From Clostridia bacterium (GTDB lineage Bacteria > Bacillota > Clostridia > Oscillospirales > Acutalibacteraceae): a stretch of 64,000 nucleotides of DNA. The position numbers and the translations under genes were made by a program. Below, in pieces: positions 1 through 64,000 of the stretch. The stretch spans positions 112,095 to 176,094 of the forward strand of contig JAFTUG010000007.1 in NCBI GenBank assembly GCA_017466365.1. The letters run 5' to 3'. How positions within the stretch are numbered: position 1 is the first letter of the stretch; each line of letters starts with the position of its first letter. The notes beneath the pieces were generated by a model, which searched no databases, was not told the DNA's origin, and saw only the letters and a list, made by a program, of their open reading frames with translations.

Positions 1-384
1 AATAAGCGCGAGGTCAATGGCAACACCGTTTCTGCCTGAATTTGAAAAAAGGAAAAGAACATCCTTATCGGTTATGGAATGGTGGGCAAAAAGAATTTCG
101 CCGTAGCCTTCAAGACGTTCAAGCTCGGTGCTTTTTGATGCGCTTTCGTGAAGCATGAGAGACGATTCAAGAATGGGATTGACATTTACCAAACCGCCTG
201 CACGGTAAAAAATCTCCTCGGCAAGCATATGGGAATGACCTGTTCCGAATGCATGTATTCTGCCGCCGTTTTCAAGCACATCGGCAACGGCTCTTGATGC
301 TTTTTCGATGTTATCACCCTGTTCAACAACTATGCGTTCGAGTATTTTTTGTAAATTCTGAAAATATTCAACTGCTTTTGACAT
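1..384 (-). CDS. SIS-domain sugar-phosphate-binding protein, UPF0309-like (3' part outside window)
   Basis: Only the first 128 residues are present; the gene runs off the left edge. The translation contains FGTGHSHMLAEEIFYRAGG near residues 46-64, followed by LMLHESASKSTELERLEGYG and FSNSGRNGVA. This is the pattern of the UPF0309/sugar-isomerase-domain SIS family, whose members bind phosphosugars. The substrate cannot be read from the sequence. The ATG at 382-384 is preceded by a good GGAGG ribosome site. It is divergent from malQ. It does not look like GmhA, the heptose isomerase missing from the cluster at 24-47 kb. Confidence 0.75.
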   Translation of the reverse strand, partial: MSKAVEYFQNLQKILERIVVEQGDNIEKASRAVADVLENGGRIHAFGTGHSHMLAEEIFYRAGGLVNVNPILESSLMLHESASKSTELERLEGYGEILFAHHSITDKDVLFLFSNSGRNGVAIDLALI

Positions 385-512
385 AATACCCTCCGAGAAT
401 ATTTTTATTTCATTCTAAACTTTATTGCAGCAAATATCAAGTTTTTTTGAAAATATCTTTATTTTCTATATTTCTTATGATATACTTTAATATTAATAGG
501 AAGGTGTACTGT

Positions 513-1946
513 ATGAAAAGACAAAGCGGAATTTTAATGCACATTTCATCGCTTTACGGCGATTATTCAATCGGTAATTTCGGCAAGAACGCAAAGGAAT
601 TTGTTGATTTTCTGGTTGAAAACGGTTTTTCGGTGTGGCAGGTTTTGCCGTTCACCGTTACAGATGAATATAACTCCCCTTATAAATCTTTTTCGGCATT
701 CGGCGGCAACCCTTATTTTATTGACCCCGAAAAACTTTTTAAAGACGGACTTATTTCTGTTCAGGATTTGGAAAATTGCAAACAAATCACTCCGTATTCA
801 TGCGAATTTGAAAGGCTTTCAAAGGAACGTATGTCACTTCTCAAAAAAGCTTATAAAAATTCAAAAGACCATGAGGCTATCCGTGGATTTATTGCTTCCC
901 ATCCGAGAATTGAAGCATTTTGCCGTTTTATGACCTTAAGAGAACAAAACGGACTGAAGCCCTGGCAGGAATGGGAATCGGAAGAAATCAGCGATTATGA
1001 ATTGCTTGGCACATGGCAGTTCATTCAGTATGAATTTTTTACTCAATGGGCAGAAATCAAGGCTTATGCAAACTCAAAGGGAGTAAGCATCATAGGTGAT
1101 ATTCCAATTTATGTTTCGGACGACAGCTGTGATGTTTGGGAAAACAGACATCTGTTTGACATTGACGAAAAGGGCTATCCTACACTCGTTGCGGGTGTTC
1201 CGCCCGATTATTTTGCCGAGGACGGTCAGCTTTGGGGAAATCCTCTTTATAACTGGAATGAAATGAAAAAAGACGGCTTCAAGTGGTGGAGAGAAAGAAT
1301 TGACCATTCACTTGAAATGTTTGACGGTGTCAGAATCGACCATTTCAGAGCGATTGAATCCTACTGGGCTGTTGATGCAAAAGAAACAACCGCAAGAAAC
1401 GGCAAATGGATAAAAGGTCCCGGAATGGATTTTGTTAACGCAATAAAGGCAGGACATGAAGATAAACTCATAATTGCAGAAGACCTCGGAGATATAACCG
1501 ATGAAGTGCGCACACTTGTTGAAGAAAGCGGATTCCCCGGAATGAGAGTTTTCCAGTTCGGTTTCCTTGATGACGGCAACAGCATTCATATGCCGCATAA
1601 CTATATTAAAAATTCGGTTGCATATTCGGGTACACATGATAATAACACAATTTTCGGTTTCCTGTGGGAAAGCGATGAATACACACGCCGACGCGCCTTG
1701 GATTATTGCGGATTTTCCGGCGGTGACTGGGGCGGTGCAAGTCCGCTGTTCTTAAGAGCGATTTTTGCAAGCGTAAGCGACCTTGCAATTATCCCCGTTC
1801 AGGATTTTCTGATGTACGGCTCGGACACAAGAATAAACACCCCCGGCGTTGCAAAGGGCAACTGGAGTTACCGTGTGACAAAAGAGCAGCTTGACAATGC
1901 TAACAAGGAATTTTTTAAATCATTAAACAGAATCTATAAAAGGTAA
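513..1946 (+). CDS. malQ: 4-alpha-glucanotransferase (amylomaltase, GH77)
   Basis: The 477-residue protein belongs to GH77, which transfers glucan segments between maltodextrins during glycogen/maltose metabolism in the cytoplasm. The catalytic set is visible: the DGVRIDHFR loop with nucleophile Asp276, the IIAEDLG loop with acid/base Glu323, and SGTHDNN with Asp376. The N-terminus (SGILMHISSLYGDYSIGNFG) is typical of the family. I chose the ATG at 513 rather than an upstream in-frame start at 447, because 513 follows AGGAAGG and starts at the family's usual position. It is the first gene of a tight plus-strand operon running to about 8013. Confidence 0.95.
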   Translation: MKRQSGILMHISSLYGDYSIGNFGKNAKEFVDFLVENGFSVWQVLPFTVTDEYNSPYKSFSAFGGNPYFIDPEKLFKDGLISVQDLENCKQITPYSCEFERLSKERMSLLKKAYKNSKDHEAIRGFIASHPRIEAFCRFMTLREQNGLKPWQEWESEEISDYELLGTWQFIQYEFFTQWAEIKAYANSKGVSIIGDIPIYVSDDSCDVWENRHLFDIDEKGYPTLVAGVPPDYFAEDGQLWGNPLYNWNEMKKDGFKWWRERIDHSLEMFDGVRIDHFRAIESYWAVDAKETTARNGKWIKGPGMDFVNAIKAGHEDKLIIAEDLGDITDEVRTLVEESGFPGMRVFQFGFLDDGNSIHMPHNYIKNSVAYSGTHDNNTIFGFLWESDEYTRRRALDYCGFSGGDWGGASPLFLRAIFASVSDLAIIPVQDFLMYGSDTRINTPGVAKGNWSYRVTKEQLDNANKEFFKSLNRIYKR

Positions 1947-1955
1947 GGTAAAAAA

Positions 1956-3218
1956 TTGAAAGAGTTTTTTAATATAAGTGAAAAAATAAAGAACGCAAGC
2001 GATGCGGCACTTGAAAAGGCAAGAAAAAAGTTTGGAGAAATTGAAGATATAACGGAATACAACCAGCAGAAGGTTCTTTCCGCATTTATCGAAAACAGAG
2101 TAAGCGAAACGGATTTTGCAGGCTCTACGGGCTACGGCTACGGCGACACAGGCAGAGATAAGCTCGACAGGATTTATGCCGATGTTTTCGGTGCAGAGGA
2201 TGCGATAGTACGCCATTCCTTCACCTGCGGCACTCATACCCTTGCGGTTGCACTTTTCGGCGTTTTGCGTCCCGGAGATACAATGCTCTGCGTTACGGGT
2301 ACACCGTATGACACAATTCACAGTGTTATCGGTTTAAGCGGCAGCGGCATGGGTTCACTCAAGGATTTCGGAGTAAGCTATGCCCAAGTTGACCTTGATA
2401 AAAACGGCAGACCCGACCTTGAATCGATTGAAAAGGCTCTTGAAATGAAGCCTAAAATGGTTTACATCCAGCGCTCAAGAGGCTACAGTCTCCGCCCAAG
2501 CCTTTCGGTTGATGAAATCGGTGAAATCTCCGCTCTTGTTCATTCAAAATGCGATGCGGTTGTTATGGTTGACAACTGCTACGGTGAATTTGTTGAGAAA
2601 AAAGAGCCTACAGAGGTCGGCGCAGACCTCATGGCAGGCTCACTAATAAAAAATGCAGGCGGCTCGATTGCAAAAACGGGCGGCTACATAGCGGGCAGAA
2701 GCGACCTTGTTGAGCTTTGCGCTTACAGAGCAACCACTCCGGGGCTCGGAAAAGAAGTAGGATGCTCCCTCGGCGAAAACAGAAATATGTTCATGGGAGT
2801 TTTTCATGCTCCCCATGTTGTTGGTGAAGCGTTAAAGGCGGCTGTCTATGCAGCGGCGCTCTTTGAAAATTTCGGCTTTGACGTTACTCCGTCAAGCGAC
2901 GAGAGCAGACACGATATAATTCAGGCTCTCTGCCTTGAAAATTCGGACAGACTTGTTGAATTCTGCCGAGGAATTCAGAGCGGCGCACCCGTTGATTCCT
3001 ATGTTTCACCAGAGCCTTGGGATATGCCCGGATACGACAGCAAGGTTATCATGGCTGCAGGTGCGTTCATTCTCGGCTCATCAATTGAGCTTTCCGCTGA
3101 TGCTCCTCTTCGTGAACCCTTTGCGGTATGGATGCAGGGCGGAATAAACTTCCACTCGGCAAAAACGGCAATAATGCTTGCAGCCGAAAGACTTTATCAA
3201 GGGGGTCTGCTCAAATGA
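1956..3218 (+). CDS. PLP-dependent enzyme of the YnbB / methionine gamma-lyase-like family
   Basis: The 420 residues match the family often called aluminium resistance protein or YnbB, a fold-type I PLP enzyme related to methionine gamma-lyase. Visible signatures are GSTGYGYGDTGRDKLD near residues 56-71, RHSFTCGTHTLA, VMVDNCYGEFVE (the PLP-binding Asp loop) and SLIKNAGGSIAKTGGYIAG, which carries the candidate Schiff-base lysine. The physiological substrate is not established for the family. The start is a TTG at 1956, nine bases after malQ stops; translation is probably coupled. The stop overlaps the next gene's ATG. Confidence 0.85.
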   Translation: MKEFFNISEKIKNASDAALEKARKKFGEIEDITEYNQQKVLSAFIENRVSETDFAGSTGYGYGDTGRDKLDRIYADVFGAEDAIVRHSFTCGTHTLAVALFGVLRPGDTMLCVTGTPYDTIHSVIGLSGSGMGSLKDFGVSYAQVDLDKNGRPDLESIEKALEMKPKMVYIQRSRGYSLRPSLSVDEIGEISALVHSKCDAVVMVDNCYGEFVEKKEPTEVGADLMAGSLIKNAGGSIAKTGGYIAGRSDLVELCAYRATTPGLGKEVGCSLGENRNMFMGVFHAPHVVGEALKAAVYAAALFENFGFDVTPSSDESRHDIIQALCLENSDRLVEFCRGIQSGAPVDSYVSPEPWDMPGYDSKVIMAAGAFILGSSIELSADAPLREPFAVWMQGGINFHSAKTAIMLAAERLYQGGLLK

Positions 3219-3898
3219 AATATGACGGAATAACCCGTGACTCTCTGTTTCTTCTTGCAGATAACCGTTTCAGGGATTCAAAGCCATATTATGAAGAACA
3301 TAAAGAAGCCATAAAGAGCGGTGTTACGGTTCCCATGCGTCAGATTGCGGGAATAATCGGCGAAGAGCTTCTTTCCGTTGACCCTCTTATGAACACAATC
3401 CCTACCAAAATGGTTTCGAGAGTAAGAAGAGACACAAGATATACCAAGGATAAGTCACTCTACCGTGAAAACATGTGGATAATGTTTATGAGACCCAAAC
3501 ATGACTGGGTCGGCTATCCCTGCATGTGGTTTGAAGTAACACCTCGCGAATATACTCTCGGAGTCGGCTTTTACGGCGATGAACCCGGACTTCTTGAAAC
3601 ATTCAGAAAAAAACTTCGTGAAAGACCCGAGGAATTCAGAGATGCAGCGGAAAAGTGCAAAACAGTCGGCTCATATTTCTTTAAAAGACAATATAAACGT
3701 CCGTTTTCCGGCTGCCCCGAGGGACTCGAAGAATACTACAACGCAAAGGACGTAGGCTTCATTACCTTCGGCGGGGATATTGATGATCTCAAGGATGAAA
3801 AAATAATTGAAATAATCAGGGGGACATATCAGGCATATACCCCAATGTATAAATTTCTGCTCGATGTTTCCGACGAATATTTTTCCAAGGAGGAATAA
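3215..3898 (+). CDS. DUF2461 / TIGR02453 family protein
   Basis: The 227-residue soluble protein has the family pattern: FLxxLxxN(R)FRDSKPYYEEHK near the N-terminus, a central RVRRDTRYTKDKSLYRENMWI segment, then a WFEVTPREYTLGVGFY strand region. The biochemical role of DUF2461 is unknown. The ATG at 3215 overlaps the preceding stop codon (ATGA), which fixes the start and argues against the longer in-frame ORF from 3128. Three bases separate it from the phosphomutase gene, so it is in the same operon. Confidence 0.85.
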   Translation: MKYDGITRDSLFLLADNRFRDSKPYYEEHKEAIKSGVTVPMRQIAGIIGEELLSVDPLMNTIPTKMVSRVRRDTRYTKDKSLYRENMWIMFMRPKHDWVGYPCMWFEVTPREYTLGVGFYGDEPGLLETFRKKLRERPEEFRDAAEKCKTVGSYFFKRQYKRPFSGCPEGLEEYYNAKDVGFITFGGDIDDLKDEKIIEIIRGTYQAYTPMYKFLLDVSDEYFSKEE

Positions 3899-3900
3899 CC

Positions 3901-5409
3901 GTGGATTATTCAAAATTCAAAAGCGGCAGTGACATAAGAGGCTATGCCCTCGGCGATGAAAGCAATCCCCTTTTTATGAGCGATGAAATGGTTATGAGGG
4001 CAAGCGCAGCTTTTCTTTCATGGCTCAAAAAAAGAACGGGTAAGGATGACCCTTGTCTTTCCGCAGGTCACGACAGCCGGCTTTCCGCAGACAGAATAAA
4101 AAAAGCCGTTATAAAAGCCCTTACTTCCAACGGTGCAAGGGTTATTGACTGCTCGCTCGCTTCAACTCCCGCAATGTTTATGACAACGGTTGAATTAAGC
4201 TGTGACGGTGCGGTGCAGATTACGGCAAGCCATCATCCCAAGGACAGAAACGGTCTTAAGTTTTTCACCCGTGACGGCGGTCTTGACGGCTCCGACATTG
4301 CGGATATTCTTGACATGGCAGGCAAAGCGGAAAATCCGCTCGGAAATATGCACGGCGAATGTGTTCCCTGCGATTTTATGAAGCGTTATGCGGAAATTCT
4401 GCGTGAAAAGATAATCAACGGCGTAAACAACGGAAGCAAGCCTCTTTCAGGAATGAAAATCATTGTTGATGCGGGTAACGGTGTAGGCGGATTCTATGCC
4501 TATGACGTTCTCGCTCCCCTCGGTGCAGATATTGAAGGAAGCGTTTTTCTTGACCCCGACGGCAATTTCCCGAATCACGCACCCAATCCCGAAAACGCAG
4601 AGGCAATGGAAAGCATATCAAATGCCGTTAAGGCATCGAATGCGGATTTCGGAGTAATATTTGACACGGACGTTGACAGAGCAGGCTGTGTGGGCAAGGG
4701 CGGCTTTGAAATCAACCGCAACAGACTTGTTGCTCTCGCCTCAAAGGTTGCACTTGATTCCTGCAAGGGCGGAACAATCGTTACCGACAGCGTTACCTCC
4801 GATGGGCTTGCGGAATTTATTTGCGAAAGCGGCGGTGTTCATCTTCGCTTCAAGAGAGGCTACCGCAATGTAATAAATAAGCAGATTGACCTTGAAAAAA
4901 GCGGCATTAAATGTCCTCTTGCAATGGAAACCTCGGGACATGCGGCATTTGCCGAAAATTATTATCTTGATGACGGCGCATATCTCATAACGAAGCTTAT
5001 CATTGAAGCCGCTTCACTTGCAAAAGAAGGTAAAACTCTCGGTGACTTGATTGCAAATCTTCGTGAACCTGTTGAAGAAAAGGAAATGCGCTTCAAAATT
5101 CTCTGTGACGACTTCAGACCTGAAGGCGAAACAATAATTTCGCTTTTTGAAAAGGAAGCCAAAAGCAAAGACGGATGGATTGCGGCAAACGATAACCACG
5201 AGGGTATACGCATAAACGCAGATAAATCCTGCGGAAACGGATGGTTTTTGCTTCGCTTAAGTGTTCACGACCCGATAATCGTTCTCAATGCCGAAAGTGA
5301 TGAAAACGGCGGCATTATGAAGATGAGCAGGGATATTTTTAATGTTCTGTCAAAAGCCGAAAACCTTGATAGGCTTGATATTTCCGCATTGACGGAATAT
5401 ATAAAATAG
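3901..5409 (+). CDS. Phosphoglucomutase/phosphomannomutase family alpha-D-phosphohexomutase
   Basis: The 502-residue protein interconverts hexose 1- and 6-phosphates. The active-site phosphoserine is Ser110 in TASHHPKDRNG. The metal-binding loop is DTDVDRAG with Asp255, Asp257 and Asp259. The sugar-specificity loop appears as METSGHAAF and the phosphate-binding loop lies in the C-terminal domain. Whether it prefers glucose or mannose phosphates cannot be settled by eye. It starts at a GTG right after an AAGGAGG site at the end of the DUF2461 gene. With malQ upstream, a role in glycogen/maltodextrin breakdown is plausible; it could also feed GDP-sugar synthesis. Confidence 0.9.
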   Translation: MDYSKFKSGSDIRGYALGDESNPLFMSDEMVMRASAAFLSWLKKRTGKDDPCLSAGHDSRLSADRIKKAVIKALTSNGARVIDCSLASTPAMFMTTVELSCDGAVQITASHHPKDRNGLKFFTRDGGLDGSDIADILDMAGKAENPLGNMHGECVPCDFMKRYAEILREKIINGVNNGSKPLSGMKIIVDAGNGVGGFYAYDVLAPLGADIEGSVFLDPDGNFPNHAPNPENAEAMESISNAVKASNADFGVIFDTDVDRAGCVGKGGFEINRNRLVALASKVALDSCKGGTIVTDSVTSDGLAEFICESGGVHLRFKRGYRNVINKQIDLEKSGIKCPLAMETSGHAAFAENYYLDDGAYLITKLIIEAASLAKEGKTLGDLIANLREPVEEKEMRFKILCDDFRPEGETIISLFEKEAKSKDGWIAANDNHEGIRINADKSCGNGWFLLRLSVHDPIIVLNAESDENGGIMKMSRDIFNVLSKAENLDRLDISALTEYIK

Positions 5410-5421
5410 GAGGAAATAAAA

Positions 5422-6315
5422 ATGATCGACAAAATTATCAGTGCGTTTTTTGCGGTTGTTACCGCAATACTTTCTCTTTTCTATACCCCCACACCTGTTA
5501 CGCAGGTAAATCCCGCAACAATTCCCGAGCCTGCAAAAACACAGGCTGTTACGGTTATGAGCTATAATGTTTATATCAAAGGCTCGGGCGAAAAATCTCC
5601 CGAAAACAGAACGGATGAGGTTGTTGCAAATATCAAAAAATATAACCCTGATTCATTCGGGCTTCAGGAAGCAGACGAAGGCTGGATGGAGCGACTCCCC
5701 GCAGAGCTTACCGATTATGCATATGTCGGCATAGGCAGAAATTCAAATGAAGGCGGCGGAGAAGCAAGCCCCGTTTTTTATAAAAAAGATAAGTATGACC
5801 TTATCGATTCGGGCACATTCTGGCTTTCAAAAACTCCGGAAAAGGCTTCAAAGGCATGGGATGCAATGTTCAAGAGAATCTGCACCTATGCTATTCTCAA
5901 AAACAAAGAAACAGGCTTTACATACGCTCATTTCAATGCCCATTTTGACCATATGGGTGTTATAGCAAGAAGTGAATCGGTTGCAGTTGTTGCCAAAAAG
6001 GTTGCCGAAATTGCACCGAACATTCCCGTTGTTTTCTCGGGTGATTTCAACGACGAGGAAGGCGGAGATGCCTATAACAGAGTTCTCGAAAGCGGCTTTA
6101 AGGACACAAAGTATCTTGCCGAAACAGCCGATAACTGCGGTACATATCACGGATATTCGGAGCTTGTTGAAAAATCGAAACCAATTGACTATATTTTTGT
6201 TAACGCTTTTGTTTCAAACGTAAAAAGCTATAAGGTTGATACCGAGCAGATAAACGGAATTTATCCTTCTGACCATCATCCCGTAATTTCCGAAATGACT
6301 CTTATCAACGGCTGA
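5422..6315 (+). CDS. Exported endonuclease/exonuclease/phosphatase (EEP) family protein, copy 1
   Basis: The 297-residue protein has a hydrophobic N-terminus (about residues 3-22) that looks like a signal peptide or anchor. The EEP fold follows: SYNVYIKG near residue 48, GLQEADEGW, HFNAHFDHMG, SGDFNDEEGG and the terminal SDHHP motif with the catalytic His. Family members hydrolyse phosphodiesters (nucleic acid, sphingomyelin, inositol phosphates). Here the export signal suggests an extracellular phosphodiesterase. It is the first of three homologues in a row and has a GGAGG site 8 bases before the ATG. Confidence 0.85.
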   Translation: MIDKIISAFFAVVTAILSLFYTPTPVTQVNPATIPEPAKTQAVTVMSYNVYIKGSGEKSPENRTDEVVANIKKYNPDSFGLQEADEGWMERLPAELTDYAYVGIGRNSNEGGGEASPVFYKKDKYDLIDSGTFWLSKTPEKASKAWDAMFKRICTYAILKNKETGFTYAHFNAHFDHMGVIARSESVAVVAKKVAEIAPNIPVVFSGDFNDEEGGDAYNRVLESGFKDTKYLAETADNCGTYHGYSELVEKSKPIDYIFVNAFVSNVKSYKVDTEQINGIYPSDHHPVISEMTLING

Positions 6316-6329
6316 AAGGAGTAAAGGAT

Positions 6330-7253
6330 ATGCTTTTTAAATTCTGCCAGGCAATTGTTGCTCTCATTATGGCAATATCAGCCTTTATTACTCCTGCAGA
6401 ACCTGCAGAGCCAACCGTTCCGCCTTATGATATCAAAGTTAATCCGAACCCGATTGCACAAGTTTCCTCGGAACATGAAATCAAGACAATGAGCTTCAAT
6501 GTTAAGATAAACGGCAGCGGTTTGCAATCAAATGATATCAGACTACCCCGAACAGTAAAAATGATTGAAAAACATTCAGCCGATTCAATCGGTGTTCAGG
6601 AAGCTGATAAATGGTGGACAGACTCCCTCGAAAAGGCTCTGCCTCAATACGCAAGAGTCGGTGCATACAGAGATGACGGCATTTCACTCGGCGAATCATG
6701 CTCGATTTTCTATCTTAAAGATAAATATGAGCTTGTTGATTCGGGCACATTCTGGCTCTCCGAAACTCCCGATGTTCCGTCAAAAGGTTGGGACGGAGGC
6801 TGCAACAGAGTTGTTACATATGCTATTCTCAAGTGCAAAGATGACGGCTTTGTGTACGCCCATTTCAACACCCATTTTGACAATGTCGGTGCAACGGCAA
6901 AAGCAGAATCAGTTCCCCTTCTTACCTCAAGAATTGCTGAAATTGCACCCGATATTCCCGTTGTTTTAACCGGAGATTTCAACACAAGAGAAGGTTCGGA
7001 AATATACAATAATCTTCTTCACTGCGGACTTAAAGACACAAAACACATAGCTGAAAAGCATGATGACTGTGCAACCTATCACGACTATAATCCTTTTGTT
7101 TTTAACACAAAACCCATCGATTATGTATTCGTAAACGGCTACTGCGCATCGGTAAAGTCAAGCATTGTTGATTCAAGCATGATAGACCTTATCTATCCGT
7201 CGGATCACTTTCCGATAATTGTTGAAATGACACTTATTAACGGGGGTAAATAA
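6330..7253 (+). CDS. Exported EEP family phosphodiesterase, copy 2
   Basis: The 307-residue protein is a close paralogue of the gene just upstream. It has the same exported architecture: a hydrophobic N-terminus, a Pro/Glu-rich linker, then the EEP domain. Motifs are MSFNVKINGSG, GVQEADKWW, HFNTHFDNVG, TGDFNTREGS and SDHFP. Fourteen bases separate it from copy 1, and AAAGGAG precedes its ATG. The substrate is unknown. The high similarity in the same order suggests tandem duplication. Confidence 0.85.
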   Translation: MLFKFCQAIVALIMAISAFITPAEPAEPTVPPYDIKVNPNPIAQVSSEHEIKTMSFNVKINGSGLQSNDIRLPRTVKMIEKHSADSIGVQEADKWWTDSLEKALPQYARVGAYRDDGISLGESCSIFYLKDKYELVDSGTFWLSETPDVPSKGWDGGCNRVVTYAILKCKDDGFVYAHFNTHFDNVGATAKAESVPLLTSRIAEIAPDIPVVLTGDFNTREGSEIYNNLLHCGLKDTKHIAEKHDDCATYHDYNPFVFNTKPIDYVFVNGYCASVKSSIVDSSMIDLIYPSDHFPIIVEMTLINGGK

Positions 7254-7254
7254 T

Positions 7255-8013
7255 ATGTACAGGGTATTAACATTCAACCTGCTTTGTGCAGGCAGAAAAC
7301 ACAGAAAATGGTATAAAAGAGCACCGCTTGTTTATAAAATCATCCGTGAAGCAAATCCCGATTCCTTCGGTGTTCAGGAAGCACATTGGCAATGGATGAA
7401 GAAGCTCATCAAAAATCTGCCCGAGTATGCTTATGTAGGCATAGGCAGAGACGACGGCAAAAAGAAGGGTGAATTTTCGGCTGTTTTTTATAAAAAGGAT
7501 AAATTTATTGCAAGCGACAGCGGCAATTTTTGGCTTTCCGAAACTCCCGAAAAGCCCGGCAAGGGTTGGGATGCTGCATGCATAAGAGTTGCCTCATATG
7601 TTAAACTTACCGATAAGAAAACAGGCAAATCCTATGTTCATTTCAACACGCATCTTGACCATGTCGGCAGACAGGCACAGATTAACGGCGTGAAAATGAT
7701 TCAGAAAAAAGCTGCTTCCTTCGGCGGTGTTCCGGTTGTATGCACGGGCGATTTTAATGTTTTCCAGGATTCCGATTGCTATAACACCATGGTAAGCGCC
7801 AACATGAAGGATGCAAGAAAACTTGCTCCCGATACTGACGATTGCTGCACATACCACGGCTTCAGACCCGATAAAATACATGAAATTATTGACTTTGTTT
7901 TTGTTGACGAAGCAACGGTAAAGCCCGTCAAATTCAAGGTTATCGATAAAATGATAAACGGCAAATATTATTCTGACCATTATGCAGCATATTCCGATAT
8001 AGAATTGGTGTGA
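7255..8013 (+). CDS. EEP family phosphodiesterase, copy 3, without signal peptide
   Basis: The 252-residue third paralogue begins directly at the EEP core (YRVLTFNLLCAGRKHRKW) and lacks the hydrophobic N-terminus of copies 1 and 2, so it is probably cytoplasmic. Catalytic motifs are intact: GVQEAHWQW, HFNTHLDHVG, TGDFNVFQDS and SDHYA. Its ATG lies one base after the stop of copy 2 behind a GGGGGT site. The pairing of exported and cytoplasmic homologues in one transcript is unusual. Confidence 0.85.
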   Translation: MYRVLTFNLLCAGRKHRKWYKRAPLVYKIIREANPDSFGVQEAHWQWMKKLIKNLPEYAYVGIGRDDGKKKGEFSAVFYKKDKFIASDSGNFWLSETPEKPGKGWDAACIRVASYVKLTDKKTGKSYVHFNTHLDHVGRQAQINGVKMIQKKAASFGGVPVVCTGDFNVFQDSDCYNTMVSANMKDARKLAPDTDDCCTYHGFRPDKIHEIIDFVFVDEATVKPVKFKVIDKMINGKYYSDHYAAYSDIELV

Positions 8014-8060
8014 CTTTTTCGGATAATCTTCGGAAAGTGTAACATTTGCCCTCTTGTTTA

Positions 8061-8089
8061 TTGACAATCATTTTTTCAAATGTTAAAAT
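8061..8089 (+). promoter_or_regulatory. Housekeeping promoter for the M28 peptidase gene
   Basis: TTGACA at 8061-8066 and TAAAAT at 8084-8089 are separated by 17 bases, about 30 bases before the ATG at 8121. This makes the peptidase gene a separate transcription unit from the malQ operon. Confidence 0.7.
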
Positions 8090-8120
8090 TTTGTTATCAT
8101 AATACGAAAGGGAAAGTTTT

Positions 8121-9362
8121 ATGAATTTACAGAAAATCATTGACCAAAAAGAAAGCGCTGCAAAATACATGGTTAAAGAGATAACTCATGTTATCAAAAA
8201 ATGCGGCAAAAGAGACCCCGGTTCGGAGGGAGAAAAAAAATCCTGTGAATACATGGCAAAGGTTCTTAAGAAGGACTGCGGATGCGAGGATGTCAAGATT
8301 GAAAGCTTTGAGGTTGCTCCCCGTGCATTCTACGGCTGGATTTATTTCACCGTAACTCTGGCAATTCTCGGTGCAGTTATCTTCCCGTTTGCACCCGTTA
8401 TTTCAATTCTCCTTATCATTGCAGGCTTTGCGATTGTTCTTCTTCAGTTTGGCCTTTACAAAAAAGTTCTCGACCCTATCTTCCCCAAAAAGACAAGCCA
8501 CAATGTTACCGCCATCAAAAAGTGTACAGGCGAAGTCAAGAGAAGAATTATCTTCAACGGTCACCCTGATGCAACATGGGAATGGCCCGTTAACTACGCA
8601 CTCGGCGGCGTCGGCTTTGAAGGTCATGCAATTATAGTTATCGGTGCAGCCTTGTTTTATCTCGTTCTTTCAATTATTTATGTTGTAAAGAACGGTATAA
8701 CATTCGGTTTACCTGACACATCCGACACCCTTGTTAAGATAGGTCTCTGGGGTCTTGTAACCATCCCCTTTTCAATCGGTCTCTATTTCATGGTAAACTA
8801 CCGCAGAGTTGTTGACGGTGCAAATGACAACCTCACAGGCTGCTATATGGGTATTGCGGTTCTTAAATATCTCAAGGATGAAGGAATTGAGCTTGAAAAC
8901 ACTGAAGTAGGTGTTATTCTTACAGGCTCCGAGGAAATCGGACTCAGAGGCTCAAAGGCATGGGCAGAGATGCATAAGGATGAATTCAAGGATGTTCCTA
9001 CTTTCATCTATGCATACGATACCATCAATGACCCCAAGTATCTTATGTCAAACTACTATGACCTCAACGGTACTGTAAGAAGCGACAAGGACTGCGCTGA
9101 CCTTTTCATGGAGGCAGCAAAAGCAGTTGGCGTTCCCTGCAAAAAAGGCGGCGTACCTCCCATGGGCGGTGCTGTTGATGCCGCAGCATTTACACAGGGC
9201 GGATTCAGAGCTGCCGGCGTTACAGGTCTTAACCACAAGCTTGAACGTTATTATCACACAAGACTTGATAGATATACCAACATGAACGAAAAAGGCATCG
9301 CCAATTGCTTTGCCGCAAGCGTTAAGATGCTTGAAATGTTTGATGAAGGTGCAAAACAGTAA
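8121..9362 (+). CDS. Membrane-embedded M28-family metallopeptidase
   Basis: The 413 residues show the M28 zinc-aminopeptidase pattern. There is an N-terminal RDPGSEGEKKSCEYMA segment; His in NGHPDATW; Asp in DGANDNLTG; the Glu pair in GSEEIGLRGS; a later Asp in AYDTIND; and the distal His in NHKLERYYHTRLD. Interrupting the catalytic sequence are about four hydrophobic helices (roughly residues 73-115, 172-193 and 205-228), so the enzyme is anchored in the membrane within the domain. Substrates are probably peptides. It has its own promoter and a strong terminator. Confidence 0.82.
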   Translation: MNLQKIIDQKESAAKYMVKEITHVIKKCGKRDPGSEGEKKSCEYMAKVLKKDCGCEDVKIESFEVAPRAFYGWIYFTVTLAILGAVIFPFAPVISILLIIAGFAIVLLQFGLYKKVLDPIFPKKTSHNVTAIKKCTGEVKRRIIFNGHPDATWEWPVNYALGGVGFEGHAIIVIGAALFYLVLSIIYVVKNGITFGLPDTSDTLVKIGLWGLVTIPFSIGLYFMVNYRRVVDGANDNLTGCYMGIAVLKYLKDEGIELENTEVGVILTGSEEIGLRGSKAWAEMHKDEFKDVPTFIYAYDTINDPKYLMSNYYDLNGTVRSDKDCADLFMEAAKAVGVPCKKGGVPPMGGAVDAAAFTQGGFRAAGVTGLNHKLERYYHTRLDRYTNMNEKGIANCFAASVKMLEMFDEGAKQ

Positions 9363-9368
9363 AATTTT

Positions 9369-9403
9369 GGGCAAGGATACCAAATCCTTGCCCTTTCTTT
9401 TTT
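9369..9403 (+). terminator. Rho-independent terminator of the M28 gene
   Basis: A ten-base-pair stem (9369-9378 with 9384-9393) has a five-base loop and is followed by a T-rich run (TTTCTTTTTT). Confidence 0.9.
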
Positions 9404-9416
9404 GCACTTTAAACAA

Positions 9417-9446
9417 TTGAAAATATATTTATAATTATGCTATAAT
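9417..9446 (+). promoter_or_regulatory. Promoter for the PHP-domain gene
   Basis: TTGAAA at 9417-9422 and TATAAT at 9441-9446 have an 18-base spacer, about 31 bases before the ATG. The gene also has an AAGGGAG ribosome site. Confidence 0.65.
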
Positions 9447-9477
9447 ATAAATATTATTTAAAGGGAGATGAAAAAAT

Positions 9478-11001
9478 ATGAAAATTGCCAAGAAAATAAT
9501 TTCCCTCCTTCTGGCGGGAACAATGGTTTTCGGCGCTTCACCCGTTTTTGCATCGGAGACAGAACCCACTCCGTCAGAAACAACAAAAAAGAACTATATC
9601 ATTGACAGCCCTTATGATGAAATTAACTGGGATAAGTGGGAGGATTACAAAACTCAGCTTCATTGCCACACAACGGCAAGCGACGGATTCCTTACCATTG
9701 ACGAATTCTGCAGAATGCACTATGCACTTGACTATGAAATAGTTGCACTTACAGACCACGGTACTCTTAACAGAGGCTGGAATGTTGAACCCGAAACAGT
9801 TCCTATTATGCGTTTAATCAAAAAAGAACGCACAAAGATGGCTGATATTATCCCCATTCCCGAAAATGAATATCAGGCTTATCTGAACGGCACACACTCC
9901 GAAAGAAGCTTTATAACCTCTGCAGGAGATACTCTTACAAGAACAAGCACAAACGGTATGCTCGATGTTCCTCTCGGAATTGAGCTGAACATGGCAACAC
10001 CCATTGCAGACTGCCATCTTACCGGATACTGGGCAGAATACGGTCAGGGACTTGCAGGCGTTTTCGGCGATTACGAAACACCCACCAAGGGCGTTAAAGA
10101 TGCCGGCGGCATTTCCTTCCTTTCCCATGTTGGTGAATATGTTTACACCGATAAGGATTCGGAGAAATATGTTGGTCAGAAGATTGACGAATACTATGTA
10201 AACAAATTCGCAAGACTCTTCCTTGACAATGCAGGCTCATCACTCGGTACAGGCATCAACAGCGCAACGGATGCACATACCCGCTGCGACCGTATCCTTT
10301 ACGACCAGATTCTTCAGAAAACCATTCCTTACGGCGTTGTTCCCTGGGGTAACACATTCGCTGACTCACACAATGAATCTTCGGTTAACGATGCTTACAC
10401 AATGAGCTGGATGCCCGAGCTTTCACTTGAAGCCTTCCGTGAATGCCTTGAAGAAGGTCAGTTCTTCTCAATATCCCACTTCTCAAACGGTGTTGAACTC
10501 AACGGCATGGTTGAAATGCCCGGCTTTGTTGAGCAGGATGTTTATGATACTAAATCATACTGGCTTGACAATACTCCTCAGGTTAAAAGAATGAACGTTG
10601 ACCAGGATGCAGATACAATCACTGTTGAAGGCATCAATGCCAATATCATCACATGGGTATCAAACGGTGAAGTTATTAAGAGAGAAAGCTTTGAAAACGG
10701 TAAGGCAACACTTGACCTTCACAACGATGAATTCCTTGCAGAGCCTTATATGTATGTAAGATTCTATCTTTCGGGCGATAACGGCATATGCTATTCACAG
10801 CCCCTTGTTCTCAACGTTGAAGGCGAAGAGTTTGAAAAAGTATGTGTTCCCGAAACACGCGATATTTCAACTTTCCTCAGAGGTCTTGTAACGGTTATTG
10901 ACGTTGCTTTCTTCAGACTTAACCCGATTATCTGGATATTCAAATATTTCGCTCTCGGTTATAATCCGATAACCCTCGAAAGACTTATAAATCCGTTCTA
11001 A
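9478..11001 (+). CDS. Secreted PHP-domain metal-dependent phosphoesterase
   Basis: The 507-residue protein carries a clear signal peptide (MKIAKKIISLLLAGTMVFGASPVFA). The PHP domain follows: QLHCHTTASDGFLT (first metal motif, near residue 60), VALTDHG, GIELN, FLSHVGEY, TDAHTRCD and a DSH at about residue 300. PHP domains use three metals to hydrolyse phosphoesters. Its C-terminal 45 residues contain a hydrophobic stretch (VIDVAFFRLNPIIWIFKYFA) that may associate with the membrane. Exported PHP proteins are less studied than the polymerase-linked and histidinol-phosphatase forms, so the substrate is open. Confidence 0.8.
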   Translation: MKIAKKIISLLLAGTMVFGASPVFASETEPTPSETTKKNYIIDSPYDEINWDKWEDYKTQLHCHTTASDGFLTIDEFCRMHYALDYEIVALTDHGTLNRGWNVEPETVPIMRLIKKERTKMADIIPIPENEYQAYLNGTHSERSFITSAGDTLTRTSTNGMLDVPLGIELNMATPIADCHLTGYWAEYGQGLAGVFGDYETPTKGVKDAGGISFLSHVGEYVYTDKDSEKYVGQKIDEYYVNKFARLFLDNAGSSLGTGINSATDAHTRCDRILYDQILQKTIPYGVVPWGNTFADSHNESSVNDAYTMSWMPELSLEAFRECLEEGQFFSISHFSNGVELNGMVEMPGFVEQDVYDTKSYWLDNTPQVKRMNVDQDADTITVEGINANIITWVSNGEVIKRESFENGKATLDLHNDEFLAEPYMYVRFYLSGDNGICYSQPLVLNVEGEEFEKVCVPETRDISTFLRGLVTVIDVAFFRLNPIIWIFKYFALGYNPITLERLINPF

Positions 11002-11010
11002 ATAAAATTA

Positions 11011-11045
11011 CCGCCGTAATTCTCAATGAGAGTTACGGCGGTTTT
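11011..11045. terminator. Bidirectional terminator between the PHP gene and the pot operon
   Basis: CCGCCGTAA (11011-11019) pairs with TTACGGCGG (11033-11041), and the inner bases extend the stem. A T run follows on the plus strand, and an A-rich flank gives a T-rich exit on the minus strand. It serves the converging genes on both sides. Confidence 0.88.
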
Positions 11046-11054
11046 TATTATGTA

Positions 11055-12320
11055 TCAAACACTTTCACGGTATTTCTTTCTTGCATATCTGAAAATAATA
11101 TATGCAATACAAATCAATGCAAATATTCCGATATAAAGTGCATATTTTTGAGCCTCGGGAGTCATTTCTTCGCCGTTATCAACAGCAGCCGATTCATCGC
11201 CGCCGAAGAAAAACGCGGAATTTCCCGTGCCCGAAGGAACATGATTCTTGACGTCATCCCAAAGTGTGCTCATAAGAGAAAGAATTTCGGGTTCAAGGTT
11301 CAGGAAAAGCTGTGTTTTGAACTGACCGTCTGCGGGATAGAGAATTTCATTCTCATAATATGAATACTCGGGATTGGTATAAACCTCGGTGTGAGGGCTT
11401 GCATAGCAGATATATTCCGCATTTGCAAGAGCTACCTCTGGTTCAAGAAGGAAGTTGATGTAAAGCTCTGCGGCAAGCTTGTTTTTTGAGCCTTTAAGAA
11501 TACATGCCGCATCAACGAAAAAGTTAACACCCTCATCGGGGTAAACAAATGCAAGGTCAGGATTGTTTTCCTGCATTGAAAGGAAATCGCCTGCGTAATA
11601 AGGCGCAAGAGCAGCTTCGCCCGATTCCATTTTAAGGAAAACCTCATCATTTACATATGCGGGAGAAACATTCTTCTGCTCTTTAAGAAGCTCTGCGGCA
11701 ACTCTCCACGAAGCAGGAGACTCGTTATTATAGTCCATTCCGAGAACACTCTGTGCAATTGCAAAAGCATCACGGGGATTATTAAACATCAGAATGCTGT
11801 TTGAATATTTCTCGTCCCAAAGAGAGGTCCAGCTTGTGGGTGCCTCATCAACCATTGCAGTGTTATAAATAAGACCTACCATGCCTACTGTATAAGGCAC
11901 GGAATAGATGTTGTCGGGGTCATGTGCAAGGTTTTTATATTTTTCGGGAATATATTTATAGTTTGGGATATTTGAAAAATCAACGGGCTGAAGCATATCC
12001 TCGGCTATCATTCTTTCAATCATGTAATCCGAAGGAATTACGATATCGTAGGAAACTCCGCCGCCCTTGAGCTTTGAATACATAACCTCGTTGTTATCGT
12101 AGGTTTCATACACAACATTGATGCCGTATTTTTCCTCAAATGCCGCATTGACGTCAAGAGAATCATCAACACCGTCGGAAATGTATTCACCCCAGTTATA
12201 AACATAAAGAGTTGTGCCTCTTAAAGCATCTATTTCGCTCTGCTCTGCCGCAAAAGCAAACACGCAGGGAACAAGAGCAATAATCAGCGCAAGAAACGCC
12301 GATACAATTCTGTTTTTCAA
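11055..12320 (-). CDS. potD: Spermidine/putrescine ABC transporter substrate-binding protein with C-terminal membrane anchor
   Basis: The 421-residue protein binds polyamines outside the membrane. It has a signal peptide (MKNRIVSAFLALIIALVPCVFAFA) and PotD-type motifs: LYVYNWGEYISDGVDDSLD, YETYDNNEVMYSKLKGG, YDIVIPSDYMIERM and VPYTVGMVGLIYN. Unlike usual PotD it ends in a transmembrane helix (IGIFALICIAYIIF) with a basic tail, so it is probably tethered at the C-terminus. I chose the TTG at 12320, because AAAGGAG lies eight bases ahead and would be inside the gene if the GTG nine bases upstream were used. It is the last gene of potABCD. Confidence 0.9.
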   Translation of the reverse strand: MKNRIVSAFLALIIALVPCVFAFAAEQSEIDALRGTTLYVYNWGEYISDGVDDSLDVNAAFEEKYGINVVYETYDNNEVMYSKLKGGGVSYDIVIPSDYMIERMIAEDMLQPVDFSNIPNYKYIPEKYKNLAHDPDNIYSVPYTVGMVGLIYNTAMVDEAPTSWTSLWDEKYSNSILMFNNPRDAFAIAQSVLGMDYNNESPASWRVAAELLKEQKNVSPAYVNDEVFLKMESGEAALAPYYAGDFLSMQENNPDLAFVYPDEGVNFFVDAACILKGSKNKLAAELYINFLLEPEVALANAEYICYASPHTEVYTNPEYSYYENEILYPADGQFKTQLFLNLEPEILSLMSTLWDDVKNHVPSGTGNSAFFFGGDESAAVDNGEEMTPEAQKYALYIGIFALICIAYIIFRYARKKYRESV

Positions 12321-12346
12321 ATTTATCACTCCTTTGAGTAACCGCT

Positions 12347-13153
12347 TTATTGCTTTTTCTTTGACCTCTCATCGCTCTTCTGCTGGGCAATATTATAGAG
12401 GATAAGCAAAAGAAGAATGCTTACAAAAATCAAAGCGGAAAGTGCATACATATCGGGTTTTACTCTCTTCTTGGTCATTGAGAAAATTGCCACAGGAAGA
12501 GTCTGGAAACCCGGACCGCTGGTGAAATAACTGATAATGAAATCATCCAGCGAAAGAGTGAACGCCATAATCATACCCGTGATAATACCCGGCATGATTG
12601 ACGGAAGAACAACCTTGAAGAAAGCCGACGCAGGCTTGCAGCCAAGATCCTGTGCCGCTTCGGCAAGGTTTCTGTCCGTTTGGCGAAGCTTTGGAAGAAC
12701 GGTCAATATAATATAAGGCAGATTGAATGTTACATGGGCGATAAGTAGAGTTCCGAAACCAAGAACCGCATCATCGCTGAAAAGTCTGCCGACAAAAACA
12801 AAAAGAAGCATCATTGAAATACCTGTTACGATTTCGGGGTTCATCATAGGAATGTTTGTTACCGCCATAACACCCGAACGTGGAATGCCTTTTTTGAATT
12901 TATCAATTCCGACCGCAGCGGCAGTGCCGAGAACGGTTGCAATAAGCGATGAACTGACTGCAAGAATAAGCGTGTTATAAAGCGACCTGAGTGTTGCTTC
13001 ATCCTCAAGAAGAACTCTGTACCAATCAAGCGAAAAGCCCGAGAACACGCTTGTGCTGCTGGATGAATTGAATGAAAAAACAATCATTACAACAATCGGA
13101 GCATAGAGAAAAAGGAATACGAGGGCGGTATATACTTTTGAAGCAATTTTCAT
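12347..13153 (-). CDS. potC: Spermidine/putrescine ABC transporter permease
   Basis: The 268-residue inner-membrane subunit has about six helices. The permease EAA loop is visible as LAEAAQDLGCKPASAFFKVVLPSIMPGI, which contacts the ATPase. It begins FNSSSSTSVFSGFSLDWYRVLL after the first helix, as PotC proteins do. The ATG overlaps the end of potB by four bases and GGAGG is present upstream. It forms the channel with PotB. Confidence 0.92.
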   Translation of the reverse strand: MKIASKVYTALVFLFLYAPIVVMIVFSFNSSSSTSVFSGFSLDWYRVLLEDEATLRSLYNTLILAVSSSLIATVLGTAAAVGIDKFKKGIPRSGVMAVTNIPMMNPEIVTGISMMLLFVFVGRLFSDDAVLGFGTLLIAHVTFNLPYIILTVLPKLRQTDRNLAEAAQDLGCKPASAFFKVVLPSIMPGIITGMIMAFTLSLDDFIISYFTSGPGFQTLPVAIFSMTKKRVKPDMYALSALIFVSILLLLILYNIAQQKSDERSKKKQ

Positions 13154-13974
13154 ATTACCATGCCCTCCTCATCACCTGAAAAGCGGTTCATAACCGCCAT
13201 GCAGATAAGAATAAGCACCATAAGAACAAGAGAGAGCGATGCACCGAGATTATAGTTATAAGACTGTTGGAACTGTCTTTCAATAACATCGCCGATAAGG
13301 TCAAATGATCCGCCGCCGAGCTTCTGTGAAATATAGAAAGTGCTGACTGACGGAACGAAAACCATGGTGATTCCCGAAACAATGCCGGGCATACTCATGG
13401 GAATAATGCATTTTCTCACAACGGTAAGACCGTTGCCGCCGAGATCCTGACATGCTTCAACCATGCTGCGGTCAAGCTTTGCCATAACCGAATAAATCGG
13501 CATAATCATATAGGGCAGGAAATTATAAACCATACCCAATATAACCGCTCCCTCGGTGTTAATCATATGTATCGGGTCAATTCCGATCTTTCCGAGAAAG
13601 CTGTTGATAATACCCGTATCCTGCAAAAGAGCCATCCATGAATATGTTCTGATAAGAAAGCTCATCCACATTGGTAGCATAACAAGCATAACAAGAGTCC
13701 GCTGCACCTTTTCCGTTTTCTGTGAAATAATATAAGCAAGAGGAAATGCAATAATCAGGCAGATTATCGTTGCTACTATGCCGAACCAGATTGAACGCAG
13801 AAAGGTGGGAATATATTTACCGAGTGCTTCAATATTTTCAAACGTGAATGCACCCGAAGCATCGGTGAATGAATAATACACAACAAAAATCAGCGGAGCA
13901 ACTATAAACAGAACAGACCATACGATATAAGGAGAGGCTATCAGCTTGGTTTTGAGAGAAGAACGGTTGCTCAT
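13150..13974 (-). CDS. potB: Spermidine/putrescine ABC transporter permease
   Basis: The 274-residue inner-membrane subunit has six predicted helices. The EAA loop is [27 protein letters not shown], and the N-terminal [23 protein letters not shown] segment is typical of PotB. Its ATG overlaps the potA stop (ATGA), so translation is coupled. It partners PotC in the polyamine channel. Confidence 0.92.
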
Positions 13975-15095
13975 TCCTCCACCTCCTCCTCGGCGTTGGA
14001 GAGCTCATCAAACTCCTCGCTGAAGGAGCTGTAGTCTCCGTATATACCCGAATACTCGGATTTTTTCATAATATGTATTGCATCGGGCTCAATAAAGAGT
14101 CCGATTTTTGCACCCTCGGGCTGATAATCCGTTGTCTGAATCATCCACTTGAAGCCGCCGATATCAACAATAATTTCAAAGTGAACACCCTTGAAGGTTA
14201 CAGAGGTTACAACACCGCAGAGCATGCCTTTTTCAGGCTCAACAACATCAACATCCTCGGGACGGACTACAACGTCAACCGCCTCATTCTTGCCGAAGCC
14301 CTTGTCAAGGCATTCAAAACGGTGACCCGAGAAATCAACAAGACAGTCATCAATCATTACGCCATCAAGAATATTGCTTTCACCGATAAAATCGGCAACG
14401 AAAGCATTTTTCGGCTCATTATATATATCAAGAGGAGTGCCTATCTGCTGGATAACACCGCCGTCCATAACAACTATGGTGTCGGACATTGAGAGGGCTT
14501 CCTCCTGGTCATGGGTAACATAAATAAAGGTTATGCCGAGTCTCTGCTGAATATTTTTAAGCTCCACCTGCATATCCTTGCGAAGCTTGAGGTCAAGCGC
14601 ACCGAGAGGCTCATCAAGAAGAAGAACACGGGGTTTAACGGCCAAAGCTCTTGCAATTGCAACTCTCTGCTGCTGACCGCCTGAAAGCGAATTTATATTG
14701 CGTTTATTAAAGCCCGTCAGGTTAACCAGAGCGAGCATTTCTTCAACGGTTTCTTTAATCTGCTTTTCGGGAACCTTTTTAATTCTTAAACCGAAAGCAA
14801 CGTTTTCATAAACATTAAGGTGCGGGAAAAGGGCATAACGCTGAAAAATAGTGTTAACCTGCCTTTTGTGAGGAGGAACACCATTAATCTTTTTGCCTTC
14901 AAAAATAACCTCACCTTCGTCGGGTTCAATAAATCCTGCAATTATCCTGAGTGTGGTTGTTTTACCGCAGCCCGAAGGACCGAGAAATGTTATAAACTCC
15001 TTATCACGAATGTAGAGGTTCAGATTTTTAAGCACCTGATTATTTCCGAATGTTACGGAAATATTTTTCAAATCTATTATCGCATTTTTTTCCAA
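13971..15095 (-). CDS. potA: Spermidine/putrescine ABC transporter ATP-binding protein
   Basis: The 374-residue ATPase has Walker [10 protein letters not shown] near residue 40, the Q-loop, signature LSGGQQQR, Walker [12 protein letters not shown] and the switch His in [10 protein letters not shown]-terminal TOBE-like regulatory region follows from about residue 240, ending in an acidic tail. The start is a TTG at 15095 behind AGAGGGG. It is the first gene of potABCD and drives polyamine import. Confidence 0.93.
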
Positions 15096-15158
15096 TTATG
15101 CAGCCCCTCTCTGCCTTTACCGCATTAAACGGATAAGCGGCTTATTATATTAATATAA

Positions 15159-15187
15159 AATATAGTGCAAAAACCTTCAAATGTCAA
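15159..15187 (-). promoter_or_regulatory. Promoter of the potABCD operon; the rest of the 15096-15387 gap is the sigG leader
   Basis: Read on the minus strand, TTGACA (15187-15182) and TATATT (15164-15159) are 17 bases apart, about 64 bases before potA. The remainder of the gap towards sigG is AT-rich. I found no convincing hairpin or housekeeping promoter for sigG there. Confidence 0.7.
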
Positions 15188-15387
15188 CAATTTTTTTAAC
15201 AAAATCGTGAAAAAACCGTTTCGGTTCGGAGTTGTCAAATATTTTTCTTTGATTTGCTCTCAAATACTCTTTATAGCTCCGTTTTTCTCGTTTTTTTATT
15301 TCAAAAAAATTTTAGATAATTTATGGTAAATAACCCCGTTGCAAAAGGGCAATACTGTTCTTGAACAAAATTTTTCGGGGTGATTAT

Positions 15388-16164
15388 TTGCAATTCAACA
15401 AGGTTGAAATCTGCGGAGTCAATACTGCAAAGCTCAAGGTTCTTAAAGAAAGCGAAAAAATCGAGCTGCTCAAAAAAGCTCGTGCAGGTGATAAGAAGGC
15501 AAGAGACGAGCTTGTTACAGGAAATTTAAGGCTCGTTTTAAGTGTTATACAGCGTTTTGCGAACAGGGGCGAAAATCCCGATGACCTTTTTCAGGTGGGC
15601 TGCATCGGGCTGATTAAGGCAATTGATAACTTTGATTTAACCCTTGATGTAAGATTCAGCACATACGCCTGTCCAATGATTATAGGCGAAGTGAGACGGC
15701 ATTTGAGGGATAACAACCCGATAAGAGTAAGCCGCTCCGTGAGGGACACTGCTTACCATGCAATGCAGGTGCGTGAAAGGCTCATAAACGAGCTTGAACG
15801 CGACCCTACTCCCGAGGAAATAGCAAAGGAGCTTGGGATCGAAAAAGAAAGTGTTGTCATTGCGCTTGATGCCATAGTCGAGCCCGTTTCGCTTAATGAA
15901 CCCGTTTATTCCGACGGCGGCGATACAATATATGTTATGGACCAAATAGGCGATACCGAAACCGACGAAAGCTGGCTTGAAGAAATACTTTTGAAGCAGG
16001 CGATAAAATCTTTGAGCGACAGAGAGAAAAAAATCCTCCATCTGCGTTTTATGCAAGGCAAAACACAAATGGAGGTTGCAAACGAAATCGGCATATCACA
16101 AGCCCAGGTTTCAAGGCTTGAAAAAGGAGCAATAAAGAGAATCAAGGATAATAACAGAGTGTGA
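15388..16164 (+). CDS. sigG: RNA polymerase forespore-specific sigma factor SigG
   Basis: The 258-residue sigma-70 family protein opens with NKVEICGVNTAKLKVL, the N-terminal signature that separates SigG from SigF, SigB and SigE. Region 2 contains NLRLVLSVIQRF and DDLFQVGCIGLIKAIDNFD. Region 3 begins near RVSRSVRDTAYHAMQVRERL. Region 4 has the helix-turn-helix MEVANEIGISQAQVSRLEKGA. The TTG at 15388 follows a GGGGTGA site and gives the usual length; an earlier in-frame TTG at 15361 lacks one. SigG drives late forespore genes. Here it stands alone rather than after spoIIGA-sigE. Confidence 0.95.
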   Translation: MQFNKVEICGVNTAKLKVLKESEKIELLKKARAGDKKARDELVTGNLRLVLSVIQRFANRGENPDDLFQVGCIGLIKAIDNFDLTLDVRFSTYACPMIIGEVRRHLRDNNPIRVSRSVRDTAYHAMQVRERLINELERDPTPEEIAKELGIEKESVVIALDAIVEPVSLNEPVYSDGGDTIYVMDQIGDTETDESWLEEILLKQAIKSLSDREKKILHLRFMQGKTQMEVANEIGISQAQVSRLEKGAIKRIKDNNRV

Positions 16165-16166
16165 AA

Positions 16167-16200
16167 AACGGAGTGGCTCATATGAGTCACTCCGTTAATC
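16167..16200. terminator. Bidirectional terminator between sigG and the metallophosphoesterase gene
   Basis: AACGGAGTG (16167-16175) pairs with CACTCCGTT (16188-16196) through an almost perfect palindrome centred on CATATG. Short T/A runs lie on both sides. Confidence 0.85.
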
Positions 16201-16201
16201 A

Positions 16202-17581
16202 TTATTTTTCAATCACATAAGTTGCATATGAAAGCATTTCGCCGCGCATAAAATCAACTGCCGTGAGAACAATTTTGTCCTCATAAACAGTTACTATCAT
16301 ACCCTCGGAGGAGCGCATATAATGCTCGGTTGTATCGGCAAGATTTGCCGTTGTTCTTCTGGGAGAAGCAACACTTGAAAGGTGAACCATTGTTGCGTAT
16401 TCACCATTATAGTCTGCAATGTTGAGGTTGGGATTAAGCTCCTGCATATCGTAAGCCCAATGGGAATGACCGTTAAAGAATACAACATTTTCATACTTAT
16501 CCATCAAGCCTCTGAAGCGCACCTCATCGGGGCAGCCGTTGGTGAACGGAAGGTCATACTGGTGACCTGCATCATTAACAAGGTTTCCTTCGCCTGTTCC
16601 GAGAACTTCTCCCTCTACGGGGTTATTGAGGAAGGTATGGAAGAAAAGGTAAACGGTTGTATCTTTATATTTTTCAAGCTGTGCTTCAAGCCAGTCAAGC
16701 TGTTCATCTTTCAGAATACGGCTGGTTGCTTCATTATAATCCCATGCAAACTGCGAAAGGAAAACAAAAACGTCGCCGTCAATGCTTTCGGGAGCATAAA
16801 CAAAATCAAGTCCGTTATCCGAAACTTCAACAATGCCCTCTGCCTTCGTTTCGCCGTAAACACCCGTATTAATAAGCTCCTGCCAATTTTCAAGGCTGAA
16901 CTGATTATCTACATCATGGTTGCCGGTGCAGGTATAAACGGGATAATCATGTTCGGAAACAATACTGTTAAATTTTTCAAACGCATCTCTTTCACCATGA
17001 ACGGAAAGGTCGCCCGAAATCGCAACAAGCTCAACATCAAAATTATCGATAAAGTTGAGTGCGTTTGAGAAGGTAAGGCATGAATCATCACCCGAAAGAG
17101 AGCCGTTATATCTGTTAAAATGAACGTCGCTGAGTGCGCCAAAGGTGTAGGTTTTTGCGCCGTAATCGAAAACCTTTTCTTCGGGTATATCGGTTTCACC
17201 CGAGAAAATGCCACATCTGTATGCAAGCACGGTTTCAGCACCCTCGGGGATTGCAGTAAAGGGATGAACCTCAAAACTGCCCTCACCATCATCAACCTCA
17301 ACGGTTGCAAGCTCGCTGTAATAAGCCTTTGAATTGCCGACATCAACAGAAAGCTTATTGCCGCAGCAATCGCCCCAGTAGATATCATATTTTCCGTCCA
17401 TTGAAGCGGTAACGGTTATTTCACCTGCAGCAGAGCCGGCTTCATCGTTTAAAAAATCATACTCAATTGTTGCAACATTGCCCATAAAGGGAAGTGAAAT
17501 CGATATGCTGTTAAATGAAACAACAAGGGGCATGAGCATTGCAAAAAATGCGGCAGAAATTCTTGTTAAAATCGAAACCAT
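16202..17581 (-). CDS. Secreted calcineurin-like metallophosphoesterase
   Basis: The 459-residue protein has an N-terminal hydrophobic export signal (about residues 8-30), a beta-rich region to about residue 145, then the binuclear-metal phosphoesterase core: LSDVHFNRYNG, ISGDLSVHGE, TGNHDVDN, an FFHTF segment and FNGHSHWA. These supply the expected Asp, His and Asn metal ligands. The C-terminus (about 50 residues) is beta-rich. The substrate is unknown; exported members hydrolyse nucleotides or phosphoesters. The ATG follows AAGGAGG. It converges on sigG. Confidence 0.88.
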   Translation of the reverse strand: MVSILTRISAAFFAMLMPLVVSFNSISISLPFMGNVATIEYDFLNDEAGSAAGEITVTASMDGKYDIYWGDCCGNKLSVDVGNSKAYYSELATVEVDDGEGSFEVHPFTAIPEGAETVLAYRCGIFSGETDIPEEKVFDYGAKTYTFGALSDVHFNRYNGSLSGDDSCLTFSNALNFIDNFDVELVAISGDLSVHGERDAFEKFNSIVSEHDYPVYTCTGNHDVDNQFSLENWQELINTGVYGETKAEGIVEVSDNGLDFVYAPESIDGDVFVFLSQFAWDYNEATSRILKDEQLDWLEAQLEKYKDTTVYLFFHTFLNNPVEGEVLGTGEGNLVNDAGHQYDLPFTNGCPDEVRFRGLMDKYENVVFFNGHSHWAYDMQELNPNLNIADYNGEYATMVHLSSVASPRRTTANLADTTEHYMRSSEGMIVTVYEDKIVLTAVDFMRGEMLSYATYVIEK

Positions 17582-17615
17582 ATTTATTTCCTCCTTGATT
17601 TTGATATATAGTATA

Positions 17616-18302
17616 TTACATCAATGCAACAGACATTGCAAGCAAAATTTGCGCGGGATAGTATGTAGAAAGCTCAACTGTAACCCATATATTTTTGCGT
17701 TTAATAGGTGTAAAATACAAAAATCCGAGACAGGTATCACTGATAAGAAAAAGGCATGAGCCGATAAACGCAAGCAGAAATGCAGGGCTTTTCTGCGAAT
17801 ACAAAAGAACGGCGGATGCCGCAACCTTATATATCAGCGCACCGTAATAAACACTCATAATCATCTTGAGCTTTGTATCTGCCTTCATTTTGAAAATACT
17901 CATCATTACGGCGGCAAGAGGTATGCCGATAATTCCGATAATCAATGCGGTAAGATTGAACCCGCCTATTGAGATAAATGCAGAAAGAGTAAAAATATGT
18001 CCCACAAGAAAATAAAGCGTTCCGAGCGGTATCAGCTTACCCCTGAAGGTTGGCGCGACCTCTTTGATGCCGAGAAGCACATCGCCGAAAAATCCGAACA
18101 TCAGGGCAAAGCAGACAAGGCAAAAATAATATGTGTTATGAGGGCTCATACAATAACCAACAACAGCAACGGAGATGAAGCCGAAGCTTGCCATGAATTT
18201 ACACATCATTCCCTCAAAGGCCTTGCCTTTTCGCCGCAAAGCCACACACCCGACCGCAAAAACAACTGTTACAACAGACAAAACATAACACAGCGGTGAC
18301 AT
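17616..18302 (-). CDS. YhhN / lysoplasmalogenase-like membrane protein
   Basis: The 228-residue protein is nearly all hydrophobic, with about eight helices. It carries the TMEM86/YhhN pattern, including LMFGFFGDVLLG, the LGTLYFLVGHIFT segment and LFLISDTCLGF near the end, with the conserved Asp residues thought to be catalytic in lysoplasmalogenases. Such enzymes cleave the vinyl-ether bond of lysoplasmalogens; plasmalogens are common in anaerobic Clostridia, which fits. I chose the ATG at 18302, because GGAGG lies seven bases ahead and inside the longer reading from 18320. Confidence 0.75.
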   Translation of the reverse strand: MSPLCYVLSVVTVVFAVGCVALRRKGKAFEGMMCKFMASFGFISVAVVGYCMSPHNTYYFCLVCFALMFGFFGDVLLGIKEVAPTFRGKLIPLGTLYFLVGHIFTLSAFISIGGFNLTALIIGIIGIPLAAVMMSIFKMKADTKLKMIMSVYYGALIYKVAASAVLLYSQKSPAFLLAFIGSCLFLISDTCLGFLYFTPIKRKNIWVTVELSTYYPAQILLAMSVALM

Positions 18303-18321
18303 TGTTCTTCCTCCATTCAAA

Positions 18322-19053
18322 TCACTTTAAAACCGCCCATTTCCCGACAATCTCAAATCCGATTTTTCCGTAAAAAGCGGTCAGACTGTCATTCCTGCAA
18401 AAAAGAAAAACTTCCTTATCTGTTTTTTTCTTTGCAATTTCACTCACTATTGCGGAGGCATATCCTCTGCCCCTCGCTTCGGGAGAGGTCGCAACCGCAC
18501 CGAGCAAAACACTTTTTTCGCCCTCAAAAAGAGCAAACGCACAAGCACACAATTCACCGTTTTCCTCGGCGGCAAGCATTGATGCCGTGCCTTTATTCAG
18601 CCTTATGCAGACATCAGAAAGAAACGCACCGTAATCTCCGAGCTCAAAGCCGCAATTGCAAAGCAAATCATAGACCTTACGCTTATCATAATCATTGACT
18701 GTGCTTATTTTTTCGGCATCGTTTACACCTGAAAACCTAACCGTAAACGAGGTATCCGACGACTCAAATCCCAGCTTTTGCATATCTTCATATGAGCAGG
18801 TCAGACTTTGAAAGCCGACGGCATTGATAAAATGCAGAATCTCCTCATAATCTGCATTTTTGTTGGTGCAAACGGTCATGTTTCCGTCAATTCTGCTTAT
18901 TGCGGCCGAGGGAATGCCATCTGTATCCTGCACCCAAAAAAGAGCAAAATCATAGTCTGCACCGTAGGTTTTAAACAATGCGGTTATCCTTGCCGAATAA
19001 GGGTCGGCAGGCAAAAAACAAAGCTGCTCATAATTCTTGCAAAGACTTATCAT
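18322..19053 (-). CDS. GNAT-family N-acetyltransferase
   Basis: The 243-residue protein has its GNAT core in the C-terminal half. SVLLGAVATSPEARGRGYASAIVSEIAKK is the acetyl-CoA-binding motif A (R/Q-x-x-G-x-G/A form). It is followed by VFLFCRNDSLTAFYGKIGFEIVGKWA, the motif B and closing strand. The N-terminal half (residues 1-120) is a degenerate GNAT-like or substrate domain. The acceptor is unknown. The ATG overlaps the stop of the upstream M42 gene, and 19 bases separate its end from the YhhN start. Confidence 0.8.
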   Translation of the reverse strand: MISLCKNYEQLCFLPADPYSARITALFKTYGADYDFALFWVQDTDGIPSAAISRIDGNMTVCTNKNADYEEILHFINAVGFQSLTCSYEDMQKLGFESSDTSFTVRFSGVNDAEKISTVNDYDKRKVYDLLCNCGFELGDYGAFLSDVCIRLNKGTASMLAAEENGELCACAFALFEGEKSVLLGAVATSPEARGRGYASAIVSEIAKKKTDKEVFLFCRNDSLTAFYGKIGFEIVGKWAVLK

Positions 19054-20066
19054 TTTGCAAATTCCTCCGCAAGGGCTTTTACAAGCTGCAGAGTTGCTTC
19101 GGCATCGTTATATTTAATCACGCACGAAGGAGAATGAAGATATCTGCACGGAATCGATACCGTCAGCACCTTAACGCCTCCTCTGCTTTTATGAATTGCA
19201 CCCGAATCGTTGCCGCCTGCAACCATGGTTTTCGGCTGGCATGCAATACCCTCTTTTGCGGCAATTTCAAACGCCTTATCATAAAGCTCCTTGCTGTAAA
19301 GTGTGCTTCTGTCCATGAAAGAAACCGTGCCGCCATTACCGCAAATGCAGACTCTTTTTTCGTCTTTTACGCCCGAAATATCGGCGGCGGTTGTTGTTTC
19401 AACGGCAATTGCATAATCGGGAGCAATGGTGAAAGCGGCTGTCTGTGCGCCTCTTGTTCCGATTTCCTCCTGAACGCTGAATGAAAACCACATATCGTAT
19501 TCAAGCTCGCTCTTAATCATTTCAATCAGCACGGCACAGCCTGCTCTGTCGTCAAGAGCTTTTGACTTTATAAAACCGTCACCGAATTCAACGAAGTCGC
19601 TTTCAAACCATATCGAATCGCCGAGACGTACGTATTCCATAGCCTCTTCCTTTGATTTTGCACCAATATCAATATAAAGGTCATCCGCCTTTGGTATATC
19701 GGCTTCGGCACTTTTTTCAACAAGATGAACAGGTTTTATGCCTATAACGCCGTTCACCGCTTTATCGCCGACTTTAACCGTTCTGCCGAGAATAACACGG
19801 CTGTCTATTCCGCCAACCTTCGTAAAGCGAAGAAAGCCATCGGAGGTTATTGCAGTAACGATAAGACCAACCTCATCCATATGAGCATCAAGCATAACTT
19901 TGTTTACGGCAGGGTTCCTGCCTTTTTTGAAAACAAGAAGATTGCCGAGCGGGTCAATGCTGTATTCGGCACAATCCTTTATCTGTTCGATTATATAATC
20001 ACGAACAGCATTTTCTCTGCCCGAAATACCCGAAAGAAGGCAGAGTTCTTTAATCATTTCAAGCAT
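19050..20066 (-). CDS. M42-family metallo-aminopeptidase, copy 2
   Basis: The 338-residue cytoplasmic zinc/cobalt peptidase has motifs LDAHMDEVGL, KALDDRAGCAVL, QEEIGTRGAQ (catalytic and metal Glu), AVETTTA, and a terminal CRYLHSPS supplying the last His. M42 enzymes form large tetrahedral aminopeptidase complexes, and related members act on cellulose-derived substrates. The ATG at 20066 follows GGGGAG and overlaps the upstream M42 gene; the longer ORF start at 20144 lies inside that gene and is not used. Confidence 0.9.
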   Translation of the reverse strand: MLEMIKELCLLSGISGRENAVRDYIIEQIKDCAEYSIDPLGNLLVFKKGRNPAVNKVMLDAHMDEVGLIVTAITSDGFLRFTKVGGIDSRVILGRTVKVGDKAVNGVIGIKPVHLVEKSAEADIPKADDLYIDIGAKSKEEAMEYVRLGDSIWFESDFVEFGDGFIKSKALDDRAGCAVLIEMIKSELEYDMWFSFSVQEEIGTRGAQTAAFTIAPDYAIAVETTTAADISGVKDEKRVCICGNGGTVSFMDRSTLYSKELYDKAFEIAAKEGIACQPKTMVAGGNDSGAIHKSRGGVKVLTVSIPCRYLHSPSCVIKYNDAEATLQLVKALAEEFAK

Positions 20067-21087
20067 TCTGCTCTCCCCTTTCGATGATATATTCCGCCAT
20101 GAGCTTTGCTGTGTTTTCAATATCTTCAAGATCGCAGACCTCAACAGCAGTATGCATGTTTCTCAAAGGAATCGAGAGAAGTGCCGTTCTAACACCCTTA
20201 CCCGCAACCTGAATTTCATCGCAGTTTGTTCCGGTATTTCTACCCATAACCTCAACCTGATTGGGAATATTGTTTTTCTCTGCGATTTCGGAAAGCCTTC
20301 TGCTCATATTATAGTCAAGAGAAGGTCCGTAGCCTATCATTGTACCGGCGCCGAGGGCAGCATATTTTTCGCTGCTGATACCCGGTGCAGCAGCAAAGCT
20401 AACGTCAACGGCAATTGCCTCATCAGCCTGTGCAGTAAATGCACCCGTCTGCGCACCGCTTCCGCCCGTTTCCTCCTGAACTGAAAAAAGCACACTTATT
20501 TTACAGCTGTGATTTTTGCCTTCAAGCATTTCAAGGCAGCGGAGAATTGCTGCAATTCCCGCTCTGTCATCAATCGACGGAGAAGAAATTCTGTCACCCA
20601 GAAGCTTTGTATATGAACCGATGAAGGTTATTCTGTCACCAAGTGAAACAAGCTTTTTTGCCTCTTCGGCATTCATACCGATATCGACTGCAATATCGTC
20701 AAAACCCTTTGCCTTATCGGCATCCTCGGGTTTTGAAAGATGGGGAGGTGTTGAGGTTATAACGCCGTACACGGGCTTTTTGCCGTGAACCGTAACCTCT
20801 GACGCGGCAAGCACACGGATATCCGCACCGCCGCATTTTGTAACCTTGAGAAAGCCGTCTTCATCTATTGCCGTAACAACAAGACCGATCTGGTCAAGGT
20901 GAGCATCAAGAAGAATATGGGTTTCGCCATCGCCCGTTGTTCCCGTTACGCTGCCGAGAACATCGGTTTTTACGGGCATATATTTTTCAAGCATTTCAGC
21001 AGCAACCTTTGCCGCTTCATTTTCTGCGCCCGAAACACCCTTTGCGGAGCAAAGCTTTTCAAGCAAAGCCGACACTTCGGAATACAT
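20059..21087 (-). CDS. M42-family metallo-aminopeptidase, copy 1
   Basis: The 342-residue paralogue of the next gene downstream has LDAHLDQIGL, PSIDDRAGIAAIL, QEETGGSGAQ, AVDVSFA and a terminal RNMHTAVEV with the last His ligand. The two M42 genes share only moderate similarity, so they may form a mixed complex or have different specificities. Start choice is uncertain: I used the ATG at 21087 (MYSEVSALLEKL), since family members begin near there; ATG at 21108 is possible but has no ribosome site. Confidence 0.88.
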   Translation of the reverse strand: MYSEVSALLEKLCSAKGVSGAENEAAKVAAEMLEKYMPVKTDVLGSVTGTTGDGETHILLDAHLDQIGLVVTAIDEDGFLKVTKCGGADIRVLAASEVTVHGKKPVYGVITSTPPHLSKPEDADKAKGFDDIAVDIGMNAEEAKKLVSLGDRITFIGSYTKLLGDRISSPSIDDRAGIAAILRCLEMLEGKNHSCKISVLFSVQEETGGSGAQTGAFTAQADEAIAVDVSFAAAPGISSEKYAALGAGTMIGYGPSLDYNMSRRLSEIAEKNNIPNQVEVMGRNTGTNCDEIQVAGKGVRTALLSIPLRNMHTAVEVCDLEDIENTAKLMAEYIIERGEQNA

Positions 21088-21115
21088 TATCAAAATCAAC
21101 CTTTCCATGTAAATC

Positions 21116-21143
21116 AAGGTTGACCCCGAAAGGAGCCAACCTT
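21116..21143 (-). terminator. Hairpin downstream of galK
   Basis: AAGGTTG (21116-21122) pairs with CAACCTT (21137-21143) and the stem extends through CCCC/GGAG bases. There is no long T run, so it may be a weak terminator or an RNA-stabilising hairpin between galK and the M42 genes. Confidence 0.55.
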
Positions 21144-21148
21144 GTTTA

Positions 21149-22429
21149 TCAGATTACTTTTACGCCGCCCTCGGGACGGATATTGAGAACATAGCAGGAT
21201 TTTTCACCGAACACTGCACAGATTCTTGATTTGAATTCATCAAGAAGATCTACAGGAACAAATGCCTGAATTGTACCTGCAAAGCCTCCGCCGTGAACTC
21301 TCCATGCGCCCTTGCCGTTAAGAACATCCTGACAGATTGCAAGGGCAACACTGACGGGCTGATTTGAAGGAGCTTTGCATGTATAGATATTTTGATTATA
21401 CATATAGGATGAGAAGCCGCTTTCAATAACAAGTGCCTTGAATTCTTCAAAATCACCTGCTTTCAGAGCCTTTGACTGCTTTTCAACTCTGATATTTTCG
21501 TTATAGAAGTGCATTGCACGCAGAACAGCTCTGTCACCCGCCACATCACGGATAACGGAAATATTCTTTTCAAATTCGGCTCTGTCAACATCACGAAGAA
21601 CTTTCTTACCGAATTTTGCGGCAACAGCCTCCATTTCGCCTCTTACTGCTGCATATTCGTCCGTAAGGTCGGAATGGTCTCCGCCGGTATCAACAATGCA
21701 AAGCGCATGACCGCATGCACCGAAATCAAAATCAAGCTTTTCAATAACGGGCTTTGAGGGGTCTTTGAAATCAATCATAACAAATCCGCCTACAGAACAA
21801 GCCATCTGATCCATAAGTCCGCAAGGCTTTCCGAAATATTCGTTTTCGGCAAACTGGGCTATCTGTGCAATTTCAACCGCACTTACCTTGCCATCATTAT
21901 AAAGATGGTTAAGGATTGTACCTATAAGAACCTCAAACGCAGCCGAAGAAGAAAGACCCGAACCCGAAAGAACATCGGATGCCGTTGCTGCATCAAATCC
22001 GCCGATAGCGTAGCCTCTGTTTTTAAATGCGGCGCATACGCCTCTGATAAGAGCTTCGGATTTGCCTCTTTCGGAGGGAATTACACCGAGCTCTGCAAGG
22101 TCAACCGCATCGATTTTATAGCCTTCGGATTTAACTCTTACAATGTTATCGCTGTTTTTTGACACAACGGCCACTGCATCAAGATTGACGCTTGCTGCAA
22201 GAACACAGCCGTGATTATGGTCGGTATGGTTTCCGCAAACCTCGGTTCTGCCGGGTGCGCTGAAAACCTCAACCTCCCTGCCGTTGCCGAAGAATTCTTC
22301 AAACTTTGTTGCAATTTTTGTGTATCTTTCTTTCTGTGAGGCAATATCCTCTTTTTTATAATTCTTTGCAAAAGCGGCATCATATGCGGCAGTTGCAAGT
22401 TTTTCTTTAAGCTCTGCAATTTTAATCAT
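21149..22429 (-). CDS. galK: Galactokinase
   Basis: The 426-residue GHMP kinase phosphorylates galactose at C1 with ATP in the Leloir pathway. The galactokinase signature reads GRTEVCGNHTDHNHGCVLA near residue 60; motif 2 is SGSGLSSSAAFE; motif 3 near the C-terminus is GGGFAGTIQAF. The Asp/Arg catalytic region is CGNHTDHNHG and VDTGGDHSDL. I use the ATG at 22429, because AAAGGA is placed correctly for it; a TTG nine bases upstream is too close. It overlaps the preceding membrane-protein gene by eight bases. No galT or galE is adjacent. Confidence 0.93.
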   Translation of the reverse strand: MIKIAELKEKLATAAYDAAFAKNYKKEDIASQKERYTKIATKFEEFFGNGREVEVFSAPGRTEVCGNHTDHNHGCVLAASVNLDAVAVVSKNSDNIVRVKSEGYKIDAVDLAELGVIPSERGKSEALIRGVCAAFKNRGYAIGGFDAATASDVLSGSGLSSSAAFEVLIGTILNHLYNDGKVSAVEIAQIAQFAENEYFGKPCGLMDQMACSVGGFVMIDFKDPSKPVIEKLDFDFGACGHALCIVDTGGDHSDLTDEYAAVRGEMEAVAAKFGKKVLRDVDRAEFEKNISVIRDVAGDRAVLRAMHFYNENIRVEKQSKALKAGDFEEFKALVIESGFSSYMYNQNIYTCKAPSNQPVSVALAICQDVLNGKGAWRVHGGGFAGTIQAFVPVDLLDEFKSRICAVFGEKSCYVLNIRPEGGVKVI

Positions 22430-23216
22430 TATTTGCAATTCCTTTCTTTTGTATTTTGTTTATTTTCTTTTTGTTTGCATATTCAATTATTTTTTCAACC
22501 GATGTCCATATGCCGTTAACCGAAAGCAGAGATAATCCCGAGAAGAATAGAAGCAGCATTATCGGCACAAGGAAACCAGCAGAAAGCGGGTCATAAAGAT
22601 TGCGTCCCACTAATGTGAAAGATATAAGCTTCGGCATGAATCCGATTACGGAAAGAAGAACAAATTTTCCGTAGCCGAATTCAAACGAGCCGTAAATTCC
22701 CGATATGCTGTTTATCGGCATTGCGGGAATAAGTCTCAATGCTATTAAAAGTGCGGGGTTTCCCCTTCCGTCCTGCTGAATAACTCTTCGCAGAACATCG
22801 GTTTTTGAAATCAGCCGCCATGCACCGCCTGCACCGAAACGCCTGCCCCAAAAATAACGTATGGTAATAAGAATAACAAATCCCAGAATATTAACGGGGA
22901 TTGCATAATATATAGGCAAAACGATTCCCGATAAAAAGCATACCGTGGAGGTTGCGTAAATCGGAAAAAAGCTCTTTACTGCAAAGAGCAGCATTACTGC
23001 AATAAAAAACTGCCATTCTATATCAATATGCGCAATATATTCTTCAAGCTTTACGAGGTTCTGCTTTGTTACGGCATACCAGCGCCACAATTCGTCATAC
23101 TGAAGCGAAAACAAAAGCACGGCAACCGCCAAAGACAGAGCTATTAATATCAACCCGCTGAAAAGCAGAAGTTTTTTTTGCTTTTTTCTTTTTTTCAAAA
23201 GCTCACCGCATTCCAA
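22422..23216 (-). CDS. TVP38/TMEM64-family (VTT domain) membrane protein
   Basis: The 264-residue protein has about five to six helices. The VTT (SNARE-associated Golgi) domain is seen in FFPIYATSTVCFLSGIVLP, RYFWGRRFG, and LIALRLIPAMPINSISGIYGSFEFGYGKFVLLSVIGFMPKLI. In bacteria these DedA-superfamily proteins are linked to lipid-carrier recycling or lipid scrambling. A lysine/arginine-rich stretch precedes the first helix. The start is uncertain: the TTG at 23216 has no clear ribosome site and lies only about ten bases from the predicted transcription start, so a downstream start is possible. Confidence 0.8.
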   Translation of the reverse strand: MECGELLKKRKKQKKLLLFSGLILIALSLAVAVLLFSLQYDELWRWYAVTKQNLVKLEEYIAHIDIEWQFFIAVMLLFAVKSFFPIYATSTVCFLSGIVLPIYYAIPVNILGFVILITIRYFWGRRFGAGGAWRLISKTDVLRRVIQQDGRGNPALLIALRLIPAMPINSISGIYGSFEFGYGKFVLLSVIGFMPKLISFTLVGRNLYDPLSAGFLVPIMLLLFFSGLSLLSVNGIWTSVEKIIEYANKKKINKIQKKGIANND

Positions 23217-23232
23217 CTTATTCTAACAATTT

Positions 23233-23261
23233 ATTTTATAATATTATTGCATTTCGGTCAA
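23233..23261 (-). promoter_or_regulatory. Promoter for the VTT protein-galK unit
   Basis: On the minus strand TTGACC (23261-23256) and TAAAAT (23238-23233) have a 17-base spacer just upstream of the VTT gene. Confidence 0.6.
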
Positions 23262-23356
23262 TAACAAAAACAAATATTTTGGTATTTTATTTTACGCAAT
23301 TTATGATATAATTGATTTGTATAATTGATTTTTTGCGAAACAAGGAGAATTGTTTT

Positions 23357-24304
23357 ATGAAAATATGTGTTCTTGACGGTTTTACAACAAATCCCGGAGA
23401 CCTTTCATGGGATTGGCTTTACGGCTGCGGCGAATGCACGGTATATGACCGTACCCCTGCAGAACTTATTGCCGAAAGATGCGAAGGCTGCGATATAATC
23501 ATCACCAACAAAACACCGCTTCGCAGAGAGTTGCTTGAAACACTTACCGAGCTGAAATATGTGGGACTTTTAAGTACGGGCTATAACATAGTTGACTGGG
23601 AATATTGCAAAGAAAAAGGTATTCCCGTTTGCAACATTCCCTCTTACAGCACTTCGGCAGTTGCCCAGCTCGTTTTTGCGCTTATACTTGAACATACGAA
23701 TTCTGTTTCCGTTCACAGTGATTCGGTACACGGCGGCGAGTGGTCATCATGCAAAGATTTCTGCTATTGGAAAACACCTCTTACGGAGCTTGACGGCAAA
23801 ACCCTCGGAATTATCGGCTTCGGAAAAATAGGAAAAGCTGTCGCCAAAATTGCCTCAGCATTCGGCATGAAGGTTATTGCCTGCACCAATCACCCCGCAC
23901 CCTTTGAAAACGTTGATTTTACAAGCATTGACGAGCTTCTTGCAAAGAGCGATTTCGTAAGCATTCATTGCCCTCTCACCCCTTTAACAGAGGGCATGGT
24001 AAATGCCGAATTTCTTTCAAAAATGAAGAAAACCGCTGTTCTCATCAACACCTCAAGAGGTCAGGTTGTTGACGAAAACGCCCTTGCCGCCTCGCTCAAA
24101 AACGGCGATATCGCAGGTGCGGGGCTTGACGTTCTTTGGTCAGAGCCGCCTTCGGCAGACTGCCCCCTTCTGGGAATAAAAAACTGCTTTATTACTCCGC
24201 ATATTGCATGGGCAGGCTTTGAAACCCGCGAAAGACTTATGAAAATATGCAAAGAAAACGTTTTGGCATATTTAAGCGGTTCTCCCTTTAATTTAGTTTA
24301 TTAA
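23357..24304 (+). CDS. D-isomer-specific 2-hydroxyacid dehydrogenase
   Basis: The 315-residue NAD(P)-dependent enzyme reduces 2-keto acids such as hydroxypyruvate, glyoxylate or pyruvate. The nucleotide loop is GIIGFGKIGKAVA (about residues 149-161). The catalytic Arg lies in INTSRGQVVDE, the Glu in GLDVLWSEPP and the His in FITPHIAWAG. It is closest in pattern to glycerate dehydrogenases. The ATG at 23357 follows AAGGAG; 15 codons of upstream open frame are not part of the gene. A promoter for the next cluster lies just after it, so it is probably a separate unit. Confidence 0.9.
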   Translation: MKICVLDGFTTNPGDLSWDWLYGCGECTVYDRTPAELIAERCEGCDIIITNKTPLRRELLETLTELKYVGLLSTGYNIVDWEYCKEKGIPVCNIPSYSTSAVAQLVFALILEHTNSVSVHSDSVHGGEWSSCKDFCYWKTPLTELDGKTLGIIGFGKIGKAVAKIASAFGMKVIACTNHPAPFENVDFTSIDELLAKSDFVSIHCPLTPLTEGMVNAEFLSKMKKTAVLINTSRGQVVDENALAASLKNGDIAGAGLDVLWSEPPSADCPLLGIKNCFITPHIAWAGFETRERLMKICKENVLAYLSGSPFNLVY

Positions 24305-24308
24305 GCTA

Positions 24309-24337
24309 TTGATATAATAATATTATTATGTTATAAT
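24309..24337 (+). promoter_or_regulatory. Promoter of the radical SAM cluster, first unit
   Basis: TTGATA (24309-24314) and TATAAT (24332-24337) have a 17-base spacer. The leader to the ATG at 24368 is only about 23 bases and is dominated by an AAAGGAGG ribosome site. There is no room for a cobalamin riboswitch. Confidence 0.75.
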
Positions 24338-24367
24338 ATAGTGTATTTCTGCAAAGGAGGTTGAAAA

Positions 24368-25348
24368 ATGATAATTTCCCAAACGCCGGTAAGAATGTCG
24401 TTCTTCGGCGGTGGAACGGATTTTCCCGAATTTTTCAATGAACATTCGGGCGCCGTTATCTCAACAACCTTCAATAAATACTGCCATGTTATCGTAAGAC
24501 CCATGCCCGAAAAGCTTTTTGAATACAAAACAAAGCTTATTTATGCACAGACCGAAGAAGTAAGCTCCGTTGATGAAATAAAGCATCCCGCAATCAGAAA
24601 TGCAATGAAATGGCTCGGTCTTGAACGTATATTTCTCAACTACGATGCAGATATTCCCGCCAAAACAGGTTTGGGAACAAGCAGCGCTTTTTCAGTCGGC
24701 ATGCTAAATGCATTCTATACAATGCAGGGCATTGCCAAAACGAAGCGAGAGCTTGCGGATGATGCCATATATCTTGAACGCACTCTCTGCAGCGAGGAAG
24801 GCGGTATTCAGGACCAGATTGCGGCGGCATTCGGCGGCTTTAACCGAATTGATTTCAGTTCCGACGGATACACCGTTACACCGCTGAACATAGCCCCCGA
24901 AAGAAAGCAGCTTTTAAACGATAATCTCATGGTTTTCTTCACAGGGCTTTCCCGTTACTCATTTCAGGTGCAGAAAGCAACCAAAAGCATGCTCGGCAAA
25001 CGCACACATGAGCTGCTCGAAATTCTGCACATGGTTGATGATGCCGAAAAAATTCTTGTTGAACCTGACCGTTCTCTTGACGATTTCGGACTGATGCTCA
25101 ACGAAACATGGAAGCTTAAAAGAAGTATAAGCAGCGAAATTTCCAACACCATGATTGACGATATATACCGCAAGGCTCTCCTCTCGGGAGCTCTCGGAGG
25201 AAAATTGCTCGGAGCAGGCGGCGGAGGCTGCCTCCTGTTCTATGTTCCGAAAGAGAAGCAGGCTTCCGTACGTTCGGCTCTTTCAGACCTGCATGAGGTA
25301 GAATTTAAGTTTGAAAACGAAGGAACAAAGATAATTTGTAACTACTGA
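24368..25348 (+). CDS. hddA: D-glycero-alpha-D-manno-heptose 7-phosphate kinase-like GHMP kinase
   Basis: The 326-residue GHMP kinase has the HddA pattern: TPVRMSFFGGGTDFPEFF at the start, KTGLGTSSAFSVGMLNAF as the ATP-binding motif near residue 100, EGGIQDQIAAAFGG, and GGKLLGAGGGGCLLFY near the end. HddA phosphorylates heptose 7-phosphate at C1 in the alpha configuration, which leads to GDP-activated D-glycero-D-manno-heptose. It is the first gene after the cluster promoter with a perfect AAAGGAGG site. A fucokinase-like role is the main alternative; the nucleotidyltransferase/GmhB fusion two genes on favours heptose. Confidence 0.85.
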   Translation: MIISQTPVRMSFFGGGTDFPEFFNEHSGAVISTTFNKYCHVIVRPMPEKLFEYKTKLIYAQTEEVSSVDEIKHPAIRNAMKWLGLERIFLNYDADIPAKTGLGTSSAFSVGMLNAFYTMQGIAKTKRELADDAIYLERTLCSEEGGIQDQIAAAFGGFNRIDFSSDGYTVTPLNIAPERKQLLNDNLMVFFTGLSRYSFQVQKATKSMLGKRTHELLEILHMVDDAEKILVEPDRSLDDFGLMLNETWKLKRSISSEISNTMIDDIYRKALLSGALGGKLLGAGGGGCLLFYVPKEKQASVRSALSDLHEVEFKFENEGTKIICNY

Positions 25349-25359
25349 CGAGGTACATA

Positions 25360-25725
25360 ATGATAAAGATTATAAAACCCGATTTTATTTTTGAAGATGA
25401 ACGAGGCTCGCTTATTCAGCTTGTTCACGAGGGATATAAGCAGATAAACGTTGTAGAATCAAAAGCAGGCTTTGAGCGCGGAAATCATTATCACCGACTT
25501 AACCGTGAGGGTTTTTATGTTGTGAAAGGCTCTTTTACTCTCGAAGCAAAGCTTGACGGCAAAAAAGAGACCTATGATTTCAAAAAAGGTGATATGTTTA
25601 TCATTGAGCCGAATGTAATTCATCGTTTTATTTATCACGAGGATTCCGTGCTTGTTGCCTTTTATGATAACGGTGTTGAGTTGCCTGACGGCACAAAGGA
25701 TATAATTGCGGAGGCAGAGGCATAA
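25360..25725 (+). CDS. Small cupin protein of sugar-nucleotide type (WxcM/FdtA-like)
   Basis: The 121-residue single-domain cupin has the metal-binding pattern GNHYHRLNREGFYVVKGSF and a second motif VIHRFIYHE. The DERGSLIQLVHE start resembles WxcM/FdtA-type sugar-nucleotide isomerases and dTDP-sugar epimerases. It could isomerise or epimerise a GDP-heptose intermediate. It lies 11 bases after hddA, and its stop overlaps the start of the next gene (TAATG), so it is translated with the heptose genes. The reaction cannot be assigned by eye. Confidence 0.7.
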   Translation: MIKIIKPDFIFEDERGSLIQLVHEGYKQINVVESKAGFERGNHYHRLNREGFYVVKGSFTLEAKLDGKKETYDFKKGDMFIIEPNVIHRFIYHEDSVLVAFYDNGVELPDGTKDIIAEAEA

Positions 25726-26978
25726 TGGAAGCAATAATTCTCGCAGGAGGTCTTGGCACACGTCTTAAGCCCTGCGTTGAGAATCTGCCGAAGCCGCTCG
25801 CTCCGATTGACGGCAAACCTTTTCTCAATTACCTTCTTGATTATCTCTATGTAAACGGAGTTCACAGAGCGGTAATTTCAACAGGCTACAAGGCAGAAAC
25901 CATAGAAGAATATATCGGCAGGGCACACAGAGGAATGGTTGTTGACTACTGCAGAGAAGATACCCCTCTCGGCACCGGCGGAGCAATAAAAAAGGCTCTC
26001 GGAATGTGCAGAGAAAGCTGTGTTTGCGTTATAAACGGCGACACTTATTTTGATGTCAGCCTTCCCGAAATGAAAAGCTTTCACGATAATTCAGGATGCA
26101 AAATATCACTTGCCGCAAAATGGGTTGAAAATGCCGAAAACTCGGGATTCCTACGCCACGAAAACGGCAGACTCTGCGGTTTCCACGAAAAAGGAATTAT
26201 GTCGGCAGGTCTTATCAACGGCGGAATATATTTCATCGAAAAAGACGCTCTTGACGGCATAACCGAAGAAAAATTTTCACTTGAAAAGCAGATACTTGAA
26301 TCAGACTACTGCCCCGTTGCGGTTTATGAAAGCAACGGTTATTTTATAGATATCGGAATTCCCGAAAACTACAAAAAAGCAGAAAAGAATAAAGAAAAGC
26401 TTTTTTCAAAAAGAACACGCAAAGCTGTTTTTCTTGACCGTGACGGCACAATAAACCATGACACGGGTCATCTTTACCGCACGGAGGATTTTAAGTTTCT
26501 CGAAAATGCCGATAAAGCAATCGCAGAAATTAAAAGCAAGGGTTATCTTGCGATAATCATAACAAACCAGGCGGGAATTGCCAAAGGGCTTTACAAATCA
26601 GAGGATGTGGATATTCTCCACGCTCACATCGACTCTCTTCTTTTAAAAAACTTCGGAATTACGGCAGACGGTTATTATTACTGTCCGCACCACCCCGAAG
26701 CGGTGATTGAAGAATTAAAAAAAGAATGCCTTTGCCGCAAACCGAATGCAGGTCTTATTTTAAAAGCAGTTTCCGATTTTTCGGATATCGGAATTGAAAT
26801 CGACCTTAAAGGCTCATTTACGGCAGGAAACAAGCTGTCGGATGTTCTTGCGGGAATAAACGCCGGCACGGGTCAAAACATACTCATCGGGCAGGACGAG
26901 CCTGACACAGCCGATATTGCATCGGCTCATTACGAAAATCTTTATGATTTCTCTCAAAATTTAAAGCAGGTGTTATAG
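25725..26978 (+). CDS. Fused sugar-phosphate nucleotidyltransferase / HAD heptose-bisphosphate phosphatase (HddC-GmhB-like)
   Basis: The 417-residue protein joins two enzymes. Residues 1-225 are a nucleotidyltransferase with AIILAGGLGTRLKP, a LPKPLAPI segment and LGTGGAIKKAL. Residues 232-417 are a HAD phosphatase with Asp238/Asp240 in FLDRDGTINHD, IITNQAGIAKGLY, and the GmhB zinc-type cluster CPHHPEA...CLCRKPN. Together with HddA they would perform the last steps to GDP-D-glycero-alpha-D-manno-heptose: 7-phosphate removal and guanylyl transfer. The nucleotide (GDP rather than another) is inferred from the family. The isomerase GmhA is not in the cluster. Confidence 0.85.
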   Translation: MEAIILAGGLGTRLKPCVENLPKPLAPIDGKPFLNYLLDYLYVNGVHRAVISTGYKAETIEEYIGRAHRGMVVDYCREDTPLGTGGAIKKALGMCRESCVCVINGDTYFDVSLPEMKSFHDNSGCKISLAAKWVENAENSGFLRHENGRLCGFHEKGIMSAGLINGGIYFIEKDALDGITEEKFSLEKQILESDYCPVAVYESNGYFIDIGIPENYKKAEKNKEKLFSKRTRKAVFLDRDGTINHDTGHLYRTEDFKFLENADKAIAEIKSKGYLAIIITNQAGIAKGLYKSEDVDILHAHIDSLLLKNFGITADGYYYCPHHPEAVIEELKKECLCRKPNAGLILKAVSDFSDIGIEIDLKGSFTAGNKLSDVLAGINAGTGQNILIGQDEPDTADIASAHYENLYDFSQNLKQVL

Positions 26979-26979
26979 T

Positions 26980-28911
26980 TTGAAAAATATTTATTTTGTT
27001 CAGGCAGGCTTTGCGTTTGATAAATCCGTTTATCTGCCTTATGCAACGGGTACTATTGTTGCATACTGCAAAAGCCTTCCCGATATTGCAGCAGAATACG
27101 ATTTCAAGGAGATTATTTTCCGCAGAGACGATATCAATAAAATCGTTGACGGAATGGAATCTCCTTATATTGCTGCGTTTTCAACCTATGTTTGGAATGT
27201 TGAATTCAACAAGGCACTTGCAAAAGCGGTCAAGGAAAGATACCCCGAATGCATCATCATTTTCGGCGGTCACAGCGTTTCGGAAAGAATGGAATTTCTT
27301 GCCAAGGATTATATTGATATTCTGACTCTCGGCGAAGGCGAAGAGGTTACGGCAAGCCTTCTGCGCGCGCTTAAAAACGGCGATGATTTAAGCACATGCA
27401 ACGGCATCGCATACCGAGATGAAAGCGGTAACAGCATCCTCACCGCACCACATTGTCCCGAATCCGTTGAAAACTATCCTTCGCCTTATCTTACAGGGAT
27501 TTTCGATTCAATCATCGAAAAAAATCCCGATACAATGTTTGATACCATTATCGAAACAAATCGAGGCTGCCCCTATAACTGCGCATACTGCGACTGGAGC
27601 AACCACAAAAAGTTAAGGCTTTTCCCAATGGAAAAAGTCAAGGGCGAAATCAAATGGCTCTCCGAGCATAAAATCGAATACTGTTTCTGCGCCGATTCAA
27701 ACTTCGGTATGTTTGAACGTGACGTTGAAATTGCCGAATATATTGTTGAGCTAAACAAAAAAACGGGCTTCCCGAAGGTTTTCAGACCTTGCTACGAAAA
27801 AAACAGCGCAGAGAGAGTTTTCAAAATTTCCAAAACGCTCAACTCCAGAGGTCTTGATAAAGGTGCAACCATGGCATACCAAACTCTTTGCGATGAAGCA
27901 CTTAAAAATATAAACCGAAAAAATCTTACCATGGAGCATTTTTCGGGTCTTATGGCAGACTATACAAGAGCAAACATCCCCACTTATTCCGAGCTGATTC
28001 TCGGTCTGCCCGGTGAAACGGCGGAAAGCTTCTGTCAGGGGCTCTGCAAGCTTTTGAGAGCAGGTCAGCATAATTCAATAAGCGTTTATTACTGTGAGCT
28101 GCTTCCGAATGCGCCCATGTGTAAGCCCGATTACATGGAAAAATACCGTATTGAACCTATGAAGGTTCAATTTAATCATATTCATTCCGCAAGCGGCAGG
28201 AAAGACGGCATTCCCGAATATTCATACCTCGTCCGCTCAACGAGCACAATGCCCCGCGACGGCTGGGTATACGCAAATCTTTTCTCGATTTGCCTTCAAT
28301 GCTTCCACAGCCTCGGACTTTTCAGATATTTCGCAATTTATTCATACTATGAACTCGGCATTGACTACTATGATTTTTATAAAAAGCTTCTTGATTTCTG
28401 CCTTTCAGACGGCGGTCTTATAGGAAAGCTTTTCCGTGAGATAAAAGAAAAGCTGGACGGCTCTCTTGAGGGTGACTGGAATCACAGCAACCCCGTCTTC
28501 GGCAATATCACATGGTTTTTTGAAGAAGGTCTTTACCTTGAGATTCTTTATAACTTCAAGGAATTTGAAAAGCTTATCGAAAGCTTCATAAAGCCACTCG
28601 GAATCAGCGATAAAATATATCCCGAGCTTCGCAAATTCCAGATCAACGCAATCAAGCTGCCGTTTGAAGCAGGCAAAGAATTTGAATGCGCCTATGATTT
28701 TGCGGGTTATTTCCGTACTGTTGGTTCAGATAACGAAGTATCCTTAAAAAATCAGCCCGTTAAATATACTTTTACCGCACCGAAGGAATATGCGAACTGG
28801 ATTGACTTTGCAAAAGAAACCGTGTGGTACGGTCGCCGTAAAGGTGCAACACTTTACACAAACAATACGGCATCGGTAAACATTCAGAAAATTATTGCGA
28901 AAGGCTCGTGA
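26980..28911 (+). CDS. B12-binding-type radical SAM protein, long class, subclass N (copy N1)
   Basis: The 643-residue protein starts at a TTG one base after the previous stop. Residues 1-130 form a cobalamin-binding-like Rossmann domain (KNIYFVQ, FSTYVWNVEFNKALAKAVK, IIIFGGHSV, LGEGEE) without the cobalt-ligating DxHxxG. The radical SAM core carries CX3CX2C at Cys197/201/204 (TNRGCPYNCAYCDW). Two extra cysteines lie at 237 (CADSNFG) and 271 (PCYEKN). The C-terminal part has LILGLPGE, RAGQH and a helical region ending in WYGRRKGATLYT. Such enzymes use adenosyl radicals, often with methylcobalamin. Substrate unknown. Confidence 0.85.
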   Translation: MKNIYFVQAGFAFDKSVYLPYATGTIVAYCKSLPDIAAEYDFKEIIFRRDDINKIVDGMESPYIAAFSTYVWNVEFNKALAKAVKERYPECIIIFGGHSVSERMEFLAKDYIDILTLGEGEEVTASLLRALKNGDDLSTCNGIAYRDESGNSILTAPHCPESVENYPSPYLTGIFDSIIEKNPDTMFDTIIETNRGCPYNCAYCDWSNHKKLRLFPMEKVKGEIKWLSEHKIEYCFCADSNFGMFERDVEIAEYIVELNKKTGFPKVFRPCYEKNSAERVFKISKTLNSRGLDKGATMAYQTLCDEALKNINRKNLTMEHFSGLMADYTRANIPTYSELILGLPGETAESFCQGLCKLLRAGQHNSISVYYCELLPNAPMCKPDYMEKYRIEPMKVQFNHIHSASGRKDGIPEYSYLVRSTSTMPRDGWVYANLFSICLQCFHSLGLFRYFAIYSYYELGIDYYDFYKKLLDFCLSDGGLIGKLFREIKEKLDGSLEGDWNHSNPVFGNITWFFEEGLYLEILYNFKEFEKLIESFIKPLGISDKIYPELRKFQINAIKLPFEAGKEFECAYDFAGYFRTVGSDNEVSLKNQPVKYTFTAPKEYANWIDFAKETVWYGRRKGATLYTNNTASVNIQKIIAKGS

Positions 28912-28915
28912 CTTT

Positions 28916-30850
28916 TTGAAAAAAAATTTATATTTTTTTCAAGTGAATTATTCTTACGGTAAATCCGCCCATCTCCCATATACGGCGGGTCATATTTCCG
29001 CATACGCATTTGCGGATAAGGATGTTGCAGAAAACTACCGACTTGAAAATATATTTTTTCTTCGTGAACCGATTGACAGTCTCCTTGATAAAATCGAAAA
29101 TCCGTCCGTTGCGGCTTTTTCAACCTATATTTGGAATTGCAATTTCAACAAAGAGGTTGCAAGAAGGATAAAAGAAAAATATCCCGAATGCGTAGTTATC
29201 TTCGGCGGTCATCATGTGGCACCGGGCGGAGATATGCTTAACGACTGCCCTTATATCGATTATCTTCTTCACGGCGAAGGCGAAATAATTTTCCGCAGGC
29301 TTCTGCGTTCGTTAATCGGTCTTGAAAAAGCAGAAGAAATTCCCGGTATTTCATTGAGAACAGCCGACGGGATTCTCACAAATCCGCAGATGATATCCGA
29401 TGAATGCGATTTCCCCTCACCCTATCTTAACGGATATTTCGATAAGATTCTTGCCGAAAATCCCGATACAGATTTTATGGCACTTATCGAAACTTCAAGA
29501 GGCTGCCCGAATTCATGCGCTTATTGCGATTGGAGCAACATGAAATCAAAAATCCGAAAATTCCCGATTGAAAGAATTTACGGTGAGATTGAATGGCTCA
29601 GCGAAAGACATGTTTACGGTTTGGGAAGTGCCGATTCAAACTTCGGAATGTTCAAGCGTGACGAGGAAATAACCGATAAAATCGTTGAGGCAAAGAAAAA
29701 GCACGGATATCCGGTGGGTTTTCAGACTTCTTACGCAAAAAACAGTACCCGGACCGTTTTCAACATAGGTCTTAAGCTTGAAAAAGCAAGAATGAACAAA
29801 GGGATAACCCTTTCGTTTCAGTCTATGAGCAGAGAAACACTCAAAAACATCGGCAGAGAAAACATCAGCATCGAATACTACTCCGAGCTGATGGATTTAT
29901 ATAATAAAGCAGGCATCGCAACCTATACGGAGCTTATCATGGGGCTGCCGGGTGAAACTTATGAAAGCCTTGTTGACGGTGTGGACGAGCTTTTAAGGCT
30001 GGGTCAGCACAATTCTATTTATTTTCACAACTGCGAATGGCTGCCCTGCTCTATAATGGGGCAAAAAAATTATATTGAAAAATATAAAATCAAAGCCTCC
30101 CACATTCCGCTTCATCAGCCTCATAGAGAAACCGAGGATGCGAACGATATTCCCGAGGAATCAAGCATTGTCACCTCTACTTATTCAATGGATGAGAACG
30201 ACTGGAAAAAAATGAATCTTTTCTCCGCTGCGGTTCACTCCTGCCATCACATGGGGCTTTTGCAGTTTTTCGCTCTCTATCTTTATAATGAGGGCTTGTG
30301 TTCATACAAAGAATTTTATTCCTCGCTTCTTGATTTTGCACTTTCCCATCCTGATACAGTTATAGGCGCAGTGTTCAAAAAAATCGGTCAGAAGCTTGAC
30401 ATGGTTTTGAGTGAAACGGGCACATTATGCTGCACCGACGAAAGATTCGGCACCGTTCAGTGGCCGTTTGAGGAATATGCATATCTTTGCATGGTTTATG
30501 ATTATGAAAAATTCTACAGTGAAATTGACGAATTCCTTTCAGGCTTCGGAATAGAAAATGAAACATATATTCAGCTTTTCGGCTTCCAGAAAGCTATTAT
30601 AAAAAAGCCGTTTGACGAAACAATTCACATCGAGGCTTCATGTGATTTTGTTGACTATTTTATGAAGCTTCTCGACGGTAAAAAAGCGGAGCTGAAAAAA
30701 GAAAGCATTTGTCTTGATTTTGAGACAAAGCCCTTTGACTCATGGCATATGTTTGCCAGAATCGTTGCATGGTACGGAAGAAAAGACAGCTTCAGCACCT
30801 ATATAAAGCAAGCACATTTGAAACGGAGTAATTCAGAAAATGTTAAGTAA
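28916..30850 (+). CDS. B12-binding-type radical SAM protein, long class, subclass S (copy S1)
   Basis: The 644-residue paralogue has the same layout. The TTG at 28916 aligns the product with its siblings (KKNLYFFQVNYS) and places the cluster cysteines at 197/201/204, as in copy N1, so I reject the longer reading from 28895. The motif is TSRGCPNSCAYCDW. The positions of the two subclass-N cysteines are Ser (GSADSNFG) and Ser (QTSYAKN). The tail WYGRKDSFSTYIKQ differs from subclass N. It begins four bases after the N1 stop and its end overlaps N2. It lacks the cobalt-ligating His motif. Confidence 0.83.
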   Translation: MKKNLYFFQVNYSYGKSAHLPYTAGHISAYAFADKDVAENYRLENIFFLREPIDSLLDKIENPSVAAFSTYIWNCNFNKEVARRIKEKYPECVVIFGGHHVAPGGDMLNDCPYIDYLLHGEGEIIFRRLLRSLIGLEKAEEIPGISLRTADGILTNPQMISDECDFPSPYLNGYFDKILAENPDTDFMALIETSRGCPNSCAYCDWSNMKSKIRKFPIERIYGEIEWLSERHVYGLGSADSNFGMFKRDEEITDKIVEAKKKHGYPVGFQTSYAKNSTRTVFNIGLKLEKARMNKGITLSFQSMSRETLKNIGRENISIEYYSELMDLYNKAGIATYTELIMGLPGETYESLVDGVDELLRLGQHNSIYFHNCEWLPCSIMGQKNYIEKYKIKASHIPLHQPHRETEDANDIPEESSIVTSTYSMDENDWKKMNLFSAAVHSCHHMGLLQFFALYLYNEGLCSYKEFYSSLLDFALSHPDTVIGAVFKKIGQKLDMVLSETGTLCCTDERFGTVQWPFEEYAYLCMVYDYEKFYSEIDEFLSGFGIENETYIQLFGFQKAIIKKPFDETIHIEASCDFVDYFMKLLDGKKAELKKESICLDFETKPFDSWHMFARIVAWYGRKDSFSTYIKQAHLKRSNSENVK

Positions 30851-32765
30851 CAAGGTTTATTTGGTTCAGGTTAACGTAACATACAGCGACTATATTGCTT
30901 ACCTGCCTTATGCGGCGGGATGCATAGCTGCGTATGCGTGGAACGATACGGAAATCAAAGAAAATTTTGAATTGGCGGATATTCTTTACATGCGCCTCAC
31001 GGTTGAAGAATCACTGAAAAAAATCAAAGACCCTGCAGTAGTGGGCTTTTCCTGCTATATTTGGAACACGGAATATAACCTTCTTCTTGCCAAAATGATA
31101 AAGGAGAAATATCCCGACTGCATAATTGTTTTCGGCGGCCATAACGTTCCCGACGACACATCATTGCTCGAAAAGCATGACTTCATCGATGTTCTCATGC
31201 ATTCTGAAGGCGAAGAACCGTTCACAATGCTGCTCAAGGCACTCAAAAACAACGCCTCTTTTTCATCAATACCCGATATATCGTATAGGGGTACAGACAG
31301 TATTGTTACAACCGAGAAAAAGCGCATTTATGATATAACAAACTATCCTTCACCGTATGCCGCAGGGCTGTTTGACCGTATGCTTGAAGAATATCCCTCG
31401 ATAGGATTCCATGCAACGCTCGAAACCAACAGAGGCTGCCCCTACTCCTGCGCCTTCTGTGATTGGTGCTTTACAAAGAAAATACGTCTCTTCCCCATGG
31501 AAAGAATCAAAAGCGATATAGAATGGATTTCAGAGCATAAAATCCCCTATTGCTACTGCGCAGATGCAAATTTCGGAATAGAGAAACGTGATATCGAAAC
31601 CGCAAACTATGTTCTGGAAATGAAAAACAAAAACGGTTATCCGCAGGTATTCAAGCCCTGCTATGCCAAAAACAGCGATGATACCGTTTTTGAAATAGGC
31701 AAAATTCTCAATCACAGCGGCATCGACAAGGGTGTTACCCTTGCTTATCAGTCGCTTGACCCGCATACTCTTGAAAACATAGGAAGAAAAAATCTGACTC
31801 TTGAGCATTATTCTGACCTGACGGCAAAATATGCCGAAGAAAAGATACCGACATATACGGAGCTTATTCTCGGTCTGCCCGGAGAAACATACGAAACCTT
31901 CTGTGAGGGCTTATGCCGTCTGCTTGAAAACGGACAGCATAATTCCATGACGGTTTATACATGCCAGGTATACTGCAACTCCCCTATTGCAAGCAAGGAT
32001 TTTGTTGAAAAATACGGTATTCGCTGGGAGCGTCAGCCGCTTCACGGCATTCACTACCCCGCAAACTTCAACGGTGTTCAGGAATACTACGATGTTGTTG
32101 TTGAAACCAAAGATATGACCAAAGAAAAATGGGTCAAGGCAAATATGTTTTCCGTATGCCTGCAGAGCTTTCATCATCTCGGATTGCTTCGCTGCTTTGC
32201 TCTTTACGCAAGACATGAGCTTGGCATGAGCTACTACGATTTCTATAACAGCCTGCTCGATTATATTTTCAGCGATAAATCCAAGTATATCTATAAGCTT
32301 TTTGAAGAAATCCGTTGGAAAACGGAAAACACCGAAGTTTCCGACTGGTGCTATCAAAAGGATATATTCAGCAAGGTCGGCTGGTATTTTGAAGAAGGAA
32401 TTTTCCTTGATTTAATATATAACAGAGAAAAATTTTGGCCTGACATCGAGGACTTCATAAAATCGCTCGGCATTGACGATGAAATTTATGATGAGCTCCT
32501 GATATATCAGAAGAAAATACTTCGCCTTCCGAATACCGATACAGTTGAAATAGAATCAAAATATGATTTCTACAGCTATTTTGAGAATATATATGATGAC
32601 CGTTATTCTCCTCTTGAAAAGAAAGCCGTTAAGCTGAAAATCAAGCTTGAAAAGCAGATTGATAACTGGTCGGATTATGCAAGAGAAATTATCTGGTTCG
32701 GAAAAAGACGCAGTGCAACACTTTGCACCAATTCCAGAGAAACCGTTGAAATCAGTTACATTTAA
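30840..32765 (+). CDS. B12-binding-type radical SAM protein, long class, subclass N (copy N2)
   Basis: The 641-residue paralogue starts at an ATG overlapping S1 by 11 bases. The cluster motif TNRGCPYSCAFCDW places cysteines at 200/204/207. The subclass-N cysteines are at 240 (CADANFG) and 274 (PCYAKN), again exactly 34 residues apart. It has the shared LILGLPGE, NGQHNS and HLGLLRCFALY segments, and ends WFGKRRSATLCTN. It carries more cysteines than its siblings (DWCF and VYCNSP). Function as for N1: radical chemistry on an unknown substrate. Confidence 0.85.
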   Translation: MLSNKVYLVQVNVTYSDYIAYLPYAAGCIAAYAWNDTEIKENFELADILYMRLTVEESLKKIKDPAVVGFSCYIWNTEYNLLLAKMIKEKYPDCIIVFGGHNVPDDTSLLEKHDFIDVLMHSEGEEPFTMLLKALKNNASFSSIPDISYRGTDSIVTTEKKRIYDITNYPSPYAAGLFDRMLEEYPSIGFHATLETNRGCPYSCAFCDWCFTKKIRLFPMERIKSDIEWISEHKIPYCYCADANFGIEKRDIETANYVLEMKNKNGYPQVFKPCYAKNSDDTVFEIGKILNHSGIDKGVTLAYQSLDPHTLENIGRKNLTLEHYSDLTAKYAEEKIPTYTELILGLPGETYETFCEGLCRLLENGQHNSMTVYTCQVYCNSPIASKDFVEKYGIRWERQPLHGIHYPANFNGVQEYYDVVVETKDMTKEKWVKANMFSVCLQSFHHLGLLRCFALYARHELGMSYYDFYNSLLDYIFSDKSKYIYKLFEEIRWKTENTEVSDWCYQKDIFSKVGWYFEEGIFLDLIYNREKFWPDIEDFIKSLGIDDEIYDELLIYQKKILRLPNTDTVEIESKYDFYSYFENIYDDRYSPLEKKAVKLKIKLEKQIDNWSDYAREIIWFGKRRSATLCTNSRETVEISYI

Positions 32766-32779
32766 TAAGGAGGAACGAA

Positions 32780-34612
32780 ATGAAGGCTTTATTACTTTTT
32801 CCTCCGCAATGGACTCCGAATTCTCCCTATCTTGCTCTTCCGCTGCTCTCTGCACAGCTTAAAAAACACGGCATAGATGCCGAGATAAGAGATATTAACA
32901 TTGAGTTTTTTAATCATATCCTTACCAAAAAGAATCTTTGCGAAAAGCTTGATGAAGCAAAAAGAATTCTCGGTTCACTTAAAAAGACCGTAACGGAGAA
33001 TTATCCCGATGCAATAAGCAAGTTCGGCTCATATTCCCCCGAAGAAAAAACAATGCTTCTTAAGTTCAAACGCATTTCCGAGGTTCTCGGCGGAGAGGTT
33101 GATACCGAAAAAGCAATAAACGACTGCGAATCCGCTGTTAACGTCCTCAAAAGCAAGGATGAATTTTATAATCCGGAGACCTTGTTTTCGGCAAAAAAGA
33201 CAATTCAGGATGCGCTGAAAATTGCATCACTTCCTTTTGCACCCAACGAAATAATTTACGATAACTATTTTTCAAATCCTGTTTATAAATTGGACTGGGT
33301 CAATATCGACCTTCAATGTAAAGACCGCTCGGTCAATATGTTTATCGAATATTACGAAGAGATAATCAAAAGCTTTTCATTCGATAAATACGATATGATT
33401 TGCATTTCAGTACCTGATTTAAGCCAAATCATACCCGCTTTTACTCTTTCTCTTCTTTTGAAAAAAACTGCCGGTATTCCCGTTTCAATCGGCGGAAATT
33501 ACATCACGCAGAATAAGACCGATTTTATGAATCACCCTGAAATTTTCGGTGAATACTGCGATTATCTTATGGTCGGCGACGGAGAGTGCTCCATAGTTGA
33601 GTTTTCCGAATTCCTGATGAAAAAAAGAGAGATTTCCGAGGTTTCTAACCTCATGTATTTTAACGGAGAATGTGTTTTATGCAATTCTCCCGCCAAAGAG
33701 CTTGATTTCGGCGAGGTGGCATATGCTGATTTTGATTCTCTTGATTTATCTCTCTATTTTTCGCCCGAAACGGTTATTCCCATGCAGCTTTCAAAAGGCT
33801 GCTACTGGGGAAAATGCACCTTCTGCGATTACTATTTCGGTCAGCAATGCTATGATACTAAATCAATTCCTGCCGTTATTGATGAAATAAAGTATTTTAT
33901 CAACAAATATAACGTTCATCACTTTTTGTTTATAGATGAGGCAGTTCCTCCCAAATACTATAACGCGCTTGCAAATTCCATTCTGGAAAACAACCTCGAA
34001 ATATATTTTTATTCTTTTGTCCGCCTTGAAAAAGGCTTCACAAAAGAGATACTGCAAAACCTTTACCGTGCAGGCATGAGAATAGGACTTTGGGGATATG
34101 AAGCATGGTCTGAAAGAGTAATGAAAATGATGAACAAGGGCATAGACCTTTCGGAACGCATAAGGATTTTAAAAGATGCCGCCGATGCGGGGCTGTGGAA
34201 CAACGTTCTCTTTATCATGGGATATCCTACCGAAACTCTTGAGGAAATTCAAAAAACAATCGCCGTTATGTATGAGAACAGAAATATTGTTCACAGCTGT
34301 ACGCCGTCAAATTTCTCCCTCAAGAAAAATGCCATTCTTATGAAGTTTATCGGTCAGAACGGTCTGCTCGGTTTTGAAACAAACGGTGAGTTTTATACGG
34401 TTCTTAAAGATAAAATTGAGGGTATTCCTCAATCTGAACGGCGTGAGATAAGAAGAAAATTCCATTCGGATTATATTGAAGCTAACAAACATTGCCTTTG
34501 GCCCATCAATTATTCCGATACGGATCATATTCTGCTTTATCTCTCAAAATACACATGTGATTATGTGAGCAATTACCGTTCCGAAAGAAATATCTGTCTT
34601 CAGTTCAGATAA
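32780..34612 (+). CDS. B12-binding-type radical SAM protein, short class (copy A1)
   Basis: The 610-residue protein is from a different subfamily. It starts KALLLFPPQWTPNSPYLALPLLSAQL. A mostly helical insert of roughly 160 residues (about 45-205) interrupts the cobalamin-binding-like fold, which resumes at DMICISVPDLSQ, SIGGNYIT and VGDGE. The radical SAM motif is GCYWGKCTFC: Cys341, Cys346, Cys349, a CX4CX2C spacing rather than the usual CX3CX2C. FIDEAVPPKYYN and SDTDHILLYLSKY follow. GGAGG precedes its ATG. Related spacing occurs in peptide-modifying radical SAM proteins, but the substrate here is unknown. Confidence 0.83.
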   Translation: MKALLLFPPQWTPNSPYLALPLLSAQLKKHGIDAEIRDINIEFFNHILTKKNLCEKLDEAKRILGSLKKTVTENYPDAISKFGSYSPEEKTMLLKFKRISEVLGGEVDTEKAINDCESAVNVLKSKDEFYNPETLFSAKKTIQDALKIASLPFAPNEIIYDNYFSNPVYKLDWVNIDLQCKDRSVNMFIEYYEEIIKSFSFDKYDMICISVPDLSQIIPAFTLSLLLKKTAGIPVSIGGNYITQNKTDFMNHPEIFGEYCDYLMVGDGECSIVEFSEFLMKKREISEVSNLMYFNGECVLCNSPAKELDFGEVAYADFDSLDLSLYFSPETVIPMQLSKGCYWGKCTFCDYYFGQQCYDTKSIPAVIDEIKYFINKYNVHHFLFIDEAVPPKYYNALANSILENNLEIYFYSFVRLEKGFTKEILQNLYRAGMRIGLWGYEAWSERVMKMMNKGIDLSERIRILKDAADAGLWNNVLFIMGYPTETLEEIQKTIAVMYENRNIVHSCTPSNFSLKKNAILMKFIGQNGLLGFETNGEFYTVLKDKIEGIPQSERREIRRKFHSDYIEANKHCLWPINYSDTDHILLYLSKYTCDYVSNYRSERNICLQFR

Positions 34613-34640
34613 AAGAAATTCAGATAATTGGTGAATAAAA

Positions 34641-36566
34641 ATGAAAAACATCTACATGGTACAGGCATCAAACACCTATTCCGGCAACGGCTTCAAAGCG
34701 GCATATCTTCCGTATGCGGCAGGGCTTCTTATTGCCTATGCCTTTACCGACAAAAAAATCAAAGACAATTATGAATTCAAGCGCTTTGTTTTTACCCGTG
34801 AAAGCACCGCTGATGCCGTTCGCAGCATGGAAAATCCTGCGGTTGTAGGCTTTTCAAACTACATATGGAACACACAGTATAATCTTGTTCTTGCTGAAAA
34901 AATAAAGGCAAAATTTCCTGAATGCATTATCGTTTTCGGCGGACACAACATCCCGCCCGACAGTTCATTCCTTAAGAAATATCCGTTTATCGATTTTCTT
35001 ATTCATGCCGAAGGTGAAGAATCTTTCCGTTCTCTTCTTCTTGAAGCGCTTGAGAATAAGCCTGATTATTCCGAAATAAGCAACCTTTCCTACCGCATAA
35101 GCGATTCTGAATGCGCAACCACACCGAGTAAGATTTTTGACAGAACAGATTGTCCCTCTCCTTATCTTACAGGTCTGTTTGATAAGATTTTTGAAGAAAA
35201 TCCTGATATGCAGCTTGATGCCATACTTGAAACAAGCAGAGGCTGCCCGAACTCATGCGCTTACTGCGACTGGGGCTGCAACGGTCAAAGAATAAAGCTT
35301 TTCCCTATTGAGAGAGTTCTTGCCGAAATTGATTGGCTTGCTGCACATAAGGTAAAGTTTATCTGGGGTGCGGATGCCAACTTCGGTGCATATAAGCGAG
35401 ACCTTGAAATAGTTGACCATTTCATTAAAGTGCGTGAAAAAACGGGATATCCCGAGAGAATACGCACTAACTACGCCATGAATAATCCTGACCGTGTTTT
35501 TGAAATAAGCCGCAAGCTTGAAAAATTCGGCTTAAGCAAGGAAGGCGCAACCCTTTCATTCCAGAGCCTTGACCCGACGGTGCTTGAAAATATCGGCAGA
35601 AAAAACATGAGCATGGATAAATTCAGCAGCCTTCTTTCTATGTACAAAAAAGCGGGGGTTACCACTTATTCCGAACTCATAGTAGGTTTACCGGGAGAAA
35701 CATACGAAAGCTTCTGCAAAGGCATAGGAATGCTTCTTGCCGCAGGTCAGCACAGACTTATAACGGTTTACAACTGCGAAATTCTTCCGAATTCTCCCAT
35801 GGCTGCACCCGAATACATCAAAAAGCACGGCATTAAAACCGCCGACATTGTTTATCTGACCGCTCACAGCGAAACAGATAAAGAAATTCAGGAAAGAACC
35901 AGGTACGTTATCGGCACAAACACCATGCCCACCGAGGACTGGATTGCCTGCAATATTTTCACATGCTTTGAGGAGTCATACCACCATTACGGCATTCTCA
36001 AATTCATTGCAATATATCTTTACCACGAGCTTGGAATCCCCTATGAAAAATTTTATAACAGCATAATAGATTTTGCAAAATCGAACAAGGATTCAATCGG
36101 ATACTCCGTTTATGAAAAGCTTTATAATTTCTTTAAATCCGTTTCTCTTGAAAAACCCATAAAGCTTTATGCAAACGAGATTTACGGCAATATTACTTGG
36201 ATTCCGAAAAATGTTGCACATCTTGACACAATCTACCGTCTTGATGACTACTATAAAGAAATCAAGCCTCTGCTTATTTCTCTCGGAGTTTCTGAAGATG
36301 ATGCAGAGGAGCTTATCAAATACCAGAAAACAGCCCTCAAGCTTCCGAACAGAAACAATTTCACCGAAGATTTCAAAAAGAACTGGCACGAATATTTTTC
36401 AAGCATTCTTGCTGATTCATATATTCCCCTTATTAATAAAAACAACCGTGTTTCGGTTAACAACAACTCCATTCCGACCGACTGGAAAACCTACGCACAG
36501 GAGTCAACATGGTTCGGAAAGAACGGCGTAACATTCAATCCGGGAATAAGCGCAGAAGATATCTGA
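34641..36566 (+). CDS. B12-binding-type radical SAM protein, long class, subclass S (copy S2)
   Basis: The 641-residue paralogue has KNIYMVQASNTY at the start, IIVFGGHNIPP in the cobalamin-like domain, and TSRGCPNSCAYCDW with Cys202/206/209. The subclass-N cysteines are replaced (WGADANFG and RTNYAMN). LIVGLPGE and AAGQH follow, and the protein ends WFGKNGVTFNPG. A 28-base gap separates it from A1, with only a GGTG-type ribosome site. Its neighbours downstream are the two redox genes. Confidence 0.84.
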   Translation: MKNIYMVQASNTYSGNGFKAAYLPYAAGLLIAYAFTDKKIKDNYEFKRFVFTRESTADAVRSMENPAVVGFSNYIWNTQYNLVLAEKIKAKFPECIIVFGGHNIPPDSSFLKKYPFIDFLIHAEGEESFRSLLLEALENKPDYSEISNLSYRISDSECATTPSKIFDRTDCPSPYLTGLFDKIFEENPDMQLDAILETSRGCPNSCAYCDWGCNGQRIKLFPIERVLAEIDWLAAHKVKFIWGADANFGAYKRDLEIVDHFIKVREKTGYPERIRTNYAMNNPDRVFEISRKLEKFGLSKEGATLSFQSLDPTVLENIGRKNMSMDKFSSLLSMYKKAGVTTYSELIVGLPGETYESFCKGIGMLLAAGQHRLITVYNCEILPNSPMAAPEYIKKHGIKTADIVYLTAHSETDKEIQERTRYVIGTNTMPTEDWIACNIFTCFEESYHHYGILKFIAIYLYHELGIPYEKFYNSIIDFAKSNKDSIGYSVYEKLYNFFKSVSLEKPIKLYANEIYGNITWIPKNVAHLDTIYRLDDYYKEIKPLLISLGVSEDDAEELIKYQKTALKLPNRNNFTEDFKKNWHEYFSSILADSYIPLINKNNRVSVNNNSIPTDWKTYAQESTWFGKNGVTFNPGISAEDI

Positions 36567-36582
36567 AAGGAGCAATTTCCGC

Positions 36583-38130
36583 GTGAAAAAATACGACACA
36601 GTAATAATCGGCGCAGGTAACGGCGGACTTGCTTGTGCATGCATGCTCGCAAAGCACGGACAGAAGGTTCTTTTGCTTGAACAGTCCCACATACCCGGCG
36701 GATTTGCAACAAGCTTTAAAAGAGGAAGATTTGAATTTGAGCTTTCTCTTCACGAGCTTTGCACCTTCGGCCGTGACGAAAATCATTCGGGTGCGGTACG
36801 TCAGCTTTTTGACTGCCTCGGTATTTCCGACAAAATAGAGTGGGTTGATATTCCCGAAGCATTCCGACTTATAACCTCGGTGCAAGGCAGCAAATTTGAT
36901 GCGGAAATGCCCTTCGGAATAGAAGAATTCTGCGAAAAAGCAGAATATTATGCTCCGGGATGCAAAAAAGAAATGAAGCGTCTTTTTGACCTTGATGAAG
37001 AAATCAGAATCACTCTTCAAAAGCTTGGGAAAGCCAAAAACAAAGCTGCGCAGCTTGCTGTTTTGCTGCAAAAAGGCGGCTTGCTTCATACTGCCGCATA
37101 TTCGGTTGATGAAGTACTCGAAAAAATAAACATGCCCGAAAAAGCAAAGGCCATTTTCAAAGCATACTGGGCATATCTTTGCACCGATTTTGAAAATTTG
37201 AGCTTTTTCCACTACCTTTCAATGATTAATGCATATGTTGAGCTCAAGTCCGTTGTTCCCAAAAGCAGAAGTCAGGAAATGAGTAACTGCCTTGCAGATT
37301 ATTTCACCTCACATTCGGGAGAGCTTTGGCTCAACAGCAAGGTTGTTAAAATCAACACGGAAAACAATCGATGCACAAGTGTTGTTCTTAACGACGGCAC
37401 GGTTATTGAGGCAGATAATTTTGTATGCAACTGTTCACCCCATGTGGCTTACGGTCAGCTTATCGAGCATGAAAAAATACCGGAATTTGAAATTAAAAAA
37501 GCCAATGCCCAAAAATTCGGCGGCAGAGGCTTCTGCGTTTTCCTCGGGCTTAACAAATCGGCAGAGGAGCTTGGCTTAAAGAACTATTCATACTTTATTT
37601 TCCCTGATATGGACTCCGTAAAACAGTTTGAAAGAATGGGCAAACCCGAAACAAATGATGTTCAGAATACGGTTTGTCTCAACGCTGCACACCCATCTGC
37701 TTCACCCGAGGGAACATGCATGCTTTGTATGACCACGCTGTTCACCTCCGATTACTGGAGCAGCGTAACAAGCGAAAACTATTTCAAAGAAAAAGAGCGC
37801 TTTGCCGAACACATGATTGATGTGTTTGAAAAAGCGACCGATATAAACATTAAAGACCATATAGAAGAAATTGAAATTGCAACTCCCGAAACCTTTGCTC
37901 GCTTCACAGGCACTCCGCAGGGTACAATCTACGGCTATCTCGGTCAGAAGTGGGACGGTGTAATGCCGCGCACCATGATGGCAAATAAAAAAGACGGATT
38001 TGACAATCTGTATTTTGCGGGCGGTTACTGTGAGCGAATGCTCGGCTTCAGCTCCGCTTTGGCATCAGGAAGAGACTGTGCGGCAAGAATTTGTCGGGAT
38101 GCAGTTATTAACGGGAGGGAAACTTTATGA
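36583..38130 (+). CDS. CrtI-like NAD(P)/FAD-dependent oxidoreductase
   Basis: The 515-residue protein begins with a dinucleotide fold (TVIIGAGNGGLACACMLAKHG, then LLLEQSHIPGGFATSF), the arrangement of phytoene desaturases, carotene isomerases and retinol saturases. Near the end, NLYFAGGYCERMLGFSSALASGRDCAARI is the FAD-closing motif. It would desaturate, saturate or isomerise a hydrophobic or polyene substrate. It starts at a GTG after AAAGGAG and overlaps the reductase gene that follows (ATGA), which suggests the two proteins work as a pair. No phytoene synthase is present, so carotenoid synthesis is unlikely. Confidence 0.8.
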   Translation: MKKYDTVIIGAGNGGLACACMLAKHGQKVLLLEQSHIPGGFATSFKRGRFEFELSLHELCTFGRDENHSGAVRQLFDCLGISDKIEWVDIPEAFRLITSVQGSKFDAEMPFGIEEFCEKAEYYAPGCKKEMKRLFDLDEEIRITLQKLGKAKNKAAQLAVLLQKGGLLHTAAYSVDEVLEKINMPEKAKAIFKAYWAYLCTDFENLSFFHYLSMINAYVELKSVVPKSRSQEMSNCLADYFTSHSGELWLNSKVVKINTENNRCTSVVLNDGTVIEADNFVCNCSPHVAYGQLIEHEKIPEFEIKKANAQKFGGRGFCVFLGLNKSAEELGLKNYSYFIFPDMDSVKQFERMGKPETNDVQNTVCLNAAHPSASPEGTCMLCMTTLFTSDYWSSVTSENYFKEKERFAEHMIDVFEKATDINIKDHIEEIEIATPETFARFTGTPQGTIYGYLGQKWDGVMPRTMMANKKDGFDNLYFAGGYCERMLGFSSALASGRDCAARICRDAVINGRETL

Positions 38131-39182
38131 AAAGACTCGTTATAAAGTCATTTAAAGATGACCTTAACGGTTTCCTCAACCTTGTTCCCAATCGAATCAA
38201 AGCAATCAACGAAAGCAATGCCGACCCCTTGCCGAAGGAATACGGGGTGAACGCACTTGCACTTGAGCTTCATCCTTCCGAATTGGAGCTCACTGTTTCC
38301 GATACAACCGAAATCACTGACGGCGTGAGAATTCTTTCTCTTGTTCCCGATAAAAAAACGGTTCTCCCCTTTTTCAGAGCAGGACAAAGCATAAACATTA
38401 AAAACGAAAGCTTCTCAACTCCGTTTTCTATCCTTTCCTCTCCCGGAAGCGACAAATACGAAATTGCTGTTTTTTCCGATAATAAAGACAATGTATCCCG
38501 TCATCTTTATGATTTGCAAATCGGCAGTAAAATCCGCACTTCGGGACCAGAAGGCTTTTTCTATTATATTTCTTTAAGAGATAAAAACACCATTACTGCC
38601 TTTTGCGATAACCAGGGTGCACCCGCTTTGATTTCCATGGCAAAAAGCATAGCAGATAAAACCGAAAGCTATAGTCTTAAAATAGTATATTTCGATAAAG
38701 ACAGTGATTATATTTTCCGTGATATACTCAATAATATCCCGAGTGTATCCGCTGAATATGTGGCCGACTATTCCGAGATTAAAGCGGATTGCGGCAAAGC
38801 TTTTGTGAGCGGTACCGAAAGCTTCTGTGAGGCATGCATACAAAGACTTCCCGATGCTCGAATTAATATTGTTAATCCGAAGCAGTGTTCGGGCGAAACC
38901 ACGGAAGAATTTCAATGCACCGTTACCTTCAGAGATAAAAAATTTGTTTTCACCTGCAAAAGCAACGAAACCCTGCTCTCTGCTTTTGAGCGAAATTCAG
39001 TACCATCTGCCGCAAAATGCAAAGCAGGAGAATGCGGTTATTGCCGCTGCAAGCTTGTGGAGGGTCAGGTTGAAACGGTAAATATCCATTCCGTTGACAG
39101 TCTTCGTCAGGCTGATAAAAAATATAATTTCATTCATCCGTGCCGTTCATTCGCAAAAAGCGATTTGATTCTTGCACTGTAA
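38127..39182 (+). CDS. Flavin reductase-like protein with C-terminal [2Fe-2S] ferredoxin domain
   Basis: The 351-residue protein combines three parts. Residues 1-65 are of unknown fold. Residues 65-235 resemble a ferredoxin-NAD(P)H reductase barrel and nucleotide domain (FFRAGQSINI, STPFSILSSPGS). Residues 255-351 are a plant-type ferredoxin with CKAGECGYC plus a distal Cys in HPCRSF. The usual RxYS flavin motif reads TPFS, so its Arg is missing. Its likely role is passing electrons from NAD(P)H to the oxidoreductase upstream or to the radical SAM enzymes, which need one electron per turnover. Confidence 0.78.
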   Translation: MKRLVIKSFKDDLNGFLNLVPNRIKAINESNADPLPKEYGVNALALELHPSELELTVSDTTEITDGVRILSLVPDKKTVLPFFRAGQSINIKNESFSTPFSILSSPGSDKYEIAVFSDNKDNVSRHLYDLQIGSKIRTSGPEGFFYYISLRDKNTITAFCDNQGAPALISMAKSIADKTESYSLKIVYFDKDSDYIFRDILNNIPSVSAEYVADYSEIKADCGKAFVSGTESFCEACIQRLPDARINIVNPKQCSGETTEEFQCTVTFRDKKFVFTCKSNETLLSAFERNSVPSAAKCKAGECGYCRCKLVEGQVETVNIHSVDSLRQADKKYNFIHPCRSFAKSDLILAL

Positions 39183-39196
39183 GAAAGCGTGTTAAA

Positions 39197-39940
39197 ATGT
39201 CCGAATTCAAAGGTGTTTCGCTGATGATGGGCGCTGTCAGCGAAACGGAATCACTCCGCCAGACGGTCAGCACCCTTCTTGAGGTCTGCGACCATAAAGA
39301 CATAAGCGAAATAATAATAGGTTATGCACAAAGAATAACTCCCGAATGCCTTGCAACGGTTAAAGAAATCGCCTCTACTGAATGCGACGTACCCATTGTT
39401 GTTTTTGAACAGAAAAGACCGTTCATGTCAGGCATAAATGATATGATTGATGTTGCAATAGGCTCGCATTGCCTTCTTGTAGCATCAGACATGGCTCTTG
39501 ATTTAAGCATTGTTCCGACCATGATTGATCAGGCAAAGAAAGAACCTGATGTTATTCATTCGGCATCACGCTGGATGAAGGGCTGCAAATTTTATGACTA
39601 CGGTAAGCTCAAGCGAGTTATCAACTTCTGTGCCCAGAAATTTCTTGCGGTTCTTTATATGCGTAACCTTACTGATTTTACCATCCCCGTTCAGATTGCG
39701 CCCTCGGAGCTTTATAAATCAATCAAATTTGAGGAACCGGGATTTCCGTTTCTGCTTGAAATGGTTTTAAAGCCCATACGTCTTGGCTATAAATTCAAGG
39801 AATATCCCACCAACTGCTATCCGAGAAAAGACGGCAAATCGAGCAACTCCGTAAAACAGATTGCTTCCTATCTCCGCGTGGCTCTTCACATAAGATTTAT
39901 GCCGAAAAAGAATATCCTTTTGGAGGAATACCGAAAATGA
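39197..39940 (+). CDS. Family 2-like glycosyltransferase
   Basis: The 247-residue protein resembles the catalytic domain of dolichol-phosphate-mannose-synthase-like GT2 enzymes: an N-terminal VSLMMGAVSETESLRQTVSTLL strand-helix, a metal region SDMALD where DxD is expected, and the closing YPTNCYPRKDGKSSNS. No transmembrane helix is seen, so it is soluble or peripheral. It probably transfers the activated sugar of this cluster to a carrier or scaffold. The ATG at 39197 follows a weak site; an upstream in-frame start at 39140 overlaps the reductase gene and is unlikely. Confidence 0.75.
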   Translation: MSEFKGVSLMMGAVSETESLRQTVSTLLEVCDHKDISEIIIGYAQRITPECLATVKEIASTECDVPIVVFEQKRPFMSGINDMIDVAIGSHCLLVASDMALDLSIVPTMIDQAKKEPDVIHSASRWMKGCKFYDYGKLKRVINFCAQKFLAVLYMRNLTDFTIPVQIAPSELYKSIKFEEPGFPFLLEMVLKPIRLGYKFKEYPTNCYPRKDGKSSNSVKQIASYLRVALHIRFMPKKNILLEEYRK

Positions 39941-41772
39941 AAACACTCTTTATCCTGCCGCCGCAATGGTATCCGATGAGTCCATATCTTTCTGCGGCAC
40001 AGCTCATCGGTCAGTTCCGTAAAAACGGACTTGATGCTTGTGCGAGGGATTTGAATATTGAATTCTTTAACGATATCCTCACAAAAGAAAATGTTTTATC
40101 GGCATATAAAAATGCCAAAGCATTTTTTGAAGGATTTTCCGTAGAAGTAAAATCAAAAGGCTATTGCGAAGAAAAATTCAATGAATACAGCCGCGAAATA
40201 AAAACCAAGCTTCTCCGCTTTGTTGCCTGCTCGGAATTTTTAGGTCAGAACAATATCCGTGCAGAGGATGTTGCCGAAAGAATTGAGGATGCGGTAGCCG
40301 TAATGAAAGACCCCGAGCGTTTCTATGACCCCGAACAGCTTTTCGAGGCAAAAGATACGCTTATGGATGCATTAAAAATAATTTCTCTGCCCTTTATGCC
40401 GAGCAGAATTCAGCTCGACAACTTCATCGCAAACCCGGTTTACTCCTATGATTACGAGGATATCAAGCTTCAGTGCAATGATTCCGATATCAATATGTTT
40501 GTTGATTATTTTGACAAAAAAATCAAAGCAGAGGAGTTTTCCGAATATTCCGTTATAGGAATAAGCATCTGCGATTTAAGTCAGGTTATTCCCGGCCTGA
40601 CTGCAGCGAAATATCTTAAAGAAAGAACAGCTGCACATATAACTCTCGGCGGCAACTATATTTATAAAATCCGTGAATCACTTAAAAAAATTCCCGAATT
40701 TTTTGATATTTTCTGCGATTCCGTTCAGATTGGCGACGGCGAAATTGCAGCCGTAACTCTTGCCGAAACAATTCGTGACAATGCACCGCTTGAAAATGCA
40801 TATTCACTGATTTATAAAAACGAAAACGGCGAGGTTAAAGAAACAGAAACTGCACCGCTTCTTGATATGGATTCGCTTGCGCCTCCTTGCTTTGACGGTT
40901 ATGATTTCAGCCAATATTTTTCCGCTGACACGGTTATGCCTGTTCAGCTTTCAAAAAGCTGCTATTGGGCAAAATGCACCTTCTGCGATTTCTACACGGG
41001 TCAGCAATGCTTTGATATCAAGAGCGTTAATCACGCCGTTGACGAGGTTGAGCATCTTGTCAGCAAATACGGATTCAGGCATTTTATTTTCGTTGACGAA
41101 GCTGTTCCGCCTAAATATTATAACGAGCTTGCACTTGAGATAATTCGCAGAGGAATAAAAATAAACTTCTATTCCTTCCTGCGCCTTGAAAAAACCTTCA
41201 CCAAGGAAATTCTTCAGAATCTCTATGATGCAGGTGCAAGATATTTTGCATGGGGATATGAGGCCGAATCCGAGAGAATAATGACCCTGCTCAACAAGGG
41301 AATTGACTGCAAGAGCAGAAAAAGAATCCTTACGGATGCAAAAGAAGTTGGTCTTTGGAATATGTGCACCTTCCTTCTCGGCTATCCGGGAGAAACTCCC
41401 GAAGAAGCGGAAGCAACCAAGGAAACTATCCGCAACCGTGACCTTATCAACAGCTGTACACCGTCTAATTTTGCACTTAAGAAAAATGCCCTGCTCATCA
41501 AAGAAACCGATGATGCAGGTATAAAAAATATTGTTGATAACGGTGAATTTCATATTTCGTGTAATTACGAAATCAATGGCAAACAAACACAGAATATTAA
41601 GAAGGACCGCATGTCATTCCAGGCGGATTTTCTTCACAAAACGGCAGACTCCTTATGGTCTCTCACCTTTTCTGATACCGACCACATTCTGCTCTATCTT
41701 TCAAAATACGGCGCAGACTGGGTTTATAATTATAAGCTAAAATATAAAAAGCATAATTTTAACGGTACATAA
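39937..41772 (+). CDS. B12-binding-type radical SAM protein, short class (copy A2)
   Basis: The 611-residue paralogue of the gene at 32780 shares KTLFILPPQWYPMSPYLSAAQLIGQF, the helical insert, TLGGNYIY, IGDGE, then CYWAKCTFC with Cys342/347/350 (CX4CX2C), FVDEAVPPKYYN and SDTDHILLYLSKYGADW. The two short-class proteins are alignable along their whole length. The ATG overlaps the glycosyltransferase stop and GGAGG lies before it. It closes the first transcription unit at a strong terminator. Confidence 0.83.
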   Translation: MKTLFILPPQWYPMSPYLSAAQLIGQFRKNGLDACARDLNIEFFNDILTKENVLSAYKNAKAFFEGFSVEVKSKGYCEEKFNEYSREIKTKLLRFVACSEFLGQNNIRAEDVAERIEDAVAVMKDPERFYDPEQLFEAKDTLMDALKIISLPFMPSRIQLDNFIANPVYSYDYEDIKLQCNDSDINMFVDYFDKKIKAEEFSEYSVIGISICDLSQVIPGLTAAKYLKERTAAHITLGGNYIYKIRESLKKIPEFFDIFCDSVQIGDGEIAAVTLAETIRDNAPLENAYSLIYKNENGEVKETETAPLLDMDSLAPPCFDGYDFSQYFSADTVMPVQLSKSCYWAKCTFCDFYTGQQCFDIKSVNHAVDEVEHLVSKYGFRHFIFVDEAVPPKYYNELALEIIRRGIKINFYSFLRLEKTFTKEILQNLYDAGARYFAWGYEAESERIMTLLNKGIDCKSRKRILTDAKEVGLWNMCTFLLGYPGETPEEAEATKETIRNRDLINSCTPSNFALKKNALLIKETDDAGIKNIVDNGEFHISCNYEINGKQTQNIKKDRMSFQADFLHKTADSLWSLTFSDTDHILLYLSKYGADWVYNYKLKYKKHNFNGT

Positions 41773-41775
41773 CAG

Positions 41776-41813
41776 AAAACATCCTATGATTTTTCGTCAT
41801 AGGATGTTTTTTT
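41776..41813. terminator. Bidirectional terminator between A2 and the SDR epimerase gene
   Basis: AAAACATCCTATGA (41776-41789) pairs perfectly with TCATAGGATGTTTT (41797-41810) and T runs follow on both strands. It ends the 17-kb first unit. Confidence 0.93.
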
Positions 41814-42747
41814 ATATGTTGGAAAATTTGTTGTTTTTTATAATCTGATAAGCTTTGATAAGCTCCTTTATGCCGTCATCAAGGGAATACTCGGGCTTCC
41901 AGCCGAGGCTTTCAATTCTCTCGTTTGAAACAATGTAGTTTCTCTTATCGGGGTCTTCACCGACAGGGGCTTCAATATAAACAAACTTCGGTAAAATCAG
42001 CTTGATTTTTTCACAAAGCTCAATTTTTGAAAGGTTGGAATCGGAAAGACCGCAGTTGTGGGTATTTCCTTCCATCTTTTCAAAATTCTCAATCGCAAAC
42101 CAAAAGGCATTCGCCGCATCACGCACATGAAGATAATTTCTTTTGAAGCTGCCCTCAAAAATAACGATTGTACGGTCAAACACCGCTCTGTAAACAAAAT
42201 CGTTAACAAGAAGGTCCGTCCTCATTCTCGGAGATGCACCGAAAAGAGTTGCAAAACGGAATGCAGTGGTATTGCATTCGTTAAGCACTGCCGCTTCCGC
42301 TTCAACCTTGCTCTTTCCGTAAATGGAAATCGGCTTTATGGGAGATTTTTCCGTGCAGAAATTTTCGCCTTCGCCCAAGCCGTAGCCGCTGTTGGTGCAG
42401 GGAAAAATAATTCTCTGGGATTTATCTCTCAAACGCAAAATCATTTTGATTGCATCGAGATTTATCGAGTAAGCAGAGCAAGCCTCTTTATCACAAATGG
42501 GAAAGCCGGCAAGTGCCGCAAGAGGAATTATATAATCCTTGCCCTTCATTGCTGCGGCAACCTCTTTTTCGTTGCGTGCATCGGCATTTATCATTTCAAA
42601 ATTCGGATTGGCGCAGCATTCAAGCAGAGGGCTTTGGTTATAGAAAAGGTTATCAAGAACAGTAACCTTGCACCCCTTTGATAAAAGCAGAGGAACAAGC
42701 ACGGAGCCTATGTATCCTGCGCCGCCCGTAACAAGTATATTAAGCAT
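41812..42747 (-). CDS. NAD-dependent epimerase/dehydratase (extended SDR)
   Basis: The 311-residue SDR has NILVTGGAGYIGSVLVPLLL at the N-terminus, the YGKSK active-site Tyr/Lys, the upstream TNSGYG Ser, and the late WKPEYSLDDGIKELI. It would epimerise, dehydrate or reduce a nucleotide sugar, most simply one made by the neighbouring heptose genes. The ATG at 42747 follows AAGGAAGTGA and the predicted promoter; the longer reading to 42819 extends across that promoter and is rejected. It is divergent from radical SAM copy N3. Confidence 0.87.
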   Translation of the reverse strand: MLNILVTGGAGYIGSVLVPLLLSKGCKVTVLDNLFYNQSPLLECCANPNFEMINADARNEKEVAAAMKGKDYIIPLAALAGFPICDKEACSAYSINLDAIKMILRLRDKSQRIIFPCTNSGYGLGEGENFCTEKSPIKPISIYGKSKVEAEAAVLNECNTTAFRFATLFGASPRMRTDLLVNDFVYRAVFDRTIVIFEGSFKRNYLHVRDAANAFWFAIENFEKMEGNTHNCGLSDSNLSKIELCEKIKLILPKFVYIEAPVGEDPDKRNYIVSNERIESLGWKPEYSLDDGIKELIKAYQIIKNNKFSNI

Positions 42748-42769
42748 ATATTTCACTTCCTTATCGAAT

Positions 42770-42798
42770 ACTTTACCATATTTTTTAATGTTAGTCAA
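42770..42798 (-). promoter_or_regulatory. Promoter of the SDR epimerase gene
   Basis: On the minus strand TTGACT (42798-42793) and TAAAGT (42775-42770) have a 17-base spacer. Its -35 lies 14 bases from the -35 of the divergent promoter. Confidence 0.65.
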
Positions 42799-42812
42799 TA
42801 AACCTAAAAGAT

Positions 42813-42841
42813 TTGACATTCACTATTTAAGGTATTATAAT
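42813..42841 (+). promoter_or_regulatory. Near-consensus promoter of the second radical SAM unit
   Basis: A perfect TTGACA (42813-42818), a 17-base spacer and a perfect TATAAT (42836-42841) lie 31 bases before the ATG at 42872. Confidence 0.85.
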
Positions 42842-42871
42842 ATAAATATTAATATGGAAAGGTGTGCGGTT

Positions 42872-44803
42872 ATGAAAAACATTTATTTTGTTCAGGCAAA
42901 TAATGTTTACGGTAACACCCGTCATTCTGTTTATATCCCATATGCTTCGGGCTGTATTGCCGCCTACGCCTTTGATAACGAAAAAATCAAAAATTCCTGC
43001 CGACTTGCAGGCTTTATTTATACACATGAGCCGATAAAAACAGCTGTTTCAAAGCTTACCGACCCGTTTATTGTTGCGTTTTCCTGCTCTGTGTGGAATT
43101 ATGAATATAATAAAGCTCTTGCAAAAGAAATAAAAAAAGCTTATCCCGAAGCGGTTATAATATTCGGCGGTCACAATGTACTGCGGGATTTTGAAACCTT
43201 TGAGGAATGCCCTGAAGCTGACATACTGATTTACCGCGAAGGCGAAGAAGCTTTCCGTCAGGTTGTTCTTTCGCTTCTCGAAAACAAAGAACCCCGCTCT
43301 GTTTCCAACATTGCATATAAATCAGGCGGTAAATATATAAAAACCAAAGAAGAAGCGTTCTGCCTTAACGAATATCCTTCACCGTATCTGAACGGTATTT
43401 TTGACGGCATTGCAGATGAAAACGTAAGCTTTTCCGCCATAATAGAAACAAACCGCGGCTGCCCCTTCAAATGCGCTTTCTGCGACTGGGGTACGCTCGG
43501 CAGCAGGGTAAGACTTTTTCCGATGGAGCGCATAAAAGCCGAGCTTGACTGGATTGCTGAACATAAAATCGAGTATGTTTACTGCGCCGATGGCAATTTC
43601 GGAATAGTCGACCGTGACGAGGATATTGCCGAATATATAATTTCGTTGAAAGAAAAAACAGGATATCCTCAAAACTTCAGGGTATGCTTCACCAAAAACA
43701 GAACGGATTTCGTAAAAAAAATCTGCATGAGGTTTAATAAACACGGGCTTGATAAGGCGCAGACACTTTCTTTCCAAAGTCTCTCCCCGGTTGTGCTTGA
43801 AAATATCGGCAGAAAAAATATCTCGCTCGAGCATTTTCGTGAGCTTATGAATGAATATAACCGTCTTGGTATTTCAACCTCATCCGAATTAATTCTCGGT
43901 TTGCCCGGCGAAACCCGTGAAAGCTTTACAAAAGGTCTGTGTGATTTGCTTGAATACGGTCAGCACAAGGCAATTCAGGTTTACACCTGTGATTTGCTTC
44001 CGAATTCAGAAATGGGTTCTCCCGAGTTTGTTGATAAATTCGGAATAGAAACAGTAAAAACACCGTTTTCGCAGGCACATTGCAGTGCTAACCAAAAACA
44101 CGAGATACAGGAATATAACTCAACCGTCATAAAAACAGCATCTCTCAATACGGATGACTGGATTTTCTGCGTTGCGTTTGCCTGCATTGTTCAGGCTTTT
44201 CACAACATCGGATTTTTCAGGGCGGTTGCTATATATCTCCGAAACGAACTTAATATCAGCTATTATGATATTTATTCAAAAATTGCTTCATTTTCGCAAA
44301 ACCCGCAAAACAAAGCCTGCCACAGTGTTTTCTCACTGATTACAAGCCTTACATCGGGCATGTCGCAGGGTAAAAACTCCTGGGCAGTTTCCTGCGAAGG
44401 GCTCGGAGAAATCTGCTGGCAGTTTGATGAAATATATTTTCTTAAGAGCCTTGAAAAAGCGGATGAATTATATAACGAGCTTGAAGCGTTTATCAAGGAA
44501 AGCTTTCCGTTTGACGAAAAAATTAATGCTTTGTTTGACTATCAGCGCAGCATTCTCAAAAGATACGGAATAAAAAGCAAGCATGAAATAAAATGCGATT
44601 ACGATTTTTACGGATACTTCAGTAAAATATACAAGGGAGATTATTCTTCTCTTGAAAAGAAAGAAAATATTATATCTTTCAGCGACGGTATGTCATGCGC
44701 CGATTTATATGAATACGCATGCAAGGTAATATGGTACGGACGCAATCAGTCTGCTGCACTTTACACCTCGGACTGTTATAAACCCGAAATAAAATATTAT
44801 TAA
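42872..44803 (+). CDS. B12-binding-type radical SAM protein, long class, subclass N (copy N3)
   Basis: The 643-residue paralogue starts at the ATG at 42872 (KNIYFVQANNVY) behind GGAAAGG. The 68-codon upstream extension crosses the promoter and is rejected. Its motif TNRGCPFKCAFCDW has Cys197/201/204, and the subclass-N cysteines are at 238 (CADGNFG) and 272 (VCFTKN), again 34 apart. It continues with LILGLPGE and YGQHK, and ends WYGRNQSAALYTSDC. It heads a separate transcript with its own strong promoter. Confidence 0.86.
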   Translation: MKNIYFVQANNVYGNTRHSVYIPYASGCIAAYAFDNEKIKNSCRLAGFIYTHEPIKTAVSKLTDPFIVAFSCSVWNYEYNKALAKEIKKAYPEAVIIFGGHNVLRDFETFEECPEADILIYREGEEAFRQVVLSLLENKEPRSVSNIAYKSGGKYIKTKEEAFCLNEYPSPYLNGIFDGIADENVSFSAIIETNRGCPFKCAFCDWGTLGSRVRLFPMERIKAELDWIAEHKIEYVYCADGNFGIVDRDEDIAEYIISLKEKTGYPQNFRVCFTKNRTDFVKKICMRFNKHGLDKAQTLSFQSLSPVVLENIGRKNISLEHFRELMNEYNRLGISTSSELILGLPGETRESFTKGLCDLLEYGQHKAIQVYTCDLLPNSEMGSPEFVDKFGIETVKTPFSQAHCSANQKHEIQEYNSTVIKTASLNTDDWIFCVAFACIVQAFHNIGFFRAVAIYLRNELNISYYDIYSKIASFSQNPQNKACHSVFSLITSLTSGMSQGKNSWAVSCEGLGEICWQFDEIYFLKSLEKADELYNELEAFIKESFPFDEKINALFDYQRSILKRYGIKSKHEIKCDYDFYGYFSKIYKGDYSSLEKKENIISFSDGMSCADLYEYACKVIWYGRNQSAALYTSDCYKPEIKYY

Positions 44804-44820
44804 GAAAAGTGGGATAGATT

Positions 44821-45753
44821 ATGTTATCAAAACTTCCGAAAATTTCAAAGGAGCTGCTTATCACGGGTCTGATTATATTTGCAGCCTTTAACTTCAGATC
44901 GGCTTTTTCCTTTACTCAAGGTGTTGTTTTTGCACCGAGAAACATTATATACATGCTTATTTCATCCGTTCCTTTTACAATTCTTATCACCTCAAAGCTT
45001 TCCGCAAATTTCAAAAAAGAGCTTAAAGCGGTTGATATAGCAGCCATAGCTGTTATTCTTTATACACTCGCAGTAATTCTTCACGACACGGTAATGAGAT
45101 ACTCTGTTCTTACCGGTGTTTGTTTTGTTGCTGTTTCACTGCTTCTTTGCAACAGCATATATGCTCTCCCCGTTGCTGCCGTGCTTAATCTTATAGGCTC
45201 GTTCAAATTCGGATACGCCGCAGTATTTTCAGTTCCCGTCACAATATGCCTTTCAATGGTCTGCTTCTCCTATCTCTTTGAAAAGAAAAAGATCAAAACA
45301 AGCAAGAAATCAAAGAAATCGGAATCCGTTAACCCTCTCCCCGATTATAAAAAAGAAAAAATCATCTTTGCCGTAAGCGAACTTGTGCTTTTTGCGGCAC
45401 TTGCCGTTATGATTTATTACAGAAAGTACACAATTGCACTTATCACTTTCAGATCCAACCTCGAATACATAATTCCCATGCTTATCCCCGCAATCTGCTT
45501 TATAATTTTTGCGGTGCTTGCAATAAAGAACAAGAGACCCTTCATGGAAGTGATCGGATATCTTACTGTAATCGGCACAATGCCTCTTACACAGCTTTGC
45601 GAATACAGCACGGCTGCAGGAGGTGTATGGACAGCATTTACCCTTTTGTTTGCACTTTGCGATTCAAGCCTTGATTCGGGTAAGAGCGTTAATAACGTTT
45701 ATGAAAAAATCATTGCAAAAATAAGTGCAAAGCATAAAACCGCCAAGGAATAA
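44821..45753 (+). CDS. Multi-pass membrane protein of unknown function
   Basis: The 310-residue protein has about eight hydrophobic helices in two groups. They are split by a charged cytoplasmic-looking stretch near residues 158-180 (KKIKTSKKSKKSESVNPL). I do not recognise the family. It sits 17 bases after N3 and 25 bases before S3 in the same transcript, so it probably takes part in the same pathway, for instance in moving or anchoring a lipid-linked intermediate. No flippase, polymerase or ligase motif is visible. Confidence 0.75.
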   Translation: MLSKLPKISKELLITGLIIFAAFNFRSAFSFTQGVVFAPRNIIYMLISSVPFTILITSKLSANFKKELKAVDIAAIAVILYTLAVILHDTVMRYSVLTGVCFVAVSLLLCNSIYALPVAAVLNLIGSFKFGYAAVFSVPVTICLSMVCFSYLFEKKKIKTSKKSKKSESVNPLPDYKKEKIIFAVSELVLFAALAVMIYYRKYTIALITFRSNLEYIIPMLIPAICFIIFAVLAIKNKRPFMEVIGYLTVIGTMPLTQLCEYSTAAGGVWTAFTLLFALCDSSLDSGKSVNNVYEKIIAKISAKHKTAKE

Positions 45754-45778
45754 TCGGTTAATCAAGGAGTTGGAATTT

Positions 45779-47704
45779 TTGAGTATCGCAAAAAACGTTT
45801 ATTTTGTTCAGGTTGACGTTTCATCGGGCAAAAATTCAAAGGTTGTATATTTGCCGTATACCTCGGGTGTTATAATTGCAAACGCATTTAAAAATCCCGC
45901 TGTCAAAGAATCGTATAATTTTAAAGATTTTATTTTTATAAGAAAAAAGGTCGAAGAAGTTACGGCAGAAATGGAGAATCCCTCGGTTGTAGGATTTTCA
46001 AACTATTGCTGGAATACGGAATACCATCTTGCACTTGCAAAAGAAATAAAGAAAGCTTTTCCGGAATGCATAACTGTTTTCGGCGGCCACAACATTCCGC
46101 AGGACACTTCTTTTCTTGAAGAAAATCCGCAGGTTGACATTCTTTGCTTCGGTGAAGGAGAAGTAACCTTCGGCAATCTGCTTGAAGCCTTGAGCAAAGG
46201 AAGCATTGCAGAGGTTGCCAATATAGCATACAAAGATAAGAACGGTTTTGTGTTAACCGAAAAGAAATCAATTTGCAGAACGGATTATGCTTCACCCTAT
46301 CTTGACGGATGGTTTGACAGCTTTTCGGAAAAATATCCGGATTATGAGTTCAACACAATACTTGAAACCAGCAGAGGCTGCCCGAATTCCTGCGCCTACT
46401 GCGATTGGGGACCGCTCAAAGAAAAAACAAGATTCTTTCCGCTTGAAAAGGTGCTGTCCGAAATAGAGTGGATAGGTCAGCACAAAATCGGCTTTGTTTG
46501 GGGCGCAGATGCTAACTTCGGCATAGGCAAAAATGACCTTGAGATTGCCGATGCTCTTGTTGCCGCAAAAGAAAAATACGGTTATCCCGAAAGGGTCAGA
46601 ATAAACTATTCAAAGGGCAACTCCGAACGTGTGCGCGAAATAGTCCGCCGCTTTAACCGAAAAGGCGTTGACAGAGAGGGTGCAACAATTTCTCTGCAAA
46701 GTCTTTCCCCCGTTGTGCTTGAAAATATCGGCAGAAAAAATATGTCGCTTGATAAATTCAGGGAGCATTTCAGCGTTTATCACGAAGAAAAGCTTCAGGT
46801 TTATTCCGAGCTGATACTTGGTCTGCCGGGCGAAACCTATGACAGCTTTGCAGACGGCATCTGCAAACTTTTTGAAATAGGTCAGCACTTCATTTTTGAG
46901 GTTTACCATTGCATAGTCCTTCCGAATTCACAGCTCGGTCAAAAGGATTATATCGAAAAACATGGCATAAAAACCTCCCGCACCGAAATAGTTCGTTTTC
47001 ATTGCACGGCGGATGCATATTATATCCCTGAAAAAACCGATATCATAATTGAAACAAACACCATGCCGTGCGAAATGTGGCAAAAAAGCTCGCTCTTTAC
47101 TGCCGTTACGCAAGCGATGCATGCATGCGGACTGCTCCGATGCTTTGCAATTTATGCTTTCAATGAGCTTGGAATCGGCTACAGAAGCTTTTACGAGGGG
47201 CTTATGCGATATGTTGAAAACGGTAACGCACCGTTCTTTGAAACACTTTATAAGACCGTTAAAGCTTCATTTGAAAGCCTTGCGAAAGGTGAAAATCCCC
47301 GTTTCTTTGTTCCTTTTGCAGGTAATCTTGTCTGGGACCATTATGAATACATGTTCCTTCATATCAGCGGCAGCTTCGACAAATTTTATGATGAAATGAT
47401 GCCGTATTTAGGCTCTGTTATTAAAGATGAAAACGTTCTTTCGCAGCTTCTTGCCTATCAGAAGGCAATTGTAAGGAAACCCGATGAAGCTGTTTCGGAA
47501 TGCGTAACAGATTATGATTTCCACAGCTATTTTAAAAATATTTACGTTAACAAATATGCCCCTCTTGAAAAAGGTCACTTCAAAACCGTTTTCAAGGACA
47601 GCGACACCGTTTCCGGTTGGGAAGAATTCGGCAAACGGGTTGTATGGTACGGTAAAATGGGCAGTAAATCCTATAAGGACAATGCAAAAATAATAAAAAT
47701 ATAA
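45779..47704 (+). CDS. B12-binding-type radical SAM protein, long class, subclass S (copy S3)
   Basis: The 641-residue paralogue starts at a TTG (45779) preceded by AAGGAG at proper spacing, giving SIAKNVYFVQVDVS. An 18-codon longer reading into the membrane-protein gene is not needed. TSRGCPNSCAYCDW carries Cys201/205/208; the subclass-N cysteines are replaced (WGADANFG, RINYSKG). The protein ends WYGKMGSKSYKDN. A strong terminator closes the unit. Confidence 0.85.
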   Translation: MSIAKNVYFVQVDVSSGKNSKVVYLPYTSGVIIANAFKNPAVKESYNFKDFIFIRKKVEEVTAEMENPSVVGFSNYCWNTEYHLALAKEIKKAFPECITVFGGHNIPQDTSFLEENPQVDILCFGEGEVTFGNLLEALSKGSIAEVANIAYKDKNGFVLTEKKSICRTDYASPYLDGWFDSFSEKYPDYEFNTILETSRGCPNSCAYCDWGPLKEKTRFFPLEKVLSEIEWIGQHKIGFVWGADANFGIGKNDLEIADALVAAKEKYGYPERVRINYSKGNSERVREIVRRFNRKGVDREGATISLQSLSPVVLENIGRKNMSLDKFREHFSVYHEEKLQVYSELILGLPGETYDSFADGICKLFEIGQHFIFEVYHCIVLPNSQLGQKDYIEKHGIKTSRTEIVRFHCTADAYYIPEKTDIIIETNTMPCEMWQKSSLFTAVTQAMHACGLLRCFAIYAFNELGIGYRSFYEGLMRYVENGNAPFFETLYKTVKASFESLAKGENPRFFVPFAGNLVWDHYEYMFLHISGSFDKFYDEMMPYLGSVIKDENVLSQLLAYQKAIVRKPDEAVSECVTDYDFHSYFKNIYVNKYAPLEKGHFKTVFKDSDTVSGWEEFGKRVVWYGKMGSKSYKDNAKIIKI

Positions 47705-47706
47705 AA

Positions 47707-47748
47707 AAATGGGCTGTAAAAAAACTTGCGCTTTTTTACAGCCCATTT
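47707..47748. terminator. Bidirectional terminator ending the radical SAM cluster
   Basis: A 17-base-pair stem (47707-47723 with 47732-47748) built on ATGGGCTGTAAAAAA is flanked by A and T runs. It also serves the converging membrane-protein gene. Confidence 0.92.
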
Positions 47749-47752
47749 GGTT

Positions 47753-48979
47753 TTAAGTTGCCAATTCCAAATATGCACTTGATATATAAACAAAAAATAT
47801 GATAATGAGAATAATTTTGTTTTCCGAAAACAGTTTTCTCAATTTTTCTATTGTTTTATCGAACGCTACATCTTTGGTATAAAACAGAAGAAAACACATT
47901 CCGAACTGACAGATAACTCCCGAACCTATCCAGCGGATAAAATCCGTTGAAAGTATACAGCACACGGGAATGCAGATAACAGAAAGAATGCAGCAAAGAT
48001 ATACGAATTTGCGGCTCTTTTTCTCTGCATTCTTAATGCACATAATCCATATTGTCCAGAACGCCGCAACAACGGGAACGGTAATAATAGAAAGGGTTAT
48101 TATGCCGCTCATGCCGATTCTGTTTTCATAGAGAAATCTTATGAAATAGTAGAGATATTCAATCGGCGATGCGTCCGCAATCTTAACTCCGTAGATTTCT
48201 TCCGATTCGGTATGGAATCCGAAAAGATATAAGCTTGCATATTCGTTTTGTTCATCGGTAAGTGTATGACCGATTTTTTCTTCCATGATTTTCAGCGCTT
48301 CTTCAAAAGTCATAAACATATGGTCCTTTGCAACGAACACACAGTATAGCGTAAGCGCCAAAACCGAAATAAGTGTTATAACAATAACCGTTATATCACC
48401 GAGCTTTTTTTCGCTTTTATCAGCATAATAAAGCATGGCAAGCAAAACAAACGGAAAATATGACATTATAAATACATAATTTACCAATACACCCGATACA
48501 CATAAAACGGGAACAAGCCAACGCAGATATTTATTTTGCGCAAAAACAACCGATATAAGAGCAAGGATATACATATGTATATCAAGCATGCCGAAAAAGC
48601 GAGAGAACAATGATATTGTGTATGCACCCGAAACAAAGAAAACTATAAAAACAAAAACCGCAAATTTGTTTTCCGATTTTGAGTTTTTAACGACTCCTCC
48701 CAAAGCAAATGCCGTAAGCAGCATTCCGAAGATAAGAATAACGGTTGCAAAGCCTGTAATCCATTCCTCCGTAGGGTGAGATGTGAGAAGCTTTACTAAT
48801 GAACCTACCAGCACTCTTGAATTTATTCCCATTGAAAAATCAAAAAGGTAGTAAGGCACATACATGCGGTGAATTTCCGCAAGCTTTCCGTAATTAAAAA
48901 GAACGGGGATCATGGTCATTAAAAATATGACTGCCTCATATTTCCAACGAACAACAAAGCTTTTAAGCTTTTCTGCCAT
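47753..48979 (-). CDS. Large multi-pass membrane protein of unknown function
   Basis: The 408-residue protein has roughly ten helices. The first helix is followed by an extracytoplasmic loop YLFDFSMGINSRVLVGSLVKLL, a pattern seen in uncharacterised membrane proteins of surface-polysaccharide loci. A large hydrophilic loop lies near residues 218-265. A GT-C-like glycosyltransferase role is possible but no catalytic motif is certain. It converges on the radical SAM cluster and lies 25 bases upstream of the amino-acid ABC ATPase end, so it could belong to either neighbourhood. Confidence 0.7.
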   Translation of the reverse strand: MAEKLKSFVVRWKYEAVIFLMTMIPVLFNYGKLAEIHRMYVPYYLFDFSMGINSRVLVGSLVKLLTSHPTEEWITGFATVILIFGMLLTAFALGGVVKNSKSENKFAVFVFIVFFVSGAYTISLFSRFFGMLDIHMYILALISVVFAQNKYLRWLVPVLCVSGVLVNYVFIMSYFPFVLLAMLYYADKSEKKLGDITVIVITLISVLALTLYCVFVAKDHMFMTFEEALKIMEEKIGHTLTDEQNEYASLYLFGFHTESEEIYGVKIADASPIEYLYYFIRFLYENRIGMSGIITLSIITVPVVAAFWTIWIMCIKNAEKKSRKFVYLCCILSVICIPVCCILSTDFIRWIGSGVICQFGMCFLLFYTKDVAFDKTIEKLRKLFSENKIILIIIFFVYISSAYLELAT

Positions 48980-49004
48980 AAAATCACCGCCCTTTTAATA
49001 TTTA

Positions 49005-49748
49005 TCAGATAAGAACCTTGGAAAGGAAATCCTTGAGTCTGGGATTCTTGGGATTTGCAAAAAATTCTTCGGGAGAATTTTCTTCCATAATTACGCCTTC
49101 ATCCATGAAAACGACCCTTGAACCAACCTCTCTTGCGAAGCCCATTTCATGGGTAACAACAATCATTGTCATTCCCGATTGAGCAAGCTCTTTCATTACA
49201 TCAAGAACCTCGCCTACCATTTCGGGGTCAAGAGCGGATGTGGGTTCATCAAAAAGCATCACTTCAGGGTTCATTGCAAGAGCGCGGACTATTGCAACTC
49301 TCTGCTTCTGACCGCCCGAAAGCTGCGAGGGATAAGCATTTGCTTTTTCCTCAAGACCTACCCTTTTTAAAAGCTCCATAGCCTTTTTCTCGGCTTCATC
49401 CTTTTTCATAATTCCGAGCTTTACGGGAGCAAGAGTAATATTTTTAAGAATGGTATGATTATTGAAAAGATTGAACTGCTGAAAAACCATACCCATCTTT
49501 TCGCGGTGCTTGTTGATATTTACATGCTTATCCGTGATATCTACTCCGCCAAACTCAATCTTTCCGCCTGAAGGCTCTTCAAGGCGGTTGAGGCAGCGCA
49601 GGAAGGTTGACTTTCCCGAACCCGAAGGTCCGATAACAACAACCACCTCGCCCTTTTTGATTTCGGTGTTGATATCCTTAAGAACCTCAAGAGAACCGAA
49701 GTTTTTCTGAAGTCCCGTTACCTTAATGAGAATATTATCAGTGGTCAC
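49005..49748 (-). CDS. Polar amino-acid ABC transporter ATP-binding protein
   Basis: The 247-residue GlnQ-type ATPase has Walker [10 protein letters not shown], the [12 protein letters not shown]-loop, signature LSGGQKQR, Walker [15 protein letters not shown] and VTHEMGFA. It powers the importer with the permease and binding protein upstream. I chose the GTG at 49748 because AAAGGAGG lies ten bases ahead; the longer frame to 49796 starts inside the permease gene. It overlaps that gene by 11 bases. The substrate (glutamine, cystine or similar) is not resolvable. Confidence 0.93.
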
Positions 49749-50601
49749 TGTTGCGAAGCCTCCTTTCAAGCAGGCTGACACCCTTCTGGAGAACAAGAAC
49801 CATAACGAGATAAATCAGTGCAACCGTTATGTAAGGGATATTCATGTTATAAGTAAAGCCGACAAGTGCGTTTGCGCCCTTCATCATATCCTTAACGGCA
49901 ATGAAGCTTGCAACAGATGTTTCCTTAAGCAAAACAATAAATTCGTTTGCAAGAGTCGGTAAAACATTTTTAAGTGCCTGGGGAAGAATAATATAAATCA
50001 TCGTCTGAACATAATTAAAGCCGAGGCTTCTGCCTGCTTCAAACTGACCGTTATCAATGGACATAATGCCTGAACGGACAATTTCAGCAACATATGCGCC
50101 GGAGTTAATGCCGAACGCAACAATTGCAGCAATATTTTCATGTACTCCCGCTTTGCCGAGCCACAGATAATAGATTATAAGAAGCTGAACAATAACAGGT
50201 GTACCTCTGAAAATTGTGAGGTAAAGCTTACAGATTGAATTAAGGAATTTAAACTTGCCCGTTTTATCATGGGTAGAACGGATAATTGCAACAACAAATC
50301 CGAGCGCAAGACCTATAATGAGGGCTGCAAAAGTTATCTCAATGGTAACAAGCAAACCGTCGGTAATATGTCTGTAGTTATCGTTCTTTATGAGAACAGT
50401 ATAAATATCATTCTTAAGTTCATTAAAAGCCTCTATAATATTATCCTTAAGCTCAACAAAAAAAGCCTGAATTCCCGCATCTTCCGTTACGGCTTCAGCC
50501 GCAGAAGCAAACGCAGGTGAAATAAAGCTGACGGCAAGCACCGCAATAACTGCGATAATCAAAGCCGTAAAAGCTTTTTTAGACATTCTGAAATCTCTCA
50601 T
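49738..50601 (-). CDS. Polar amino-acid ABC transporter permease
   Basis: The 287-residue inner-membrane subunit has an N-terminal helix with an alanine-rich extracytoplasmic segment. The HisM/GlnP-type core follows: [38 protein letters not shown], and the ATPase-coupling loop [23 protein letters not shown]. It forms the channel of the importer, probably as a homodimer. It is separated from the binding-protein gene by a hairpin, which would lower its expression relative to that gene. Confidence 0.92.
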
Positions 50602-50633
50602 GCCTTAATCTGCCTTTCTCTTAAACATTCAAA

Positions 50634-50658
50634 AGGGGCTGTGTTTTCAACAGCCCCT
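50634..50658 (-). terminator. Intra-operon hairpin between binding protein and permease genes
   Basis: AGGGGCTGT (50634-50642) pairs with ACAGCCCCT (50650-50658) and a short T run follows on the minus strand. It likely acts as a partial terminator so that the binding protein is made in excess. Confidence 0.75.
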
Positions 50659-50677
50659 CTGATACACAAAAATATAA

Positions 50678-51424
50678 TTATGCGGGAATGTACTTATTAA
50701 CGATTGCATCAATTGAACCGTCAGCTGTAAGTTCTGCAAGAGCCTGATTGATCTTTTCGAGAAGCTCTGTGTTTTCCTTTGCAACTGCGATTGCATAATC
50801 CTCATCTGCATAGGCAGTTTCAAGGATTGTGAGACCTTCGTTTGCAGCAACGAATGCCTTTGCGGGTTCGTTATCGATGATAACGGCATCAACAATGCCG
50901 CTCTGAAGAGCCTGAACGGCAGCAGCGCCGTTTGTATATCTCTTAACGCTTTCTTCGCCGTAATCTTCACTTGCATATGCATCGCCTGTTGTTGCTTCCT
51001 GAACACCGATGAGCTTGCCTGCAAGGTCATCAAGAGTTGCTATTTCGGAGCTTTCCTTAACAATAACAACCTGAACGCCCTTTGCATATGTTGTTGAGAA
51101 GTTAACATGCTCAAGTCTGTCTTCTCTTACTGTCATGCCTGCCATACCGATATCAACAACGCCGTTCTGAACTGCACTGATAATACCGTTGAAATCCATA
51201 TCCTGAATTTCAAATTCCATGCCGAGCTTTTCAGCGATAAGAGCGCCTACTTCTGCATCGATACCAACAATTTTATCGCCTTCATAATACTCATAGGGAG
51301 GGAATGCTGCGTTTGTTCCCATAACAAGAACATTATCGTCTTCTTTACCGCCGCAAGCATAAAGAAGAGTTGCGGAAAGAGCTACAACCATTACGATAGC
51401 AAGAATTTTAACTAATTTTTTCAT
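50678..51424 (-). CDS. Polar amino-acid ABC transporter substrate-binding lipoprotein
   Basis: The 248-residue extracytoplasmic receptor has a lipoprotein signal (SATLLYACGG, Cys24) and the SBP family 3 domain: LVMGTNAAFPPYEYYEGDKIVGIDAEVGALIAEKLG, DIGMAGMTVREDRLEHVNFS, and DLAGKLIGVQEATTGD. It captures an amino acid and delivers it to the permease. It is the first gene of the importer operon behind its own promoter, with a CGGAGG ribosome site. Confidence 0.93.
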   Translation of the reverse strand: MKKLVKILAIVMVVALSATLLYACGGKEDDNVLVMGTNAAFPPYEYYEGDKIVGIDAEVGALIAEKLGMEFEIQDMDFNGIISAVQNGVVDIGMAGMTVREDRLEHVNFSTTYAKGVQVVIVKESSEIATLDDLAGKLIGVQEATTGDAYASEDYGEESVKRYTNGAAAVQALQSGIVDAVIIDNEPAKAFVAANEGLTILETAYADEDYAIAVAKENTELLEKINQALAELTADGSIDAIVNKYIPA

Positions 51425-51456
51425 AATTTTACCTCCGTTTAATTCTGGATGTTGTT

Positions 51457-51485
51457 ATTATATCATTTATATTATAAAAAGTAAA
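51457..51485 (-). promoter_or_regulatory. Probable promoter of the amino-acid importer operon
   Basis: On the minus strand TATAAT (51462-51457) is perfect; the -35 TTTACT (51485-51480) is imperfect, with a 17-base spacer. Confidence 0.5.
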
Positions 51486-51531
51486 GTAAATTTGCATTTT
51501 TATAATAAAAAACAACTTGACAAACGAATAA

Positions 51532-52410
51532 TTATTCAGTATATCCGAGCTTTTCCAGTACATTTTTAAAATCCGCGGGAAAATCCGCTTCAAACTTCAT
51601 TTTTTCACCTGTTACGGGGTGCTCAAAAAAGCACCTGCGGCAATGCAAAAGCTGATGACCGATTTCAGGCATAAAATCGCCGTACATCGTATCACCTGCC
51701 AAAGGATGACCCGTAAATGCCATATGCACCCTTATCTGATGCGTTCTTCCCGTTTCAAGCCTTAACCGAAGAAGGGTTGCACCGTCAAAATTCTTTTCGG
51801 CATACCAATTTGTTGCCGCATCCTCAACACCAAGCTCATATGAGCAGGCTCTCAAGGTTTTCATCGGGTCGGGGCGGTAAATCGGCACATCCACTCTGCC
51901 TTCACCCGTCAAATCTCCATGAACAAGGGCGGCATATTCTTTTTCAATTTTACCCGAAAGCTTACACGCAGAAAGCGGATTTATTGCGCAGACAACAAGC
52001 CCCGATGTTCCTTTATCAAGCCTTCCTACTGCCCTGAAAGCAACACTTTTGCCCTTCTTGGTAAGATAAGCCGTGACCGCATTTGCAAGAGTATCGCCCT
52101 GATGATTATGCGTCGGATGCATTGCCATAAACGGAGATTTGTTTATAACGAGAATATCCTCATCCTCATAAACTATATTGATTTCCGCTTCGGTTATTTC
52201 CGGCAGAGTATCATCATCGGGAATACAGACGCTTACAATATCACCGCTTTTAAGCCTGTCAATGGTGCGTGCAGTTTCGCCGTTAAGCTTGAGCGCATAT
52301 TTAACCTTTCTCATTAGCCTGGAGGAAAAGCCGCAGTATCCCCGCAGAAAATGAATAACCTTTCGTCCGTCATACTCCGAAGTGACGGTATAATCTATGT
52401 TTCTGGGCAT
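51532..52410 (-). CDS. RluA-family pseudouridine synthase
   Basis: The 292-residue enzyme isomerises uridine in rRNA or tRNA. The N-terminal S4-like RNA-binding part (GYCGFSSRLMRKVKYALKLNG) precedes the catalytic core with GRLDKGTSGLVV, whose Asp is the nucleophile, then GRTHQIRVHMAFTGHPLAGDTMYG near the end. Which RNA position is modified cannot be told. The ATG at 52410 follows an AGGAGGGGG site, which would lie inside the longer reading. It is a single-gene unit. Confidence 0.93.
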   Translation of the reverse strand: MPRNIDYTVTSEYDGRKVIHFLRGYCGFSSRLMRKVKYALKLNGETARTIDRLKSGDIVSVCIPDDDTLPEITEAEINIVYEDEDILVINKSPFMAMHPTHNHQGDTLANAVTAYLTKKGKSVAFRAVGRLDKGTSGLVVCAINPLSACKLSGKIEKEYAALVHGDLTGEGRVDVPIYRPDPMKTLRACSYELGVEDAATNWYAEKNFDGATLLRLRLETGRTHQIRVHMAFTGHPLAGDTMYGDFMPEIGHQLLHCRRCFFEHPVTGEKMKFEADFPADFKNVLEKLGYTE

Positions 52411-52533
52411 TCTCCCCCTCCTTTTCCGCATAATTATATCATAGTTTTTCCGTAATGTATAGTGCCGAAAAATTACAAAATGTAATTTCGATTACGAAAA
52501 ATTTACAGTTTTATTTCAATTCGGTTTTATCTG

Positions 52534-52562
52534 TTTACAAACCAAATTTTTCCTGATAATAT
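52534..52562 (+). promoter_or_regulatory. Probable promoter of the secreted-protein gene at 52613
   Basis: TTTACA (52534-52539) and TAATAT (52557-52562) are separated by 17 bases. The upstream 52440-52530 stretch is AT-rich with a small ATTACAAAATGTAAT inverted repeat. Confidence 0.5.
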
Positions 52563-52612
52563 TAAATTACAGGAGGGACAACCTGACAAAATTAAGATGG
52601 GAGTGTATCTAC

Positions 52613-53839
52613 ATGAAAAAACTTTTGTCCGTTATTCTTGCGGCGCTTATTTTGGCATGCCCGCTTTGCAGCTTTGCCGCAGATGCTGCACAAACACTTG
52701 AATGGTATTTCTGCGATGACGGAGATTACTGCGACCCCTGGATTTATGATTACAGAGGCGAAGTAACACTCGGTGAAAACGAAATAAAGTTCACCGAAGA
52801 AGAATACTGCGATTACTACACCTTCAACGCAGAAGCAGGCGGTTACTATTACATTGAATGCAATTGCGAAGAAATCGAATGGCTCGCTTTTCCCGAAACA
52901 ATCAAAGACGGCGATGCATACCGCGAAGCAGAGGGCTATTATATTTCCGGCTCCGACATTGAGAAAAAGGCTGTTTACAAGCTCAATAAAGGCGAAACAC
53001 TTTTAGGCATTGACTTCAGCTTTTTCGCCGAAGCCGACGAAACCTATTCTGTCACAATAGAATATCTCGGCGATACCGTTACCGACATCATTATTGAAGA
53101 AGGAGCACTTGACAACCTTATTCTTGAATACGATGTTTTCAACTCCGACGCTTCATATGTTGCAAGCGATATCGATGTTGTTTTTTCAGGCGAAAAAACA
53201 ATAAGCTTCCCCGATGAATATATTAATATTTCTAACGAAGACTTTACATGGGTCAAGGGCGAAAACAGCGCAACGGCAGAATTCATGGGATTTGAAAAAG
53301 ATGTTATTGTTAATGTTTGCGAAATAACCGATTTAGTTACCAATATTGAATTTGTAAACCTTGATGAATATAAAACCATCAATACAAACTATACCGACTA
53401 TTATTCAGAGGATATCTACGGTGCAGAGCTTGTTTTCACACTTGCTGACGGAACAAAAATCGAATCAAACACCTACGAAAGCGAATGCATTGAGCTTAAT
53501 GGCAGAGATTATTATTATTACGTTTCATATATTTATAACAGTCCCGATGATGTAAACATTGAGATTTTTCTCGCAGGTTTTGTTATTGAAACCTATAAAT
53601 GTGACGTAACAAAAGCATCGCTTGCAGAAAACACTCAACAGCTTCTCACCGATTTAGGTGCGAACATCAAGGATGCAATGTATTATACCAGACTTGCATT
53701 AAGCGAGCTTTTAAAATTTTATGATGCATCGGATTTTGAATATGTTATTTCCCGTGCCATCTGGCGTTTGGAATATGCAGGCTACTGCATTCAGGATATT
53801 TTCTATTGCTTAAGGCTTTTCACCGAATACTATATTTAA
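52613..53839 (+). CDS. Secreted acidic protein of unknown function
   Basis: The 408-residue protein has a signal peptide (KKLLSVILAALILACPLCSFA). The rest is strongly acidic and rich in Asp, Glu and Tyr (for example DDGDYCDPWIYDY). The region from about residue 155 to 330 looks like beta-sandwich repeats of Big/Ig-like type. The C-terminal 65 residues are helical (LLTDLGANIKDAMYYTRLAL). Expected location is outside the cell or in the wall. I do not recognise a family and propose no function. Confidence 0.7.
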   Translation: MKKLLSVILAALILACPLCSFAADAAQTLEWYFCDDGDYCDPWIYDYRGEVTLGENEIKFTEEEYCDYYTFNAEAGGYYYIECNCEEIEWLAFPETIKDGDAYREAEGYYISGSDIEKKAVYKLNKGETLLGIDFSFFAEADETYSVTIEYLGDTVTDIIIEEGALDNLILEYDVFNSDASYVASDIDVVFSGEKTISFPDEYINISNEDFTWVKGENSATAEFMGFEKDVIVNVCEITDLVTNIEFVNLDEYKTINTNYTDYYSEDIYGAELVFTLADGTKIESNTYESECIELNGRDYYYYVSYIYNSPDDVNIEIFLAGFVIETYKCDVTKASLAENTQQLLTDLGANIKDAMYYTRLALSELLKFYDASDFEYVISRAIWRLEYAGYCIQDIFYCLRLFTEYYI

Positions 53840-53848
53840 CAATCAGGC

Positions 53849-53882
53849 AAACGGACTTGGCTTAACGCCGAGTCCGTTTTTC
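53849..53882 (+). terminator. Terminator after the secreted acidic protein gene
   Basis: A 13-base stem with one G-T pair (53849-53861 with 53867-53879) is followed by T residues. An independent promoter for the next gene comes directly after it. Confidence 0.85.
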
Positions 53883-53884
53883 TC

Positions 53885-53913
53885 TTTACAAAAGTTATCC
53901 GACATGATAGAAT
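53885..53913 (+). promoter_or_regulatory. Promoter of the lipoprotein gene at 53936
   Basis: TTTACA (53885-53890) and TAGAAT (53908-53913) are 17 bases apart, and a GCAAGGAG ribosome site follows. Confidence 0.55.
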
Positions 53914-53935
53914 ATCAACAGCAAGGAGTGTTTTT

Positions 53936-54838
53936 ATGAAAAAATTTATCGCTTTTATTCTATCCTTCTCAATTCTGTTTCTCTGTGCTTGTTCCGATAA
54001 CGGCGAGAAGAACAGCGAAACAACTACTGCGACATCAGAGCAAACAACAACCGAAACAGCTTCCTCCGAAGGCAATTCAAACCCCGCTGTTGAATATGTT
54101 TCCGAATGGGGTTCAGACCTTCTTCCGGAGGATTTTCCCTCACCGCCCGGCGGAACATTTGACGTTATGATAGAAAAAGGCGAAGCAAATAATTCGTTCA
54201 GCTCTGACTGGGTAAGAATGAAATTCACCTGCCCCGAAAACGAAATATACCGATTTACAAATGATTTTATTAAGGCAGGTTACATGGGCGGCGCAAAAAA
54301 GATTGAAGCTCCCACCACATATTTCAAATCAGGTTTTAACGGTTCATGGCAAAACGGCAAAAATCTTGTAAGGGTAACGGCAAGCGAATACAGCAAAGAA
54401 GGTATGCTTACTCTTATAATCGACATAACCGAATGCAAAGATAACTTTCCCGCCGTTCTTACAAGCATATTTCCTAAATTCAACGGATTTTCAAAAAGCT
54501 CGGGAATTTATTCAGAGTATGATGCAAACAAAAACAAAACCGATAATGAATTTATGGGTTCGCTGTATGCAAATTCATGGACATGGGAATTCGGCTACGA
54601 AAACACATTTATCGGCGTCACGGAAAGCGAGCTTGATGAATATGTAAATGAGCTTTTCAAGGCAGAATTTGCCGGCGTAAGCTCAACAAGCATAACAGAC
54701 GGCTGCACGGTAATCTCTTATGACCTTGTAAAAGAAACAGGAACAGAAATTTACGGAGTTTTCATAGCATACAACCAGATACTTAAAACAATGGATATTC
54801 TCTACACAAACGATATTTCACTTCTCGTTGAGGTATAA
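53936..54838 (+). CDS. Lipoprotein of unknown function
   Basis: The 300-residue protein has a lipobox at LFLCACSDN, so it should be lipid-anchored on the outer face of the membrane. A Thr/Glu/Ser-rich linker (SETTTATSEQTTTETASSEGN region) connects it to a folded domain of about 240 residues. That domain includes LLPEDFPSPPGGTFD, a phrase recurring in uncharacterised Clostridia lipoproteins. No enzyme motif is visible. It is a single-gene unit between a promoter and a terminator. Confidence 0.75.
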   Translation: MKKFIAFILSFSILFLCACSDNGEKNSETTTATSEQTTTETASSEGNSNPAVEYVSEWGSDLLPEDFPSPPGGTFDVMIEKGEANNSFSSDWVRMKFTCPENEIYRFTNDFIKAGYMGGAKKIEAPTTYFKSGFNGSWQNGKNLVRVTASEYSKEGMLTLIIDITECKDNFPAVLTSIFPKFNGFSKSSGIYSEYDANKNKTDNEFMGSLYANSWTWEFGYENTFIGVTESELDEYVNELFKAEFAGVSSTSITDGCTVISYDLVKETGTEIYGVFIAYNQILKTMDILYTNDISLLVEV

Positions 54839-54844
54839 AAAAGC

Positions 54845-54874
54845 ACGGCTTACACCAATCAAGGTGCAAGCCGT
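54845..54874. terminator. Bidirectional terminator between the lipoprotein gene and the GH39-like gene
   Basis: ACGGCTTACACC pairs with GGTGCAAGCCGT with one mismatch, and a T run follows on the plus strand (TATTTTTATTT). Confidence 0.85.
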
Positions 54875-54878
54875 ATTT

Positions 54879-56555
54879 TTATTTGCAAGGAGTTATTTCA
54901 TAGAACACAACGCCGTTTGCCGCAAGCTCTGTTTCAAGAGTAAGAGTTGAATCGGTAACGGTATGAACCTGTTCAGCAGGCACAAGGCGTGAGCATTCCT
55001 CGTATTTATCACGAAGCTTTTCAAAATAAATTTTTCTCGCTTCCGGATTTTTAAGTGTAACGGTTGACTCAATCTGCGGATCCTCGGGTGACCATCCAAA
55101 GCAGTCATCGCCTATACCGTAGGTCTTTCTGTCCTCAATCCATTCATCAAAGAAATTGCAGTTATCGTCAACAACATATGCCGTTACTTTGACTTTTTTG
55201 CCGTTAAGTTGCGGCACATTTATGTTAAATATAAGATCTGCCGTTTTATCATAATCAACATCGTTTTTGAAATTATATGCCATTATTCGCAAGGTTTCGT
55301 TTGCTTGATCATAAGCGGCAACCGTATCAACCTCTGTATCATAAAGCACACCGTTTTTGACTCTCTCCGTAAAAAGTCGGTTAAGTCCCTTAAACAGAGA
55401 AATGTTCTTTGCAATATGCCAGCTTACCGTGGGATAACCGTTGAAAAGCCCCCCTGAAAGATAGTACCAAGAAGAAAAATAGTCACCCGAAGAATCAAAA
55501 AGCTGCTTATAAAGCCTTGCATCATATGCCGCCTGATAGGTGTAGCCTACCGTTCTTGATAAAAGCTGCGAATCATCTGCACCGGCTGCATTACCGCTGA
55601 GAATTCTGCCCTCATCTATTCCGAAAATAAGATTCTTCAGTCCTGCATTTTCGGCACATGTTTTGAGATATCCGATTGTTTCAGGCAAAGTTTTACCGCT
55701 TGTAAATTCACCGGGTTTCGCATCATAAAAAGAACCTGAAAGGAAACAGACTCTTGTTCCCGTTTTGCCGGTTTTATGATTTATACCGCTTGCACAATGT
55801 TCTATAAATATTTTTTCATCCCATAAACCTTCGGTAACCGTCATTGAATGAGCGCCTACAAAAACATTTTCGCCGATTACCTTCTGCAAAGCGTCAACGC
55901 TGTAGTCATAAAGCTTGCAATAAGCAGCTGAAGAACTTTCGGGGGTTTTATCAGCCGCCATAAACCAATCGGCATTTTCGTATTCGGTCATAATGCCGAA
56001 TCTCCAAGTCAGAACTTCGTCAGCACCGAATTCATCAACAAGTGCCTGCGCCATCGCCGCAATATAGTTGTAATAAACATCATAATCATCGGGAGGGTAA
56101 ATATTTGTTCCGAAATATTCATCCTCACTTGCTTTTGCAGAATATTTAAGAGGCACACTGCCGAGCTTCAGATGGGGCTTCATTCCCATGGAAACAATGC
56201 CCTTGCAATTTACGATAAGCTTTGAAAAATCATAGTCATCAAGCACATCGAAATTATACGGGTCAACAAATAAATCTCTTGAAGCATTGCCGCCCGTACA
56301 TTGCATAAGCTGAACATACTCAACAAAATCCGTTATGTTATATTTTTCGTTTATTTTCGGATTTGAAAACTCTGTGCTTTCATAAGCATTCCAGATGTTT
56401 ATATTGCTCACCGCATTCGGAAGAATATCTCCCTGCTGTGAAGCATCAATAATGAATTCATAATCGTTTACCGTGTTTCCACCCGAAAAAACAATTCCCG
56501 GAAGAGCAACCAAAACAGAAATAATGTACGATAAAATCTTAAGAAATGTACTCAT
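54879..56555 (-). CDS. Secreted GH39-like glycoside hydrolase
   Basis: The 558-residue protein has an N-terminal hydrophobic export signal, then a TIM-barrel-like region and a C-terminal beta domain from about residue 405. Two candidate catalytic glutamates fit a clan GH-A retaining enzyme: Glu191 in WRFGIMTEYENADWF and Glu315 in IFGIDEGRI. The pattern recalls GH39 beta-xylosidases and iduronidases, but NEP is not conserved exactly, so the family call is tentative. It starts nine bases after the GH30 gene and shares its promoter. Confidence 0.65.
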   Translation of the reverse strand: MSTFLKILSYIISVLVALPGIVFSGGNTVNDYEFIIDASQQGDILPNAVSNINIWNAYESTEFSNPKINEKYNITDFVEYVQLMQCTGGNASRDLFVDPYNFDVLDDYDFSKLIVNCKGIVSMGMKPHLKLGSVPLKYSAKASEDEYFGTNIYPPDDYDVYYNYIAAMAQALVDEFGADEVLTWRFGIMTEYENADWFMAADKTPESSSAAYCKLYDYSVDALQKVIGENVFVGAHSMTVTEGLWDEKIFIEHCASGINHKTGKTGTRVCFLSGSFYDAKPGEFTSGKTLPETIGYLKTCAENAGLKNLIFGIDEGRILSGNAAGADDSQLLSRTVGYTYQAAYDARLYKQLFDSSGDYFSSWYYLSGGLFNGYPTVSWHIAKNISLFKGLNRLFTERVKNGVLYDTEVDTVAAYDQANETLRIMAYNFKNDVDYDKTADLIFNINVPQLNGKKVKVTAYVVDDNCNFFDEWIEDRKTYGIGDDCFGWSPEDPQIESTVTLKNPEARKIYFEKLRDKYEECSRLVPAEQVHTVTDSTLTLETELAANGVVFYEITPCK

Positions 56556-56564
56556 AATATCTCC

Positions 56565-57983
56565 TTAAATGTAATCATGCAAAACGATTGTTGTTATGCT
56601 TTTTGCCGGAAGATCCATGCCTCTTGTAAATCTTCCCGAATAGATTTCTTCGCAGTTTGTCACAGCATCGGTACGAAAAACATCCATTGACTTATAGCAG
56701 CCGAAAAGCTTGATATTCTTGGCCTCCTCGGCATTGTTAACAAGGATGAGAACCGTTTCACCGTCTCCCTTAAAAGCGGTTGATGCAATTTGGCTTGAGC
56801 CTTCAAAGCTGTCCATAACCTCAATTCGTGCCATTCCTTCTTTTATGAACTGCGTGAAATGCTTATATGCATAATATCTGTTATAAATAACAAGCTCGCC
56901 ATCTTTAAGCTCCATAACACCGTCTCCGTTAACGGCTGTCCAGCTCTGCCACGAAACGGCACCGAGCAGATTGAGGTCCTGAATAATTATATTTGCCATA
57001 TAAAGTCCGCTGTCAATAGTGGTTGAATCAATAGTCATGGGCAATTCGCACCACTCGCTCATTTCAAGCTTTTTGCCGGGATAATCATTTCTGAATTTAT
57101 CGCCTGCTATGGTTTTGAGGTCAAGCTTGTTATCAAGCCAATAGCTGTGTCCTGCATATGTATCACAGAATTCATTCAGGATATCACTTGCAAAAAATTT
57201 ATCTATGTATTCATAATAAGCAGGTGAAAGCTCTCCGTTTTCGGGGCCGCTTAACTTATATGGAGATTTTCTTTCCCTCATAGTAACGGCAAAAAGCTCC
57301 AGAAGCTCAACCGCCTCATCAGCCGAATAATGGCAGCCCTCCTGACCGACCCATTCGCCGCCCCAAGACCATTGAGGCTCATTTATGGGCGATACAGCGG
57401 TTACGGGATAACCCTCTGCAACAAACCAATCGGCAATGGTAAGCACATAGTCAACGAACTCATCATAATTTTCCTTGGGAAGATTTGAAGCATAGGGTTC
57501 AAGTCCGCCCGAAGCATGTCCGCTTGCAGTCATTGAAAAATGCGGGCTGTTACAGAAAAGAATAACCTCCTGCGCACCGTATTCAATTGCTTTATCAAGC
57601 ATTCTTCTTGCATTGGCATCACGGGTAAAATCGTATTCATATTCCCCCGTTTCACTGTTCAGTACATAAAAGCTTTCGGTGCGTCTTGTTCTGTCCCATA
57701 TACGGCAATCAGGATTATCCGCTTCACCGCCTCCGATATTATAGCGGTAAACATCAAGACCAAGACCTGTTTTATCATCATAAAGAAGTCTTGCAATTTC
57801 ATCGGCTGTTTCTTCATCTTCTATGGTCTGCGACCACCAGCATGAGCTTGTACCGAAGGTTTCAAAGGTCTGGTATTTCTCATATTGATTTACGCCTACA
57901 GTCTGTGTTTTATCATTAGTGAAAACAGAAAAAGTAAATGCCTGCAACGCAGCAAAAATTATACAAAGATATTTCACTATCAT
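56565..57983 (-). CDS. Secreted GH30-family glycoside hydrolase
   Basis: The 472-residue protein has a signal peptide (KYLCIIFAALQAFTFSVF) and a (beta/alpha)8 barrel with a small beta domain at the C-terminus, as in GH30. The acid/base Glu202 lies in VSPINEPQW and the nucleophile Glu310 in LEMSEWCE. It opens with FETFGTSSCWWSQ, the FGG/FGTS turn common to the family. GH30 members cut beta-1,6-glucans, galactans or xylans; the exact substrate is unknown. It is the first gene of a two-gene hydrolase operon with the GH39-like gene. Confidence 0.88.
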   Translation of the reverse strand: MIVKYLCIIFAALQAFTFSVFTNDKTQTVGVNQYEKYQTFETFGTSSCWWSQTIEDEETADEIARLLYDDKTGLGLDVYRYNIGGGEADNPDCRIWDRTRRTESFYVLNSETGEYEYDFTRDANARRMLDKAIEYGAQEVILFCNSPHFSMTASGHASGGLEPYASNLPKENYDEFVDYVLTIADWFVAEGYPVTAVSPINEPQWSWGGEWVGQEGCHYSADEAVELLELFAVTMRERKSPYKLSGPENGELSPAYYEYIDKFFASDILNEFCDTYAGHSYWLDNKLDLKTIAGDKFRNDYPGKKLEMSEWCELPMTIDSTTIDSGLYMANIIIQDLNLLGAVSWQSWTAVNGDGVMELKDGELVIYNRYYAYKHFTQFIKEGMARIEVMDSFEGSSQIASTAFKGDGETVLILVNNAEEAKNIKLFGCYKSMDVFRTDAVTNCEEIYSGRFTRGMDLPAKSITTIVLHDYI

Positions 57984-58010
57984 TTTATCACTCCATTTCT
58001 TATCTTCTTT

Positions 58011-58039
58011 ATTTTAATGTATAACGGAAATATATTCAA
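58011..58039 (-). promoter_or_regulatory. Promoter of the GH30-GH39 operon
   Basis: On the minus strand TTGAAT (58039-58034) and TAAAAT (58016-58011) are 17 bases apart. It is back to back with the sdpR promoter. Confidence 0.6.
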
Positions 58040-58061
58040 GTATTATTTTAGCAACAATATA

Positions 58062-58090
58062 TTGACAACTCATTCAAACTGTGATATAAT
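58062..58090 (+). promoter_or_regulatory. Promoter of the sdpR-sdpI operon
   Basis: A perfect TTGACA (58062-58067), a 17-base spacer and a perfect TATAAT (58085-58090) lie about 45 bases before sdpR. Confidence 0.85.
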
Positions 58091-58092
58091 TC

Positions 58093-58112
58093 ATTTAACA
58101 ATTAAGTTAAAT
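58093..58112. promoter_or_regulatory. Probable SdpR operator overlapping the transcription start
   Basis: ATTTAAC (58093-58099) and GTTAAAT (58106-58112) form a perfect seven-base inverted repeat with a six-base spacer, and another GTTAAAT follows at once. It sits just after the -10, where a bound ArsR-type repressor would block transcription. Confidence 0.7.
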
Positions 58113-58134
58113 GTTAAATAACGGAGATGTGCAA

Positions 58135-58410
58135 ATGAGTATACAAAATACTTTGAAAGCCTTGTCCGACCCTACAAGGCGCGAAATTCTCAATATGCTG
58201 AAAAAGGGTTCAATGTCCGCAGGTGAAATTTCGGAGCAGTTTTCCGTAAGCTTTGCTGCAATTTCAAGGCATCTTTCGGTTTTAAAAGAAGCCGATCTGA
58301 TTCGTGATGAGCGCGACGGGAAATATATTTATTATGAGCTGAATGCTTCTGTTCTTGAGGAAATAATGCTCTGGATAACCGATTTGAAAGGAGAGACAAA
58401 AAATGATTAA
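58135..58410 (+). CDS. sdpR: ArsR-family autorepressor, SdpR-like
   Basis: The 91-residue winged-helix protein has KALSDPTRREILNMLKKG, the recognition helix AAISRHLSVLKEADL, and the wing IRDERDGKYIYYELN. No metal-binding cysteines are present, which fits SdpR rather than a metal sensor. In Bacillus subtilis SdpR represses its own sdpRI operon and is titrated by the SdpI membrane protein. The ATG at 58135 follows CGGAG; the longer reading starts inside the operator. It overlaps sdpI by eight bases. Confidence 0.9.
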   Translation: MSIQNTLKALSDPTRREILNMLKKGSMSAGEISEQFSVSFAAISRHLSVLKEADLIRDERDGKYIYYELNASVLEEIMLWITDLKGETKND

Positions 58411-59041
58411 GAAAAATCTTAAACAACTGATATTTACCTCAATTATTATTTTGATTCCGATTGTTGCCGGGCTTTTTATCTGGAATAAGCTTCCCGATGA
58501 AATTCCGATTCATTTCAACTCCGAGGGCATTGCCGACGGCTTCGGCGGAAAAGGTATTGCGGTTTTCGGTATGCCGCTTTTCATGCTTGCTGTTCATTGG
58601 GTCTGCATATTCGTTACCGCTCTTGACCCGAAAAGTAAAAATATAACCGAAAAAAGCATACACCTTGTTCTCTGGATTACCCCTGCAATCTCGATATTCG
58701 TAAGCGGAATTATTTATTCATTTGCTCTCGGTTACGAGCTTAATATCAACATCATATTCCCGATTTTCTTCGGTTTGTTTTTTATCGTTATTGGAAACTA
58801 TCTGCCCAAATGCAAACAAAACTATTCTATCGGTATAAAAATACCGTGGACTCTTGAAAGCGAGGAAAACTGGAATTACACCCACCGTCTTGCGGGAAAA
58901 ACCTGGGTTTTCTGCGGATTTTTGATAATTGCCTTATCTTTTTTGAAAAATGTATGGATTTTTATGGCGATAACTATTATAATGGTCTTAATCCCCGTTG
59001 TCGGGTCCTATCTTTTCCATAAAAAGGAGAACAAAAAATGA
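58403..59041 (+). CDS. sdpI: SdpI-family immunity/signal membrane protein
   Basis: The 212-residue protein has about six helices. It starts with a DUF1648 segment (NKLPDEIPIHFNSEGIADGFGGK) and ends with the SdpI core (IGIKIPWTLESEENWNYTHRLAGKTW). SdpI protects against the Sdp toxin in Bacillus and sequesters SdpR. The toxin genes sdpABC are not in the window. Its start overlaps sdpR and its end overlaps the YhcH gene (ATGA), so the three are translationally coupled. Confidence 0.9.
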   Translation: MIKKNLKQLIFTSIIILIPIVAGLFIWNKLPDEIPIHFNSEGIADGFGGKGIAVFGMPLFMLAVHWVCIFVTALDPKSKNITEKSIHLVLWITPAISIFVSGIIYSFALGYELNINIIFPIFFGLFFIVIGNYLPKCKQNYSIGIKIPWTLESEENWNYTHRLAGKTWVFCGFLIIALSFLKNVWIFMAITIIMVLIPVVGSYLFHKKENKK

Positions 59042-59478
59042 TATACGACACCATGAAAAATCTTAAGAACTATTTCTCACTCAATCCCGCGTTTGAAGTT
59101 ATTGCAAAATTCGTTGAAGAAAATGATATGAAGGCTCTTGAATGCGGCAGCTATGAAGTTGCAGAGGGAATAAAGGTCGGCATCGACGAATATCAGCCTG
59201 AAAACGGCGGAGATTTTGAAGCTCACAGAGATTTCCACGATTTGCAGTATGCAATCGTCGGCGGAGAATATATTGATGTTTTACCGCTCGAATTTGCAAA
59301 GGACTCAACGGGATATAAGCCCGATATCGAATTTTTCAAGGGACAGACCGCAGAAGCTTCAAGAATTGCACTTGAGGAAGGCACTTTCGTATTTCTTGCC
59401 CCTCAGGACACCCACAAGCCCTGCATTAAAATGAACAGCGATACAATTAAGAAGGCTGTTTTCAAAATCAAAATATAA
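59038..59478 (+). CDS. YhcH/YjgK/YiaL (DUF386) family protein
   Basis: The 146-residue cupin-like protein has EAHRDFHDLQY near residues 60-71, the conserved metal-binding pattern of the family, then FLAPQDTHKPCI. Members are metal-binding beta-barrel proteins; some are linked to sialic acid or other sugar isomerisation (EbgC-like). It overlaps the end of sdpI by four bases, an unusual partner for an immunity operon. Confidence 0.85.
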   Translation: MIYDTMKNLKNYFSLNPAFEVIAKFVEENDMKALECGSYEVAEGIKVGIDEYQPENGGDFEAHRDFHDLQYAIVGGEYIDVLPLEFAKDSTGYKPDIEFFKGQTAEASRIALEEGTFVFLAPQDTHKPCIKMNSDTIKKAVFKIKI

Positions 59479-59515
59479 AAAGTCATACTGACAATCATTT
59501 GATAAGGTGGTAATT

Positions 59516-59740
59516 ATGAAACCTCACAGAAACAAAATGATTGCACCGATTGTAATATCAATAATAGTAATTCTTTATTATGCTGTTTACTTTGGTTTTT
59601 TAATCACGCTGCTTGACGGTATATGGAAATATGCTCTGGGTTTAATACCGCTTTTATTGTCAGCGGTAATGATAAAAGTTTGCATAGAAAGAATAAATGA
59701 AATCAAGGAAGGTGAAGAAGATGATATTAGTAAATACTGA
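59516..59740 (+). CDS. Small two-helix membrane protein of unknown function
   Basis: The 74-residue protein has two hydrophobic segments (about residues 9-32 and 36-55) and a charged tail ending EEDDISKY. It starts at the ATG at 59516 behind AAGGTGG. Its last 20 bases overlap the start of the YbjQ gene, whose ribosome site lies inside it. The family is not recognised. Confidence 0.6.
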   Translation: MKPHRNKMIAPIVISIIVILYYAVYFGFLITLLDGIWKYALGLIPLLLSAVMIKVCIERINEIKEGEEDDISKY

Positions 59741-60038
59741 TTACATCAGCGGAAAAGAACTGGAAACCTTATCTCTTGTTAAGGGCAGCACAATTCAGTC
59801 AAAGAATATCGGAAAAGACATTGCGCAGAGTTTTAAAACATTGGTAGGCGGAGAATTAAAAGCCTACAATGAAATGATGAACGAAGCAAGAGCTCTTGCC
59901 ACAAAAAGAATGGTTGCGGAAGCTGAAGAACTTGGTGCAGATGCTGTTATAAACATCCGCTATGCCTCTTCTGCCGTAATGCAGGGGGCTGCAGAGGTTA
60001 TTGTATACGGTACAGCCGTCAGATTTCTAAATAAGTAA
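59721..60038 (+). CDS. YbjQ (DUF74) family protein
   Basis: The 105-residue protein matches the YbjQ/UPF0145 fold: MILVNTDYISGKELETLSLVKGSTIQSKNIGKDI, a helix EMMNEARALATKRMVAEAEELGADAVINIRY, and VIVYGTAVRF. These pentameric proteins are predicted heavy-metal-binding proteins of unclear role. The ATG at 59721 follows AAGGAAGGTG and gives the family length; the longer frame from 59697 is not needed. Confidence 0.88.
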   Translation: MILVNTDYISGKELETLSLVKGSTIQSKNIGKDIAQSFKTLVGGELKAYNEMMNEARALATKRMVAEAEELGADAVINIRYASSAVMQGAAEVIVYGTAVRFLNK

Positions 60039-60049
60039 TAAAACAGCCA

Positions 60050-60080
60050 AAAGCCAAGCTGCATTATGCAACTTGGCTTT
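60050..60080. terminator. Bidirectional terminator between YbjQ and GH2 genes
   Basis: AAAGCCAAG (60050-60058) pairs with CTTGGCTTT (60072-60080), the stem extends inward through TGCAT, and T-rich sequence follows. Confidence 0.9.
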
Positions 60081-60083
60081 TCT

Positions 60084-62360
60084 TTATAATTCAATTTCTG
60101 CATGTAAGCCGTCTTTTGTAAAAGCATAAAGGCGGATTTTTTCTGCATTCTTTCTGATATAAACAATCGCCTTGCCGTTAAATGTTGAACGGTAATTTTC
60201 AGCATAGCAGGTTAAATCATCGGGTTTTCCGTTTTCAATGCCGAGGATTTCACTGTCACCAATAAGCTGATAATAAATCACCTTATCGTCAGCCGAAGCG
60301 ATATTGCCGTTTCCGTCATGAAGTTCAGCCTCAAGCTGAACGCAATCGCCCTGACCTTCGCAGACGAAAAAGCTTATTTTTTCCGCCTTTTCGGGTGTGC
60401 AAAGCGTATCCGCGGTATCTCCTGCCCTTGCGGTAAGAATACCCGCTTCATAGGGGAATTCCCATGTAACTCTGCAGCCGTCTTTATCCGTAAGATTCTT
60501 TTCTCCGAGTGATTTTCCGTTTATGAAAAGCTCCGCTTTTCCGACATTTGTATAGCAGCTGACCGAAACGGTTTCGCCCTCATTTGCCGAATAAACAAAA
60601 TTATCCGACCATACGCTTGTTTTATCCTTTGCACCTCTTGATACAGCAATTTTTACAAAAGGTTCATCTGTCCATAATGCCTTACGCTGATAATAAAGAG
60701 GCTTTTCGTTGCCGCACAAATCAAGCATGCCTGCCTGCGAAATTCTTATAGGCCACCCCCTGCATTCTCCGAGAAAATCAACTCCCGTCCATAAAAACTG
60801 ACCGCAGATATAGTCGTTATCTCTTACGGCGTACCATGCATTTGGCGAGTGACTGTTTTCGCTTCCGAAAATGACCTTTTCCGGAAACAGCTTGTGATCC
60901 TGCTCGTAAAAATGCTCACGGTAATTATATCCTGCAACATCAAGAACATCGAAAAATCCCGTTTTGGTTGATAATTCCGGAAATGAAAGCGCAGAAAGCA
61001 CAGGTCTTGTATTATCAACGGCGTGAACTATATCAACAAGCCTCTTGGCAACCGTTGTAAGCCGCCTTGCATCAGGCTTTTTGTCGTCATATCTTCTCTC
61101 TTGCGCAGGCTTATTGGCATCGTTATTGCCTAAAACCTCATCAAATAAAGGAGTAACATACGGGTCATTAGGGTAATCTATCTCATTACCGATTGACCAA
61201 AGAATAACGCTCGGGTGATTTCTGTCACGAAACACCATAGCTTCAAGGTCCGCCTTATGCCACATCGGGAAATCCTCGGCATATCCGAAACGTTTAGGCG
61301 GATAGACGTTATGACCCTGCCACCATTTATTTTTTGCGCCCTCCCATTCATCAAATGCCTCATCCATAACAAGCAGACCGATTCTGTCGCACAAATCAAG
61401 CAAATCCGCTGACGGAGGATTATGAGCCGTTCTTAATGCGTTGCAGCCTGCCGCTTTGAATTTTTTCAGACGGCGTTCCCACACACATGCCGGCACAGCA
61501 GCACCCAACGCACCTGCATCATGGTGAACACAGACTCCTTTAAGCTTCATGTTGACACCGTTAAGGAAAAATCCCCTGTCGGCATCAAACTCCGCTATTC
61601 TAATACCAAAAGGTATGCATACTTCATCGGAAATCTCGTTGTTTTTGAGTGATAAACAGCGAAGATTATACATAAGCGGATTATCGGGAGACCACAAGTC
61701 TGCATCAGGCACTTCAACCTGATGCTTGCCGCATTCACCCGATGCAATGCACTCTGCAACATATTTTCCGTTCTTGTTTTCTACAACAAACTTTGCACCG
61801 TCACAATCAATTGTTTTATATTCAATGTCTACCAAAGCATTGCCATTTGAAATACCAGCGGTCGAAACAAAAACACCGTCTTTTTCAAAGCAACACATAT
61901 CGCATATTTCAAGTGTAACATCTCGGTATATCCCGCTTCCGGTAAACCAACGTGAATCAGCAACCTCATTGTGCTCAACGCTTACACTGATTACATTTTC
62001 ACCTTCACGGATAAATTCACTAATATCAAAGGTGAAAGATGAGTAACCGTAAGCCCAACCGCCAAGATAATTACTGTTTATCCAGACTTTGGAATGTTTA
62101 TAAATTCCACCGAAGGTCAGTCTGACTCTTTTTCCGCAAATTTTCTTGGAAAGCTCAAAATGCTTGCGATACCATGCAGTTCCTCCCGGCAAATAACCCG
62201 TTCCGCTTGCATTCGCTTTATCAAAAATATGTTCAACTGACCAATCATGGGGAAGGTTAACTATTCGCCATGCAGAATCATCATATCCCATGTAGTCAGC
62301 ACCTGATGTATTGCCAAGAAAAAATTTCCAATCGGAATTCAGATTCAAAACAGTACCCAT
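60084..62360 (-). CDS. GH2-family glycoside hydrolase (beta-galactosidase/glucuronidase-like)
   Basis: The 758-residue protein has the GH2 order: an N-terminal sugar-binding sandwich (GTAWYRKHFELSK; FGGIYKHSKVWINSNYLGG), an immunoglobulin-like middle, then the TIM barrel. NHPSVILWSIGNEID holds the acid/base Glu393, and IFGSENSHSPN is the likely nucleophile region. A C-terminal Ig-like domain (DUF4982-type) follows. It lacks a signal peptide, so it acts on imported oligosaccharides. Substrate specificity is not clear. It has GGAGG and its own promoter. Confidence 0.9.
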   Translation of the reverse strand: MGTVLNLNSDWKFFLGNTSGADYMGYDDSAWRIVNLPHDWSVEHIFDKANASGTGYLPGGTAWYRKHFELSKKICGKRVRLTFGGIYKHSKVWINSNYLGGWAYGYSSFTFDISEFIREGENVISVSVEHNEVADSRWFTGSGIYRDVTLEICDMCCFEKDGVFVSTAGISNGNALVDIEYKTIDCDGAKFVVENKNGKYVAECIASGECGKHQVEVPDADLWSPDNPLMYNLRCLSLKNNEISDEVCIPFGIRIAEFDADRGFFLNGVNMKLKGVCVHHDAGALGAAVPACVWERRLKKFKAAGCNALRTAHNPPSADLLDLCDRIGLLVMDEAFDEWEGAKNKWWQGHNVYPPKRFGYAEDFPMWHKADLEAMVFRDRNHPSVILWSIGNEIDYPNDPYVTPLFDEVLGNNDANKPAQERRYDDKKPDARRLTTVAKRLVDIVHAVDNTRPVLSALSFPELSTKTGFFDVLDVAGYNYREHFYEQDHKLFPEKVIFGSENSHSPNAWYAVRDNDYICGQFLWTGVDFLGECRGWPIRISQAGMLDLCGNEKPLYYQRKALWTDEPFVKIAVSRGAKDKTSVWSDNFVYSANEGETVSVSCYTNVGKAELFINGKSLGEKNLTDKDGCRVTWEFPYEAGILTARAGDTADTLCTPEKAEKISFFVCEGQGDCVQLEAELHDGNGNIASADDKVIYYQLIGDSEILGIENGKPDDLTCYAENYRSTFNGKAIVYIRKNAEKIRLYAFTKDGLHAEIEL

Positions 62361-62392
62361 AATATTCCCTCCGAACGAACTTGTCTTTTATG

Positions 62393-62421
62393 AGTATAGC
62401 ATGTTTTTTTAAAAGCTTCAA
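62393..62421 (-). promoter_or_regulatory. Promoter of the GH2 gene
   Basis: On the minus strand TTGAAG (62421-62416) and TATACT (62398-62393) are 17 bases apart, about 33 bases before the ATG. Confidence 0.6.
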
Positions 62422-62440
62422 TACCGTGAAATGTTTTTCA

Positions 62441-63508
62441 TTATTTATCAGATAAACCAGCTTTTCTTGCTGAATATGTCCCGAAGCATGCAATTCCGAC
62501 AAAAGCAGTCAGACTGACACCTGAAATAATTTTCTTATATTTTGTACCGTCAGATAATTTTACGGATTTTTCATCCTCTGTCTCCTGAATATTATCAGAA
62601 TCAGACGTAATTTCAACCGTCTCACTCTCGGTTACAAATGTAAAATCAGTAGTTTCAGAAAATGGAGTATCAATTACTTCAACAGGTTGTGTAATATAGA
62701 CTTGAGAGATAATAATTTCCTTTTCATGGTAATATACGGTAACATCGCCTTTAACAGGTTTCGGCGATTTCGTAGTATTATATGTTGTTTCATTCTTTGT
62801 TGAAGATTTTGTAGTTTTAATCTTGCCTGTATAACTGTAAGGCGGTGAAGTTTTTATTACAACAGTTTCCCTTGTTGTCTCCGTTGTAGTTCTGCTCGTT
62901 GTTTTCTTTTTGGTAGTTTCTTTTGTGGTTTTGATTTTTGTTGTTTTATAATCATAATCATCGTCAGTAAAACCAATAACTAAATTACCCGTTTCAACAT
63001 AATTTTCATTAATAACAGTAAAACGATAATTATTTGAATAGTAACCGTGAGAATCAATAAAACTTACGCAACCTTCAAAAGATTGAGGCAAACCGGATTT
63101 TAGACCTACCCTCACCTCACATGTTACACCATTGTTATCATCAATATAAATTGCTCCTTCAAAACTGAAAGGTTCGATATTATATTCAGAATATCCGTCA
63201 GCTGCAACAATTTTAAACGGAGAAGACTCTTCAACAGTTAAAGAAATCCCCGTCATCTGATTATCAGGAGTCAGTCCGGGCTCCGAAAACATAAAGCAAA
63301 AACAAACAGCACTGCTTTCATAATCAAATTTCACTTTAACAAGACCAAAATTAACACCGCAATTGCTTTCACCGTCAAGAAGCTTATATACCATAGCACC
63401 GTCCCATTCAACGCCGCCGTCATTACCGTCAATATTAAACGAGAAAGCAGAAAAGGCAATTGCAAAGGTGAAGATAATAAAGCAAAATGATGAAACCATT
63501 CTTTTCAT
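62441..63508 (-). CDS. Threonine-rich surface protein with C-terminal membrane anchor
   Basis: The 355-residue protein has a signal peptide (KRMVSSFCFIIFTFAIAFSAFSF), a beta-rich domain to about residue 185, a 55-residue Thr/Lys-rich low-complexity linker (TTKIKTTKETTKKKTTSRTT), an acidic segment, and a final hydrophobic helix (IISGVSLTAFVGIACFGTY) with a basic tail. No LPxTG sorting motif is present, so it is probably held by the helix. This is a stalked extracellular domain of unknown function. The ATG is preceded by AAGGAG. Confidence 0.72.
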   Translation of the reverse strand: MKRMVSSFCFIIFTFAIAFSAFSFNIDGNDGGVEWDGAMVYKLLDGESNCGVNFGLVKVKFDYESSAVCFCFMFSEPGLTPDNQMTGISLTVEESSPFKIVAADGYSEYNIEPFSFEGAIYIDDNNGVTCEVRVGLKSGLPQSFEGCVSFIDSHGYYSNNYRFTVINENYVETGNLVIGFTDDDYDYKTTKIKTTKETTKKKTTSRTTTETTRETVVIKTSPPYSYTGKIKTTKSSTKNETTYNTTKSPKPVKGDVTVYYHEKEIIISQVYITQPVEVIDTPFSETTDFTFVTESETVEITSDSDNIQETEDEKSVKLSDGTKYKKIISGVSLTAFVGIACFGTYSARKAGLSDK

Positions 63509-63611
63509 AATTTATAACTCCTTAAAAAAGACTCTCGTATATAAATGACAGAAAATTCGATTTGTTACATCAAAAAACAAAATTTTTCTACAAAATTTAA
63601 TAATTTAAATA

Positions 63612-63641
63612 TAAAACAAAAAAACCGTCTCAAAGAGACGG
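63612..63641 (-). terminator. Terminator of the rRNA operon
   Basis: CCGTCTC (63625-63631) pairs with GAGACGG (63635-63641) and is followed on the minus strand by seven T residues. A second small hairpin (CAGGGT/ACCCTG, 63654-63669) lies upstream of it in the transcript. Confidence 0.9.
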
Positions 63642-63718
63642 CTGTGTGCATATCAGGGTTTGCACCCTGAAAACTGAACAAAGAATAGATAAAAGAAAGT
63701 AAAGTGAACTAGATTAAT

Positions 63719-64000
<282 letters not shown>

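Follow-up and report, generated by a model that had tools for sequence, protein, structure and literature searches.

The GDP-D-glycero-D-manno-heptose pathway consists of GmhA, HddA, GmhB and HddC. The lipid-linked sugar modification systems ArnC/ArnT and GtrB/GtrX combine in one locus a polyprenyl-phosphate sugar donor synthase and a polytopic membrane protein, and we know of no counterpart in them of a radical SAM battery. Where C-methylation of unactivated carbons is known, it involves, to our knowledge, one or a few enzymes, mostly of antibiotic pathways. The iterative cobalamin radical SAM methylases TokK and CysS belong to a carbapenem or a cystobactamid pathway, and ThnK and KedN5 are further methylases akin to them. 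According to the accessible parts of two papers, a Trp, W76 in TokK and W75 in CysS, lies at the lower face of the cobalt in cobalamin (PMC9692996, PMC12846815). In gentamicin biosynthesis, as described in the accessible part of PMC4039129, GenK, a radical SAM enzyme, methylates a sugar carbon, the reaction type predicted below; GenK is a single enzyme of an aminoglycoside pathway, whereas the present locus has a battery of enzymes and a lipid-sugar synthase. In the accessible parts of the literature on radical SAM/cobalamin with heptose, glycan, polysaccharide or rumen, nothing on point and no like pathway was found.

Architecture of the locus

The window is the whole stretch of 64,000 nucleotides analyzed here, from an Acutalibacteraceae genome; 38 of its proteins were scanned against Pfam. 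The locus (Table 1) contains, as originally predicted, six long and two short radical SAM genes (within 26980–47704), and PF04055 matches all eight proteins. A search of the same genome with one long protein gave no other long copy (one partial match, 27% identity), so that eight radical SAM genes in 21 kb are not there by chance. The HddA-, cupin-, HddC-GmhB-, CrtI-, FAD/2Fe-2S- and GT2-like assignments agree with the Pfam, NCBIfam and profile matches. All the genes first listed are present; the list omitted the minus-strand SDR and the minus-strand membrane protein at 47753–48979, which is part of the locus by its conservation in relatives (cluster 3 has 24 genes, from 20 of the 81 loci clustered).

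Table 1. Genes of the locus, with positions in the window.
Feature	Position	Strand	Basis
HddA-like GHMP sugar kinase	24368..25348	+	PF00288/PF08544; NCBIfam HddA 139.7 bits, cut-off 600
Cupin protein, putatively of sugar-biosynthesis type	25360..25725	+	PF07883 E 3e-11; cluster 6
HddC-like guanylyltransferase fused to GmhB-like 7-phosphatase	25725..26978	+	HddC 191.2 bits; GmhB TIGR00213 151.6 bits
Long rSAM 1 (TokK class)	26980..28911	+	Pfam, profile match, tree
Long rSAM 2 (TokK class)	28895..30850	+	Pfam, profile match, tree
Long rSAM 3 (TokK class)	30840..32765	+	Pfam, profile match, tree
Short rSAM 1, CX4CX2C, B12-rSAM-like family	32780..34612	+	PF04055; TIGR03975 117.5 bits, cut-off 281.85
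Long rSAM 4 (TokK class)	34641..36566	+	Pfam, profile match, tree
CrtI/CrtISO-like FAD oxidoreductase	36583..38130	+	PF01593 2e-20
Flavin/2Fe-2S reductase	38127..39182	+	PF00111, PF00970
DPMS-like GT2, candidate polyprenyl-phosphate sugar synthase	39197..39940	+	Profile vs. PDB 5mlz
Short rSAM 2, CX4CX2C	39937..41772	+	PF04055; 48% identical to short rSAM 1
SDR sugar epimerase/dehydratase	41812..~42747	-	PF01370 1.7e-29; cluster 2
Long rSAM 5 (TokK class)	42872..44803	+	Pfam, homologous ATG, tree
Membrane protein, ~7 hydrophobic segments	44821..45753	+	Hydropathy
Long rSAM 6 (TokK class)	45725..47704	+	Pfam, profile match, tree
Polytopic membrane protein, putative candidate glycan transferase	47753..48979	-	Cluster 3 conservation

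The 12 genes between 24368 and 41772 are separated by gaps of at most 28 bp, so that one long operon is plausible; the minus-strand SDR stands between the two plus-strand gene groups. Three starts were placed inside the listed ORFs: long rSAM 5 at the homologous ATG at 42872 (ORF from 42668), GT2 at the ATG at ~39197 (ORF 39140–39940) and the SDR likely at ~42747 (ORF to 42819). One cobalamin riboswitch is present in the genome.

The prediction that the locus order is kept in relatives is borne out, with modular differences: L017 has the gene order of the window, minus the two short radical SAM, the CrtI-like and the flavin/2Fe-2S genes. The short genes and the CrtI-like/flavin pair are optional cassettes. 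In a search for an empty chromosomal site, two flanking genes were sought in 36 genomes (that of the window, 22 congeners and 13 others of the order); in the five long-negative congeners that have both, the two lie on different contigs. Genes were called as simple longest ORFs, so that in G+C-rich loci some are missed, such as the long genes of L081 and L086, or made too long, and many fetched loci are truncated at a contig end. The congener sample and the MAG loci are not fully separate sets (G027 has the coordinates of L017), single MAGs contributed more than one locus (L020/L041, L046/L052) and, in the phylum sample, at most three candidates were scored per genome.

The long radical SAM proteins

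The long proteins are related to TokK and CysS, and C-methylation is predicted from their sequences. The long-family profile matches TokK (7kdx) with E = 2e-158 and 532 bits over positions 5–584 of 640, near full-length and with much of the C-terminal domain, and CysS with 313 bits over positions 20–494; OxsB is matched far less well. The cluster motif CX3CX2C is present in all 69 aligned rows of the family, including the six window proteins, and the text pattern RGCx3Cx2CxW in 179 of the 186 long ORFs of at least 450 aa. The lower-axial Trp is likewise kept in 69/69 rows, the six window proteins included (161 of the 186 ORFs by strict text pattern), and the Trp at +2 of the last cluster Cys (W215 in TokK) in 68/69, again with all six. 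Beside this shared homology, the cluster motif and both Trp, there are differences from TokK and CysS: the window proteins form separate clades of the class that have no known product, so that the eight do not all fall in a characterized family of known product, and the six occur side by side with sugar-activation genes. With the KedN5 model NF033712, the long proteins score 236–275 bits (best stretch in the first ~500 residues) against a cut-off of 700, which rules out their placement in that NCBIfam subfamily.

As old paralogs, the six each have orthologs of their own in other gut Clostridia. They are 36–46% identical among themselves vs. 78–90% to their best orthologs, they fall at six separate places of the family tree and their dN/dS is 0.04–0.17. 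The orthologs of long rSAM 1 stand directly 3′ of HddC in L017, L018, L019, L021, L037, L038 and L041.

The sugar-activation module

As in the GDP-D-glycero-D-manno-heptose pathway, HddA-, GmhB- and HddC-like domains are present and adjacent, but with HddC and GmhB fused, radical SAM genes next to them and no clear GmhA. The GmhB domain is above the TIGR00213 cut-off (151.6 vs. 149.6 bits); HddA (139.7 bits, cut-off 600) and HddC (191.2 bits, cut-off 300) are below, yet each is its protein's best NCBIfam match. The HddC-GmhB-like gene (at least 188 bits) is present in 16 of the 19 long-positive congeners, absent from the other 3 and found in 0/17 long-negative ones; all copies lie within 2 kb of a long gene (compared by hand, two of the matches covering the HddC half only).

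The heptose-type activation genes originally predicted are supported, but heptose is not the sugar of every locus. Heptose-type genes occur in 14 clostridial loci (the labels of L081, L084 and L086 being unsure, that of L082 checked), and FKP-like (fucokinase/GDP-fucose) genes replace them in six (four confirmed by Pfam; L044 and L072 labeled from cluster and length alone), which excludes heptose as the sole sugar. In L028 and L082, other nucleotidyltransferase models match the HddC-like part better. No GmhA over the cut-off was found in the 60 genomes searched, that of the window included (79.6% complete, score 25.3 bits there), and SIS proteins of 84–142 bits occur in 17/19 long-positive but also in 10/17 long-negative congeners. 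The two modules never occur together in one fetched slice; neither is in the fetched stretch of 47 of the 71 loci (window included), many of which are contig-cut or split over two loci. The cupin (cluster 6) and the SDR (cluster 2) occur in 13/81 and 23/81 clustered loci, respectively.

On the tree of the long proteins, the type of sugar module changes four times, against a shuffle mean of 17.2 and a minimum of 7 in 3000 shuffles (20 clostridial loci, treated as independent). On the contig of L052/L046, which has an FKP-type part and an SDR/cupin-type part, the long proteins of each part fall in the matching clades. Since the long clades follow the sugar module, a sugar is the likeliest substrate of the long enzymes.

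The GT2, membrane and redox proteins

The GT2 resembles dolichol-phosphate-mannose synthase (DPMS) and is a candidate polyprenyl-phosphate sugar synthase, in line with the lipid-linked sugar pathway originally predicted. Its family profile matches DPMS (PDB 5mlz; E = 1.6e-23, positions 5–234 of 246) and ArnC-type synthases (E = 1.5e-12) over nearly the whole length; it differs from both by its place in radical SAM loci and by the DXD-like motif. In 32/32 rows the second Asp (117, aligned with the second Asp of DAD) is kept, preceded by S, A or G, whereas the first is missing (column 115 is mostly P, A, S, T or G). The DPMS-like gene occurs in 19/19 congeners with strong long-protein matches and in 0/17 without; by comparison by hand, 21/21 of its copies lie at most ~2.5 kb from a long gene and 19/21 at most 100 bp. 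In the fetched loci, 34/41 are within 100 bp; the gene is absent from the fetched stretch of 31/71 loci (window included), many contig-cut or split over two loci.

The membrane protein at 44821–45753 has no match in Pfam or NCBIfam. For the polytopic protein at 47753–48979, the best PDB match has E = 0.41, and no Pfam family is common to the 20 members of cluster 3 scanned. The arrangement of a donor synthase with a polytopic protein is that of ArnC/ArnT or GtrB/GtrX, but the window membrane protein is without a recognized family. The CrtI-like protein scores 107 bits with the carotenoid isomerase model (cut-off 587).

The short radical SAM proteins

The short proteins have the cluster motif CX4CX2C instead of CX3CX2C, and the alignment of their family with the long family begins at residue 148 of the short one. 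Cobalamin-binding-like N-terminal domains had been predicted for all eight proteins. PF02310 matches the six long ones (E 4e-6 to 2e-9, above the cut-off in three), but short rSAM 1 only at E 0.026 and short rSAM 2, in the Pfam scan, not at all. Both are below the cut-off of every NCBIfam model. On the DPMS-like tree, the short-bearing loci require 4 changes (shuffle mean 9.1, 0/2000 as low, with loci treated as independent), a result in which host kinship remains.

Proposed pathway and alternatives

The locus may well build, by a modular pathway, a C-methylated, polyprenyl-phosphate-linked sugar for export to the cell surface, a reading that we somewhat favor; its chemistry, the heptose and the surface transfer are inferred. 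HddA, GmhB and HddC would turn heptose-7-phosphate into GDP-heptose, and the SDR and the cupin would shape its sugar. The DPMS-like GT2, by homology, would use the GDP-sugar as donor and polyprenyl phosphate as acceptor. Before or after that transfer, the six TokK-class enzymes, each of its own old orthogroup, would methylate unactivated sugar carbons. The two short enzymes and the CrtI-like/flavin pair are putatively responsible for further radical or redox changes, and the polytopic proteins are candidates for flipping the product or transferring it to an outer acceptor.

Instead of a surface glycan, the product could be a diffusible small molecule: a glycolipid resembling an antibiotic or a signal, whose core, derived from a sugar, would be heavily C-methylated. 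TokK and CysS, the two relatives of solved structure with strong matches, act in antibiotic pathways, the loci are patchy and strain-variable, and the Pfam scan of 38 window proteins gave no family of glycan polymerases. The DPMS-like gene and the polytopic proteins, however, fit a membrane-anchored donor, and large secreted-looking proteins adjoin some loci (L032, L034, L052/L046 and L072); we regard a diffusible product as unlikely.

Methylation of a lipid (polyprenol or acyl chain), with the sugar genes supplying a head group and the CrtI-like protein (de)saturating the lipid, is improbable. The CrtI-like FAD oxidoreductase and the hopanoid and ladderane-type B12 radical SAM models among the weak NCBIfam matches would fit, but the long clades track the sugar module, even inside one contig, and the CrtI-like gene is in 6/81 loci only. 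Equally doubtful is a non-methylating radical chemistry on the sugar (OxsB-like ring contraction, epimerization or carbon insertion) by some long or the short enzymes. Class 1 cobalamin radical SAM enzymes include the non-methylating OxsB (accessible part of PMC13331322), and the short family has its CX4CX2C motif and weak profile matches to 9ccb and OxsB; the long proteins, on the other hand, keep the signature residues of TokK and CysS and match both far better than OxsB.

That the radical SAM proteins modify a ribosomal peptide is very improbable, and we reject a RiPP pathway: the best NCBIfam match of the short proteins is the RiPP family TIGR03975, but at 117.5 and 111.2 bits (cut-off 281.85), the listed genes lie no more than 63 bp apart, save for ~124 bp from the SDR to the divergently oriented long 5, which leaves little room for a precursor gene, and sugar-activation partners recur next to the long genes. 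That a single redundant gene was recently amplified, as several similar genes in tandem might suggest, is hardly credible, being contradicted by the identities, the separate tree positions and the purifying selection described above.

Related strains have different sets of long enzymes, and therefore the methylation pattern of the proposed surface sugar would vary from strain to strain. We tentatively propose, at somewhat less than even confidence, a combinatorial C-methylation, in which a TokK-class battery, with cassettes exchanged among gut Clostridia, would put strain-specific methyl patterns on polyprenyl-phosphate-carried surface sugars derived from GDP-heptose or GDP-fucose. Six old paralogs together with GDP-sugar and lipid-sugar synthase genes offer a natural series of TokK-class enzymes that probably act at different sites, and they lead to the testable prediction that gut bacteria bear sugars still unknown. 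If the combinatorial reading is true, it would yield branched surface sugars of a class that has so far escaped chemical detection, and such sugars could bear on recognition by phages, the immune system and glycosidases.

Organization of the locus

The original prediction of eight radical SAM proteins, six long and two short, is borne out by the ORF listing and family scans (26980-47704). The gene list that accompanied it lacks two minus-strand genes, for an SDR and a polytopic protein. Twelve consecutive genes, from HddA to the second short radical SAM gene, are separated by gaps of at most 28 bp, and the SDR gene and the next plus-strand group diverge from either side of some 124 bp. The genes flanking the locus look ordinary (see table).

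Features of the window (W) and of related loci fetched from other genomes (L-numbers)
Feature	Location	Strand	Remarks
Left flank: 2-hydroxyacid dehydrogenase			family scan
Left flank: VTT-domain protein			family scan
Left flank: galactokinase-like and M42-type peptidase genes			judged by sequence look only
Tandem pair of M42-type aminopeptidase-like genes	W:19050-21117		sequence look; listed ORFs overlap by 86 bp
HddA to short radical SAM 2	W:24368-41772	+	twelve genes
SDR gene	W:41812 to ~42747	-	convergent with preceding twelve-gene group
Three more genes	W:42872-47704	+	
Polytopic protein gene	W:47753-48979	-	membrane protein 3 family
Right flank: amino-acid-type ABC transporter			binding protein by family scan, remainder by look
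Right flank: glycosyl hydrolases			family scan
GH39-, GH30- and GH2-family glycosyl hydrolases, YhcH-type and SdpI genes	W:54879-62360		right of ABC transporter
Third radical SAM class	L033:7630-9108; L020:5622-7109; L036:3919-5430; L022:15663-17141; L018; L025; L035; L059		
DUF362/4Fe-4S protein gene	L020:4478-5605		ahead of a 495-aa radical SAM gene, beside long block
Membrane protein 3 family, four tandem copies	L036:11954-16994		adjoining long radical SAM gene
Large secreted-looking proteins	L032:2875-9819; L034; L046:1-4194 = L052:18556-21890; L072:7883-11179		L046 and L052 entries are the same gene in two slices

The radical SAM proteins

Judged by the sequence features examined, the long proteins belong to the TokK/CysS class, with putative enzymatic activity. 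A profile of 69 proteins, hand-picked from the 106 left after redundancy filtering at 75% and selection by length, matches in the PDB TokK (E 2e-158, positions 5-584 of 640), CysS (E 3e-92, positions 20-494) and, third, OxsB (1e-9). As described in excerpts of two reports, TokK performs three successive methylations, CysS is likewise iterative, and a Trp (W76 in TokK, W75 in CysS) fills the lower axial face of the cobalamin (PMC9692996, PMC12846815). This lower-axial Trp is present in 69/69 aligned long rows (W75 of the profile is TokK position 76, counted along the profile-TokK alignment), as are the three cluster Cys; the Trp at +2 from the last of these (TokK W215) occurs in 68/69. With looser text patterns, the cluster motif is found in 179, and SxxxWN in 161, of the 186 long ORFs of at least 450 aa. 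The top NCBIfam model is KedN5, an assignment that was dropped because its 236-275 bits lie under the cut-off of 700.

The six long proteins of the window are, judged by tree and identity, old paralogs and not copies. A tree built from 167 long proteins, of the window and the fetched loci together, puts them at six separate places, and they share 36-46% identity with each other vs. 78-90% with their best orthologs in other genomes, which speaks against recent copying. For four of them, the largest clade free of other window paralogs has support of 0.94-1.0 and covers 11-28 loci; the deep nodes of long 2 (0.02) and long 5 (0.67) are weak, with the near orthologs of both grouped at 1.0. Pairwise dN/dS between the window and its close relative L017 is 0.04-0.17, rough values since synonymous sites are near saturation.

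The short proteins fall in no assigned family. CX4CX2C is present in 24/24 short ORFs of at least 450 aa, where some 150 residues precede the part alignable with the long proteins (hhalign probability 98% across 365 columns). Among solved structures, 9ccb (5e-9) and OxsB (1e-7) match the family weakly; the RiPP model TIGR03975 scores under its cut-off. The short proteins may also bind cobalamin. A third radical SAM class (490-506 aa, CX3CX2C) occurs in eight related loci and is absent from the window.

Distribution

In an even phylum sample, a match at E 1e-60 occurs in the own genome only (1/398). Long proteins are matched strongly in 19 of 36 congeners (best E < 1e-150); in the other 17 the best E is 1e-5 or weaker. 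Out of 558 confirmed stretches, the contig scan retained the best 80, or 70 distinct loci. Hosts among these best 80 are Clostridia and Oscillospiraceae MAGs, many from ruminant gut and one from horse by record titles, some perhaps from termite by sample codes, together with a few Alphaproteobacteria (Reyranella, Rhodospirillales, Kordiimonadales and others) and one acidobacterium, at 30-33%. In Alphaproteobacteria and an acidobacterium, lone long homologs (L079, L082, L083, L084, L085) lie beside SDR genes, with neighbors resembling those in surface sugar loci; some add HddA/HddC-like and RfbH-like genes (L082), and aldo/keto-reductase- and E1-dehydrogenase-like genes also occur (sequence look).

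Partner genes and exchange of cassettes

In a hand comparison, a DPMS-like GT2 above 250 bits is found in 19/19 long-positive and 0/17 long-negative congeners. Each of the 21 congener copies is at most about 2.5 kb from a long gene, and for 19 the distance is 100 bp or less. The HddC-GmhB-like gene (at least 188 bits) occurs in 16/19 long-positive congeners (not in G013, G029 and G032) and 0/17 long-negative ones, each time less than 2 kb from a long gene; in G006 and G014 the HddC half alone matches. Over 81 loci (the window and L007-L086, with L008-L016 short slices partly repeating other loci), partners were clustered as DPMS-like (42 loci), SDR (23), membrane protein 3 (20), HddA or FKP-like (20), HddC-like (18), cupin (13), CrtI-like (6) and flavin/2Fe-2S (5). 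In the window and L017-L086, 34 of 41 DPMS-like genes are at most 100 bp from a long gene; in the window the distance is 2574 bp because the redox genes and one short radical SAM gene intervene.

A GT2 profile from 32 of the 41 listed DPMS-like sequences matches dolichol-phosphate-mannose synthase 5mlz over nearly its whole length (E 1.6e-23), and ArnC-type enzymes at 1.5e-12. Only the second Asp of the DXD motif is present (32/32), a point against a fully canonical enzyme.

L017 has the gene order of the window minus the two short radical SAM, CrtI-like and flavin genes, and in L018 as well as L059 two short genes occur without the redox pair. L041, with flanking genes of the same kinds, has only HddA, cupin, HddC-GmhB, a long 1 ortholog, a membrane protein, SDR and membrane protein 3; a DPMS block is on a separate contig (L020) of the same MAG. 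Between the window and L017, identity is 68% for long 4 and 60% for the DPMS-like protein vs. 80-90% for long 1, 2, 3, 5 and 6, and in the DPMS-like tree the window groups with L018/L059 (support 0.97), not with L017, as expected if the middle block had been exchanged.

In L036, the tandem membrane protein 3 copies look as if there were one per step. Large secreted-looking proteins (1.1-2.3 kaa), with fibronectin III and Big_2 repeats in that of L072, are encoded in loci with long radical SAM genes and could be the sugar acceptors.

Sugar modules and proposed pathway

In six loci (L044, L052, L063, L067, L072, L076), one large kinase-cluster protein replaces HddA/HddC. The Pfam scan covered four of these proteins (L052, L063, L067, L076), each of which combines PF07959 fucose pyrophosphorylase with a GHMP kinase; the NCBIfam scan covered three (L052, L063, L067), and all hit the bifunctional fucokinase/GDP-fucose model under its cut-off. 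L044 and L072 owe the FKP-like label solely to cluster and length. The two modules are not found together in any fetched slice (6 FKP-like; 18 heptose-type, 14 of them clostridial; 47 neither). Over 20 clostridial loci, 4 changes of module label occur on the long tree, vs. 17.2 on average and never fewer than 7 when labels were shuffled 3000 times among loci. Part of this agreement could stem from host relatedness. On contig JAFLUL010000007.1, an FKP-type part (L052) is followed 8 kb on by an SDR/cupin-type part (L046, whose slice has no HddA or HddC and stops at the contig end); both parts have a DPMS-like gene of their own. All three L052 long proteins cluster with other FKP loci and the three tree-included L046 ones with heptose-type or unlabeled loci, a split that speaks against host relatedness as the whole cause.

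GDP-heptose, GDP-fucose and GDP-mannose, the DPMS donor, are all GDP-sugars. That the long clades follow the module is the best evidence for a sugar substrate, rather than a lipid or peptide. HddA and HddC score under curated cut-offs, and the HddC model is outscored by other nucleotidyltransferase models in L028 and L082; GmhA has no clear match in the 60 genomes searched, the own genome included, and family scans matched no family to the membrane proteins of the locus. The long proteins are TokK-class enzymes, a kind already known. A search of literature on radical SAM and sugar or glycan clusters, mostly non-subscription, found no such locus and, as far as it reached, no description of these proteins, diversified six-fold, in combination with GDP-sugar modules and a DPMS-like enzyme.

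Enzyme class, orthogroups, linkage and module exchange are established; we infer every reaction of the favored pathway that follows. Heptose-7-phosphate would be converted to GDP-heptose, from which the heptose would be moved onto polyprenyl phosphate. The long enzymes would C-methylate the sugar on either side of this transfer, the short and redox enzymes would make further changes, and the polytopic proteins would carry out outward transfer.
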